NCBI GenBank assembly: GCA_037042915.1
Contig: CM073193.1
Coordinates: 7,812,001-7,876,000, forward strand
Length of the DNA stretch: 64,000 bases
Source: Auricularia sp. M13
Lineage: Eukaryota; Basidiomycota; Agaricomycetes; Auriculariales; Auriculariaceae
Direction of reading: 5' to 3'
The translations under genes and the position numbers were made by a program. Shown here one piece after another: positions 1-64,000 of this stretch; positions within the stretch are counted from its first letter, which is position 1, and each line of letters opens with the position of its first letter. Under the pieces are notes generated by a model. The model searched no databases. It had not been told where the DNA came from and saw nothing but the letters and a program-made list of their open reading frames with translations.

Positions 1-1039
1 CGTGTGGCGTACGCCTTCAGCTTCAATGCCCCGCGCGGGACAGGACGCGTAGTAGGCGGAAATGGGCGGATGGTGCGACACTTGTTCTGTCTGCGGCATT
101 CCTGTTAGCAGTCAAGCACGCACAATGGAGTCATACACACCAAGTAGACAACGCGGATCGTCTCTGCCGCTGGGACGTCTTCCTCGATCTCCTTGCCAGC
201 CGGCGGGTTGGCAAGATGTTGGAGCGTGTTCAGGCTCAGGTTGGAGGCCGTCGCGCCGGGGTTGCTCTCGACTTGCAGAGCGGCGTTCACCTTGTCCTTT
301 GCTGGGCCTTCCTTGGGCGCTGCGCTGCCGCCGAACGGGCTCCAGCTGCTGAACCTGGACTTGGTTACCGGCGGAGCGTCGGACGTCGGGGCCGTCGTCG
401 ACTCGGACTCCTCGACGAACAGATGGAGGTGCTGGACGGGCTGGTTGGCGTGGTCGCCGTCGGGGTACTCGACCGGCCGGACGTCCCAGTGGCAGCGGAA
501 ATGCTCGCCCAGGACGGAGTTGTAGGGCTTGCAGATCTTGCCGCGTATGAACTTGAGCTCCTTGGAGAAGCACCAGCGCAGCACGGCCAGCATGCGCAGC
601 AGCGGGTCTGGCGAGTCGTTTATTCTGCGAATTTATTATGAGGATCAGAGCCTGGGCGACGTGTCCGGGCTGCGTGCGCACGCTGCAAAGAGGTCTGGGC
701 GATCGAGGTATTGCCAGTACTCGAGATTGGGTATCGGCTCGAGCAGCTGGGCGGGCAGCGACAAGCCTGTGGGCGCGGTCAGCAGTGAGCGCGGACCTGG
801 AGCGCTCTGCACGCACGCCTGCAACGGACGGTGAGCGGTCACATGATGCAGACAGGGGTGCGGCCGACAACGCACATGGCAGCGAGGTCCTTGACGCCCA
901 GACTGCGCTTGAGCAAGTCCACAATCATCTTGAGCTTGCCGGTCTCCGTCGACGCCGCCTCGGCGCCCTGGCCGGCGTCGAACACCTGGGTAGTGGCGTC
1001 GTCGTCGGACGGCGGCGGCGGCAAGGCGACTTTGGACAT
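1..1039 (-). CDS. Oxysterol-binding protein, Osh4/Kes1 type, copy A (5' part; runs off window)
   Basis: OSBP-related proteins carry sterols and phosphoinositides between membranes. ATG at 1039; visible exons 1039-876, 766-682, 624-141 and 90-13. Exon 2 encodes LSLPAQLLEPIPNLEYW, exon 3 encodes KPYNSVLGEHFRCHWDV, and exon 4 carries the family signature EQVSHHPP followed by YYASCPARG. No PH domain precedes it, which fits the short Osh4/Kes1 class. Introns 2 and 3 (625-681 and 91-140) join in frame with GT-AG ends. The exon 1 to exon 2 junction does not: the only good donor and acceptor leave the frame one base off in every copy. Exon 3 is uninterrupted here. The 3' part lies outside the window, so it cannot be judged whether this copy keeps a normal C-terminus. 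Confidence 0.85.
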
Positions 1040-1579
1040 CGTGCTGCGCGTTGGGTATGCAATTATCTATAGGCTGGGGATGCAGGCAGAGTGGCAGAGC
1101 AGGTGGCTCTTCAAAGCGATGATGCCGCTTCCGGCCGTCCGAGATGGATGCCTCCGCACGCACGTTCTCCGCCAACTCTGAACTCTGTCGCGCTGGATGG
1201 CCGTCGCTCCTCCGTCCTCGCCGTCCAATGCCACCCTGGACGCATCGAGGCATTGCGCGACGCCCGCCGATGTGCGTTCATCCAGCGCTCTACACCGCAT
1301 AAAACGCAGCTCAACGGACTGGCGCATTCAGATCATATTGCGCTCGCCGGGCTCGACGCTGACCCACGCTCGCTCGCCGTCGACCTCGCTCTCCAACACA
1401 GTGCCGCAAGCGCTAGCAAGTCTAAATTGACCGCGGTCATGCTCGGCGAGATCCCAGCCACCCAGCGCACAACATGCATTGCGCGCCGTAGACTCTCAAC
1501 CCCGCGGCACCCAAACAAGTCTTGCAGCTGGCGCTGTTATTCCCGCAGCTCGATAACGGCCAGGTTCGTCCTTCATCGA

Positions 1580-2560
1580 CGTCTCAGCATTTCTGACCGA
1601 CATTGTCTCATAGCGTCCGAATTTTGCCTTTTGCTCGACCTCGACGACAGTAAGGTCTACACCACCGCTCCCTGCGTGTCAAGACGGCCTCAGACGACCA
1701 ACGCGAGCTCGGCCAACGTTTCAGCGCAAAGGATTGGCGCTGGCAAAGCAACCCGCAAGACGCATAACACGCCGTAGGAAACGATTTCCGCGACTTTGCG
1801 TACACACGGATGAGGCTTGCAACCGGCGCTATCACATCCTGTGGCTCGATGATGCCGCGTGACGCTGGTACGTCCGCCAGAACCGTATGAGCATCGGTCG
1901 CTCACATTTTGTCGCAGCGTCCCGATTTCTCGTCATTTTCGAGCTCTGCGCCGCGGACGACGCTGGCATAGCCTACGCCAAGCTCGCGCGCGCCTCAGAA
2001 CTGCGCAGGACGACCAACGCGAGCGCAGTCAACATTTCAGCGCAGCGGATCGTCGCAGAGCGAAGATCAATCCAGCGAAACAACGCGCAAGACGCATAGC
2101 GCGCCATACGCGTCGAATTCCACGATTTCAAATGCATTCAAGTGACGCTCGTAGCCGGCGCTATCACCCCCTGTGTCTCGATGACGCCCTTTTGCGCTGG
2201 TACGTCCGCCAGCGGCGTCTGATCACTTCCGCTGACGGCTGCTCGCAGCGTCTCAATTTCTCATTTTTCTCGTGCCAGGACCGCGGACGACGACGGGAGC
2301 GCGTGCGCGCACCCCACGCGCGCGTCAGAACCGGCCTCGAACGACCGGTCTGCTCGCGCGGCCGCTCGGAGTGCGCTCAAACAGCGACGCGCGCGCACGC
2401 AAACTGGCGCCGCGTCGTGCGTGCACGCCTCCGCTCAAGACGACCCTCGCTGCCGCAAGAAAACTGAAAAATCGGCGAAAACGAATTCGGCTCACCGCGC
2501 ACGTCCGCCGCCCGCTCTTCGCAGCGCGCCATCCCCGCCCGACTCGTCTCCGTCCGCCCC
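1580..2560. repeat. Nested tandem array, three diverged ~325-bp repeats (unit 1)
   Basis: Three related stretches beginning near 1580, 1910 and 2240. Shared landmarks are gctggtacgtccgccag (1863 and 2199), cagacgaccaacgcgagc or cgcaggacgaccaacgcg, the caagacgcata block, and a gccgcggacgacg block. No protein could be assigned; open frames here are Arg/Ser-rich and differ between copies. Confidence 0.75.
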
Positions 2561-3279
2561 GAGGACCTGCTTTGTGAGCGGTCAGCAAGTGCCGCATCGG
2601 GATGGAATTATGGGGTGGTACGTACCGTTTTTTGTGCGGTCGAGGCCAAGTTGCTGACGTGCCGACCGCGCGTGCAGGAAGTGTTCGGTCAGCGAGGTGC
2701 GCGCGGGCGGGCGAGTACATTGGGCGCGTGTACATAACATGATTGAACGTATATACAACTGCAATAGAGAACCTGTTCTCACCTGTGACGGACGCGACGA
2801 GCCGAATCGGTCGCGGCGAGCAAATGAATCGGCGGCGACGAGCAAGTCAGACGCGCGAGTGCAGGGCTCAAGTGCGCACACCGTGAGCCTGAGCAGCATG
2901 CAGCCATGATGACCAAGACGAAGCGCCGTCGGGGGGCGATAAGCAGTGGTTGCGGGAGGGAAGTGGGTGTGCGGGAGAAAGGGGCTTGACCACTCGCGAC
3001 GCGTGCGCGCACGCCTTGTATACGCCTGAGAATGGCAGCAGTGCGTCATCGCGGGAAAGATACGGACCTGAATGCGCAAATCCAATCAGGTTGAAGTGTT
3101 GAAGGCGAGGGTGCTTCGCGGGAGGTTCGACAGCATGAGGTGTCAAACTCCAGCTCGGCTCGCGCATTCTGCGCCGTTCCCTCACTCGCCGCCTGCCTCT
3201 CCTCATCAGCTCGTTATATACAGTAGACGCCCATGTTACGCAAGCGCCGGTGAGCAGCAGAGCCAGAGCCTGAGGCAGC

Positions 3280-5160
3280 GCGGTGAGACGGTGCAAACGT
3301 TCTGTCTACGTTCACCGTCCCAACCTCCCGAGCTGCTGCGCCACGCACGCGCTTCCAGGAACACGCTTCTTGTGCTTCTCAGACGGCTGACAGCGGTGAA
3401 CTTGGATCTCCCGCAGGGAGATCGAGGGTTGGTTGGGAATGCGCGCGTTTCGCGACTTGCGCGATTCGACCCGGACGCCACTTCGCGGCTCCTGCGTCGT
3501 TCTGTCTGCTTCAGCCTCGCGCTTGGCAGAGATACGGCATCTGCGCGTGTATACTATGACGGCATGATGATTTGCGGAACGGTTGCACTTGAACGGGGGC
3601 GAGTTCGTCGCATTCGCGAGGTCGTGATCAAGTCTGTTCCGCACGAAGCGTTGTGCCTCTCGGCCACTACTTCCTTTATTGCACCTGCTTTTACATGTAC
3701 GCTGAGTTTTACACTGATAAGCGCTGAGAGAGTGAGTTGGGGAGCGAGGAGCAAGTGAGAGGGGGCGGGGAAGAAGTGCATACCCCCAGCATCTCCGCCG
3801 CCCGCGAGCTCCTACGCCCCAGTGCCCAGCCCAACCACGGATCCGCGCATCCAGGCACTTTGCGTGACGTCTGACGTATGACTTGACAGTGCTAATTCAG
3901 GAAGGAGTGCGCGTGGAATCGAGGGAGGTTGAGTTCTTCGCACATCGCGTGTTGCGCAAGTTCCTCGATCGCGCTGTTCCCTGTCGCTCCAGATTCCATA
4001 TCCTCGTGCACCTGCTCGAGCGTCTACGTCAGTCCAACAATAAGGACTGTATAGCGAATGATGACGGCATGGGGAGTGGCTGAACGCGAGGACTTGGATG
4101 CAACATTCGAACTGGGACTTGCCCGCGCCGCTTGCGCGCGCCCGCTGCGTCTCAACACTGTTTTATGCGTTTCCCACTGGATGTAACGGGAGGTATAGCC
4201 GCGCAAAATTCATTCAAGCGCTCGTGTGCGAGAGGAATGCGTGAATGAGACAGCGAAGGACTAGAGCGGAAATGCGTGTACCCAGCATCTCCGCCGCAGC
4301 GCGACCTCCTGCGCCCCAGAGAGCAGCCCAACCATCGATCCGCGCATCCAGGCACTTCATTCAGTAGGTGACGTCTGACATGACAGACCTAAACCAGGGA
4401 GAGAAGAGTGTGAGGTTGGAGGGCTTGGGGATGCACGTCTTGCGAGCTGCGTCGCGGCTTCTCGATCGCACTCTTCTCTGCTGTCCTACTTCAGATCCTG
4501 CGCCTTCTGTGCTGAGCAAGGACAAGAGTGTTGGATCTGCAACATGACGGCATGGTTGAGTGTTGAGAGACAAATCAGGGAGCTGCATGCTCCCGCCCAG
4601 TGCATGAGCTTGAATTGTGTGTCGCGACCGAAACCAACTCGCGGCAGTTTTCACAGTGCCCGCGTATATCCAGCACAGCTCTTTAATCACCAATTACGGC
4701 ATTTAACTCTGAGCCAATTGGCACTCGTTGTCTGAGGGAGCTGCGCGGTGGAATTAGAGGAGACGGGGAGGGTGCGGATACCCCCATCCCCGCTGAATCA
4801 ACCTCTTCCCGCCACCCACTGCAGCACAGCCAAATAATCGCGCATCCAGGCACGGCTTATGACGTCTGGCGTATGGCATGACAGCTCGAATGGATGAGTG
4901 CGCCCGCACAAGATCGGGGTGGTTGGGATTGCGCGGTTTTCGCGTCTTGCCTGATCGCCACCCCTCGCCCCGGAGCGCTTCTCCGGGCTCTCTGTTCAAC
5001 GCAAATCGACGTAATCAACTAGGGCCATGTATGGGAGATGACGCACATATCTTGCGAGAGGCTGCTGTGCAATTAAACGACTGTATTTCTCCCGCTTGCA
5101 CGTTTGGCGTAACTTCTGAAATCCGAAGATCGTGCCGTCTCAATGACCGAGAAGTATGAG
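3280..5160. repeat. Nested tandem array, four diverged ~500-bp repeats with TGACGT motifs (unit 1)
   Basis: Four related stretches can be aligned on a shared block (ggttgggattgcgcg-like text followed by cgcgtcttgc or its variants) at about 3421, 3912, 4409 and 4915, giving periods of 491, 497 and 506. Each of the last three boundaries contains gcgcatccaggcac followed by tgacgtctgacgtatg or a close variant, then gacag (about 3846-3890, 4337-4387 and 4841-4883). TGACGT is the half-site of CREB/ATF-type bZIP factors; a regulatory role is only inference. No protein-coding content was recognised. Confidence 0.78.
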
Positions 5161-5802
5161 CGATGGCAAGCGCCGGTTGAGACCCTTACCCGCTTCAGTC
5201 ATCTAGATAATGATTTCCCCGCGCAAAGACGAATTTGAAGCTTTTAAGCTGCAATGCAAACCGCGTGCTTCCCTGTCAATTGTTTTCGCCACGTGCGCTG
5301 TGGGGAACTGATGTTCAGGCCCACTAAAACCCCACAGCTGAAGCAACTTCTCTCGCGTGGCGATTACGTAATCACGGGACGCATTCAATTAAGACCGACT
5401 TTGGCTCAGCCATCTGACTGTCGCAATCATTCACGCATGGAATTGGGTATTAGCAACTGCTTCTGTGCTCCCCAACGTTAGCAGAACTGGTGGATGCTTG
5501 ACAGCAGTTGAATATCGACGCCGGGGTCCCTGTCGTTGTCGCGAGCGCCGACACTGACAGTCTGTCAGTTTCGGAGGGTCTAGCATCGCGGCCTGTCAGC
5601 GGAGAAGCGCCACTCCACGGGCTGCGAATCGAGTGCGCTGTCACCGGCGGAGGCTGCGAGCGGAAACCTGACGTTTCGATCGCTCGCGCGAAGCGTCGAC
5701 GCAGCGGAGCAGCGGAGTGTCCGACGATCCAACCATCGGGCTTCGCGTTACACGAGTTTTTTCAAACTCCTCAACCTGTCTTTGTGCCCCGCCCGCCAGT
5801 CC

Positions 5803-5808
5803 TATAAA
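5803..5808 (+). promoter_or_regulatory. TATA box of array orphan gene (unit 1)
   Basis: TATAAA in cctataaattggg, about 45-50 nt before the first ATG at 5854. The same box is kept at 15284, 24781 and 34344 in units 2-4. Confidence 0.6.
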
Positions 5809-5853
5809 TTGGGCACGAGCCCCGGCATTCTGGCCATCTATCCCCCCTTCTTC

Positions 5854-7863
5854 ATGCTCGCATGCTGCCACTCCGTCGCCTGCAACCACTCGTCTGCATC
5901 GCGCTGCCCGACGACAATGCCCTCGGATGCTGTGAGTCGATTTTCCTTTCATCTCACTGCCGTCTGTCTTGCATTCTACCATTGGACCGTCATTTTCCGC
6001 ATCTTCTGCTACCCAATCACGTTTCTTCTAATCCTCGCATACGACGCTGCGTGTGTCGCGGTGCGCTGTCACGTGGTCGCCGTTCACATCTCCAGGCTGC
6101 TTCCTTTGCGCATTACCCCATCGTTGAACTCCGGTGTTCTGACTCTCTCCTCGCAGATATTCTCGTTGCTACTTGGCCAATGCCAGGCCACACGACCTCC
6201 TTGCGCGTCAAATCCATTCAGTTTATGGTGAGCTGCCGGCGTTCGTCACTGCCCTTGATACTTCCGCGAGGCTGACCTCCATGCCGCAGATCACTCAACC
6301 AGTTTTTTGCGCGGTCTGAACGCATCTGACATTTGTACGTCGTGCACTTCTCCCTCGCGCAACACATTACTGACATACCTTTTCCACCAGCGGACTCCTC
6401 GGAGACCCAGTGGGCCACTCCGGCAGATTCCGCACCTTGACCCGCAACCATCACCTCGCCCGCTCGCAAGACGGCGGCGACGTCTCATTTGCTCAGCAAG
6501 GTAATATAATTTTTGCGCGCCTGTTCTCGCATTGCTGACTGCTTGGCTGCAGCTGCTCTTCCGCACCGCCACGTACTGCCTGGCGCAGCTTCGACGATCT
6601 TTGCGGCGCGCGCAAACGTAAGTCGTCGCTTTATCCCCCCGGTAATGTCCAACGCCTGTTCTTCCAGGATAGGTCAACACTCTACGCTGCAGACAATGGC
6701 GACTACGAAAGCAACGGACGCGACGGAGACGACGGTCGCGGAATCGGCGCCGCGGCGCTGTCAGGAACATCGTACTCGTGAGTTGCGGCTTTTACCCCCT
6801 CTGGTAATGTCCAACGCCTGTTCATTCAGGAAATTTGCTATTGCTCGGTGACGGCAGCGGCGTCGGACGGCGCTCGGTGCTGGATGGACCATCTCGGTTC
6901 GTGTATTTTCCATGCGCATTGCCGACGTCCGGACTTACTTTCTTTCGTTAGAGGCGCATGTCCGTCAGCCCTGAAGCTCAATGGCGCCTGGTTCGCGACA
7001 CGCGCACGGTATGTCATCCTCAAACTATCCACCGAGATTGAGAGTGCTGATCGACGCTCTCTAGTTGCATCCACCGCGGCCGCTGTCTTCCTCATTGCCG
7101 CCCGAGTGCCGACGCACCGCCTGTGAGAGACGATGTTCCACGTGCCAGCTGTCCACCGTCGTCGCCGTCCGGCCATGTCATCGGGCGGCGAACGATGAAG
7201 GATCCCGCGGACTGCGCCGCCGTTGGCTCAACACGTGAGTTCCCGCGCCCTCCGTCCATGAATGCATTTCTCACATGCAGTAGTTGCGCAGGTAGTCGTC
7301 CTTGACGCCGATGGCTTGGTCCGCGGCGATGTTCGTGATCATTGAGTGTTTTTGTGGCGTTCGGCAACTGCTAACCTGTTTTTTCAGCATCCCGCGAACC
7401 TTCAGGGCTCCAAACGCGCTCCTCGGTGCAAGAAAGACGCCGAGACCTCTCGGCGGTCTTGATTCGCGAGTCCCCCGCCGACGTTGTTCATCGCGCGAAC
7501 AAAATCCGCCGGGGACGGCTCAGTCGGCCCCACCAGCATCGTCGCTTGACTACGGCGCAATATACATCAGCCCGAGCTGGCTCAGTGTGTATCGCGTCGC
7601 GCGCGCCGCCCTCCGCTGGCGCAATCGACTCCGACCTCGCGTGGTGTCGCGTTCGGCGCTCCGAGCAACCCGCGACTCGCCACCCCACCTACGAGGTCCT
7701 TCAAGTCGCATGTGCCACACCCTCGCGCGCTGGCCGTCCATCTCCGACGTTGTGGAGATGGACCCCGTTCAGTCCGCCCGAGACCATCACCACCGGCAGC
7801 CAACCTGATCTCACTGCGGCGCCGCACCGTCTTCGGTGGCCGGGAATTACGGCACATATCTAG
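5854..7863 (+). CDS. Intron-rich orphan gene in array unit 1 (function unknown)
   Basis: Not recognised. A TATA box is followed by a chain of short exons with GT-AG borders whose phases agree: 6391-6500 (GLLGDPVGHSGRFRTLTRN...), 6553-6617 (LPHRHVLPGAASTIFAARAN), 6668-6777 (Gly/Asp-rich, GDYESNGRDGDDGRGIGAA), 6830-6896, then further small exons and a long last exon from about 7388 (ERRRDLSAVLIRESPADVVH...) to a stop at 7863. The product would be Arg-rich and without membrane segments. Exons 5' of 6391 could not be joined in frame. Compared with units 2 and 3, unit 1 lacks one base near 6841, which shifts the frame, so this copy may be inactive. Frame agreement over several exons argues for a real or recently real gene, but it could also be captured, decaying sequence. 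Confidence 0.45.
6618..6667 (+). other. Intron with a near-twin at 6778-6829 (introner-like pair)
   Basis: This intron (50 nt) and the next (52 nt), separated by a 110-nt exon, share ggtaatgtccaacgcctgtt exactly, have similar starts (gtaagtcgtcgc and gtgagttgcggc) and similar acceptors (cttccag and cattcag). The flanking exons are not similar. The pair recurs in units 2 and 3 (for example 16094-16143 and 16254-16305); in unit 4 the second twin has lost its acceptor region. Confidence 0.65.
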
Positions 7864-8192
7864 CCTGCATCAACCCTCGTCGCCTCTCACCGCGGTTCTG
7901 CTGCGGCGAGCGAGTTTCGCCTGCATTGTGGATTAAGCGCCGGTCCCGGCCACCGTTGACCCCATTTCGAAAAACTGTGAGCATTTCCTGCTTTGGATGT
8001 CTAGCAACATGCTAACCTCTATGGAGGTAGTCGTCCTTGACGTCGCGCTCGACGGCGAGGAATATTTTTGGTCATTTCCGGGCCATTTTTTCGACCTGTG
8101 AGCCATCGCGTTCCCCAACATCCTCTTCACCGGTCTGACCGTTTCGCAGTGCCGCTCGACGCCGCGTTCGACGACGACCGAATATTTTCGAG

Positions 8193-10524
8193 TCATTTTT
8201 CGTAAGTTTTTGTTATCCGTGCCCAGGGTGTTCTGCGACTCAACGAGGCTCCATCCAGCCACTTTGCGCCGCCGTAGCTATTTTTTCCGCGATTCTGTGT
8301 GATTTCTCGTCTCGCGCGTCTCAGCTGTCGCCCGCACTTTGCTGTACTTGTCCGCCGCATGTCACTAGATAGAATTGAAATATGACAGGCCCGGGCGGTG
8401 GACATACCCATATGTCCACCGCCCGGGTCCTGTACCGCGCCCAGAGGGGGAATCCCTGTCAGTTTGATTTTCTGTTCACCTCGGGACTTGCGTCGAATTT
8501 TTGTCGATAGCTCATGCGAGTTTCGACGGGCTTTACTGCCGACTATCGCCTGCTCGGACGCCACGGACAATGTCAACGGACGCCACGGAAAATGTCTATT
8601 GCCACGGATCCTATGTACACGGAGCACCTTCTCCCACAGCCGTCTGCTCTCGAACGGGCCCTGCTCCTCCAGCGGCCGAACGGTCTTCGGGAACATCGTG
8701 ACGGCGCTCAGGTCGACGAGCTCACGCCACTCGCCCACCGGCGCGCCGTTCTCGAACTTGCGCCAGCGGAACGACTTGCGCCAGCAGCCCTCGAACTGCG
8801 CCACGATACGCTCCTTCGGCACGTGCTTCACCTGTTCCCGAAAATCAGTCGGAGTGCTGGGTGGTGACAGTAGTAAGTAGGAACGGACCTTGGTCCAGTC
8901 GCTGTGCTCCTTGACGCCCTTCTCGACGCCGGCCTTGCGCACCTTGGACGACTTGCTCTGGCCGGACTTGACGCTCGCCGAGTCGTCCGAGACGGACGTG
9001 TAGGGCGTGCCGGTGAACTCGTCGTCCTCGTACGTGTGTATGACGCCCTCGACCAAGAACTGCGGCTTCCCGAGCCACGACTGTTGCCGTCGTGCGTCAG
9101 CCCGGCGTCCACAGCATCAGCACCAGGCGCACCTCGTCCTTGTACTCGATCACCGTGCGGTACTTGAGTCCAGGCTGTCCCCAGAGCACGTAATAATCGT
9201 CTAGCACGCGTCAGTGACGCTGCAGCCATCGGCGGCGCAAAGACCTTACCGATTCCGACACGGTTGCGTAGAAGCTGCCGCGCAGGATGCCGTTGACCTG
9301 CGCGGTGGGGTGCGTGACGCGGTAGGACTCGCCGGCGCCGTGGCCGCTGGTGATGCGCACGAAGATGCCCTTGTTGGCGGCGCCGGGCGCAATGCGCACC
9401 GTCGTCCCAGAGACGCGGGCGGCAATCTGGTCAATCTGCAATGGGCCGGTGCCAGTTAGCAACGCACAATAATAGCGCAGCGCTGGCGTGTGGCGTACGC
9501 CTTCAGCTTCAATGCCCCGCGCGGGACAGGACGCGTAGTAGGCGGAAATGGGCGGATGGTGCGACACTTGTTCTGTCTGCGGCATTCCTGTTAGCAGTCA
9601 AGCACGCACAATGGAGTCATACACACCAAGTAGACAACGCGGATCGTCTCTGCCGCTGGGACGTCTTCCTCGATCTCCTTGCCAGCCGGCGGGTTGGCAA
9701 GATGTTGGAGCGTGTTCAGGCTCAGGTTGGAGGCCGTCGCGCCGGGGTTGCTCTCGACTTGCAGAGCGGCGTTCACCTTGTCCTTTGCTGGGCCTTCCTT
9801 GGGCGCTGCGCTGCCGCCGAACGGCTCCAGCTGCTGAACCTGGACTTGGTTACCGGCGGAGCGTCGGACGTCGGGGCCGTCGTCGACTCGGACTCCTCGA
9901 CGAACAGATGGAGGTGCTGGACGGGCTGGTTGGCGTGGTCGCCGTCGGGGTACTCGACCGGCCGGACGTCCCAGTGGCAGCGGAAATGCTCGCCCAGGAC
10001 GGAGTTGTAGGGCTTGCAGATCTTGCCGCGTATGAACTTGAGCTCCTTGGAGAAGCACCAGCGCAGCACGGCCAGCATGCGCAGCAGCGGGTCTGGCGAG
10101 TCGTTTATTCTGCGAATTTATTATGAGGATCAGAGCCTGGGCGACGTGTCCGGGCTGCGTGCGCACGCTGCAAAGAGGTCTGGGCGATCGAGGTATTGCC
10201 AGTACTCGAGATTGGGTATCGGCTCGAGCAGCTGGGCGGGCAGCGACAAGCCTGTGGGCGCGGTCAGCAGTGAGCGCGGACCTGGAGCGCTCTGCACGCA
10301 CGCCTGCAACGGACGGTGAGCGGTCACATGATGCAGACAGGGGTGCGGCCGACAACGCACATGGCAGCGAGGTCCTTGACGCCCAGACTGCGCTTGAGCA
10401 AGTCCACAATCATCTTGAGCTTGCCGGTCTCCGTCGACGCCGCCTCGGCGCCCTGGCCGGCGTCGAACACCTGGGTAGTGGCGTCGTCGTCGGACGGCGG
10501 CGGCGGCAAGGCGACTTTGGACAT
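8193..10524 (-). pseudogene. OSBP copy B, C-terminally truncated and frameshifted
   Basis: Same gene as copy A, here visible from ATG (10524) to the end. After EQVSHHPP the remaining exons encode DQIAARVSGTTVRIAPG, HPTAQVNGILRGSFYA, SWLGKPQFLVEGVIHTYE and EFRELV-like ORP core sequence ending in PLEEQGPFESRRLWEKV at 8625. Known Osh4-like proteins continue for several tens of residues with a basic helical tail. Here homology stops at 8625 and the frame runs 144 codons into unrelated sequence, through the palindrome, to a stop at 8193. Two single-base losses relative to other copies break the frame: one in exon 3 near 9822 (gaacgg against gaacggg) and one near 9177-9182 (tgtcccc against tgtccccc). 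Probably not functional, unless both are base-calling errors. Confidence 0.8.
8390..8427. repeat. Perfect 16-bp inverted repeat at OSBP truncation side (unit 1)
   Basis: Arms cccgggcggtggacat (8390-8405) and atgtccaccgcccggg (8412-8427) with loop acccat. The stem extends by acagg/cctgt with one bulged t (8385-8433). Read on the minus strand, the hairpin is followed 16 nt later by CTAG then T, resembling a Helitron 3' terminus; this is suggestive only. Confidence 0.85.
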
Positions 10525-11060
10525 CGTGCTGCGCGTTGGGTATGCAATTATCTATAGGCTGGGGATGCAGGCAGAGTGGCAGAGCAGGTGGCTCTTCAAA
10601 GCGATGATGCCGCTTCCGGCCGTCCGAGATGGATGCCTCCGCACGCACGTTCTCCGCCAACTCTGAACTCTGTCGCGCTGGATGGCCGTCGCTCCTCCGT
10701 CCTCGCCGTCCAATGCCACCCTGCGCACGCACCAGGCATTGCGCGACGCCCGCAGTGTGCGTTCATCCAGCGCTCTCGCATAAAACGCAGCTCAACGGAC
10801 TGGCGCATTCAGATCATATTGCGCTCGCCGGGCTCGACGCTGACCCACGCTCGCTCGCCGTCGACCTCGCTCTCCAACACAGTGCCGCAAGCGCTAGCAA
10901 GTCTAAATTGACCGCGGTCATGCTCGGCGAGATCCCAGCCACCCAGCGCACAACATGCATTGCGCGCCGTAGACTCTCAACCCCGCGGCACCCAAACAAG
11001 TCTTGCAGCTGGCGCTGTTATTCCCGCAGCTCGATAACGGCCAGGTTCGTCCTTCATCGA

Positions 11061-12041
11061 CGTCTCAGCATTTCTGACCGACATTGTCTCATAGCGTCCG
11101 AATTTTGCCTTTTGCTCGACCTCGACGACAGTAAGGTCTACACCACCGCTCCCTGCGTGTCAAGACGGCCTCAGACGACCAACGCGAGCTCGGCCAACGT
11201 TTCAGCGCAAAGGATCCGCGCTGGCAAAGCAACCCGCAAGACGCATAACACGCCGTAGGAAACGAATTCCGCGACTTCGTGTGCGCTCGGACGACGCTGG
11301 CAACCGGCGCTATCACATCCTGTGGCTCGATGATGCCGCGTGACGCTGGTACGTCCGCCAGAACCGTATGAGCATCGGTCGCTCACATTTTGTCGCAGCG
11401 TCCCGATTTCTCGTCATTTTTGAGCTCTGCGCCGCGGACGACGATGGCATAGCATCCGTCAAGCTCACGCGCGCGCCAGAATTGCGCAGGATGACCAACA
11501 CGAGCACAGGCAACATTTCAGCGCAGCGGATCGTCGCAGAGCGAAGATCAATCCAGCGAAACAACGCGCAAGACGCATAGCGCGCCATACGCGTCGAATT
11601 CCACGATTTCAAACACATTCAAGTGACGCTCGTAGCCGGCGCTATCACCCCCTGTGTCTCGATGACACCCTTTTGCGCTGGTACGTCCGCCAGCGGCGTC
11701 TGATCACTTCCGCTGACGGTTTCTCGCAGCGTCTCAATTTCTCATTTTCTCGTGCCAGGACCGCGGACGACGACGGGAGCGCGTGCGCGCACCCCACGCG
11801 CGCGTCAGAACCGGCCTCGAACGACCGGTCTGCTCGCGCGGCCGCTCGGAGTGCGCTCAAACAGCGACGCGCGCGCACGCAAACTGGCGCCGCGTCGTGC
11901 GTGCACGCCTCCGCTCAAGACGACCCTCGCTGCCGCAAGAAAACTTGAAAAATCGGCGAAAACGAATTCGGCTCACCGCGCACGTCCGCCGCCCGCTCTT
12001 CGCCGCGCGCCATCCCCGCCCGACTCGTTTCCATCCGCCCC
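11061..12041. repeat. Nested ~325-bp repeats (unit 2)
   Basis: Same three-part array as at 1580-2560, at an offset of about 9481. Unit-2 variants include the stretch around 11217-11300 that differs from units 1 and 3. Confidence 0.75.
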
Positions 12042-12751
12042 GAGGACCTGCTTTGTGAGCGGTCAGCAAGTGCCGCATCGGGATGGAATTATGGGGCGGT
12101 ACGTACCGTTTTTCGTGCGGTCGAGGCCAACTTGCTGACGTGCCGACCGCGCGTGCAGGAAGTGTTCGGTCAGCGAGGTGCGCGCGCGGGGGCGAGTACA
12201 TTGGGCGCGTGTACATAACATGATGAACGTATATACAACTGCAATAGAGAACTTGAATACACCTGTGATGGACGCTAGCGGCGACGAGCAAATGAATCGG
12301 CTGCGACGAGCAAGTCAGACGCGCGAGTGCAGGGCTCAAGTGCGCACACCGTGAGCCTGAGCAGCATGCAGCCATGATGACCAAGACGAAGCGCCGTCGG
12401 GGGGGCGATAAGCAGCGGTGGCCGGAGGGAAGTGGGTGTGCGGGAGAAAGGGGCTTGACCACTCGCGACGCGTGCGGGCAAGCCTTGTATACGCCTGAGA
12501 ATGGCAGCAGTGCGTCATCGCGGGAAAGATACGGACCTGAATGCGCAAATCCAACCAGGTTGAAGTGTTGAAGGCGAGGGTGCTTCGCGGGAGGTTCGAC
12601 AGCATGAGGTGTCAAACTCCAGCTCGGCTCGCGCATTCTGCGCCGTTCCCTCACTCGCCGCCCTGCCTCTCCTCATCAGCTCGTTATATACAGTAGACGC
12701 CCATGTTACGCAAGCGCCGGTGAGCAGCAGAGCCAGAGCCTGAGGCAGCGC

Positions 12752-14635
12752 GGTGAGACGGTGCAAACGTTCTGTCTACGTTCACCGTCCCAACCTCCCG
12801 AGCTGCTGCGCCACGCACGCGCTTCCAGGAACACGCTTCTTGTGCTTCTCAGACGGCTGACAGCGGTGAACTTGGATCTCCCGCAGGGAGATCGAGGGTT
12901 GGTTGGGAATGCGCGCGTTTCGCGACTTGCGCGATTCGACCCGGACGCCACTTCGCGGCTCCTGCGTCGTTCTGTCTGCTTCAGCCTCGCGCTTGGCAGA
13001 GATACGGCATCTGCGCGTGTATACTATGACGGCATGATGATTTGCGGAACGGTTGCACTTGAACGGGGGCGAGTTCGTCGCATTCGCGAGGTCGTGATCA
13101 AGCCTGTTCCGCACGAAGCGTTGTGCCTCTCGGCCACTACTTCCTTTATTGCACCTGCTTTTACATGTACGCTGAGTTTTACACTGATAAGCGCTTGAGA
13201 GAGTGAGTTGGGGGAGCGAGGAGCAAGTGAGAGGGGGCGGGGAAGAAGTGCATACCCCCAGCATCTCCGCCGCCGCGCGAGCTCCTACGCCCCAGTGCCC
13301 AGCCCAACCACGGATCCGCGCATCCAGGCACTTTGCGTGACGTCTGACGTATGACTTGACAGTGCTAATTCAGGAAGGAGTGCGCGTGGAATCGAGGGAG
13401 GTTGAGTTCTTCGCACATCGCGTGTTGCGCAAGTTCCTCGATCGCGCTGTTCCCTGTCGCTCCAGATTCCATATCCTCGTGCACCTGCTCGAGCGTCTAC
13501 GTCAGTCCAACAATAAGGACTGTATAGCGAATGATGACGGCATGGGGAGTGGCTGAACGCGAGGACTTGGATGCAACATTCGAACTGGGACTTGCCCGCG
13601 CCGCTTGCGCGCGCCGCCGCTGCGTCTCAACACTGTTTTATGCGTTTCCCACTGGATGTAACGGGAGGTATAGCCGCGCAAAATTCATTCAAGCGCTCGT
13701 GTGCGAGAGGAATGCGTGAATGAGACAGCGAAGGGCTAGAGCGGAAATGCGTGTACCCAGCATCTCCGCCGCAGCGCGACCTCCTGCGCCCCAGAGAGCA
13801 GCCCAACCATCGATCCGCGCATCCAGGCACTTCATTCAGTAGGTGACGTCTGACATGACAGACCTAAACCAGGGAGAGAAGAGTGTGAGGTTGGAGGGCT
13901 TGGGGGTGCACGTCTTGCGCGCTGCGTTGCGGCTTCTCGATCGCACTCTTCTCTGCTGTCCTACTTCAGATCCTGCGCCTTCTGTGCTGAGCAAAGACAA
14001 GAGTGTTGGATCTGCAACATGACGGCATGGTTGAGTGTTGAGAGACAAATCAGGGAGCTGCATGCTCCCGCCCAGTGCATGAGCTTGAATTGTGTGTCGC
14101 GACCGAAACCAACTCGCGGCAGTTTTCACAGTGCCCGCGTATATCCAGCACAGCTCTTTAATCACCAATTACGGCATTTAACTCTGAGCCAATTGGCACT
14201 CGTTGTCTGAGAGGGAGCTGCGCGGTGGAATTAGAGGAGACGGGGAGGGTGCGGATACCCCCATCCCCGCTGAATCAACCTCTTCCCCGCCACCCACTGC
14301 AGCACAGCCAAATAATCGCGCATCCAGGCACGGCTTATGACGTCTGGCGTATGGCATGACAGCTCGAATGGATGAGTGCGCCCGCACAAGATCGGGGTGG
14401 TTGGGATTGCGCGGTTTCGCGTCTTGCCTGATCGCCACCCCTCGCCCCGGAGCGCTTCTCCGGGCTCTCTGTTCAACGCAAATCGACGTAATCAACTAGG
14501 GCCATGTATGGGAGATGACGCACATATCTTGCGAGAGGCTGCTGTGCAATTAAACGACTGTATTTCTCCCGCTTGCACGTTTGGCGTAACTTCTGAAATC
14601 CGAAGATCGTGCCGTCTCAATGACCGAGAAGTATG
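12752..14635. repeat. Nested ~500-bp repeats (unit 2)
   Basis: Same four-part array at an offset of about 9472, with the same TGACGT-bearing boundaries (for example near 13338 and 13843). Confidence 0.75.
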
Positions 14636-15283
14636 AGCGATGGCAACGCCGGTTGAGACCCTTACCCGCTTCATCATCTAGATAATGATTTCCCCGCGCA
14701 AAGACGAATTCGGAAGCTTTTAAGCTGCAATGCAAACCGCGTGCTTCCCTGTCAGTTGTTTTCGCCACGTGCGCTGTGTGGGGAACTGATGTTCAGGCCC
14801 ACTAAAACCCCACAGCTGAAGCAACTTCTCTCGCGTGGCGATTACGTAATCACGGGACGCATTCAATTAAGACCGACTTTGGCTCAGCCATCTGACTGTC
14901 GCAATCATTCACGCATGGAATAGGGTATTAGCAACTGCTTCTGTGCTCCCCCAACGTTAGCAGAACTGGTGGATGCTTGACAGCAGTTGAATATCGACGC
15001 CGGGGTCCCTGTCGTTGTCGCGAGCGCCGACACTGACAGTCTGTCAGTTTCGGAGGGTCTAGCATCGCGGCCTGTCAGCGGAGAAGCGCCACTCCCACGG
15101 GCTGCGAATCGAGTGCGCTGTCACCGGCGGAGGCTGCGAGCGGAAACCTGACGTTTCGATCGCTCGCGCGAAGCGTCGACGCAGCGGAGCAGCGGAGTGT
15201 CCGACGATCCAACCATCGGGCTTCGCGTTACACGAGTTTTTTCAAACTCCTCAACCTGTCTTTGTGCCCCCGCCCGCCAGTCC

Positions 15284-15289
15284 TATAAA
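15284..15289 (+). promoter_or_regulatory. TATA box of array orphan gene (unit 2)
   Basis: TATAAA upstream of the ATG at 15336; conserved with the other units. Confidence 0.6.
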
Positions 15290-15335
15290 TTGGGCACGAG
15301 CCCCGGCATTCTGGCCATCTATCCCCCCCTTCTTC

Positions 15336-17294
15336 ATGCTCGCATGCTGCCACTCCGTCGCCTGCAACCACTCGTCTGCATCGCGCTGCCCGACGACAAT
15401 GCCCTCGGATGCTGTGAGTCGATTTTCCTTTTCATCTCACTGCCGTCTGTCTTGCATTCTACCCTTGGACCGTCATTTTCCGCATCTTCTGCTACCCAAT
15501 CACGTTTCTTCTAATCCTCGCATACGACGCTGTGTCGGCGGTGCGCTGTCACGTGGTCACCGTTCATATCTCCAGGCTGCTTCCATTGCGCATTCCCCCA
15601 TCGTTGAACTCTGGTGTTCTGACTCTGTCCTCGCAGATATTCTCGTTGCTACTTGGCCAATGCCAGGCCTCACGACCTCCTTGCGCGTCAAATCCATTCA
15701 GTTCATGGTGAGCTGCCGGCGTTCGTCACTGCCCTTGATACTTCCGCGAGGCTGACCTCCATGCCGCAGATCACCCAACCAGTTTTTTGCGCGGTCTGAG
15801 CGCATCTGACATTTGTACGTTGTGCACTTCTCGTGCAACACGTTACTGACATACCTTTTCCACCAGCGGACTCCTCGGAGGCCCAGTGGGCCACTCCGGC
15901 AGATTCCGCACCTTGACCCGCAACCATCACCTCGCCCGCTCGCAAGACGGCGGCGACGTCTCATTTGCTCAGCAAGGTAATATAATTTTTGCGCGCCTGT
16001 TCTCGCATTGCTGACTGCTTGGCTGCAGCTGCTCTTCCGCACCGCCACGTACTGCCTGGCGCAGCTTCGACGATCTTTGCGGCGCGCGCAAACGTAAGTC
16101 GTCGCTTTATCCCCCCGGTAATGTCCAACGCCTGTTCTTCCAGGATAGGTCAACACTCTACGCTGCAGACAATGGCGACTACGAAAGCAACGGACGCGAC
16201 GGAGACGACGGTCGCGGAATCGGCGCCGCGGCGCTGTCAGGAACATCGTACTCGTGAGTTGCGGCTTTTACCCCCTCTGGTAATGTCCAACGCCTGTTCA
16301 TTCAGGAAATTTGCTATTCGCTCGGTGACGGCAGCGGCGTCGGATGGCGCTCGGTGCTGGATGGACCATCTCGGTTCGTGTATTTTCCATCGCATTGCCG
16401 ACGTCCGGACTTACTTTCTTTCGTTAGAGCCGCATGTCCGTCAGCCCTTGAAGCTCAATGGCGCCTGGTTCCGCGACACGCGCACGGTATGTCATCCTCA
16501 AACTATCCGCCGAGATTCAGAGTGCTGAACGACACTCTATAGTAGTTGCATCCACCGCGGCCGCTGTCTTCCTCATTGCCGCCCAAGTGCCGACGCACCG
16601 CCTGTGAGAGACGATGTTCCACGTGTCAGCTGTCCACCGTCGTCGCCGTCCGGCCATGTCATCGGGCGGCGAACGATGAAGGATCCCGCGGACCGCGCCG
16701 CCGTTAGCTCAACACGTGAGTTTCTTGCCGCCCTCCGTGCATGAATGCATTTCTCACATGCAGTAGTTGCGCAGGTAGTCGTCCTTGACGCCGATGGCTT
16801 GGTCCGCGGCGATGTTCGTGATCATTGAGTGTTTTTGTGGCGTTCGGCAACTGCTAACCTGTTTTTTCAGCATCCCGCGAACCTTCAGGGCTCCAAACGC
16901 GCTCCTCGGTGCAAGAAAGACGCCGAGACCTCTCGGCGGTCTTGGATTCGCGAGTCCCCCGCCGACGTTGTTCATCTCGCGAACAAAATCCGCCGGGGAC
17001 GGCTCAGTGCGGCCCCACCAGCATCGTCGCTTGACTACGGCGCAATATACATCAGCCCGAGCTGGCTCAGTGTGTATCGCGTCGCGCGCGCCGCCCTCCG
17101 CTGGCGCAATCGACTCCGACCTCGCGTGGTGTCGCGTTCGGCGCTCCGAGCAACCCGCGACTCGCCACCCCACCTACGAGGTCCTTCAAGTCGCATGTGC
17201 CACACCCTCGCGCGCTGGCCGTCCATCTCCCGACGTTGTGGAGATGGACCCCGTTCAGTCCGCCCGAGACCATCACCACCGGCAGCCAACCTGA
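15336..17294 (+). CDS. Intron-rich orphan gene in array unit 2
   Basis: Same gene as in unit 1. In units 2 and 3 the exon after the twin introns stays open (KFAIRSVTAAASDGARCWMD) and joins in phase to an exon encoding PHVRQPLKLNGAWFRDTRT. This makes these copies better preserved in the middle than unit 1. The next exon (from about 16548) meets a stop near 16706 in the phase used in unit 1. The last exon ends in VVEMDPVQSARDHHHRQPT at 17294. Function unknown. Confidence 0.42.
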
Positions 17295-17805
17295 TCTCAC
17301 TGCGGCGCCGCACCGTCTTCGGTGGCCGGGAATTACGGCACATATCTAGCCTGCATCAACCCTCGTCGCCTCTCACCGCGGTTCTGCTGCGGCGAGCGAG
17401 TTTCGCCTGCATTGTGGATTAAGCGCCGGTCCCGGCCACCGTTGCCCCATTTCGAAAAACTGTGAGCATTTCCTGCTTTGGATGTCTAGCAACATGCTAA
17501 CTCTCTATGGAGGTAGTCGTCCTTGACGTCGCGCTCGACGGCGAGGAATATTTTTGGTCATTTCCGGGCCATTTTTCGACCTGTGAGCCATCGCGTTCCC
17601 CAACATCCTCTTCACCGGTCTGACCGTTTCGCAGTGCCGCTCGACGCCGCGTTCGACGACGACCGAATATTTTCGAGTCATTTTTCGTAAGTTTTTGTTA
17701 TCCGTGCCCAGGGTGTTCTGCGACTCAACGAGGCTCCATCCAGCCACTTTGCGCCGCCGTAGCTATTTTTTCCGCGATTCTGTGTGATTTCTCGTCTCGC
17801 GCGTC

Positions 17806-20010
17806 TCAGCTGTCGCCCGCACTTTGCTGTACTTGTCCGCCGCATGTCACTAGATAGAATTGAAATATGACAGGCCCGGGCGGTGGACATACCCATATGT
17901 CCACCGCCCGGGTCCTGTACCGCGCCCAGAGGGGAATCCCTGTCAGTTTGATTTTCTGTTCACCTCGGGACTTGCGTCGAATTTTTGTCGATAGCTCATG
18001 CGAGTTTCGACGGGCTTTACTGCCGACTATCGCCTGCTCGGACGCCACGGACAATGTCAACGGACGCCACGGAAAATGTCTATTGCCACGGATCCTATGT
18101 ACACGGAGCACCTTCTCCCACAGCCGTCTGCTCTCGAACGGGCCCTGCTCCTCCAGCGGCCGAACGGTCTTCGGGAACATCGTGACGGCGCTCAGGTCGA
18201 CGAGCTCACGCCACTCGCCCACCGGCGCGCCGTTCTCGAACTTGCGCCAGCGGAACGACTTGCGCCAGCAGCCCTCGAACTGCGCCACGATACGCTCCTT
18301 CGGCACGTGCTTCACCTGTTCCCGAAAATCAGTCGGAGTGCTGGGTGGTGACAGTAGTAAGTAGGAACGGACCTTGGTCCAGTCGCTGTGCTCCTTGACG
18401 CCCTTCTCGACGCCGGCCTTGCGCACCTTGGACGACTTGCTCTGGCCGGACTTGACGCTCGCCGAGTCGTCCGAGACGGACGTGTAGGGCGTGCCGGTGA
18501 ACTCGTCGTCCTCGTACGTGTGTATGACGCCCTCGACCAAGAACTGCGGCTTCCCGAGCCACGACTGTTGCCGTCGTGCGTCAGCCCGGCGTCCACAGCA
18601 TCAGCACCAGGCGCACCTCGTCCTTGTACTCGATCACCGTGCGGTACTTGAGTCCAGGCTGTCCCCCAGAGCACGTAATAATCGTCTAGCACGCGTCAGT
18701 GACGCTGCAGCCATCGGCGGCGCAAAGACCTTACCGATTCCGACACGGTTGCGTAGAAGCTGCCGCGCAGGATGCCGTTGACCTGCGCGGTGGGGTGCGT
18801 GACGCGGTAGGACTCGCCGGCGCCGTGGCCGCTGGTGATGCGCACGAAGATGCCCTTGTTGGCGGCGCCGGGCGCAATGCGCACCGTCGTCCCAGAGACG
18901 CGGGCGGCAATCTGGTCAATCTGCAATGGGCCGGTGCCAGTTAGCAACGCACAATAATAGCGCAGCGCTGGCGTGTGGCGTACGCCTTCAGCTTCAATGC
19001 CCCGCGCGGGACAGGACGCGTAGTAGGCGGAAATGGGCGGATGGTGCGACACTTGTTCTGTCTGCGGCATTCCTGTTAGCAGTCAAGCACGCACAATGGA
19101 GTCATACACACCAAGTAGACAACGCGGATCGTCTCTGCCGCTGGGACGTCTTCCTCGATCTCCTTGCCAGCCGGCGGGTTGGCAAGATGTTGGAGCGTGT
19201 TCAGGCTCAGGTTGGAGGCCGTCGCGCCGGGGTTGCTCTCGACTTGCAGAGCGGCGTTCACCTTGTCCTTTGCTGGGCCTTCCTTGGGCGCTGCGCTGCC
19301 GCCGAACGGGCTCCAGCTGCTGAACCTGGACTTGGTTACCGGCGGAGCGTCGGACGTCGGGGCCGTCGTCGACTCGGACTCCTCGACGAACAGATGGAGG
19401 TGCTGGACGGGCTGGTTGGCGTGGTCGCCGTCGGGGTACTCGACCGGCCGGACGTCCCAGTGGCAGCGGAAATGCTCGCCCAGGACGGAGTTGTAGGGCT
19501 TGCAGATCTTGCCGCGTATGAACTTGAGCTCCTTGGAGAAGCACCAGCGCAGCACGGCCAGCATGCGCAGCAGCGGGTCTGGCGAGTCGTTTATTCTGCG
19601 AATTTATTATGAGGATCAGAGCCTGGGCGACGTGTCCGGGCTGCGTGCGCACGCTGCAAAGAGGTCTGGGCGATCGAGGTATTGCCAGTACTCGAGATTG
19701 GGTATCGGCTCGAGCAGCTGGGCGGGCAGCGACAAGCCTGTGGGCGCGGTCAGCAGTGAGCGCGGACCTGGAGCGCTCTGCACGCACGCCTGCAACGGAC
19801 GGTGAGCGGTCACATGATGCAGACAGGGGTGCGGCCGACAACGCACATGGCAGCGAGGTCCTTGACGCCCAGACTGCGCTTGAGCAAGTCCACAATCATC
19901 TTGAGCTTGCCGGTCTCCGTCGACGCCGCCTCGGCGCCCTGGCCGGCGTCGAACACCTGGGTAGTGGCGTCGTCGTCGGACGGCGGCGGCGGCAAGGCGA
20001 CTTTGGACAT
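17806..20010 (-). CDS. OSBP copy C, C-terminally truncated
   Basis: ATG at 20010. The exon pattern is as in copies A and B. Exon 3 has the full gaacggg and the later exon the full five-C run, so the visible exons 3-8 stay in frame, unlike copies B and D. The conserved ORP core ends with SRRLWEKV at 18109. The reading frame then continues into unrelated repeat sequence and stops at 17806, earlier than in copies B, D and E because of a one-base difference near 17930. The unresolved exon 1-2 junction is shared. Whether a protein lacking the usual C-terminal helix still binds lipid is unknown; the lid, the core strands and the HH of EQVSHHPP are encoded. Confidence 0.75.
17875..17912. repeat. Perfect 16-bp inverted repeat (unit 2)
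   Basis: Identical hairpin to that at 8390-8427. Confidence 0.85.
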
Positions 20011-20554
20011 CGTGCTGCGCGTTGGGTATGCAATTATCTATAGGCTGGGGATGCAGGGCAGAGTGGCAGAGCAGGTGGCTCTTCAAAGCGATGATGCCGC
20101 TTCCGGCCGTCCGAGATGGATGCCTCCGCACGCACGTTCTCCGCCAACTCTGAACTCTGTCGCGCTGGATGGCCGTCGCTCCTCCGTCCTCGCCGTCCAA
20201 TGCCACCCTGCGCACGCACCAGGCATTGCGCGACGCCCGCAGTGTGCGTTCATCCAGCGCTCTCGCATAAAACGCAGCTCAACGGACTGGCGCATTCAGA
20301 TCATATTGCGCTCGCCGGGCTCGACGCTGACCCACGCTCGCTCGCCGTCGACCTCGCTCTCCAACACAGTGCCGCAAGCGCTAGCAAGTCTAAATTGACC
20401 GTTCGGTCATGAACTCGGCGAGATCCCAGCCGCCCAGCGTCCCACAACATGCATTGCGCGCCGTAGACTCTCAACCCCGCGGCACCCAAACAAGTCTTGC
20501 AGCTGGCGCTGTTATTCCCGCAGCTCGATAACGGCCAGGTTCGTCCTTCATCGA

Positions 20555-21536
20555 CGTCTCAGCATTTCTGACCGACATTGTCTCATAGCGTCCGAATTTT
20601 GCCTTTTGCTCGACCTCGACGACAGTAAGGTCTACACCACCGCTCCCTGCGTGTCAAGACGGCCTCAGACGACCAACGCGAGCTCGGCCAACGTTTCAGC
20701 GCAAAGGATTGGCGCTGGCAAAGCAACCCGCAAGACGCATAACACGCCGTAGGAAACGATTTCCGCGACTTTGCGTACACACGGATGAGGCTTGCAACCG
20801 GCGCTATCACATCCTGTGGCTCGATGATGCCGCGTGACGCTGGTACGTCCGCCAGAACCGTATGAGCATCGGTCGCTCACATTTTGTCGCAGCGTCCCGA
20901 TTTCTCGTCATTTTCGAGCTCTGCGCCGCGGACGACGCTGGCATAGCCTACGCCAAGCTCAGGCGCGCGCCAGAACTGCGCAGGACGACCAACGCGAGCG
21001 CAGTCAACATTTCAGCGCAGCGGATCGTCGCAGAGCGAAGATCAATCCAGCGAAACAACGCGCAAGACGCATAGCGCGCCATACGCGTCGAATTCCACGA
21101 TTTCAAATGCATTCAAGTGACGCTCGTAGCCGGCGCTATCACCCCCTGTGTCTCGATGACGCCCTTTTGCGCTGGTACGTCCGCCAGCGGCGTCTGATCA
21201 CTTCCGCTGACGGCTGCTCGCAGCGTCTCAATTTCTCATTTTTCTCGTGCCAGGACCGCGGACGACGACGGGAGCGCGTGCGCGCACCCCACGCGCGCGT
21301 CAGAACCGGCCTCGAACGACCGGTCTGCTCGCGCGGCCGCTCGGAGTGCGCTCAAACAGCGACGCGCGCGCACGCAAACTGGCGCCGCGTCGTGCGTGCA
21401 CGCCTCCGCTCAAGACGACCCTCGCTGCCGCAAGAAAACTTGAAAAATCGGCGAAAACGAATTCGGCTCACCGCGCACGTCCGCCGCCCGCTCTTCGCCG
21501 CGCGCCATCCCCGCCCGACTCGTTTCCATCCGCCCC
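20555..21536. repeat. Nested ~325-bp repeats (unit 3)
   Basis: Same three-part array; its first repeat carries unit-1 type variants while its last resembles unit 2. Confidence 0.75.
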
Positions 21537-22247
21537 GAGGACCTGCTTTGTGAGCGGTCAGCAAGTGCCGCATCGGGATGGAATTATGGGGCGGTACGTA
21601 CCGTTTTTCGTGCGGTCGAGGCCAACTTGCTGACGTGCCGACCGCGCGTGCAGGAAGTGTTCGGTCAGCGAGGTGCGCGCGCGGGGGCGAGTACATTGGG
21701 CGCGTGTACATAACATGATCGAACGTATATACAACTGCAATAGAGAACTTGAATACACCTGTGATGGACGCTAGCGGCGACGAGCAAATGAATCGGCTGC
21801 GACGAGCAAGTCAGACGCGCGAGTGCAGGGCTCAAGTGCGCACACCGTGAGCCTGAGCAGCATGCAGCCATGATGACCAAGACGAAGCGCCGTCGGGGGG
21901 GCGATAAGCAGCGGTGGCCGGAGGGAAGTGGGTGTGCGGGAGAAAGGGGCTTGACCACTCGCGACGCGTGCGGGCAAGCCTTGTATACGCCTGAGAATGG
22001 CAGCAGTGCGTCATCGCGGGAAAGATACGGACCTGAATGCGCAAATCCAACCAGGTTGAAGTGTTGAAGGCGAGGGTGCTTCGCGGGAGGTTCGACAGCA
22101 TGAGGTGTCAAACTCCAGCTCGGCTCGCGCATTCTGCGCCGTTCCCTCACTCGCCGCCCTGCCTCTCCTCATCAGCTCGTTATATACAGTAGACGCCCAT
22201 GTTACGCAAGCGCCGGTGAGCAGCAGAGCCAGAGCCTGAGGCAGCGC

Positions 22248-24130
22248 GGTGAGACGGTGCAAACGTTCTGTCTACGTTCACCGTCCCAACCTCCCGAGCT
22301 GCTGCGCCACGCACGCGCTTCCAGGAACACGCTTCTTGTGCTTCTCAGACGGCTGACAGCGGTGAACTTGGATCTCCCGCAGGGAGATCGAGGGTTGGTT
22401 GGGAATGCGCGCGTTTCGCGACTTGCGCGATTCGACCCGGACGCCACTTCGCGGCTCCTGCGTCGTTCTGTCTGCTTCAGCCTCGCGCTTGGCAGAGATA
22501 CGGCATCTGCGCGTGTATACTATGACGGCATGATGATTTGCGGAACGGTTGCACTTGAACGGGGGCGAGTTCGTCGCATTCGCGAGGTCGTGATCAAGCC
22601 TGTTCCGCACGAAGCGTTGTGCCTCTCGGCCACTACTTCCTTTATTGCACCTGCTTTTACATGTACGCTGAGTTTTACACTGATAAGCGCTTGAGAGAGT
22701 GAGTTGGGGGAGCGAGGAGCAAGTGAGAGGGGGCGGGGAAGAAGTGCATACCCCCAGCATCTCCGCCGCCGCGCGAGCTCCTACGCCCCAGTGCCCAGCC
22801 CAACCACGGATCCGCGCATCCAGGCACTTTGCGTGACGTCTGACGTATGACTTGACAGTGCTAATTCAGGAAGGAGTGCGCGTGGAATCGAGGGAGGTTG
22901 AGTTCTTCGCACATCGCGTGTTGCGCAAGTTCCTCGATCGCGCTGTTCCCTGTCGCTCCAGATTCCATATCCTCGTGCACCTGCTCGAGCGTCTACGTCA
23001 GTCCAACAATAAGGACTGTATAGCGAATGATGACGGCATGGGGAGTGGCTGAACGCGAGGACTTGGATGCAACATTCGAACTGGGACTTGCCCGCGCCGC
23101 TTGCGCGCGCCGCCGCTGCGTCTCAACACTGTTTTATGCGTTTCCCACTGGATGTAACGGGAGGTATAGCCGCGCAAAATTCATTCAAGCGCTCGTGTGC
23201 GAGAGGAATGCGTGAATGAGACAGCGAAGGGCTAGAGCGGAAATGCGTGTACCCAGCATCTCCGCCGCAGCGCGACCTCCTGCGCCCCAGAGAGCAGCCC
23301 AACCATCGATCCGCGCATCCAGGCACTTCATTCAGTAGGTGACGTCTGACATGACAGACCTAAACCAGGGAGAGAAGAGTGTGAGGTTGGAGGGCTTGGG
23401 GGTGCACGTCTTGCGCGCTGCGTTGCGGCTTCTCGATCGCACTCTTCTCTGCTGTCCTACTTCAGATCCTGCGCCTTCTGTGCTGAGCAAAGACAAGAGT
23501 GTTGGATCTGCAACATGACGGCATGGTTGAGTGTTGAGAGACAAATCAGGGAGCTGCATGCTCCCGCCCAGTGCATGAGCTTGAATTGTGTGTCGCGACC
23601 GAAACCAACTCGCGGCAGTTTTCACAGTGCCCGCGTATATCCAGCACAGCTCTTTAATCACCAATTACGGCATTTAACTCTGAGCCAATTGGCACTCGTT
23701 GTCTGAGAGGGAGCTGCGCGGTGGAATTAGAGGAGACGGGGAGGGTGCGGATACCCCCATCCCCGCTGAATCAACCTCTTCCCCGCCACCCACTGCAGCA
23801 CAGCCAAATAATCGCGCATCCAGGCACGGCTTATGACGTCTGGCGTATGGCATGACAGCTCGAATGGATGAGTGCGCCCGCACAAGATCGGGGTGGTTGG
23901 GATTGCGCGGTTTTCGCGTCTTGCCTGATCGCCACCCCTCGCCCCGGAGCGCTTCTCCGGGCTCTCTGTTCAACGCAAATCGACGTAATCAACTAGGGCC
24001 ATGTATGGGAGATGACGCACATATCTTGCGAGAGGCTGCTGTGCAATTAAACGACTGTATTTCTCCCGCTTGCACGTTTGGCGTAACTTCTGAAATCCGA
24101 AGATCGTGCCGTCTCAATGACCGAGAAGTA
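22248..24130. repeat. Nested ~500-bp repeats (unit 3)
   Basis: Same four-part array at an offset of about 18968; nearly identical to unit 2. Confidence 0.75.
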
Positions 24131-24780
24131 TGAGCGATGGCAACGCCGGTTGAGACCCTTACCCGCTTCAGTCATCTAGATAATGATTTCCCCGCGCAAA
24201 GACGAATTCGGAAGCTTTTAAGCTGCAATGCAAACCGCGTGCTTCCCTGTCAGTTGTTTTCGCCACGTGCGCTGTGTGGGGAACTGATGTTCAGGCCCAC
24301 TAAAACCCCACAGCTGAAGCAACTTCTCTCGCGTGGCGATTACGTAATCACGGGACGCATTCAATTAAGACCGACTTTGGCTCAGCCATCTGACTGTCGC
24401 AATCATTCACGCATGGAATAGGGTATTAGCAACTGCTTCTGTGCTCCCCCAACGTTAGCAGAACTGGTGGATGCTTGACAGCAGTTGAATATCGACGCCG
24501 GGGTCCCTGTCGTTGTCGCGAGCGCCGACACTGACAGTCTGTCAGTTTCGGAGGGTCTAGCATCGCGGCCTGTCAGCGGAGAAGCGCCACTCCCACGGGC
24601 TGCGAATCGAGTGCGCTGTCACCGGCGGAGGCTGCGAGCGGAAACCTGACGTTTCGATCGCTCGCGCGAAGCGTCGACGCAGCGGAGCAGCGGAGTGTCC
24701 GACGATCCAACCATCGGGCTTCGCGTTACACGAGTTTTTTCAAACTCCTCAACCTGTCTTTGTGCCCCGCCCGCCAGTCC

Positions 24781-24786
24781 TATAAA
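24781..24786 (+). promoter_or_regulatory. TATA box of array orphan gene (unit 3)
   Basis: TATAAA upstream of the ATG at 24833; conserved with the other units. Confidence 0.6.
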
Positions 24787-24832
24787 TTGGGCACGAGCCC
24801 CGGCATTCTGGCCATCTATCCCCCCCTTCTTC

Positions 24833-26791
24833 ATGCTCGCATGCTGCCACTCCGTCGCCTGCAACCACTCGTCTGCATCGCGCTGCCCGACGACAATGCC
24901 CTCGGATGCTGTGAGTCGATTTTCCTTTTCATCTCACTGCCGTCTGTCTTGCATTCTACCCTTGGACCGTCATTTTCCGCATCTTCTGCTACCCAATCAC
25001 GTTTCTTCTAATCCTCGCATACGACGCTGTGTCGGCGGTGCGCTGTCACGTGGTCACCGTTCATATCTCCAGGCTGCTTCCATTGCGCATTCCCCCATCG
25101 TTGAACTCTGGTGTTCTGACTCTGTCCTCGCAGATATTCTCGTTGCTACTTGGCCAATGCCAGGCCTCACGACCTCCTTGCGCGTCAAATCCATTCAGTT
25201 CATGGTGAGCTGCCGGCGTTCGTCACTGCCCTTGATACTTCCGCGAGGCTGACCTCCATGCCGCAGATCACCCAACCAGTTTTTTGCGCGGTCTGAGCGC
25301 ATCTGACATTTGTACGTTGTGCACTTCTCGTGCAACACGTTACTGACATACCTTTTCCACCAGCGGACTCCTCGGAGGCCCAGTGGGCCACTCCGGCAGA
25401 TTCCGCACCTTGACCCGCAACCATCACCTCGCCCGCTCGCAAGACGGCGGCGACGTCTCATTTGCTCAGCAAGGTAATATAATTTTTGCGCGCCTGTTCT
25501 CGCATTGCTGACTGCTTGGCTGCAGCTGCTCTTCCGCACCGCCACGTACTGCCTGGCGCAGCTTCGACGATCTTTGCGGCGCGCGCAAACGTAAGTCGTC
25601 GCTTTATCCCCCCGGTAATGTCCAACGCCTGTTCTTCCAGGATAGGTCAACACTCTACGCTGCAGACAATGGCGACTACGAAAGCAACGGACGCGACGGA
25701 GACGACGGTCGCGGAATCGGCGCCGCGGCGCTGTCAGGAACATCGTACTCGTGAGTTGCGGCTTTTACCCCCTCTGGTAATGTCCAACGCCTGTTCATTC
25801 AGGAAATTTGCTATTCGCTCGGTGACGGCAGCGGCGTCGGACGGCGCTCGGTGCTGGATGGACCATCTCGGTTCGTGTATTTTCCATGCGCATTGCCGAC
25901 GTCCGGACTTACTTTCTTTCGTTAGAGCCGCATGTCCGTCAGCCCTTGAAGCTCAATGGCGCCTGGTTCCGCGACACGCGCACGGTATGTCATCCTCAAA
26001 CTATCCGCCGAGATTCAGAGTGCTGAACGACACTCTATAGTAGTTGCATCCACCGCGGCCGCTGTCTTCCTCATTGCCGCCCAAGTGCCGACGCACCGCC
26101 TGTGAGAGACGATGTTCCACGTGTCAGCTGTCCACCGTCGTCGCCGTCCGGCCATGTCATCGGGCGGCGAACGATGAAGGATCCCGCGGACCGCGCCGCC
26201 GTTAGCTCAACACGTGAGTTTCTTGCCGCCCTCCGTGCATGAATGCATTTCTCACATGCAGTAGTTGCGCAGGTAGTCGTCCTTGACGCCGATGGCTTGG
26301 TCCGCGGCGATGTTCGTGATCATTGAGTGTTTTTGTGGCGTTCGGCAACTGCTAACCTGTTTTTTCAGCATCCCGCGAACCTTCAGGGCTCCAAACGCGC
26401 TCCTCGGTGCAAGAAAGACGCCGAGACCTCTCGGCGGTCTTGATTCGCGAGTCCCCCGCCGACGTTGTTCATCTCGCGAACAAAATCCGCCGGGGACGGC
26501 TCAGTGCGGCCCCACCAGCATCGTCGCTTGACTACGGCGCAATATACATCAGCCCGAGCTGGCTCAGTGTGTATCGCGTCGCGCGCGCCGCCCTCCGCTG
26601 GCGCAATCGACTCCGACCTCGCGTGGTGTCGCGTTCGGCGCTCCGAGCAACCCGCGACTCGCCACCCCACCTACGAGGTCCTTCAAGTCGCATGTGCCAC
26701 ACCCTCGCGCGCTGGCCGTCCATCTCCCGACGTTGTGGAGATGGACCCCGTTCAGTCCGCCCGAGACCATCACCACCGGCAGCCAACCTGA
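24833..26791 (+). CDS. Intron-rich orphan gene in array unit 3
   Basis: Near-identical to the unit-2 copy, with the same open middle exons. A small difference near 25888 (tgcgcattgcc against tcgcattgcc) falls in an intron. The last exon has an extra base near 26505 relative to unit 1 and ends at 26791 in the shared VVEMDPVQ frame. Function unknown. Confidence 0.42.
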
Positions 26792-27174
26792 TCTCACTGC
26801 GGCGCCGCACCGTCTTCGGTGGCCGGGAATTACGGCACATATCTAGCCTGCATCAACCCTCGTCGCCTCTCACCGCGGTTCTGCTGCGGCGAGCGAGTTT
26901 CGCCTGCATTGTGGATTAAGCGCCGGTCCCGGCCACCGTTGCCCCATTTCGAAAAACTGTGAGCATTTCCTGCTTTGGATGTCTAGCAACATGCTAACTC
27001 TCTATGGAGGTAGTCGTCCTTGACGTCGCGCTCGACGGCGAGGAATATTTTTGGTCATTTCCGGGCCATTTTTCGACCTGTGAGCCATCGCGTTCCCCAA
27101 CATCCTCTTCACCGGTCTGACCGTTTCGCAGTGCCGCTCGACGCCGCGTTCGACGACGACCGAATATTTTCGAG

Positions 27175-29518
27175 TCATTTTTCGTAAGTTTTTGTTATCC
27201 GTGCCCAGGGTGTTCTGCGACTCAACGAGGCTCCATCCAGCCACTTTGCGCCGCCGTAGCTATTTTTTCCGCGATTCTGTGTGATTTCTCGTCTCGCGCG
27301 TCTCAGCTGTCGCCCGCACTTTGCTGTACTTGTCCGCCGCATGTCACTAGATAGAATTGAAATATGACAGGCCCGGGCGGTGGACATACCCATATGTCCA
27401 CCGCCCGGGTCCTGTACCGCGCCCAGAGGGGGAATCCCTGTCAGTTTGATTTTCTGTTCACCTCGGGACTTGCGTCGAATTTTTGTCGATAGCTCATGCG
27501 AGTTTCGACGGGCTTTACTGCCGACTATCGCCTGCTCGGACGCCACGGACAATGTCAACGGACGCCACGGAAAATGTCTATTGCCACGGATCCTATGTAC
27601 ACGGAGCACCTTCTCCCACAGCCGTCTGCTCTCGAACGGGCCCTGCTCCTCCAGCGGCCGAACGGTCTTCGGGAACATCGTGACGGCGCTCAGGTCGACG
27701 AGCTCACGCCACTCGCCCACCGGCGCGCCGTTCTCGAACTTGCGCCAGCGGAACGACTTGCGCCAGCAGCCCTCGAACTGCGCCACGATACGCTCCTTCG
27801 GCACGTGCTTCACCTGTTCCCGAAAATCAGTCGGAGTGCTGGGTGGTGACAGTAGTAAGTAGGAACGGACCTTGGTCCAGTCGCTGTGCTCCTTGACGCC
27901 CTTCTCGACGCCGGCCTTGCGCACCTTGGACGACTTGCTCTGGCCGGACTTGACGCTCGCCGAGTCGTCCGAGACGGACGTGTAGGGCGTGCCGGTGAAC
28001 TCGTCGTCCTCGTACGTGTGTATGACGCCCTCGACCAAGAACTGCGGCTTCCCGAGCCACGACTGTTGCCGTCGTGCGTCAGCCCGGCGTCCACAGCATC
28101 AGCACCAGGCGCACCTCGTCCTTGTACTCGATCACCGTGCGGTACTTGAGTCCAGGCTGTCCCCCAGAGCACGTAATAATCGTCTAGCACGCGTCAGTGA
28201 CGCTGCAGCCATCGGCGGCGCAAAGACCTTACCGATTCCGACACGGTTGCGTAGAAGCTGCCGCGCAGGATGCCGTTGACCTGCGCGGTGGGGTGCGTGA
28301 CGCGGTAGGACTCGCCGGCGCCGTGGCCGCTGGTGATGCGCACGAAGATGCCCTTGTTGGCGGCGCCGGGCGCAATGCGCACCGTCGTCCCAGAGACGCG
28401 GGCGGCAATCTGGTCAATCTGCAATGGGCCGGTGCCAGTTAGCAACGCACAATAATAGCGCAGCGCTGGCGTGTGGCGTACGCCTTCAGCTTCAATGCCC
28501 CGCGCGGGACAGGACGCGTAGTAGGCGGAAATGGGCGGATGGTGCGACACTTGTTCTGTCTGCGGCATTCCTGTTAGCAGTCAAGCACGCACAATGGAGT
28601 CATACACACCAAGTAGACAACGCGGATCGTCTCTGCCGCTGGGACGTCTTCCTCGATCTCCTTGCCAGCCGGCGGGTTGGCAAGATGTTGGAGCGTGTTC
28701 AGGCTCAGGTTGGAGGCCGTCGCGCCGGGGTTGCTCTCGACTTGCAGAGCGGCGTTCACCTTGTCCTTTGCTGGGCCTTCCTTGGGCGCTGCGCTGCCGC
28801 CGAACGGCTCCAGCTGCTGAACCTGGACTTGGTTACCGGCGGAGCGTCGGACGTCGGGGCCGTCGTCGACTCGGACTCCTCGACGAACAGATGGAGGTGC
28901 TGGACGGGCTGGTTGGCGTGGTCGCCGTCGGGGTACTCGACCGGCCGGACGTCCCAGTGGCAGCGGAAATGCTCGCCCAGGACGGAGTTGTAGGGCTTGC
29001 AGATCTTGCCGCGTATGAACTTGAGCTCCTTGGAGAAGCACCAGCGCAGCACGGCCAGCATGCGCAGCAGCGGGTCTGGCGAGTCGTTTATTCTGCGAAT
29101 TTATTTATGAGGATCAGAGCCTGGGCGACGTGTCCGGGCTGCGTGCGCACGCTGCAAAGAGGTCTGGGCGATCGAGGTATTGCCAGTACTCGAGATTGGG
29201 TATCGGCTCGAGCAGCTGGGCGGGCAGCGACAAGCCTGTGGGCGGCGGCGGGCGCGGTCAGCAGTGAGCGCGGACTGGGAGCGCTCTGCACGCACGCCTG
29301 CAACGGACGGTGAGCGGTCACATGATGCAGACAGGGGTGCGGCCGACAACGCACATGGCAGCGAGGTCCTTGACGCCCAGACTGCGCTTGAGCAAGTCGA
29401 CAATCATCTTGAGCTTGCCGGTCTCCGTCGACGCCGCCTCGGCGCCCTGGCCGGCGTCGAACACCTGGGTAGTGGCGTCGTCGTCGGACGGCGGCGGCGG
29501 CAAGGCGACTTTGGACAT
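27175..29518 (-). pseudogene. OSBP copy D, truncated and frameshifted
   Basis: ATG at 29518; same exon order. Exon 3 has the same single-base loss as copy B (near 28804), which shifts the frame after the KSRFSSWS segment. The five-C run lost in copy B is intact here. The conserved core ends at 27607, with a read-through tail to 27175. The upstream region contains the unit-4-specific insert at 29240-29280 (an extra ggcggcgggc in intron 1), so intron length differs from the other copies. Confidence 0.78.
27372..27409. repeat. Perfect 16-bp inverted repeat (unit 3)
   Basis: Identical hairpin to that at 8390-8427. Confidence 0.85.
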
Positions 29519-30126
29519 CGTGCTGCGCGTTGGGTATGCAATTATCTATAGGCTGGGGATGCAGGCAGACTGAGAGTGGCAGAGCAGGTGGCTCTTCAAA
29601 GCGATGATGCCGCTTCCGGCCGTCCGAGATGGATGGCTCCGCACGCACGTTCTCCGCCAACTCTGAACTCTGACTGCATGCCTCAAATCGCAGACGCACC
29701 ACACGCGCCCGCCGCCTGGCTCGACGCATCCAGCGCTCGCTCGCCGAATCTTGTCCTCATCATCACAGCGCGCTTGCCCGCGTCCAAATGACCACGGTCA
29801 TGCTCGGCGACCATCCAGCGCACCAGGCATTGCGCCCCGCTCGCCGTGCTCGACGCTGACCCACGCTCGCTCGCCGTCGACCTCGCACTCCAACACAGTG
29901 CCGCAAGCGCTGGCATAGCTAGCAAGTCCAAATGTCAACATGGCCAGTATGTTCAGCTCGACCGTGAACTCGTTCGACACCAGCGCGCCTGCAGTCGTCC
30001 CAGCCACCCAGAGCTCAGACGACCAACTCTGCATCCCAACGTTTCTGCCCGCTCAGCAAACAAGACGCCTGCAGCAGGCGCTGTTATTCCCGCGGCTCGA
30101 TGACGGCCAGGTTCGTCCTTCATCGA

Positions 30127-31108
30127 CGTCTCAGCATTTCTGACCGACATTGTCTCATAGCGTCCGAATTTTGCCTTTTGCTCGACCTCGACGACAGTAA
30201 GGTCTACACCACCGCTCCCTGCGTGTCAAGACGGCCTCAGACGACCAACGCGAGCTCGGCCAACGTTTCAGCGCAAAGGATCCGCGCTGGCAAAGCAACC
30301 CGCAAGACGCATAGCTCGCCGTACGAATCGAATTCCGCGACTTCGTGTGCGTTCGGACGACGCTGGCAACCGGCGCTATCGCATCCTGTGGCTCGATGAT
30401 GCTGCGTGACGCTGGTACGTCCGCCAGAACCGTATGAGCATCGGTCGCTGACATTCGCTCGCAGCGTCCCGATTTCTCGTCATTTTCGAACTCTGCGCCG
30501 CGGACGACGATGGCATAGCCTACTTCAAGCTCAGGCGCGCGCCAGAACTGCGCAGGACGACCACCGCGAGCGCAGTCAACGTTTCAGCGCAGCGGATCGT
30601 CGCAGAGCGAAGATCAACCCAGCAAAGCAACGCATAAGACGCATAGCGCGCCATACGCGTCGAATTCCACGATTTCAAACGGATTCAAGTGACGCTCGTA
30701 GCCGGCGCTATCACCCCCTGTGTCTCGATGACGCCCTTTTGCGCTGGTACGTCCGCCAGCGGCGTCTGATCACTTCCGCTGACGGTTTCTCGCGGCGTCT
30801 CAATTTCTCATTTATCTCGTGCCAGGACCGCGGACGACGACGGGAGCGTGTGCGCGCACCCCACGCGCGCGTCAGAACCGGCCTCGAACGACCGGTCTGC
30901 TCGCGCGGCCGCCCGGAGTGCGCTCAAACAGCGACGCGCGCGCACGCAACGTGGCGCCGCGTCGTGCGTGCACGCCTCCGCTCATGACGACTCCCGCTGC
31001 CGCAAGCAAACTGAAAAATTGGCGAAAACGAAATCGGCTCACCGCGCACGTCCGCCGCCCGCTCTTCGCAGCGCGCCATCCCCGCCCGACTCGTCTCCGT
31101 CCGCCCCG
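30127..31108. repeat. Nested ~325-bp repeats (unit 4)
   Basis: Same three-part array; the first repeat resembles unit 2. An additional partial match (cagacgaccaac, aagacgc) lies just upstream near 30015-30070, in the unit-4-specific segment. Confidence 0.72.
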
Positions 31109-31811
31109 AGGACCTGCTTTGTGAGCGGTCAGCAAGTGCCGCATCGGGATGGAATTATGGGGTGGTACGTACCGTTTTTTGTGCGGTCGAGGCCAAGTTG
31201 CTGACGTGCCGACCGCGCGTGCAGGAAGTGTTCGGTCAGCGAGGTGCGCGCGGGCGGGCGAGTACATTGGGCGCGTGTACATAACATGATCGAACGTATA
31301 TACAACTGCAGTAGAGAACTTGAACACACCTGTGATGGACGCTGGCGGCGGCGAGCAAATGAATCGGCTGCGACGAGCAAGTCAGACGCGCGAGTGCAGG
31401 GCTCAAGTGCGCACACCGTGAGCCTGAGCAGCATGCAGCCATGATGACCAAGACGAGGCGCTGGTTGTGGGGCGATAAGCAGCGGTGGCGGGAAGGAAGT
31501 GGGTGTGCGGGAGAAAGGGGCTTGACAACTCGCGACGCGTGCGGGCAAGCCTTGTATACGCCTGAGAATGGCAGCAGTGCGTCATCGCGGGAAAGATACG
31601 GACCTGAATGCGCAAATCCAACCAGGTTGAAGTGTTGAAGGCGAGGGTGCTTCGCGGGAGGTTCGACAGCATGAGGTGTCAAACTCCAGCTCGGCTCGCG
31701 CATTCTGCGCCGTTCCCTCACTCGCCGCCCTGCCTCTCCTGATCAGCTCATTATATACAGTAGACGCCCATGTTACGCAAGCGCCGGTGAGCAGCAGGCC
31801 TAGGCAGCGCG

Positions 31812-33690
31812 GTGAGACGGTGCAACAACGTTCTGTCTACCCTCACCGTCCCAACCTCCCGAGCTGCTGCGCCACGCACGCGCTTCCAGGCACGCGCTTC
31901 TTGTGCTTCTCAGACATCTGACAGCGGTGAACTTGGATCTCCCGCAGGGAGATCGAGGGTTGGTTGGGAATGCGCGCGTTTCGCGACTTGCGCGATTCGA
32001 CCCGGACGCCACTTCGCGGCTCCTGCGTCGTTCTGTCTGCTTCAGCCTCGCGCTTGGCAGAGATACGGCATCTGCGCGTGTATACTATGACGGCATGATG
32101 ATTTGCGGAACGGTTGCACTTGAACGGGGGCGAGTTCGTCGCATTCGCGAGGTCGTGATCAAGTCTGTTCCGCACGAAGCGTTGTGCCTCTCGGCCACTA
32201 CTTCCTTTATTGCACCTGCTTTTACATGTACGCTGAGTTTTACACTGATAAGCGCTCGAGAGAGTGAGTTGGGGGAGCGAGGAGCAAGTGAGAGGGGGCG
32301 GGGAAGAAGTGCATACCCCCAGCATCTCCGCCGCCCCGCGAGCTCCTACGCCCCAGTGCCCAACCCAACCACGGATCCGCGCATCCAGGCACATCAGGTG
32401 ACGTCTGACGTATGACTTGACAGTGCTAATCCAGGAAGGAGTACGCGCGGAATCGAGGGAGGTTGAGTTCTGCGCACATCGCGTGTTGCGCAAGTTCCTC
32501 GATCGCGCTGTTCCCTGTCGTTTCAGATTACATCTCCTCGTGCACCTGCTCGAGCGTCTACGTCATTCTAAGAATAAGGACTCTATAGCGAAGGATGTCG
32601 GCATGGGGAGTGGCTGAACGCGAGGACTTGGATGCAACATTCGAACTGGGGCTTGCGCGCGCCGCTGCTGCGTCTCAACAATTTTTTTATGCATTTCCCA
32701 CTACATATGACGGGAGGTATAGCCGCGCTTAATTCATTCAAGCGCTCTTGTGCGAGAGGAATGCGTGAATGAGACGGCGAAGAGCTAGAGCGGAAATGCG
32801 TGCACCCAGCATCTCCGCCGCAGCGCGACCTCCTGCGCCCCAGAGAGCAGCGCAACCATCGATCCGCGCATCCAGGCACTTCATTCAGTAGGTGACGTCT
32901 GACATGACAGACCTAAACCAGGGAGAGAAGAGTGTGAGGTTGGAGGGCTTGGGGATGCACGTCTTGCGAGCTGCGTCGCGGCTTCTCGATCGCACTCTTC
33001 TCTGCTGTCCTACTTCAGATCCTGCGCCTTCTGTGCTGAGCAAGGACAAGAGTGTTTGATCTGCGACATGACGGCATGGTTGAGTGCTGAGAGAGACATC
33101 AGGGAGCTGCATGCTCCCGCCCAGTGCATGAGCTTGGATTGTGTGTCGCGACCGAAACCAACTCGCGGCAGTTTGCACAGTGCCCGCGTATATCCAGCAC
33201 AGCTCTTTGATCAACAATTACGGAATTGCACTTTGAGCCAATTGGCGCTCGTTTTCTGAGGGGGAGCTGCGCGGTAGAATTAGAGGAGACGGAGAGAGTG
33301 CGGATACCCCATCCCCGCTGAATCAACCTCTTCCGACTTCCGCGCCACCCACTGCAGCACAGCCAAATAATCGCGCATCCAGGCACGGCCTATGACGTCT
33401 GGCGTATGGCATGACAGCTCGAATGGATGAGTGCGCCCGCACAAGATCGGGGTGGTTGGGATTGCGCGGGTTTCGCGTCTTGCCTGATCGCCACCCCTCG
33501 CCCCGGAGCGCTTCTCCGGGCTCTCTGTTCAACGCAAATCGACGGAATCAACTAGGGCCATGTATGGGGGGATGACGCACATATCTTGCGAGAGGCTGCT
33601 ACGCAACGACTGCATTTCTCCCGCTTGCACGTTAGGCGTAGCTTCTGAAATCCGAAGATCGCGCCGTCTCAATGACCGAGAAGTATGAGC
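31812..33690. repeat. Nested ~500-bp repeats (unit 4)
   Basis: Same four-part array, with more substitutions than units 1-3, including changes around 32575-32720 and 33050-33310. Confidence 0.75.
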
Positions 33691-34343
33691 GATGGTAGCG
33701 CCGGTTGAGACCCTTACCCGCTTCAGTCATCTAGATAATGATTTCCCCGCGCAGAGACGAATTTGAAAGCTTTTAAGCTGCAATGCAAACTGCGTGCTTC
33801 CCTGTCAATTGTTTTCGCCACGTGCGCTGTCCGGGGAACTGATGTTCAGGCCCACTAAAACCCCACAGCTGAAGCAACTTCTCTCGCGTGGCAATTACGT
33901 AATCACGGGACGCATTGAATTCAGACCGACTTTGGCTCAGCCATCTGACTGTCGCAATCATTCACGCATGGAATTGGGTATTAGCGACTGCTTCTGTGCT
34001 CCCCCAACGTTGGCGGTACGTACACCTGGTGGATGCTTGACAGCAGTTGATAATGGACGCCGGGGTCCCTGTCGTTGTCACGCGCGCCGACACTGACAGT
34101 CTGTCAGTTTCGGAGGGTCTAGCATCGCGGCCTGTCAGCGGAGAAGCGCCACTCGCACGGGCTGCGAATCGAGTGCGCTGTCACCGGCGGAGGCTGCGAG
34201 CGGAAACCTGACGTTTCGATCGCTCGCGCGAAGCGTCGACGCAGCGGAGCAGCGGAGTGTCCGACGATCCAACCATCGGGCTTCGCGTTACACACGTTTT
34301 TTCAAACTCCTCAACCTGTCTCTGTGCTCCCGTCCGCCAGTCC

Positions 34344-34349
34344 TATAAA
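34344..34349 (+). promoter_or_regulatory. TATA box of array orphan gene (unit 4)
   Basis: TATAAA upstream of the ATG at 34396; conserved with the other units. Confidence 0.6.
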
Positions 34350-34395
34350 TTGGGTACGAGCCTCGGCATTCTGGCCATCTATTCCCCCCTTCTTC

Positions 34396-36356
34396 ATGCT
34401 CGCATGCTGCCACTCCGTCGCCTGCAACCACTCGTCTGCATCGCGCTGCCCGACGACAATGCCCTCGGATGCTGTGAGTCGATTTTCCTCTTCATCTCAC
34501 TGCCGTCTGTCTTGCATTCTACCATTGGACCGTCATCTTCCGCATCTTCTGCCACCCAATCACGTTTCTTCTAGTCCTCGCATACGACGCTGCGTCGGCT
34601 TGTCGACGGTGCGCTGTCACGTGGTCGCCGTTCACATCTCCAGGCTGCTTCCTTTGCGCATTACCCCATCGTTGAACTCCGGTGTTCTGACTCTGTCCTC
34701 GCAGATATTCTCGTTGCTAATTGACCAATGCCAGGCCTCACGACCTCCTTGCGCGTCAAATCCATTCAGTTCATGGTGAGCTGCCGGCGTTCGTCACTGC
34801 CCTTGATACTTCCGCGAGGCTGACCTCCATGCCGCAGATCACTCAACCAGTTTTTTGCGCGGTCTGAACGCATCTGACATTTGTACGTCGTGCACTTCTC
34901 CCTCGCGCAACACATTACTGACATACCTTTTCCACCAGCGGACTCCTCGGAGACCCAGTGGGCCACTCCGGCAGATTCCGCACCTTGACCCGCAACCATC
35001 ACCTCGCCCGCTCGCAAGACGGCGGCGACGTCTCATTTGCTCAGCAAGGTAATACACTTGTCGCGCGCCTGTTCTCGCGTTGCTGACTGCTTGGCTGCAG
35101 TTGCTCTTGCACACAGCCACGTACTGCGTGGCGCAGCTTCGACGATCTTTGCGGCGCGCGCAAACGTAAGTCGTCGCTTTATCCCCTCGGTAATGTCCAA
35201 CGCCTGCTCTTCCAGGATAGGTCAACACTCTGCGCTGCAGACAATGGCGACAACGAATGCAACGGACGCGACGGAGACGACGGTCGCGGAATCGGTGCCG
35301 CGGCGCTGTCAGGAACATCGTACTCGTGAGTTGCGGCTTTTACCCCCTCTGGTAATGTCCAACGCTTGTTCATAATTTGAGATTTGCTCGGTGACGGCAG
35401 CGGCGTCGGATGGCACTCGGTGCTAGACTCGGTTCGTGTATTTTCCATCGCATTGCCGATGTCTGGACTTACTTTCTTTCGTTAGAGGCGCATGTCCGTC
35501 AATCCTGGGAGCTCAATGGCGCCTGATATCGCGACGCACGCACGGTATGGCGTCCTCAAACTATCCACCGAGATTGAGAGTGCTGATCGACGCTCTCTAG
35601 TTGCATCCACCGCGGCCGCTGTCTTCCTCATTGCCGCCCGAGTGCCGACGCACGGCAGGCGAGAGACGACGGCGACGGGGGTTCCACGTGCCAGCTGTCC
35701 ACCGTCGTCGCCGTCCGGCCATGTCATCGGGCGGCGAACGATGAAGGATCCCGCGGACTGCGCCGCCGTTGGCTCAACACGTGAGTTCCCGCGCCCTCCG
35801 TCCATGAATGCATTTCTCACATGCAGTAGTTGCGCAGGTAGTCGTCCTTGACGCCGATGGCTTGGTCCGCGGTAATGTTCGTGATCATTGAGTGTTTTTG
35901 TGGCGTTCGGCACCTGCTAACCTGTTTTTTCAGCATCCCGCGAACCTTCAGGGCTCCAAACGCGCTCCTCGGTGCAAGAAAGACGCCGAGACCTCTCGGC
36001 GGTCTTGAATTCGCGAGTCCCCCGGCGATGTTGTTCATCGCGCGAACCAAATCCGCCGGGGACGGCTCAGTTCGGCCTCACCAGCATCGTCGCTTGACTA
36101 CGGCGCACGATACATCAGCCCGAGCTGGCACAGTGTGTATCGCGTCGCGCGCGCGCGCTCCGCTGGCGTAATCGACTGCGACCTCGCGTGGTGTCGCGTT
36201 CGGCGCTCCGTGCAACCCGCGACTCGCCGCCCCACCTACAAGGTCCTTCAAGTCGCATATGCCACACCCTCGCGCGCCGGCCGTCCATCTCTCGTCGTTG
36301 TGGAGATGGACCCCGTTCAGTCCGCCCGAGACCGTCACCACCGGCAGCCAACCTGA
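34396..36356 (+). pseudogene. Intron-rich orphan gene in array unit 4, more decayed
   Basis: Same gene, with the most differences. The exon after the second twin intron is damaged: the ttcattcag acceptor and part of the following exon are replaced around 35370-35390, and about 10 nt of the later exon are missing near 35425. The terminal exon has a changed GC run near 36148. Probably not expressed as the same protein as units 2 and 3. Confidence 0.42.
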
Positions 36357-36739
36357 TCTCACTGCGGCGCCGCACCGTCTTCGGTGGCCGGGAATTACGG
36401 CACATATCTAGCCTGCATCAACCCTCGTCGCCTCTCACCGCGGTTCTGCTGCGGCGAGCGAGTTTCGCCTGCATTGTGGATTAAGCGCCGGTCCCGGCCA
36501 CCGTGACCACATTTCGAAAAACTGTGAGCATTTCCTGCTTTGGATGTCTAGCAACATGCTAACTCTCTATGGAGGTAGTCGTCCTTGACGTCGCGCTCGA
36601 CGGCGACGAATATTTTTGGTCATTTCCGGGCCATTTTTCGACCTGTGAGCCATCGCGTTCCCCAACATCCTCTTCACCGGTCTGACCGTTTCGCAGTGCC
36701 GCTCGACGCCGCGTTCGACGACGACGGAATATTTTCGAG

Positions 36740-39073
36740 TCATTTTTCGTAAGTTTTTGTTTTCATTGCCCAGGGTGTTCTGCGACTCAACGAGACTCCA
36801 TCCAGCCACGTTGCGCCGCCGTAGCTATTTTTTCCGCGATTCTGTGTGATTTCTCGTCTCGCGCGTCTCAGCTGTCGCCCGCACTTTGCTGTACTCGTCC
36901 GCCGCATGTCACTAGATAGAATTGAAATATGACAGGCCCGGGCGGTGGACATACCCATATGTCCACCGCCCGGGTCCTGTACCGCGCCCAGAGGGGGAAT
37001 CCCTGTCAGTTTGATTTTCTGGCAACCTGCGGACTTGCGTTGGTCCCAAAAACGACACTCATGCGAGTTTCGACGGGCTTTACTGCCGACTATCGCCTGC
37101 TCGGACGCCACGGACAATGTCAACGGACGCCACGGAGAATGTCTATTGCCACGGATCCTATGTACACGGAGCACCTTCTCCCACAGCCGTCTGCTCTCGA
37201 ACGGGCCCTGCTCCTCCAGCGGCCGAACGGTCTTCGGGAACATCGTGACGGCGCTCAGGTCGACGAGCTCACGCCACTCGCCCACCGGCGCGCCGTTCTC
37301 GAACTTGCGCCAGCGGAACGACTTGCGCCAGCAGCCCTCGAACTGCGCCACGATGCGCTCCTTCGGCACGTGCTTCACCTATTCCCGAAAATGAGTCGCA
37401 GTGCTGGGTGGTGACAGTAGTAAGTAGGAACGAACCTTGGTCCAGTCGCTGTGCTCCTTGACGCCCTTTTCGACGCCCGCCTTGCGCACCTTGGACGACT
37501 TGCTCTGGCCGGACTTGACGCTCGCCGAGTCGTCCGAGACGGACGTGTAGGGCGTGCCGGTGAACTCGTCGTCCTCGTACGTGTGTATGACGCCCTCGAC
37601 CAAGAACTGCGGCTTCCCGAGCCACGACTGTTGCCGTCGTGCGTCAGCCCGGCGTCCATAGCCCCAGCACCAGGCGCACCTCGTCCTTGTACTCGATCAC
37701 CGTGCGGTACTTGAGTCCAGGCTGTCCCCCAGAGCACGTAATAATCGTCTAGCACGCGTCAGTGACGCTGCAGCCATCGGCGGCGCAAAGACCTTACCGA
37801 TTCCGACACGGTGGCGTAGAAGCTGCCGCGCAGGATGCCGTTCACCTGCGCGGTGGGGTGCGTGACGCGGTAGGACTCGCCGGCGCCGTGGCCGCTGGTG
37901 ATGCGCACGAAGATGCCCTTGTTGGCGGCGCCGGGCGCAATGCGCACCGTCGTCCCAGAGACGCGGGCGGCAATCTGGTCAATCTGCAATGGGCCGGTGC
38001 CAGTTAGCAACGCACAATAATAGCGCAGCACTGGCGTGTGGCGTACGCCTTCAGCTTCAATGCCCCGCGCGGGACAGGACGCGTAGTAGGCGGAAATGGG
38101 CGGATGGTGCGACACTTGTTCTGTCTGCGGCATTCCTGTTAGCAGTTCAGCACGCACAATGGAGTGGTACACACCAAGTAGACAACGCGGATCGTCTCTG
38201 CCGCTGGGACGTCTTCCTCGATCTCCTTGCCAGCCGGCGGGTTGGCAAGATGTTGGAGCGTGTTCAGGCTCAGGTTGGAGGCCGTCGCGCCGGGGTTGCT
38301 CTCGACTTGCAGAGCGGCGTTCACCTTGTCCTTTGCTGGGCCCTCCTTGGGGGCTGCGCTGGCGCCGAACGGACTCCAGCTGCTGAACCTGGACTTGGTT
38401 ACCGGCGGAGCGTCGGACGTCGGGGCCGTCGTCGACTCGGACTCTTCGACGAACAGATGGAGGTGCTGGACGGGCTGGTTGGCGTGGTCGCCGTCGGGGT
38501 ACTCGACCGGCCGGACGTCCCAGTGGCAGCGGAAATGCTCGCCCAGGACGGAGTTGTAGGGCTTGCAGATCTTGCCGCGTATGAACTTGAGCTCCTTGGA
38601 GAAGCACCAGCGCAGCACGGCCAGCATGCGCAGCAGCGGGTCTGGCGAGTCGTTTATTCTGCGAATTTAGTATGAGGATCAGAGCCTGGGCGACGTGTCC
38701 GGGCTGCGTGCGCACGCTGCAAAGAGGTCTGGGCGATCGAGGTATTGCCAGTACTCGAGATTGGGTATCGGCTCGAGCAGCTGGGCGGGCAGCGACAAGC
38801 CTGTGGGCGCGGTCAGCAGTGAGCGCGGACCTGGAGCGCGATGCACGCACGCCTGCAACGGACGGTGAGCGGTCACATGATGCAGACAGGAGTGCGGCCG
38901 ACAACGCACATGGCAGCGAGGTCCTTGACGCCCAGACTGCGCTTGAGCAAGTCCACAATCATCTTGAGCTTGCCGGTCTCCGTCGACGCCGCCTCGGCGC
39001 CCTGGCCGGCGTCGAACACCTGGGTAGTGGCGTCGTCGTCGGACGGCGGCGGCGGCAAGGCGACTTTGGACAT
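36740..39073 (-). CDS. OSBP copy E, C-terminally truncated; right edge of array
   Basis: ATG at 39073 within partial unit 5; the 3' half lies in unit 4. Exons (by offset from copy A) are 39073-38910, about 38800-38716, 38658-38175 and 38124-38047, then later exons down to 37172. Exon 3 and the later C-run are intact, so this and copy C are the best-preserved complete copies. The core ends with SRRLWEKV at 37172, followed by unrelated in-frame sequence to 36740. Its upstream flank (39216-39588) is single-copy DNA, so it is the only copy that could retain the original promoter. A 399-codon open frame at 37759-38958 overlaps it in another frame and simply reads through two introns. Confidence 0.78.
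36937..36974. repeat. Perfect 16-bp inverted repeat (unit 4)
   Basis: Identical hairpin to that at 8390-8427; sequence just beyond it (37020-37060) differs from units 1-3, while the hairpin itself is unchanged. Confidence 0.85.
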
Positions 39074-39215
39074 CGTGCTGCGCGACGGGTATGCAATTAT
39101 TTATCTAAGGGGGTCAGGCTGGGGATGCAGGCAGACTGAGAGTGGCAGAGCAGGTGGCTCTTGAAAGCGATGATGCCGCTTCCGGCCGTCCGAGATGGAT
39201 GCCTCCGCACGCACG
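38035..39215. repeat. Partial tandem unit 5, right end of array
   Basis: Last, incomplete unit, containing only the 5' half of an OSBP gene and about 140 nt upstream of it. Similarity to units 1-4 is high up to cgcacgcacgt near 39214. It then fades through a short gapped match ending at tctgaact (39237-39244) and stops. Beyond this the sequence is single copy. This is the only OSBP copy whose upstream flank is not another array unit. Confidence 0.92.
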
Positions 39216-39588
39216 TGCTCATCAGCGAGTGCAAAGTCTGAACTTCCAGTCAGTTAACTAAGGAAATATGCCTGGAAGACCACCATTGCCTTTATTGTGA
39301 CTCGAAAAATATGAAAGCCTCGAATCGCAGAGAATCTCACCCTCAACACCGCTTACGGGAACCCAGAGACCCGGCTAATATAGGCGAACACTGCATGCGC
39401 AAGCCGCCACAGCGGGCCAAGCACTTCTACGATTCACAGAAACTCGGCAGTCTCTTAGCGCAAGACAATCATACGGAATTCGTCTAATGAACATTCGAAT
39501 CTTGATAGCTTTCCTGTATTTCAATAGAAGCAATTAAAGATACTTAGGATTGGGCCCGGAGTCTGTCGAAAGACTGTGCCCTACGGTA
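39216..39588. other. Single-copy spacer between array and SDR gene
   Basis: AT-richer DNA upstream of OSBP copy E and downstream of the SDR stop. No gene seen. It may contain the native OSBP promoter (reading left) and the 3' untranslated region of the SDR gene. Confidence 0.6.
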
Positions 39589-40640
39589 TTACGCAAATGA
39601 TTCTCCGACCAGTGCGTTCGACAGTGCCCAGAGTGCCCCAGCCTTTCCCACATCCGCCGATTCAGGCTTCGCCGCCTGGACTTGGCAGTCGCTCAGGTAG
39701 GCACCATTCGGCACAGCAGGATCGAGGGCTGCCACCAGCGTGGTCGAGCAGCCCTGCGCAAGGTTCTTCAGAAAGTCGAGTGGCTCAAAGTTCGGCACCG
39801 TTACGGCGCGATGTTCGAACATGTCCTTGAGGAGCTCGTCCGTCGTGTGGCGACCCAAGTCGGTCGCAACCCCTAGAGTCCAGCGCGGTCGGCGAGATGC
39901 AACTAAGTGAAGTGAATTCAGAGACTCACAACCGGGATGAACGGCGAAGGATCTAAAACCACGTTGGGTGAGCGACTGCGTGAATAGGACATTGGCGATC
40001 TTCGCCTGGCCGTACGAATCCCAAGGATGATACGGCCTCTTTTCGAAGTTGTAGTCTTCGAACTCGCCGGTCCCGATGCGATGCGCGCTGCTGGTGAGGT
40101 TGATGATGATGGGCTCGGCGGAGGCGCGCAGCTTGGGCATGAGGAGGTTGGTGAGCAGGAAGTGGCCGACGTGGTCTGCGTGGAACTGGCTCTCGATCCC
40201 GTCGGCGGTCTTCTCGTACGGCGTCGCCATGATTCCCGCGTTGTTGATGAGCACATCGACGCGCGGGAGGTCGGCAGTGTCGAGGATCGCCTGCGCTGCC
40301 GCCCGCGTAGACGCCAGCGACGCAAGGTCGAGTGTCACTGAGACGACCTTGATATTCGGATCGATCGCCTTTATTTCGTCGGCCACCACCTGGAATTTGG
40401 ACGGTGTGCGGCCCGCGAGTACAAGGGCAGACGGGCCCGCTTTCGCAAGTGATGTCAGTGTGCTCGCGCCGATACCATTTGGCGAGGGACCGGTGACCAC
40501 AACTGCAAAGGACAGTCACGTTCACGCCCAGTTTATGAATGCAAAGGCTCACAAATTCGGCCCTTAACGCGGTCAGCGAAAGCAGCAACAACCTCATCCC
40601 CGGTCGTCGCGCGATCAAAGTCGGTATATGCAGCCGACAT
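39589..40640 (-). CDS. Short-chain dehydrogenase/reductase
   Basis: NAD(P)-dependent oxidoreductase with a Rossmann fold; substrate not predictable. Three exons (40640-40553, 40502-39930, 39872-39589) join in frame with GT-AG introns of 50 and 57 nt and give 314 residues. Start: MSAAYTDFDRATTG, chosen because the exon joins in phase to VVTGPSPNGIG. Motifs seen: cofactor loop TGPSPNGIG (a variant of TGxxxGxG), NNAGIM, serine in INLTSSAHRIG, and catalytic YGQAK. HPG...VATDLGRH and the C-terminal GAYLSDCQV region match the retinol dehydrogenase/WWOX-like fungal SDRs. It lies next to the array and divergent from nothing obvious. Confidence 0.9.
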
Positions 40641-41464
40641 GCTCGACGATGTCAAGCTACGGAATCGACTAGAGCGCAGGTCCTGCCAGCCTGGGAATGG
40701 AGAGTACAGAGGGAAAGATACTATTGACACGCTTTTGTATGGTATCTCGGATCATTATGTAAGTCTGACTCATAGACCCACCTGTGCGCAGGTCGGTTCC
40801 GAGGACTCTTCTCCGATTCCGCCTGTTGGTCAACTGCGATGGTGTCTGACTGATTCATCCTTTGTCAGCTCCGCTGATCATCTGTGCTGCGACAACCCTC
40901 GCTCAAGCTGACAGAAGGTCCTATGGACTGATAGTCTTTGAAAAAGGTGTGTAATGCAATCATCTTTCTCTTGGACGAGCCAGCTTCCACAGCTGTTTTA
41001 CTGTAGGCTGAAAGCCTGAAGAAATGGGCTCGCTGCAGGCCGCCGGGGTACTACTATTGCATACGAGAGCGAGCTACGTTCCTCTGGAAAAATAGCTTGT
41101 AAAACGAGTATCGCGGAGAGACCAGCCTTCGCTGCTTGCTCCAACATGCAAAGCGGTGTCGCGCCGGTCGTGCGTGTGACCCCTTATTACAATTTACATC
41201 TTTCGCATCTTTCGTCTGTGAAGGTCGTATTACGGTCTGATTTCGCACCGCGCAGGGGTGAAGAAGGTGGAGGGCAACGAACGGTGGACACCTCGTGGTG
41301 TCGACCTATGTATATACCACCCAGTATATAGGAAATACAGGAGGTGTACATATACGTATGCTATCATATACATGAGTCCGACTTTCAGACGCGATCACCG
41401 GGACTTGATCACGTGGCTAGACGCTCACATTGTAATATCTGACCTGCAGGGTCTTATTCCTGAT
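40641..41464. other. Intergenic region
   Basis: About 820 nt between the SDR start and the stop of the seven-TM gene. No coding region, RNA gene or repeat recognised. Confidence 0.6.
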
Positions 41465-43103
41465 TCATAAACCTGAATCCTCGCAGGTATTCTGACCACT
41501 AGGAGGCGACTTTGCCCGGCGTAGCTCGATCACAGCGACTCTTTCTTTGTGCAGCTTCCGACCAAGTGAGTCGCGTGACGCATTGCTATCGCGACGACTC
41601 ACCGCTGGGGTTGGTGGCAAAGCCTTTTCCGAATTCATCCCGCCCGAATCACTGCTGCGTCGTTCTTGAAGCCGGGTCACGACCTCAGTGATACCTGCGC
41701 GATTCCGGCTCATGCGCGTGTTGTAAGGAGGCGTCCCGAACTCGATGGCCGTGCCGTCCCCGGGCATGCTGCTGTCCACCGTTGTCGTCATTTGGTGCAA
41801 GGTCGTGTTCATGCCGACGATCAGCAAGACCACGGTCGGGTACATCGCCTGCAAACGTTCCCGCATCAGGAAGTGCCATCGGCGGGGTCGAGTGTACTGC
41901 GCATCTCACCGCGATCTGTACGTTTACTGGAATGTAGATATCTCCCAGAGTTCCACTAGGCAGCCTGATCAGCATAGCGACGATGACGGTTATCTTAAGA
42001 ACACCAAACGCGGGGTTGATCAGGGTCGGCCGTCAGATTTCACGAGTCTGTGGGGGATAACGTACCGTTGAGAGACAGTATATGATGCCGGACTCTACAA
42101 CGAGCCCAAGAACGGCCTCAGCCTTCAGCCCTTTGTTACTGGCGCTCTTCATGCTGCTTCTCATCAGGGACCGATGTCTCCTAGAAAAGGCACGCGGCAG
42201 CTATTCAGCTGAGGCAGCGGAAAGAACAGGGTGCGGACCATGCTTTCACCCCGATGAAGGCTGTCGCGACCAGGTTCGTTATTAACGTGAAGACCATGTT
42301 CGCCACTTGCGTGATGTCGATGGCGCGCGTCATGTGCGGCGGCTCGGGCCCGTTGTCGTGCAGCGCGCGTACGGCGATAATGGATATGCGGATGATGATT
42401 GTGGCAAACACAGAAACTACAAGGCCGTCCGGCCCCGGTTAGCCTTCGTCCGACAGGATAAATGTCTCCCACAGCTACTTACGAGATGAGAGCGTTAAGA
42501 AGAATATGGGGAGATAAAGCCATCGCCCCATGTCGGCTCTGCAGAGCACCCATGCTCGCCACACGACGACTCCGTCTGCGATCACATACTGCATGCCGCC
42601 ACGGTGCCGTGTTAGCAAGAGCGGATGTCGATTATTGCACGCGTACATTTATCGTCACCAAAGCATTTCCGAGGGACGCGTAGATTGTCACTCTGTTGAG
42701 CAGTGACGCGGACGGCGCGAGGAAGTAGCCTCGCAGGCGGAGATATAGTACGGCCATAGAGTTTCCCCAGTACGCCAAAGAGAGGAGGAACATGAACGTG
42801 TTGAAGTACAAGAGCCAATCTGCGCTGTGGGTGCGCTTCCCCCGTTTCCTGTCAGAGGCGGAAATATCATTCCGGGCTTAAGGAGCATAGCTGTAGTTGG
42901 TAGCACACCTGACGAGGTACAATGAAAACGGGAATAGTATCGCAAATATGCCTAAGACGCGGGGTTAGAGCGGCGAAGCGGGGCGGAGCACTAATGCAAG
43001 CACCGAAGACGAAGGTCTGGCAGAGGATGGAAATCGAAAGGTATAGTATATCCGTCCCTCCATCGCGCTCCCATTGTAGCGTTCCTGGTACGCCGGAGGG
43101 CAT
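41465..43103 (-). CDS. Seven-transmembrane protein of unknown function
   Basis: Multi-pass membrane protein, assembled from eight exons on the minus strand, with start MPSGVPGTLQWERDGG at 43103. Hydrophobic segments in order: YLSISILCQTFVFGIFAILF, LLYFNTFMFLLSLAYWG, the segment around VTINYVIADGVVVWRAWVL, LYLPIFFLTL, VFATIIIRISIIAV, NMVFTLITNLVATAFIG, AVLGLVVESGIIYCL, ITVIVAM, and YPTVVLLIVGMN. Small loops separate them, followed by a Ser/Arg-rich cytoplasmic tail that starts after HQMTTTVDSS and ends at 41465. The VVWRAWVL stretch and the tail beginning with a Gln-Met-Thr-Thr run are typical of a large basidiomycete family of 7-TM proteins without assigned role. GT-AG introns at 43003-42952 and 42908 onward support the model. 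Function is not inferred. Confidence 0.75.
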
Positions 43104-43853
43104 GGTCTAGGCGCTTGGATGATTGTGCTGGGGAAGAGACAGCCGGGCGAGCGCGAGCGATGTGGGCGCTGTTACTTATCTCCTGGATGTCCATTCTCGT
43201 CGGACATCCGTTTCGCTGTCCGAGAATGGGTGTTATGCCTCGACGGCTGGCAATGCCGGTCATGAAGCCGTGTAATTCAGGGAGCCTGTGTGAATCGCCA
43301 CAGCTTGACGCAGGTAGGGTACTGGGAGTCGGCATTCGGGGCGACTATACATAGATCTGAGACGCAAGGCAGCATTAACAACCAGAGCTACAGCCAGACG
43401 GGATATCGGAGCCACCACAGGGGACAGAAAACGGTCGAATGAGCGCGAGCGGTCTCCAGGAACCAGGATGGCGCGGCCTTGCAAGCCCGGACGTTTGCTG
43501 CCATCGGCACCGCGGGGCGTCTACGCTTCAGGTAAGGTACTAGAGGCCAGATAGAGCAGTGATAGTAGCCAGAAGCTGGCCAGAAGCCTGCAACAACCAG
43601 ATATAGACTGTCCAGCTATGCTGAGAAGTTTGCTGGACCGTTTTCAGTCCCACGATTGTGACCTTCGATGCGGACGTCCCTGAAGCGTAGATCGAAGACG
43701 GCGCTGATGGAAGGACACAAGGCAGGGCACAATTAGGTTCATGCTGGTTCGAGGTGAAGAAAGAAATTTGGCAATGTTTCCGTGAAGCCGCGGTTTCAAG
43801 TTTGACGGCGATTTCGGCTCACAAGCGCCGAGGCTGCCCTACTGACCTCAACC
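43104..43853. other. Intergenic region between divergent genes
   Basis: About 750 nt separating the starts of the seven-TM gene (minus) and Gos1 (plus). It probably holds both promoters; no clear TATA box or conserved element noticed. Confidence 0.6.
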
Positions 43854-44813
43854 ATGAGCACCTTCGAAACACTACGCCGCCAGTCGCGCACCCTCGAGTC
43901 GCTCGTCGACACCAAGCTCAATGCCTACTCACGCCACGCAACGTCCATTGCCTCTTCATCGGCCAGGCGCGACGTCGACCTCGAGTCCGGTAATGCCAAC
44001 GACGAGCGCTGGAGCGACATGGAAGAGGAAATCGAGGGCCTGCTGGAAAGGTATGGCGCCTGCCGTCTCAGAACATAATTATTGAATAAGTTTGATTAGT
44101 TGCGGGAGACGACAGATGAATTGGCTGCTGCGCTTGAGAGCTCGCCGACGCGGCCTTCGCCAACCCAAACGCACGCGCTGCAACGGCACCGAGAGGTCCT
44201 GCAGGACTATGCTCGCGACTTTGGCAGAATAAAGGTCTGAAAAAATGGCCAATTTTTTGCTCAATAGCCGTGTTGACAGTGGACGCAGGCAAACGTGCAG
44301 CAGGCGCGCGACCGGGCCAACCTGCTGCAGAACGTCCGCAGCGACATCAAGTGCGTTCAACCCAGCCTGCTAAAATTCCATGCTTATGCCTTGCACAGTG
44401 CATACAAGGCCGCACACTCGTCGGCCGCCGAAGCTCTGCTGACCGAGAGAGGGCACATTGACAGCTCGCACCGGATGGCAGACGACCTTTTAGAGTACGT
44501 TCTCGTCGACCACTAGCCACAGCAGCTCTATACTTACTGAAATCTTCCAGTCAAGCCTATGCCACCCGCGACGAATTCGCCAGCCAGCGTACGACCATCG
44601 CAGGCATAAACAGCCGGATGGCCAACGTCATGAGTACGTGTCGCAACATAGCGGCGGCGGTGGCGGCGTATATTAATCTTGTCCTGAACAGCACAGTTCC
44701 CTGGTATCAACTCGCTGGTATCGATGATTCGCTCGCGGAGACGACGAGACTCGATAATTCTCGGACTCGTCATTGGCATTTGCACCATCTTGTTCCTCAG
44801 CTACGTGTTCTAG
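43854..44813 (+). CDS. GOS1: Golgi SNARE Gos1 (GOSR1/GS28 homologue)
   Basis: Qb-SNARE of ER-Golgi and intra-Golgi vesicle fusion. Six exons: start MSTFETLRRQSRTLESLVD; exon 2 LRETTDELAAALESSPTRP...; exon 3 ANVQQARDRANLLQNVRSDI; exon 4 ending GHIDSSHRMADDLLE; exon 5 QAYATRDEFASQRTTIAGIN; exon 6 FPGINSLVSMIRSRRRRDS then a C-terminal membrane anchor IILGLVIGICTILFLSYVF at 44813. The SNARE motif (about the last 90 residues) and the tail anchor are complete, with the family's conserved FPxINSL...RRRDSIILG. One oddity: exon 1 ends in phase 2 (ctggaaag before gtatgg at 44051) while exon 2 needs phase 0, a one-base discrepancy in an A run. Since this gene is normally important for growth, a base error is the likeliest cause. 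Confidence 0.9.
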
Positions 44814-45202
44814 TACATGCAACCCCCTTACAATGCCAACATTTATTATCTCTTCACTAAAGCCTCTCCTGCTGAAAGTGCCTTCTGCCAGCGTGTTTGC
44901 GGCTACCCTGCATTGATCGACTACATTCATTTTTAGCCTCCTGTCAGCCGCAGAAGATCTCAATCGTTACAAGCTTTCTCGGCCTCGTATCCTCTCGCAG
45001 ATCTGAGGCGAACGCCACGGCACAGTTTCAGACTCTCCTTCGACCACGAGCTGCCCTCGTCAATTCTGGACGAGTGCAGGCCATCGCTCGCTGCAGGACC
45101 TCCTCAATCCTCGCCGGCAGGTCCGTACTCTGTCTCAGACTTGTTCTGAGCTTGGTAGTGCTCAATGTGCTTGTTGCAGCGCAACCGCCGGACGATACCA
45201 AA
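44814..45202. other. Intergenic region
   Basis: Spacer between Gos1 and the next plus-strand gene. The frame of the downstream gene is open upstream as far as 44897 but has no ATG there. Nothing else recognised. Confidence 0.55.
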
Positions 45203-46897
45203 ATGGCAAGCAGAGGCAGTCAAGGGAGCACCGGCGGACCACGCTCTCTGCGCAGCGTCGAGATACTTGCTACCATACCAGAGGGCGGCTCGGGTGCGCG
45301 CCTGCTCTACGCTGTGCTGTGTGGTCGAGTGCTGATGGACTAGGCCTGCAGTAGTGGACTATATCTCGCCTGCTCAGTCGCCCGCCGCCGCCGTAGATGT
45401 TCTATACTCCCCTAACCCCTCTCGCCTCCCCTCTCCTACGCCCAGTCGCAGAACGCTCACCCCGCCGCCTGCGTCGATGCCCTCACCGACTGTGACCGAG
45501 ATACTTGCCATGAGCGGCGTGCAGGGCGCTAGGTGCGGCCCACGGCGAATGTCCCTCCCGCTTGGTCACATTGACGTTATTCTCTCTAGTGCCCGCGATG
45601 CCGCTGTACACGACCTTGCGCACCTGCTGCGCCAGAGCCGCGCGAGGGAGGAGGTGCTCCGCGCTCAACTGCAGCAATGCGCGATTGGAGACAGTGCCGG
45701 CGATGCTGCTCATCCAGACGTTAAAGGTCTCGTCGCCAGGCTTGCGTCCGCCGAAGCGCTGTTACTCAAGAAGGAGGCCGAGCTGCGGGAATGTCGCTCG
45801 CAGGGCTTGACGCTGCAGCAAGTGCAGGATCCTGATGATGCAGGTACGTCACTGCCGACTTCGAAGCTGCTTGTCCTGACGCCTCGCGTTCAGCGCTACT
45901 GGCATCGTTCGATGACCTCAACGTGCGCGTGAAGGTTCTTGCGCAGCGCATCCGCGACAGTCTTGGCTGGAGCGAGCGCAACACCGTCATCGACCGCGAA
46001 GCACTCAGGTCTCTCCGGCAGCGCAACCAGCCCGCGTTCGCGCTCGTACGTCACTTCATGGCTGTAGGGTGCTCCGCGGGGCGGACGCTGGGGGACGCCG
46101 CCGAACCCCTGGCGCGTGGCTTACTTTCGGCGGTGCTGAGCGACCTGGTATTTATGCGCTTTGCGCCGGGCTGCGACGAAGAGCAGCACGAATCCGCCTG
46201 CGCACTCTACCGCAGCATCTCCGCGCATGGTACTCCAATACTTTCCTATGCTGAAGCTGAATTCTGACGACTACATCCAGAGTCTCCAGACATAAGCGCC
46301 CGCTGGCGCGCCCTAACATACCGGGCGCTGCGCGCGGGCACGGACGACGCGCCGCTGCTCGACTACATCGTGAAGACGTTCTTTCTCGCGGTGTACGACG
46401 TCTTCTCGTGCACAGCCCGCGCGTCGCCCACACTGCGCAAGCCGGACGTTTTCCTCAACCTGCGCAGCGAGGCGATGGGCGTCGCGCGCGCCGCGCTCCG
46501 GTGGCGCGACGACGCCGCCTCTCGCGAGTACGAGGCATTTTGCCCCTGGCCGCTTGTGCAGCTCTCTCCTATCGAGTTCCGTGAAACGCCGTCGCCTGAG
46601 CGCTCGTACTATGCGGCTGCAGGTGGTCAAGTTGAAGTTGTCATGCTTGCCACCTCACTTGGCCTCCGCGTTGTGCGGTCTCAGCGAACGAGCGTTTCCA
46701 TACGGCCGGTTGAAGGGCTGAGCGCAGATGCTCGAAGGCTGCGCGTGCGTTTTTCAAACCCTGTTTCGCCTGTTGTTGACTTGCCCTCTGCAGACTTTGT
46801 GCGACGCACAGACTTCGTGGGAGAAACTGACGCATGCTGCCGGCATGAATTATACGACGCCCTGGACCACGACGAGACGCTACTGAATACGGTGTAA
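45203..46897 (+). CDS. Coiled-coil protein of unknown function
   Basis: Not recognised; likely a basidiomycete-specific protein. Four exons (45203-45293, 45352-45843, 45894-46229, 46281-46897) join with matching phases and GT-AG borders to give exactly 512 codons including the stop. Start MASRGSQGSTGG at 45203 has an A-rich context (ccaaaATG). N-terminal 80 residues are Pro/Ser-rich (SPNPSRLPSPTPSRRTLTPP). Then a helical segment with heptad-like spacing (RQSRAREEVLRAQLQQ and LASAEALLLKKEAELRECR), followed by a mostly helical C-terminal domain (LNVRVKVLAQRIRDSLGW, YIVKTFFLAVYDVFSCTAR). No enzyme motif, signal peptide or TM segment. It follows Gos1 by 390 nt on the same strand. Confidence 0.72.
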
Positions 46898-47167
46898 TCA
46901 TCGACGTTCTGACCAGTGCTTTTTTGCTTATCGGCTTCACGGCGTCGTCCCTGTTCATTCTGTATTGGCGGCCGGTGGTTGTGTCCGCTGAAGCCTAGCC
47001 AAATAAATATGAAAGTAAAGTTCGAAGTAACCTCGCCGCATCAGAGATCGAATGCTGAATACACCCCACAAGGACGTCGTCAGGAATTGCAGTCAAAACG
47101 TCCGAACGTAAGAGTGTTATTCGAAGTCACTGGTGGGCAGCGAGCGTACATTCATCTTCTAGCTGTA

Positions 47168-48310
47168 TTAATCCCTGAAAAACGCAGGGTTCTCGCGCAG
47201 GAACTCCTCGAACGTCCTGGGCTGCCTAGCCAAACCCTTTCGAATCTCCTGTTGCTCCGCGGAAGTCTCCTTGCCAGCGTAGTATCCGTACTGTATCCCA
47301 TATCGGAAATCCTTGAAGTCCTCGATGACATGGGGAGGCATCCCCGCCGCCTTTGCCTTCTCCAGATAGGTTTCGACCGAGGTCGGCTCAATGGTCAACT
47401 TGATGCCGCGCACTGTCCCCTGAGGTCAGTCTTTGCGCAGCGTGTATAGAAACGAGAACTGACCGCGCCTCAGGATCTCTGCAGCCTGAGCGTGGGTGAG
47501 GCGTTCGCCGTAGGTGTAGATCGACTTGTCGTTGGTACCTGTGCGGAATGCTGGATTCTCGATGGCGTAGCGCACGAAGAGGCCGTAGTCCCGTTCGATG
47601 TCGATGTACGGCAAGAGCGTGTCGTCCGCCGCCGTGGGATTGTCCCACACATACGATCCGTCCTCGAGCTTGCGTGGGAGGAACATGGCGTCTTGAGGTT
47701 CGTCATGTAACTGCCAGTTGGGCACCGTAGTGAGATTTCTAACGCTGAGATTGCGCAGGAAGTGCGACGTACAATCCCGCCTGGACGTCCACCGTTGGGA
47801 GCTGAGAGCGCGCGTACTCCGTGATCTCGGCTTTGCCGTCGAAATGGTGGACATGGGTGTACTTTCCGCCAGTGTTTCGAGTGACACTCTCGAGGCCCGA
47901 CCACACGAAGAGCTTCGCACCGACGGCCTTCGCAGCATCGACCATGAGCTTCCCCTCGGCGATCTCGCGAGACTTGATGGTGTGCTCCCAGAAGTTTGTC
48001 ACTGCCTGTCGAAGCGTCAGTGCTGCACGGAATCCGAATGGCGAGTATGGCAACGCACAAAGACCACTTCGGCTCCTTTGAGAGCCTCGCGTACTGCGGC
48101 CTCATTGCCCACGGAGATGTTAACTGAGACGACTTCGACTCCAAGTTCCTTCAGCTTCTCCGCGGCCGGCTTGGTAGCATCACGCGTGAGTCCTCGGAGA
48201 CGGTAGGGCTTGTCGGACTCGATGAGGTTGCGGATGACCGAACCACCCTGTGCGCCGGTTGACCCGACGACGACGACAAGAGGCGCAGAAGAGTCCGTTG
48301 AGATAGTCAT
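47168..48310 (-). CDS. NmrA-like NAD(P)-binding family protein
   Basis: Atypical SDR-fold protein related to NmrA/HSCARG, a family that senses or uses NAD(P)(H). Start MTISTDSSAPLVVVVGSTGA at 48310, with the dinucleotide loop GSTGAQGG. Exon 1 is 48310-48059 and exon 2 starts at 48005 (AVTNFWEHTIKSREIAEGK); the intron is 53 nt. Next come LFVWSGLESVTRNTGGKY and HVHHFDGKAEITEY, both typical. Later exon: PYIDIERDYGLFVRYAIENP. The last exon ends in FEEFLRENPAFFRD at 47168. A one-base offset near 47768 separates GLY from SHFLRNLS; bridging it by splicing would need an intron of about 30 nt, so a base insertion (error or mutation) is more likely. A TATA box lies at the expected distance upstream. 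Confidence 0.85.
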
Positions 48311-48355
48311 TTCGAAGGGATGATATTGCTCATTCAAAGGCTCGAGCTCTCTTGT

Positions 48356-48363
48356 CTTATATA
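48356..48363 (-). promoter_or_regulatory. TATA box of NmrA-like gene
   Basis: TATATAAG on the minus strand, about 46-53 nt upstream of the ATG at 48310. This favours 48310 over an upstream non-ATG in-frame start. Confidence 0.6.
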
Positions 48364-48896
48364 CACTCCCTCAAGCACGCCACGCCACGAGTAGCTTGGT
48401 TATCCACACTCATCCTGTAACGGCCCTCGACACCATCTCGCCCGTCATCGGCGCATAATTCTACTGTAGTCGCCGATAGAACGAGGAGTTGAGCGGCTAG
48501 ATTTCCTTGGTCAGCCAGGCTCTGAACTGGGCGGGCTCCGAGAAACAGCGGAGCACAACCCGATTCGGATCGAAATCCGAAAACGGACGCAATGCGACAG
48601 ATTGTTCATGAAATCGGACTTTACGAAGACCACTAAGCGGCAGGATCGTCTGACAATGGCATGCGTACACCGTTTGAGCGTCGACTGAAGTATCCGTCGA
48701 GGCGCATCAGCATATTACTTAATCCTTCGTGTTAGCATGGACAAACGGTTGGCCATACACTGGCAAATCTGGGTTTTACGAATTTGAAGACTCGAACTGT
48801 ATGTACAAAAGACGGAAGCCCAACGGAAGAGAACCCCTGAGGCGAAGGAGGATCCACATTATCTACTGATATCTCAGGCTAGCTACAACATCGGCA
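48364..48896. other. Intergenic region
   Basis: Spacer between the NmrA-like promoter and the stop of the secreted-protein gene. Nothing recognised. Confidence 0.55.
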
Positions 48897-49910
48897 TTAC
48901 TCCCTATTGAAAGCCACGCGCGAGAACGGGAAGGTCGTGGTCGGGCGGGGAGTCGAGAAGCCGGGGCTGCTGGGGCCAGTGCTGATCGGGAACGACGTCG
49001 TCGTCGAGAAGAACGTGGACGACGGCCCAGTGGTGCCAGGGAAGCTCGATGAGACGCCTCCTCTGGCAGGGCTGAAGATCCACTGCTGGAGAGGGTTGAC
49101 CGGATTGAAAGGCTGCAGCGTGAGCTGTGAAAGAAATCGGTTCAGTTTCGTTCGACGCCGCTGTGCATCACTCGCCTGTTGGGTGGACGTGGTAACGGTT
49201 GTGAGTGCTAGGTTTGTGAAAGGAAACGTGATTCTGTGCTGCTGCATCAGCACAGAGCGGATGGCTACTTCGACCACCTACGAAAAAATCCCAGGGCGCT
49301 GCTCGGTGACATTGAGCGGGGACGCGAAGTTTTGCGCCGTGAATCCGTTTGCCTGTGGATGATCAACGTACTGTATGAAGGAGGTCGAGTTGTTGGTGCT
49401 TACAGGAAGGCCATTCACATAGATCTGGATTCCCGGACTGACGCAGGTAAATAGATAGAAGCCCGAGGAGTCAATAACCCTGAGTAACTGCAGGTTCCAC
49501 TGTCGGACGAGTGTAGCTCAGTAGACAGAGAATGGAATCGATTCGCATACCTGTTGATTGGTCGTCGGCGCTGAATTCACTGGAAACCCGATGATCTATC
49601 GCATGTGAGTAGCGGGCGAGCCTTGCAACGAATGGTATATCGTACAGGATTTCCCGGATCTGTAGAAGAATATTGAGTATCAGTGTATCATATTGAGGCA
49701 CTTCCTGAAAGACACACTTCCGAATCCACCGTTGTCGTCGATAACGAAGGCAGTTTGAGGGTTTTGAATGAAGAACGGGCTGTTGCTGGGGTTGGGAAGC
49801 GCCCCTGCGCTTTGGTCAGCAATAGATCATTACCCAGGTCGTTGGAGGTTCTCACCAGACACGAAGGAGGCCAGGGAAGCAATGGCAACGAGGACCGCGA
49901 AGAGCACCAT
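48897..49910 (-). CDS. Secreted Ser/Thr-rich protein of unknown function
   Basis: Starts at 49910 with a signal peptide (MVLFAVLVAIASLASFVSG). Exons then read ALPNPSNSPFFIQNPQTAF, VIDDNGGFGN, PGNP, IIGFPVNSAPTTNQQ, LLRVIDSSGFYLFTC, VSPGIQIYVNGLPVSTNNST, and NFASPLNVTEQRPGIFS, joined by five or six short introns whose phases agree. The last exon (from about 49250) is Ser/Thr/Pro-rich (STTTSFPISTGPSSPGFST) and ends with FSRVAFNRE at 48897, without a GPI-type hydrophobic end. The C-terminal exon may include an intron I did not resolve. The layout suggests a glycosylated extracellular or wall protein; the family is not identified. Confidence 0.68.
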
Positions 49911-49951
49911 GGTCGTCTTGGTGGTGAGAAGTCTCCATCTTTTCGAACTGG

Positions 49952-49959
49952 CTTTTATA
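49952..49959 (-). promoter_or_regulatory. TATA box of secreted-protein gene
   Basis: TATAAAAG on the minus strand, 42-49 nt upstream of the ATG at 49910; this supports that start rather than the longer open frame from 50217. Confidence 0.6.
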
Positions 49960-51603
49960 AAGTACTCCCCCGTCGAGTACGAGGCTCAAGAGGCGTTTGG
50001 GCGCTGAAATTAACTGAGTCGCGATTGGGCCGGAGCCCACGGCCACTGGGCCCAAAGCAGCCGCGAAGACGTCCGAACTGCCCATACTTGATTGACAAGG
50101 TATCCCGAACACAACAGCCGTATTAATCCCTAGAAAAAGCACAAGTGCCAAGACAGATGGAGCGCAAGAGGAGCGATTTGTAGAAGTCCGAGCCGTGGCC
50201 ACGAAGCTAGTAGCCATCTGAGTTCCAGCATATGCGACGCGAGAAGAAATTCAAATGCAGGTCAAGAATCCGCGAGCGACCTCTCCGCGCAAAGACCGAT
50301 TGCTTGCGCACGATCTGGAGCGTGTCCGACAGAATGCACCGAACGCAGAACAGACGACAGCATGGAACCGAATGGCGTTCTGTGAGAGATCCTGGAGTTA
50401 CAACGACCGGTGCAGAACAGACGCGATACCGATTTGGCTAACATGTATGCTGTCATATCCAGGTTAGGTGCCCGACACGCGCGGAATGGTCGACGCACAT
50501 ATCACGAGGAATCTTTATGAGGGTCGCGAGCAATGCTGCACAGCTGCGCATCTCACGCAGTCCCATGGGAAGTATCCAAAGTCCAATCTTGAGACGAGAT
50601 CTCGTCGATAAACCGGAGACCAGAAGTGATGATAGCGAGAAACGGGCAGCTGTTGGCGTGAGGCCCGACGGCGGGCTCGAAAGAATGCCCCTTTTGGTAT
50701 TTTGTATGTGCAGTCGGTGAATGCAGCTATGCGCGAAGCGCTGAGGCTTTCCATCGCTGAGCAGATGGACTTGTGAAGTTGTCGTGAAGGATGCGTCGGC
50801 CGACCGCTGCTTCGTTCCGTCTATTGACTGCGCAGAAAGGCGCTGACGTCCAGGCGAGTACAGACCTAATGCAAGCGCCATACCGAGATGTGCCAAAAGC
50901 TGAAGCCTGAGAACCAGCGCGAGTTCCTCGGAGTCCGGGACAAGACGCGGTTGTAGTACTTCCTCGGCCGCAACTCTCGCGGCTCCGTAGGATACCAGTG
51001 ACGGATCCATCATGAGCGCCTGACCTCGCCTCATCGACGGGCACGTACTTATCTACTAACCGCCCGCTCCCTTGCAAATCCCATGTGCAACTCAAGTCGC
51101 AGTTGTCACTGTCGCGCCAATGATTTATCCATAATTAGTGCTGGTCCGGGACGCCTGGAAAGGTCTTGCAGGCGAGCGCCCCAGCGGATGAGTTCTCCTT
51201 AGTGCCTGGCGTGCGCGTTGGCCATGGTGAATTATTTTGTCGGACTGGCGCCAAGTGGTCCACCAGGGTCAATTGCATATTTCTCAGATGGACACGAGTC
51301 CGAGAATCTCGGGATTTGCGCAGCAGGAACCGGTTTGTCTAGCGGGATCTCGAGAGATTGAAAAAAGGGCTTTGGTAAGAGTGCGGGAAATGCTTCAAAG
51401 CTGAAGGGCCTCTGAGCTAACGCTACTGTAAGCTGATCTACTGCTTCGTATGAAGGGTGACTGAAATATGGACAATCTCGCAGTCAGCCCAGGATGGTGG
51501 CGACCAATGGTCATGTGCATCAAAGATTGTCTCCTGGCGCCATCCTCACGGTTCATGGTTGCGATATAATGCGCAGTCCTACACACGTTTCTGCCTATCC
51601 ACC
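49960..51603. other. Intergenic region, 1.6 kb, with a doubtful open frame
   Basis: No family recognised. A 193-codon minus-strand open frame (51034-50453) has mixed, low-complexity composition and no motif; I could not join it to other exons. The rest appears non-coding. Confidence 0.45.
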
Positions 51604-54035
51604 ATGTCGCGTCCCACGACTAGTCAGGAGCCGTCACCTCCGCCAGTCGCACTACCGCACCATGAGGACGGCATCGTGCTCAACGTCGACGCGGAGATTG
51701 CAGTGGATGCATCGGCCAACTATCTCGACTACCCCGAACGCGAAGCCTTCATCCGGCAGCTGAGCCGTGACAGTGTCGGGGCCAGCGCCTCACGCAGCAT
51801 CCGTAAGCGGCGGCCGTGGTGGAAGCGCCCGTCCATCTACTGGCAAGCAACCCGCGGTAAACCGTGCTTGTACTTGGAAGCTCACGAAAATCACTGCCAG
51901 GGTGCTGCCGCTCGCGACACTAAGGCAATTCTGCATTATGATGGGCGTCGCCCCGCAGGTTGAAATTCTCACGCGGATGGCGTGCCAGGTGCACAGACCT
52001 GACCTCGAAATCGAGCACGTCCAGTATCCCGACTGGAGGGACGATCCACCGCCACTTCCTCCAGTGATTCACCCGCCCCAGTTTCCCTGGTCGATTCCGC
52101 CTGCAGCCAACGAATTCCAAATCTTCGGACTGGGGGACATGATTTCAAGGAATTCTACCAAAACTCCCACCAAAGGTTCTCTCTGCGCCAACGATCCTGA
52201 AGTTATCAAAGCTGTCGGTTCCGTCATAACAAGTACGAGAGATATTAAAGGACTTGATTGCACCTTCTCATCCTCGTAAAGTCGTTGGCGTCATGGTGGG
52301 TCTAACGACGACGCTCACTTCCGCCTGGTGGGGACAGGTGCGCTACATATTCTTTCTGCCACAGCAGGGTGCTCACCTGAACTAGTGCGCGGACCTCTGG
52401 GGGCGTACGACCGTATCCGCAGTTACTGCCCTCGCTCAAATAATCACGTAATGTAGTCTAGTCTGCGGGTGAATTGCCACTGACGGGTCTGTAGCGACTT
52501 CACCGTCGTCGTGGTCACCTATTTCTCGGCCCAGCTTCCTGGGAAAAGTTACTGGTGGATAATACCGGGAGGAATGGTGGCGGGAATGCTAGGAGGTTCG
52601 TTCAACTCTTTTTCAGTACAGCCTACTTGAAACGACAGTTACAATCAACTAGGCGGATACGGCAGTGGAGCACTCTCGGCATACCTCAGCGACTGCACTG
52701 AGCCCAGCAACAGGTGCGGGTTTCTTTGATCCAAGGGAGCACGCCGCTCAGCGTGCTTCAGAGCCGCCGTATTCGCTATCAATTCGGGGATGGCAATGGC
52801 AGGCCTTGCTCTGGCACCTGTGGTTGGCGCACAGCTTGTCCACCACAGTGGAGATCTGCTGAGCGTGTTCTACATGTCTTTGGCGGTCAACGTATTCGCC
52901 CTCCTCATGTGGGTATTTGTCGTTCCTGAGAGTCTCTCCCCGGAGACCCGCGCAGCGAACATCAAGAAAATGGACGAGGAGCGCATTCGCAACATGCCTG
53001 ACCCAAGACATCGTTGGGCCAGTTTGTTACATCCCGTCGTGCAGCTACTGCTCCCTCTCAAAGCGTTTATCCCGCGCTGGAAAGATGCCTCCAATCACGC
53101 ATTAGGACGAGACTGGAACCTCACTGTCCTCGGTATCGAATATTTCGTCATCGCCCTCAGCAGTGTATGTCCTCCCGCTGCTGTCTATGATGTCTTGCTT
53201 ATCTTCGCAACGGCACAGGGCGCCACCACCTACTTTATGCCAATAGCTCAGGCCCTTTTGGGTTGGGACAATGAAATGGTGCGCGGATACGAATAAGCTA
53301 CCATAGCTTCTCAACACCATATTTCTCTCAGATCGGATACTGGCTCGGTCTCCTCGGAGCCTCCAGAGCGGTGTATCTCTTGCTCATTTTCCCAGGTGCG
53401 ACGATGAGGCAATTCCATTGTAACGATTCTCACACATAGTAGTGATCGTCCGCATCTTCAAGCCCAAACCGCAGCCCGTCGCGCTCGAGGGCCCTGATGA
53501 GCGTCTGCACGCCGAGACAACTCAACAAACGGCAGCTCCTGATAGCGACGACGAGCCTCCAGCGCCCGTGCACACGGCAACACCGTACTTCGATCTTGCG
53601 CTCATCCGCATCTCACTCGTCCTCGACGCGAGCATGTTTGTCTGCCTTTTCCTGTCTGTGACGCCGATGCAGTGGATGCTCAGCGGCATGGGGCTCGCGA
53701 TGGGCGGCAGCCTCTTCCCGTCCCTCATGAGCCTCGCGCTCGCCGTCTACCCCGGAGGCGAGGCCGAAGCTGGCGCGCTGTTTGGCGGATTCCAGGTCCT
53801 CCTGTCACTCGGGTGCGTTGCTGCCATATTGAGCTGATTGGGTGTCAGTGGCTGACTTGCTGAGTGCAGTGGCGAGGTGTTTGGGCAGCTTCTGTTTGGG
53901 ACGCTGTTCAGGCTTACTGTTTCGGTGTTCCCGCGCTTCGTCATATTGTTCGCCGCGGTGGTGGTAGGATGCGCTTTGCTAGTTACCTTCTTTATCCGCG
54001 TGCCAAAGTCAGCGTCGCCTGGGAGGTCTGTGTAG
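51604..54035 (+). CDS. Major facilitator superfamily transporter
   Basis: Twelve-TM-type MFS transporter with a long cytoplasmic N-terminus, probably drug/H+ antiport-like; substrate unknown. About ten exons from MSRPTTSQEPSPPPV at 51604 to FFIRVPKSASPGRSV at 54035. Features in order: acidic N-terminus (about 80 residues), TM1 around VLPLATLRQFCIMMGVAPQV, a long Pro-rich loop before LCANDPEVIKAVGSVIT, TM2 with the loop GQCADLWGRTTV (motif A, DRxGRR-like), AYLSDCTEPSNRAAVFAIN in TM4-5, SVFYMSLAVNVFALLMWVF then PESLSPETR, a central loop, and the C-terminal half with LILDASMF-like, GMGLAMGGSLFPSLMSLALA and FVILFAAVVVGCALLVTFF. Intron 1 (51843-51900) must use a GC donor (tg|gcaagc); the nearby GT option gives a stop. 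All other introns are GT-AG. Confidence 0.85.
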
Positions 54036-54162
54036 TATGCGCTTCGCATGCGGTAGTGGGTTCTATTCTTATATGTATAATAGCGGATTCAACTAAACAA
54101 TTTTCCCCATTCACGGTGTATTGGTTCCTGTGCATATCCAGCCAGGTTCTACAGGATAGGAG

Positions 54163-54797
54163 GTGACGCGCCAGGAACTCAGTAAGGTCCGCGGCGCATT
54201 GACACTCCGATGGTTTGGCCGAGTTTGCCGGCGTCTGTCAGACTCAGCTCTGAGCAGCGATGTGGTACGCCAGCCCGTCCTCTCCTCCACCGCCTTCCTC
54301 GCTGACGGGCGCGGGCGCAGCAAGCACATCCTGAACGCGCAGGTGTCGATCCGGGCGCCGTGCTGCAAGCAGTGGTTCGACTGCCCGGAATGCCACGCGG
54401 AGCGCGAGGACCACAAGCTGGCGCGGACGATGGAGATGGTGTTCGTGTGCAAAAAGTGCAAGAAGGCGTTCCGGAAGGACATGACCGTGTACGAGGAGAG
54501 CGACGAGTACTGCCCGCACTGCGACAACCACTATGTGCGTCCCATTTTATACTGCCAGCTGCTGCCTAATCCCATCTTCATCTCGCAAGGTCATCGAAGC
54601 CAAGACGGCCCAGCAGAAGCCGCAGGTCGTCGGCGTCGCTGCGACGGACATTCGGATGGACCCAACGTATGTTGTCGCTCGCTCGCACTTGCTCATGCTG
54701 AACCGCTACTCCGCTCTGCTATAGAATGATGCGGGACGAGCGTATAAAACAGAACTTGGCTGATCTGGACGACGAGCTCGCGGACTTGCTCAACTAG
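54163..54797 (+). CDS. CHY zinc-finger protein (5' end uncertain)
   Basis: Small zinc-binding protein with a zf-CHY core: HILNAQVSIRAPCCKQWFDC, PECHAEREDHKL, FVCKKCKKAFRKDMT, then EYCPHCDNHY. These supply the clustered Cys/His ligands of this family, found in Hot13-like and ubiquitin-ligase-related proteins; its role here is not known. Exons: up to 54534, then VIEAKTAQQKPQVVGVAATD, and a last exon MMRDERIKQNLADLDDELA ending at 54797; the introns are GT-AG. The open frame reaches back to 54163 but has no ATG in phase. The usual start is a Met just before the KHILNAQ segment, so a short first exon upstream or an unusual start is implied. Confidence 0.82.
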
Positions 54798-55268
54798 GCT
54801 TCACATCCGATGATCGCTTGTTCGTGGCTTGCACGAGTGGCGCGTCCGAGCCGCATCCCGCCCTCACGAGTGCGACATACATAGGTCAAGATTTATATTT
54901 GCGCCGCCCTACCGCAGGACTTTGACTCACACATAGCTGGCAGTCACTCCGAGCGCGTCCGTCAATTTCAGGTGCATTGTCATCCTGTACAATACAGCAT
55001 TCAAGCATTCGCAATTCATCGAGTCCTCGAAGTCGACATACGATCAAGATCCCGCTGTGCATCTCCACCATATGAAATGGATATATTTTGCGCGAAGAGT
55101 CACGCGGCGCGGAATGGTAACAGTAATGAACGACGGGGCACAGATACATAACTTAGTCCTGAAAACAACATTCCATCCCATCCATCCAGGCATGCCCGTG
55201 GACGTGGCACAATCGACACTGGGACACTGGGAGAAGCAAGAAGCAGATCCGCGCGTGGATCTCACGGT
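54798..55268. other. Intergenic region between convergent genes
   Basis: Spacer between the CHY gene stop and the P450 stop (convergent). It presumably holds both 3' ends; no gene seen. Confidence 0.55.
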
Positions 55269-57274
55269 TTACAGGCCGCGCTCGACAAGATGATTGACGA
55301 GCGGGACGACGCCCGGCCGGCGCGGCGTAATGGTGCACTTGAACGGCTTCGGATGGCTATGAAGCAGGACGCGTCGCAAGTCAGAAGCCAGCCCAGCCCA
55401 CGCTCGACGCAAAGACGCACCTGACGATGCCCGTGGTGAACTCGTTGGTCGGCAGCGAGCCGTCCGCCGCGGGCGCGACGTGCAGCGTCGCGAGCATGTT
55501 GGTCACGCCGAGGAACAGCGTCGCCTCGGCGAAGTGCAGGCCTGTCCGACGCGTTAGCGTTAGCGTTTGCGGAGCGCGTGCAGGATGAGGACGAGGATGA
55601 AGCAGACGACGGACCTGGGCAGACGCGGTAGCCGAACCCGAAGACCCACGCCTGCGGGTCGGGCGGCGGGCTCGGGCCCGCGTGGCGGTCGGGGTTCAGC
55701 ACGAACGGCTCGGGGTACACCTCCTTGTCGTGCATCAGGGCCCTGCGCATTGCCGATTGTGAGTCTGTCTGTCTGTCCGCGCTATGGCGATATAGTATGG
55801 GATGCTCATACCAGATGTTGGCGTAGACGATGCTGTTCTTGGGAGGATGTACCCGTTGTACTCGTCCTCGCGGACGAGGCTGTGGGGGAGACCTACCGCC
55901 ATGCCATTTCGGTCAGCCGCAAGCCCTTTTCGACGGAACATGGACAAACCTAGCGGCGCGGGCGGGGCGAGGCGGAGCAGCTCCTTGATGAGGTTGCGTA
56001 CGTAGGGCAGCGACTCGCGGTCGTCCATGTTGGGCATGCGGTCCTTGCCGACGACGCGGTCGACCTCCTCCTGCGCCTTGCGCTGCACCTCGGGGAACTC
56101 GATCATGTACTTGAAGAACGAGATCATCGTCGCGGCGACTGCATCATCATCATCATCAGCCCCCGACTCTTGTGGCGCGGAATGGACGGAAGACGCACCG
56201 GTGTCGGCGGCGCCGGCGTAGAGCGCGGCGGCGCACACGACGACCGCGTCCCCATCCGCGTCGTGCATGTGCTCGGAGACGAACGACGGGCGCGCGGTAC
56301 CGCTGCTGATCTGCGCGCGCGCCCACTCGTACGGCGCGCGCGTCATGCGCTCCATCTGCGTGCCCCATTCCTTCGCGATCGTCTTGAACTTGGCGCCGGG
56401 GAACCAGCTGGGCACGAAGCGCACTGCAAAGCAATATGAGCTCGGGCAGAAACACAGAGCGGAGATACGTACGCGACGGGAAGGAGTCGACGAGCCAGCG
56501 GCCGGGCTGGGAGCCCATGCCGGCCAGCTTAATGGACTCCTCGATGGTGCCGACGAAGGGGTCGTCGTCGCGCTGGATGACATAGCCGTACGCGATGCGC
56601 ATGATGACGGCTACCGTGTTTCTATTTGGATCATGAGTTTGGGAGAAGGCCAGGTCTGGGATGGGCATGCTTGCCTGCGGACGAGCATGGCAAAGTTTTC
56701 CGGCTGCTCGAGCACGCGCTGCAGCATGACATAGGTCTCGTGCTGCTGGATGGGCCAGTACTCGCGTGCTGCGCGGGGGTTGAGGCTGCCGGTGAGGATG
56801 CGGCGGTAGACCTTGAAGCGCTTGTCCTCGGAGCTCAGGTTGAACGCGGCCGACTCGCGCTGCATGAGCTTGCCGTAGAACCAGAGCACGGGGCGGTCAG
56901 AGTAGATGGCGGCGCGCTTGACGAGCAGGTCGTTGACCGCCTTGAACGAGCTCAGGATCACGATGCTGCGGCCCACGACGTTGACGTAGACCACGTCGCC
57001 TGCAGCTACCGTCAGCGAATGTATGCGTGCCCACGGCTGTCGGGCGCACCGAACTCCTGCGCCCACTGGTAGTAGGTCTTCCAGCCCTCCGTGCGCGGCA
57101 TCTGGTGCGCATTCCCGATGATCAGCTTGGGCTTGGGGCCGGGGGCAGGCGCTTGCGGCCGGCGAACGTGGCCTTGTAAAGAACGTAGGCGGCGAGCGCA
57201 GCGGCGGCGGGCAGCTTGGCGGCGTCCAGCGCGCGCTGCCAGTCAACGTCTGCGATGGCCTGCTGGAGCGACAT
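55269..57274 (-). CDS. Cytochrome P450 with two single-base frame offsets
   Basis: Membrane-bound heme monooxygenase; substrate unknown. Start MSLQQAIADVDWQRALDAAK at 57274 with an N-terminal anchor. Then LIIGNAHQMPRTEGWKTYYQ, VYVNVVGRSIVILSSFKAV, the C helix region, NTVAVIMRIAYGYVIQ, WFPGAKFKTIAKEWG, I helix LYAGAADTVAATMISFF, K helix KELLR (ExxR), PHSLVREDEYNGYILP, MHDKEVYPEPFVLNPDRH, heme loop FGFGYRVCPGLHF and C-terminal SHPKPFKCTITPRRPG at 55269. The I helix appears only after splicing out 56139-56198, an intron containing a short GAT run. Intron 56622-56674 uses a GC donor (ag|gcaagc). One base appears missing near 57140 (PPGPKPK region) and another near 55842 (LPKNSIVYA region). Both are in C runs, so error and decay are both possible. 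Confidence 0.85.
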
Positions 57275-57332
57275 GTGTGCGGTCTCAGTGGGCAGTGCAA
57301 GGAGCGTGTGGCTGTTGATCGTAGCAGCCCGG

Positions 57333-57339
57333 CTTTATA
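57333..57339 (-). promoter_or_regulatory. TATA box of P450 gene
   Basis: TATAAAG on the minus strand, about 59 nt upstream of the ATG at 57274. Confidence 0.55.
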
Positions 57340-59905
57340 ACTTTTATCATTGGCTCGTGCTCAACGAGACTCCGCCGCAACGACCGTTCAACAGTCCGTT
57401 GTCCAGCTGGTGAGAAACTATGCACTACGACATGCCCAAGTCGTGCGTACTATCTCATATTATCAAAAAAAAAATACACGGTTTGTTAAAACCTTACTCA
57501 GTGCATCGCTCCCGCACAGGCGCCATGCCGTGTCATCTGGCGCCCAACAGTTCTCAATCAGGTTTGATGATGTCTCAATCGCGTGCTTGACCGCCGGTGC
57601 GTGTGCTCAGCAGTCTTCAGCGTGTCGTTGAGCCAGAAATCCCAAGGCCGCGACACTGCGATTGTTGATCTAAGCGACGAATCCACACAGCCACCCTGGC
57701 TTGTTTCCTATTTCGTCCGAACCCTGAGAATCCCGAATATTCAAGCCCAAATGCCACAGTCCTGGGGGCGACAACGAGTAGAGTCTGCGTCACATTAGCA
57801 GGCTCGCATTGTGAGTGAAAAGCTCTGGGTATCAATCAGTGAGTCACCTGATGGTCGAACACTCGATGCTTCGAACAGCTGCACGTGATCAGTCCTCTTC
57901 CTGCTTGTTCGCAATAAGTACACGTGACTGTCATGCATCGAAGAGGACGCATAGTATTCAGCTGCGTCCGTAAGATACCCCCACACATGAGATTAAGAGT
58001 AAGGGGCAAAATGTGAACGTCGTGGGCTCGTGGTCACTGTCGCACGAATCGTAGCCTGGTTGTTGATACAGTATGGGCTCGAGATCTAAGCAGAAAAAGG
58101 GCGCGAAGGCCAGAGTACGCAGGCCTTTTAAACGGCGAGAAATATACACAGGGCCGCCCGCTAGCATCTGAAGGTCACCGAGTAGGAGAGGATCTGGCTA
58201 TGGCATTGTCCCGGGCGGCGTACCGGGTGCCCAGAAAAGTGCGTCTTGGCAAGCTTCGTGCACTGAAATGCTCTACAAAAGATACTCTGGATATAGTGAC
58301 GGTATCTGGCTTGTTGGATTCGGAGCTAGAGTCGGTCGGAGGGCGTGTGTACTAGGAGGAACGAGATGCCGGCTCATGCTGCAGATCTCGAATCTGGATC
58401 AGGGGACGGCAATGCGAGACAGTAGGCATTGAGGGTCAAGCTACTCAAGCTGTAGGTAGGTAGGTGGTAGGTAATGACCTCAGTTTTTTTTTTCGCACTC
58501 CGACGACATCGTGTCATCCACCCGCCCGTCGCCGTAATTAGCTTCTCTAGACAGCGGCCACTGCACAAGCATCAGCCCAAAACGACAATGACCGCATCCT
58601 CTTGCGCTCGATGACCGCAACCAATGCCGTGGACTGTTTGCTCGCAGAACGTCAATGCATCACAGCAATGCCGACTTTCCCTCGTCCGCAGAACCCACGT
58701 CCACCGCTGCGTCTGACCAGGAACACCCGCTTACAGTATGCCACCCGCCGATTGGCTGGGGTCGCGCCCGAGCGCTCTGGTCGTGGGACAACGGACATCC
58801 GCGCGCGCCCCAACCACCAGCTAGGCAACTGTCCGTGTGCCCGCTCGCTGACGATTTACCCCACTGGTGGCAGTTATTGGGACATCTTCGGAAACACGAG
58901 CGTCATCACATTACATACGGCTGCCGCTGCTTCATTCTGTGCTCTTGCAGCCCACGCCAACCGCCTCCTGGCGCCCTGACGCTCTGCTGGTTCCTGATGA
59001 GGCCTTGCCGTGCGTTCCACACCTCTGCGCCAGGACGGGTCCGGGCTCGGGATGTGTCTTACGCATGGCTCTGGCTCCTGTTGTGGCTTTCGGGTACCTG
59101 CGGTACAGGGTTTCTCAGGGTCTGCTGTACTTGCTGCTTATTTACGATGCTACCGTGGGAATCGACGATTCTCAACATTCTGGTGTCCACTTGTGAGACA
59201 GGAGGAATGCATTTTACTCCTCCTTGTGGCGTAAAATTACGCTATGCGCTCGAATGACGGTGTCTGTCACTTCTATGTTGGGTCGGCGCTGGCCAACATG
59301 GTTGCACAGTTACTGGACAGCGCGCCAAGTCCCGCCTGTTGTTCTCTATTGACCTTGCTGAAGGCTTGATCCGATACCAACCACTTCCACCGGCACTCAG
59401 GAGGCGGCCTTTCGAGCGCAGCGTTGCTAGATATCAGAGACAAAATGAGAAACCGTCGTCGCTGTCACCCCTCGTCAGCTATGGAAACTCGATGAGAACC
59501 CGCTCCATGATGTTTTTGCCCAGTGAAAGCAGCTTCAGCGTTGCTGAATCGGGATTAAGAGTAATGGACAGGGTAGCCTTCAACGCCCGATTTCCAAACA
59601 GGCATACGGTCACTATTACAGAGCGTCTGGCCATACACCTTTTCCGCTGCCCGACTCTGCTGGACGACATAAGGCACGCCTAGATTCCCAAGGCTGCATT
59701 CCAGGACCCTTAACACGGAACCGAGCACTCCCTGGTAGCGAATGGTAGCCCATCGGCAAAGGCATAGCGTTCGTACGAATGCGTAATGCAGCTTGTGCAG
59801 CTTGAAGTCTAACTCTGACGCGGTGGCAGGCTTCTACATCCACCCTGGCAGCAAAAACGGCGCATGTGCGCTCTCACTGGATGCGCGCATGCCTCAGTCT
59901 GCAGG
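57340..59905. other. Large intergenic region, 2.6 kb
   Basis: No recognisable gene. Overlapping plus-strand open frames at 58602-59257 (up to 200 codons, Cys/Trp/Pro-rich in one frame) show no motif or consistent frame and are treated as chance. A GGTA-type simple repeat with a T run lies near 58450-58495. Confidence 0.5.
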
Positions 59906-59911
59906 TATAAA
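59906..59911 (+). promoter_or_regulatory. TATA box of small secreted protein gene
   Basis: TATAAA in ggtataaaaacc, about 95 nt upstream of the ATG at 60003, leaving a short leader with CT-rich text. Confidence 0.6.
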
Positions 59912-60002
59912 AACCTAGGCCGCGAGGCAGTCTGGTCCCCAGCTCAGCAGCACCTGCTTCAGCTACCCGACGCGACTCAGCCGCTCTCGACTCTCAGACG
60001 CC

Positions 60003-60711
60003 ATGCAGAAGACCACCCTCGCCACCATCTACTTCGCGTTCTTTGCGTTCAGCCTCTTCGCGTACGCCTCCCCCGTCGCGAACGAGGTCGCCGTCGCCCG
60101 CGCGGACCCGGTCACCACTGTCCTCGGCATCGTCACCGATCTCAAGAACAAGGTGGAGACCCTCCTCGGTGGTTCGAGCGCTGTCGGCATTTCGCGTTGT
60201 GACTGACCTTGGCTTCCTCAGGCGGTCTTCACGCGACCACGGACGTCGCAGGCCTCATCGCGCAGCTTGTCGCTACGATTAATCCAACTGTCACTGCCAT
60301 TAAGAGCGTCGGCACTGTCACCTCTGTCACCAATGGGGCTCAGGACGGGATCTCTGACATCGCTACCATCGTCGCCGGGATCATCAACGTAAGCTAGCCT
60401 CTCAGTGATCTGGGGACCAGTCTCAACATCCGTGTAGACTATCCTAGCTGCTATCCAGAGCCTTCCCCTCGGTGGTCTCCTCAACATCCTCAACCTTGCC
60501 ACGCTCGACCTTGCGCTCCAGTCGCTGCTCGGCGGCCTCAGCCTCGTCATCCCCGGCGTCCTCGTCCTCGTCACCTCCCTGTATGTTCTCATCCCAACAT
60601 CATTGATTTTTCTAACTGACCGATTCCCATAGTCTCGCTCTGCCCGTTGGTCTACTCTCTGGCATCCTCGGCCTCCTCCTGCCTGGCCTCTTCGGCATTC
60701 TCAACATTTGA
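60003..60711 (+). CDS. Small secreted hydrophobic protein, cysteine-free
   Basis: Not assigned to a family. Four exons (60003-60171, 60222-60388, 60438-60580, 60633-60711) join in phase to 185 residues. Signal peptide MQKTTLATIYFAFFAFSLFA followed by YASP, and a short basic-acidic stretch (NEVAVARADP) that could be a pro-region. The mature part is rich in Leu, Ile, Gly, Val and Thr with no Cys: VTTVLGIVTDLKNKVETLLG, LHATTDVAGLIAQLVATINP, LPLGGLLNILNLATLDLALQ, LPVGLLSGILGLLLPGLFG. Hydrophobins are excluded because the eight-Cys pattern is absent. Similar short, TATA-driven, hydrophobic secreted proteins are common in mushroom genomes, and a surface-active or wall role is only inference. Strong TATA and CT-rich leader suggest high expression. 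Confidence 0.8.
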
Positions 60712-62113
60712 ATTTGCACGCGTTATTGATTCTGAACAATTCCGGGAGAAACCTGTCCCCTGTGTTGCAGTGTACATGTGCGTACTTGTAGCTAGGGAAT
60801 GAACTTGCTTTTTTGGTAGAAGAACGTCAGCTTCAAAGCCGCGTTTTAGAGGAGTTTAAGAGTCCAGAAAATTCAGAGACGGTCAGTGGGCCAACTGCCA
60901 TCGCATATACAGAGCACAAAGGCCGAAGGCAGGTCACTCCGGCACATACCGAGCACAGTTGAGACTCATAGGCCTGCAGATCCGTCTGGTGATCGGCCGC
61001 GGCATTGTCTATGGCAAACCAGCCCATTAATTGGGTGTTTCAGTCGAGAATTCGAAAGTCTCCCAGTCTGCCTGGTCGTCGGTGAAGAAGTCGGTACACT
61101 CCAGTCTCCCGTGCTCACAAGCTATGACGCATAATAGACAGAGATACGCAGAGAAATGGCAGAAACAAGACAATCGCTGCAAGGATCAGGTTACACTGTC
61201 CAGCCACAGCAACACGATATCCCCGGCCTGCGCGGTCAGAGGGACGAAGTTGAATCTCCTAGGCAAATAACAAGAGATGTCAGTACCGGATGTGCACGAT
61301 ATAATGTACACTGCACACGCAACAGCTCGTATCACGACCTTACTTGCGAGCATGTCTTCAAGTTGTGTCCCGCCGCATCTTTGTCGCGAATGGTGCCAGT
61401 GCGCATCAACAGGGGCAGGGCAACTGTCTGGGCCGTCACACAGGTGGAGGCCAGACTCGGAGGGCCCAAGGTCAGACGCGCTGGGGCTGGCATGTCCAAA
61501 AGCTCTTCGCAGACCAGGTGCAGGACGTCGGAGGGAAGCGTGTCAGTCGATGATAGAAGTCATGGGACAAGGAGCAGCAAACATATACAAACGACACGTC
61601 AGCATCGCAGTGATATTGCGAGACGCTCCGAGCTATACTCCGCATTCGCAGCTCTTCGGTGTTCAGCTTTCTCCACTATGACTCAAGATGGTGAATGATG
61701 GACATAGGACAGCGAGATCGAGATCCAGAACAGACCATTCGCAGCCCGTCAGTGTCTTGCTTTCTCGCACAAAAGGCCGAACCTAATCCAAGACAATTTG
61801 AATGCACTGGAATTACTTGATATGCGTCAAAAGTCGTGCCAACTAACGTACTATAGACTAGCTATCCAATCATGCGATGGGCGAGAGGGACGTCGACGAG
61901 CGAGCAGCGAGAAGACGAGGCAGGCGTTGGTGGTGGGCAGTACAGCAAGCGATACACTCAGACCGGGAACGATGGATGGACGTAGGACAGCGAGATTGAG
62001 ATCCAGAACAGACGAAGCGGGCGAGAATGGATGGTGAGCGAGCGAAGCGAGCGAGACAAGCAGACAGATAGGTAGACAGACGGAAAAACCAAGGTGAGCG
62101 CAAGCGTCAACAA
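60712..62113. other. Intergenic region, 1.4 kb
   Basis: No gene recognised; open frames such as 61156-61698 lack motifs and start codons in context. It contains a 39-nt direct repeat pair (see separate entry). Confidence 0.5.
61697..62013. repeat. Pair of 39-nt direct repeats
   Basis: The block gatggacataggacagcgag... at 61697-61735 recurs at 61975-62013 with two mismatches, 278 nt apart. The sequence between is unlike the flanks, so this looks like a small local duplication. Confidence 0.7.
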
Positions 62114-64000
62114 CTACGCGCGGTACGTGATCGTCTTGTTCGCGGGGCCCTGCTGCGCCCACTGCGAGCACAGCGCCGAGATGTCCGCGTGGCTCTTCGT
62201 CCGCATGCGGCGCACGCTCGGCCGCGGCGCGTGCTGCTCCTCCGTGCTCACGAGCGACACCGCGGGCGTGCGCCGCGCCGAGTGCGGCGGCGGCGGCGGC
62301 GACACCGGCATCGGCATGTCCACGTCCACCGCCAAATCGAGCGTCACCGCGGCGTCCCGCGGCTTGCCCTTCCCTGCGGGCATGTGCAGCGACAGCTTCT
62401 TCGTGCGCGGCGGGTGCTCCGGCGGCGACCTGCCAGGGTAGAAGCGCGACAGCGACGAGAGCGCGCGGCGAATCGGCGGCGGCGCATGTGGCGACGGCGG
62501 CCCGCTCGCGCTGGCGCCGCTCGGAGCCTCTCCCGATGTCGGAAACGCATGTAACCGACTTGCATCGTCCCCGCTCGCAACAGCATGTGCGTCTTCGTCC
62601 CCGCTGTCGGTCTCGGTCTCCGAGCTGGAGTACACCTCGACCTGCACGTCCACCTTGTCCGGCGCATACTCCCAGCTCGGGTCCACCTCGTCCGTACCCG
62701 CCGCCGAAGGGCGGCGCGAGACAGACGGTGTGAGCTCCTCCTCCGAGTCGTCCGCCTGGCGCGGCGGCAGCTCGGTCGCCGGGGCCTCCTCGAGCCCATC
62801 CCCTCTTACGATCTTACTCTGCGCGTTACCCGTCTCGTTCTCCAGCACGCCCTCGACATTATTGTCCAGCACACGCGGGCTCTGGCGCTGGTGCAGGGGC
62901 AGGACGTGGCGCACGAAGTTGCGGCACGACACGAACGCCTCGCGCGTGAGGTCGAGGAACGGGAACGTCTGGAAGACGTGCACGGCGTCCTCGAATAGCT
63001 CGTGCTGCACCTGCACGCCCGCCAGCGTCGCCTTGTGCGCGAACAGCGTGATCTCGTCGCGCAGCACCTCCGCCTCGCCCGCCTGGACGAGCATGGGCGG
63101 CAGGCCGGTGAAGTCGCCAAACAACGGGCTCGCGTATGGGTGCGTCAGGTACTTCTCGATGTCCTCGCCCAAGTAACACGCGATGGGATCCAGGTGGTCG
63201 CCCGATATGGGCCGCGGGACGATGTCGAACTCGGCATTGCTGTCCCACGAGTCGCAGCTCATCGTCAAATCTTCCAATCTCATCAACAGTGTGTCACGGG
63301 AAACAGGTCGCGAGCCACTCACCGACCCAGGGCGAAAACAATATGGCGCCGGCAGGCAAGGGGTAGTTGTTGTCGCGCAGATACATGAGGAGGGCGGTGG
63401 AGAGGCCGCCGCCTGCGCTGTCGCCTGGACAACACGATGAGCACATGAAACGCAGCCTACGACCACAGTAGACGTACCTGCGACCAGGATGTTTTCAGGC
63501 GGAATGCCGAGGTCGTCTGTCAGCCGGAAGTAGGCACTAACGGCGTCGTGCAGCGGTCCCGGAAAGCGGGTCTCTGGCGCGAGGCGGTAGTCGAGCGCTG
63601 CAGCACAAGATGCCGAGATTAGCCAAGTAAGATAGAACGGTGCGGCTAAAACACATGCCAAAGACGCGTGCTTCAGTGTACTTGGAGAGAGGGATGGTAA
63701 TGAGGCGGTGGGTGGCGGCGCTGAACAGATAGTAAGCACCTACAGCACATAGGCCCCAGCGTCAGCGTCCACAGCGCGGAGCAAAGTACGATGATGGAAA
63801 TATTTACCGCCATGGAGGTAGAGTATGACACGGTGTTTCGCGCCCTGGCCCTTCTTGCCGTTGGCGTTGGCGTTGACGCCGGCGGACTGGGGCGACTGCT
63901 GGTGGTGCTTCCAGTCGGCGTTGAGGCGCTGCCAGAGCTTCTTGCCGACGATCCACTCGCCCGAGAGCTCGCGGCTGCCGTCCTCCTGGGCGTCGAAGTC
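62114..64000 (-). CDS. Alpha/beta hydrolase (hormone-sensitive lipase type) with long disordered tail; 5' end outside window
   Basis: Esterase or lipase of the HSL/arylacetamide deacetylase class. Visible exons: 64000-63808, 63739-63659, 63597-63478, 63424-63323 and 63270-62114. Oxyanion motif VILYLHGG followed by [26 protein letters not shown]; nucleophile elbow [24 protein letters not shown]; then [20 protein letters not shown] and the acid/His end of the triad, [12 protein letters not shown]. After about 62890 the protein continues for about 260 residues that are Ser/Pro/Glu-rich and likely disordered ([33 protein letters not shown]), ending NKTITYRA at 62114. Intron 63598-63658 uses a GC donor (g|gcatgt). 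The tail suggests regulation or anchoring rather than simple digestion. No signal peptide can be judged because the start is outside. Confidence 0.86.

Follow-up and report, generated by a model that had tools for sequence, protein, structure and literature searches.

The ~9.5-kb units repeated in tandem in the 64-kb stretch of DNA analysed here (the window, C1:7812001-7876000 of a 52.1-Mb assembly in 14 contigs) contain a ~7.46-kb noncoding element, L, that is common to four further loci in the same genome. We propose, with moderate confidence, that L is a dispersed noncoding RNA gene that entered between two ~2-kb copies of a host gene's 5' portion, and that the arrays grew afterwards. The original prediction, which saw in the window an array of protein genes, is partly supported: the tandem repetition was confirmed, while coding is confined to the 2-kb gene segment (G) of each unit.

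Exact 20-mers recur mostly at a spacing of 9,468-9,575 bases across the first 39.2 kb of the window, and from 40 kb onward in the window no 20-mer was paired at a distance of 9-10.5 kb. When the window was aligned with itself by BLASTN, the alignments were 9.4-30 kb long, with 94.2-97.7% identity. The direct repeats have 94-98% mutual identity and cover positions 1-39216 (Table 1); as predicted, they continue past the left window edge, with the leftmost limit at C1:7801648. The whole array (array A, C1:7801648-7851216) comprises five L segments and six G segments, and both of its edges are joined to unique flanks. L5 is 94.0-94.7% identical to L1-L4.

Table 1. Segments of array A in the window and predicted features of its fourth L copy (window coordinates).
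Feature	Position	Strand	Remarks
G2, OSBP/ORP 5' part	1-1165 (start left of window, -862)	-	ATG 1039
L2, noncoding element	1166-8624	+	TATA 5803; hairpin arm 8388
G3, OSBP/ORP copy	8625-10650	-	C-terminus cut at 8625; ATG 10524
L3, noncoding element	10651-18108	+	TATA 15284; hairpin 17870-17918
G4, OSBP/ORP copy	18109-20137	-	ATG 20010; Pfam Oxysterol_BP pieces on - strand
L4, noncoding element	20138-27606	+	TATA 24781; hairpin arm 27370
G5, OSBP/ORP copy	27607-29653	-	ATG 29518; right edge approximate, from assumed length
L5, most diverged L copy of A	29654-37171	+	TATA 34344; hairpin arm 36935; left edge approximate
G6, final OSBP/ORP copy	37172-39216	-	C-terminus cut; ATG 39073; unique right flank from 39217
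L4 intron candidate, upstream part	21175-21223	+	common to A and locus B
L4 intron candidate	21594-21653	+	common to A and locus B
L4 conserved promoter block	24540-24800	+	20-mer AGCGGAGKGTCCGACGATCC 24689-24708; TATAAA 24781
L4 intron candidate	25205-25266	+	GT and AG in A, B, C8 and E; C5 keeps AG only
L4 intron candidate	25312-25363	+	common to A, B and C8
L4 intron candidate	26959-27013	+	GTGAG(C/T)...TAG in A, B, C5 and C8
L4 most conserved block, with 22-bp hairpin	27327-27460	+	central 100 bases 91-97% among A, B, C5 and C8
L4 3' edge, TATGTACACG	27590-27606	+	inter-locus homology stops here

Besides array A, L was found in array B (five units, C1:0.66 Mb, in the region C1:0.66-0.71 Mb), in array C5 (two units, in the region C5:2.92-2.95 Mb), as a single copy at locus E (C1:1.25 Mb), and as a fragment, C8, from which the promoter and the G-L-G form are absent. 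The length of L is 7.39-8.05 kb in A, B and C5, and ~7.7 kb in E, where L is interrupted by a ~10.8-kb LTR retrotransposon. All four complete loci have the plan G-(L-G)n, with n = 5 in A and B, 2 in C5 and 1 in E. The gene that supplies G is OSBP/ORP in A, Exo84 in B, Arp1-like in C5 and myosin-motor in E, and the length of G is ~1.98-2.21 kb in A, B (leftmost B copy left out) and C5, and ~2.0-2.1 kb in E. At each complete locus, one edge G continues into the full gene and the remaining G copies are cut, near the C-terminus in A, B and C5, and otherwise in E. The orientation of the gene relative to L in C5 and E is opposite to that in A and B. In E, the 5' part of the same myosin-motor gene lies on both sides of L (96.2% identity over 1,113 bases), the second copy having been found in the 6.9 kb beyond the first 14 kb of the locus. 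The duplicated flanks of E make entry of L by duplication, which is part of the best explanation, likelier. The ends of L are near-constant across loci, and homogenisation is strong inside each array. Most of L has diverged between loci, and the promoter, the + strand introns and the hairpin persist.

In the mechanism that we propose, entry would leave L flanked by two ~2-kb G copies, with one gene whole and the other cut. Unequal exchange would then convert G-L-G to G-(L-G)n, and exchange together with gene conversion would homogenise each array while separate loci diverge. Entry may have occurred by integration of a circle that contained L together with part of G, by template switching during replication, or by another route. 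The finding of the same putative RNA gene between copies of different genes suggests an unusual spreading route; the plan suggests that this RNA gene is mobile and that, where it arrives, ~2 kb at the 5' end of the gene there is duplicated. We infer that L is mobile as one unit and that its copy number is of consequence. Among signs of mobility in this genome, no empty site, recent copy or transposase was found. It is possible, but on balance unlikely, that L is instead a resident RNA gene family copied by ordinary segmental duplication, with the flanking gene duplications as side effects at the breakpoints and no special entry. The age of the loci fits such a history, as does the lack of any transposase, terminal repeat or short target duplication among the features seen. 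On the other hand, it does not readily account for near-constant L ends between 5' copies of different genes, with similar G lengths, at all four complete loci.

The truncated OSBP gene predicted in each unit is present on the - strand, where G of array A is the ~2-kb 5' part of an OSBP/ORP gene. It scores weakly against Pfam (24.6 and 19.2 bits in one search with a cut-off of 28.9, and at most 29.4 in another), but its reading frame includes EQVSHHPP, the motif of the OSBP/ORP family. Of the six OSBP copies, the leftmost, which lies outside the window, alone keeps the C-terminus. Thus, copy number does not raise the dosage of full-length OSBP. For the truncated protein, a dosage effect as originally suggested is conceivable, since differences between copies are mostly synonymous. 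The synonymous:nonsynonymous counts were 10:3, 10:1, 11:1 and 1:0 for OSBP copies, and 8:2 for myosin-motor copies; counted over exon spans, they were 38:10, 6:1, 38:9 and 0:0 for Exo84 and 15:2, 17:1 and 13:1 for Arp1-like copies. The scarcity of nonsynonymous changes could be due in part to conversion from the whole gene. The families of ORP, Exo84, Arp1-like and myosin-motor are all secretion and cytoskeleton genes, and L may therefore be an RNA-plus-decoy-protein system directed at polar growth. Such a role would belong to a more speculative and unlikely version of our proposal, in which L would be selfish: an RNA gene that has an entry route peculiar to itself, duplicates ~2 kb of 5' sequence of a host gene, leaves one copy whole and the cut copies under selection, and is amplified afterwards.

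About 7.5 kb of each A unit, namely L, is without consistent coding constraint. Codon-phase bias at p<0.01 was found in none of 40 test segments of L between A and B and in 1 of 18 between B and C8, in a test whose controls gave bias in one of three cases (Exo84 B-C8, 1/4 segments), the others having 1 and 0 usable segments. Frame tests on L pairs gave no p<0.01 in 150 and p<0.05 in 16 (~7.5 expected; lowest 0.016), with no frame recurring in all pairs. A protein-coding L was rejected for both strands.

From its sequence, L is predicted to consist of an upstream part followed by a TATA promoter and a ~2.8-kb + strand transcript with small introns, and of a 22-bp hairpin near the 3' end; the splice motifs and a TATGTA end signal are likewise predicted. 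The promoter 20-mer AGCGGAGKGTCCGACGATCC is exact in 13 of the 13 promoter-bearing L copies and occurs nowhere else in the assembly, where the next-best matches have 3 mismatches. Five of the six + strand intron candidates of A share alignment columns with B, and one of the three on the - strand. There are exceptions at the intron sites: C5 has GCTACC at 25205 and GTCCAC at 25312, and its 3' site for the 21594-21653 candidate is CAC, whereas E has AAA as the 3' site of 25312 and its alignment does not contain site 26959. The hairpin was found in all five loci, with a folding z of -3.1 to -4.5. Its covariation is sparse: two base pairs are altered on both sides, both double changes coming from E alone, and the covariation score was reached in 15 of 500 shuffles. 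With the exceptions listed, L resembles an lncRNA gene: it is without a conserved ORF, but its promoter, splice sites and structure are conserved. These features argue for a putative spliced noncoding RNA gene, which is probably transcribed and spliced and whose product probably acts as an RNA.

Between E and A or B, the promoter, splice-site and hairpin blocks are ~75-87% identical and much of the remainder gives no BLASTN alignment, although the copies compared are paralogues of one genome, in which ectopic conversion could mimic such blocky conservation. A macrosatellite, that is, a neutral large repeat whose conserved blocks come from ectopic conversion alone, would fit the strong homogenisation inside the arrays. 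We consider it improbable, as the single-copy E retains its promoter, splice-site and hairpin blocks amid a largely unalignable remainder, and synonymous changes are in excess among the G copies.

A 143-codon - strand frame extends OSBP into the 3' end of L, and matches B at 82% over 142 aa and C5 at 62% over 141 aa, with one stop in each. The antisense of the 3' block of L could then be a common C-terminal tail that makes fusion proteins of the cut genes, which we regard as very unlikely. The cut OSBP of A and the cut Exo84 of B do enter the same antisense frame, and the tail is common to 6 of the 7 translated copies, with stops after 163 codons in G2, G3, G5 and G6 of A, 166 in G2 of B and 146 in G6 of B, the exception being G4 of A, which is frame-shifted and stops at 120 codons. 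However, two genes would share a frame by chance in one third of cases, and the dN/dS of the tail was 0.81 (A-B), 1.21 (A-C5), 1.00 (B-C5) and 0.61 (B-C8, p 0.07). Furthermore, the C5 and E genes cannot use the tail because they are oriented the other way. The predicted orphan gene found no support either: although each strand of one unit has 11 open frames that reach 100 aa or more (22 in all), no frame in L is consistently constrained, OSBP is the sole Pfam match in one unit, and for 11 of the 22 frames the best match in B is interrupted by a stop, so that a fast-evolving orphan protein is highly improbable.

L was also compared with known classes of repeats. The prediction that the array is not rDNA was borne out, as no Rfam family matched the window at gathering score and rRNA genes are absent by Rfam; a search that covered 17 of the 50 retrieved loci likewise had no gathering-score match. 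When one unit was searched against Rfam permissively, the three hits had E-values of 1.4, 3 and 6.7, far under gathering scores; we took them as chance and rejected a known RNA family. Since 5.8S rRNA had no match anywhere in the assembly, the true rDNA may be missing from it. A LARD or other LTR derivative was rejected because the flanking direct repeats are OSBP, Exo84, Arp1-like or myosin-motor genes and not LTRs. Transposase and helicase Pfam domains are absent from the six frames of one unit and no short target duplication was seen at the ends of L; nonautonomous DNA transposon or Helitron copies are possible. Decay by methylation or repeat-induced mutation was not supported, with a CpG observed/expected ratio of 1.24 in L vs 1.11 in the right flank, and the hairpin pattern had no match in viral contigs.

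Arrays of rDNA and other tandem RNA genes have large head-to-tail units that are homogenised within the array. The L arrays are similar in their large homogenised head-to-tail unit, proposed noncoding product and CpG that is not depleted, but lack rRNA, are made up of few units and lie at several dispersed loci, with a predicted TATA-type promoter, predicted introns and a locus-specific protein-gene part in each unit. In Drosophila, Stellate/Suppressor of Stellate and hpRNA loci combine tandem units, pieces of housekeeping genes, and noncoding or hairpin transcription. The units of A likewise join a gene piece to a putative noncoding or hairpin RNA in tandem, whereas the putative RNA part, L, has no relation to the gene part, the orientation of the gene varies by locus, and there is no evidence of silencing. 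LARDs are noncoding retrotransposon derivatives with a large conserved internal region, and have N+1 flanking repeats per N when arrayed. The L arrays share the large conserved noncoding interior and the N+1 flanking repeats for N interiors, but the flanking repeat is a host gene that differs by locus, with no LTR. We know of no element that spreads as a noncoding RNA gene duplicating the 5' parts of host genes, and recognised no description of one in the literature at the level of abstracts. If our proposal is true, a noncoding RNA gene has spread by splitting off the fronts of host genes with one copy left intact, and has hit four unrelated genes with a duplication of similar length each time. 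The function of the RNA would then be comparable within one genome, and the puzzle of the gene duplication would be open to checking. Region B of wine yeast was amplified through a circle, with recent insertions and little or no breakpoint similarity (PMC3053389); L is similarly a segment at several loci in one fungal genome, but is old and noncoding and has ~2 kb of duplicated gene on its flanks.

It is hardly credible that the arrays are assembly artefacts. The near-identical L4 and L5 of B differ by 3 substitutions vs 19 indels, which is a sign of long-read error, and the number of units may be misjudged because near-identical units differ chiefly by indels. Nevertheless, array A is very unlikely to be a pure artefact, since its units differ by up to 6%, it joins unique DNA on both sides, and one plan is common to four loci with different genes. 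Within the unit, the "two nested repeat arrays" of the original prediction correspond to two diverged pairs of sub-repeats (~310-325 bp at 69-71% identity and ~120-135 bp at 78-80% identity in the window self-BLASTN) and a 22-bp x 1.9 tandem, for which "arrays" is a generous term.

Window positions 1-39216 are occupied by a head-to-tail array (locus A) whose units measure about 9.5 kb; the window corresponds to C1:7812001-7876000. The full array, which runs from C1:7801648 to C1:7851216, contains five noncoding L segments (7.46-7.52 kb) and six G segments (2.03-2.05 kb), each G holding a host gene's 5' part; the edges of G5 and L5 are approximate. ARAGORN found no tRNA, and the Rfam search returned zero families at gathering score. 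DNA searches of the assembly (52.1 Mb, 14 contigs) located four relatives, at loci B, C5, C8 and E (see the table). The C8 copy begins immediately downstream of the TATA position, and its other end lies in Exo84 sequence. L is a dispersed noncoding family. The open-licence texts searched, with the terms used, showed no matching description.

Coordinates of L loci, L features and right-flank genes (window positions unless a contig is named)
Feature	Position	Strand	Remark
Locus B	C1:660-710 kb		5 units, ~10.0 kb each
Locus C5	C5:2.92-2.95 Mb		2 units
Locus C8	C8:2.49 Mb		one partial L copy
Locus E	from C1:1.246 Mb		one L copy
Promoter block (predicted)	ending at TATAAA 24781		260 bases
Antisense tail frame	27175-28098 and equivalents	-	also at locus B
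Short-chain dehydrogenase gene	39589-40515	-	right flank; reached through native upstream flank of G6
Cytochrome P450 gene	55735-57360	-	right flank
Alpha/beta hydrolase gene	62114-63739	-	right flank

All four complete loci have the plan G-(L-G)n, in which host-gene 5' copies alternate with n copies of L and one edge copy of G continues into the whole gene; the count is four of four because a second myosin-motor copy lies beyond the retrotransposon of locus E. G is about 1.98-2.21 kb long, except for the leftmost B copy (2.51 kb, with an insertion), and L is 7.39-8.05 kb across loci. The gene is oriented opposite to L in A and B and in the same direction in C5 and E.

At locus A, G carries a minus-strand gene for an oxysterol-binding protein (ORP). 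The leftmost copy, G1, which lies outside the window, extends into the apparent native C-terminus, while the five other copies stop after ...RRLWEKV at the start of the 3' edge of L. The other edge of G lies 126-143 bases upstream of the ORP ATG (five copies measured), and only the rightmost copy, G6, keeps the native upstream flank. At locus B, G is an Exo84-like gene that begins 8 bases upstream of the ATG; pieces of the leftmost copy span Exo84_C 1-195 of 205, whereas the five others end at 149. Another Exo84 gene is present at C1:5.04 Mb. At C5, G belongs to a plus-strand gene of the actin family (Pfam: Actin), Arp1-like in our reading, which is cut after LNTFKKAR, and the native right flank supplies the last exon, MCVTAEEYQEDPDIIHKKIGL, followed by a stop. 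At locus E, a myosin-motor gene lies on the side downstream of L, and a retrotransposon whose 630-base direct repeats are identical interrupts L and masks the upstream side. Beyond it is a second copy of the myosin-motor 5' part. This copy begins roughly 1.4 kb before the ATG and breaks off within the first third of the motor domain; the two copies share 96.2% identity over 1,113 bases and 74% over a further 367. The partner theme of ORP, Exo84, Arp1-like and myosin-motor genes is based on these four loci. The E retrotransposon (L047, L048, L055) has gag, zinc knuckle and aspartyl protease domains. Among the other flanking genes are a dehydrogenase, a caleosin and a retrotransposon.

Synonymous changes predominate in all four G genes, the neutral share of 0.74 nonsynonymous being an approximation. 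Among ORP copies (pairwise counts, about 1,450 coding bases), the synonymous to nonsynonymous counts were 10:3 (G1-G2), 10:1 (G6-G2), 11:1 (G1-G6) and 1:0 (G5-G4), with 10, 19, 20 and 3 of 576 other positions differing. The counts were 38:10, 6:1, 38:9 and 0:0 for Exo84 in B, 15:2, 17:1 and 13:1 for the Arp1-like gene (61-123 noncoding changes per about 1,100 bases), and 8:2 for the myosin-motor gene, with 16 of 432 bases changed just upstream. Conversion from the whole gene may contribute to this pattern. The cut OSBP frames of A and the cut Exo84 frames of B enter one common antisense frame at the 3' end of L, which gives 6 of the 7 translated copies a common tail; frame tests detected no selection on this tail as protein.

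When A is compared with C5 or E, identity drops to about 50-60% over most of L, or BLASTN aligns nothing there, but blocks at the same places retain about 75-97% identity. These conserved blocks have no codon signature. Codon-phase bias at p<0.01 was seen in 0 of 40 windows for A-B and 1 of 18 for B-C8, and among 150 frame tests (five blocks, five locus pairs) none reached p<0.01 and 16 reached p<0.05 (lowest 0.016), with no reading frame prominent in every locus pair. The G genes, unlike the L blocks, are strongly constrained, but their test used less diverged copies and a simpler counting method.

We described the anatomy of L on the unit at 20138-27606. The upstream part (20.2-24.5 kb) contains sub-repeats that have diverged, and an intron-like module lies in one or more of them. 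Two dispersed copies of about 1.13 kb each (L049 and L050), 99.5% identical to each other, share the sub-repeat/intron module of 20804-21226 at about 68%: a small element or gene that was copied recently. The TATAAA closing the predicted promoter block is the sole TATAA(A/G) per unit in A. A promoter 20-mer, AGCGGAGKGTCCGACGATCC, is exact in all 13 promoter-bearing copies (five in A, five in B, two in C5, one in E); a search allowing up to three mismatches gave nine further matches, each with three mismatches, and the reversed-pattern control gave 13. Five of the six plus-strand intron candidates of A fall in alignment columns common with the 13 of B, and one of three on the minus strand does so (four in B). 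Part of the predicted introns are retained in C5, C8 and E, and part are not. Visual inspection also reveals a GTAAGT...CAG unit near 25.6 kb in A, B and C5, and a less clean version of it in E and C8. A 22-bp hairpin is found at all five loci, with pairing in 97.7% of cells as against 27-43% with the partner slid; two base pairs are altered on both sides, both in E, and 15 of 500 shuffles matched this covariation. Searched for in the assembly with up to two mismatches, the hairpin arm gave three single matches outside the five L loci, as did the reversed control. The A-B-C5 homology terminates at TATGTACACG (counterpart in C8, ATGTACACG), which is similar to the yeast-type end-formation signal (TATGTA).

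The most likely mechanism is that L, a predicted noncoding RNA gene, ended up with a copy of about 2 kb of the host-gene 5' part on either side, one host-gene copy being left whole. Locus E would be the n=1 state, and the arrays would be expansions through unequal exchange. Speculatively, homology-based integration of a circle that bore L together with a portion of G could have given the G-L-G form, or a duplication with templated insertion could have given the same form. Within-array identity is 99.8-100% for B units 2-5, 94.8-94.9% for B unit 1, 94.0-99.6% for A and 99.4% for C5, whereas between-array identity is about 68-82% in alignable parts; this is concerted evolution.

L4 and L5 of B differ by 3 substitutions and 19 indels, 17 of these single-base, which suggests uncorrected long-read indels. 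The 5.8S rRNA was not found in the whole assembly, and the rDNA may be missing from it. G3 has two single-base deletions and G5 has one, which we place in ORP coding exons; these may be sequencing errors, because near-identical units often differ by single-base indels.
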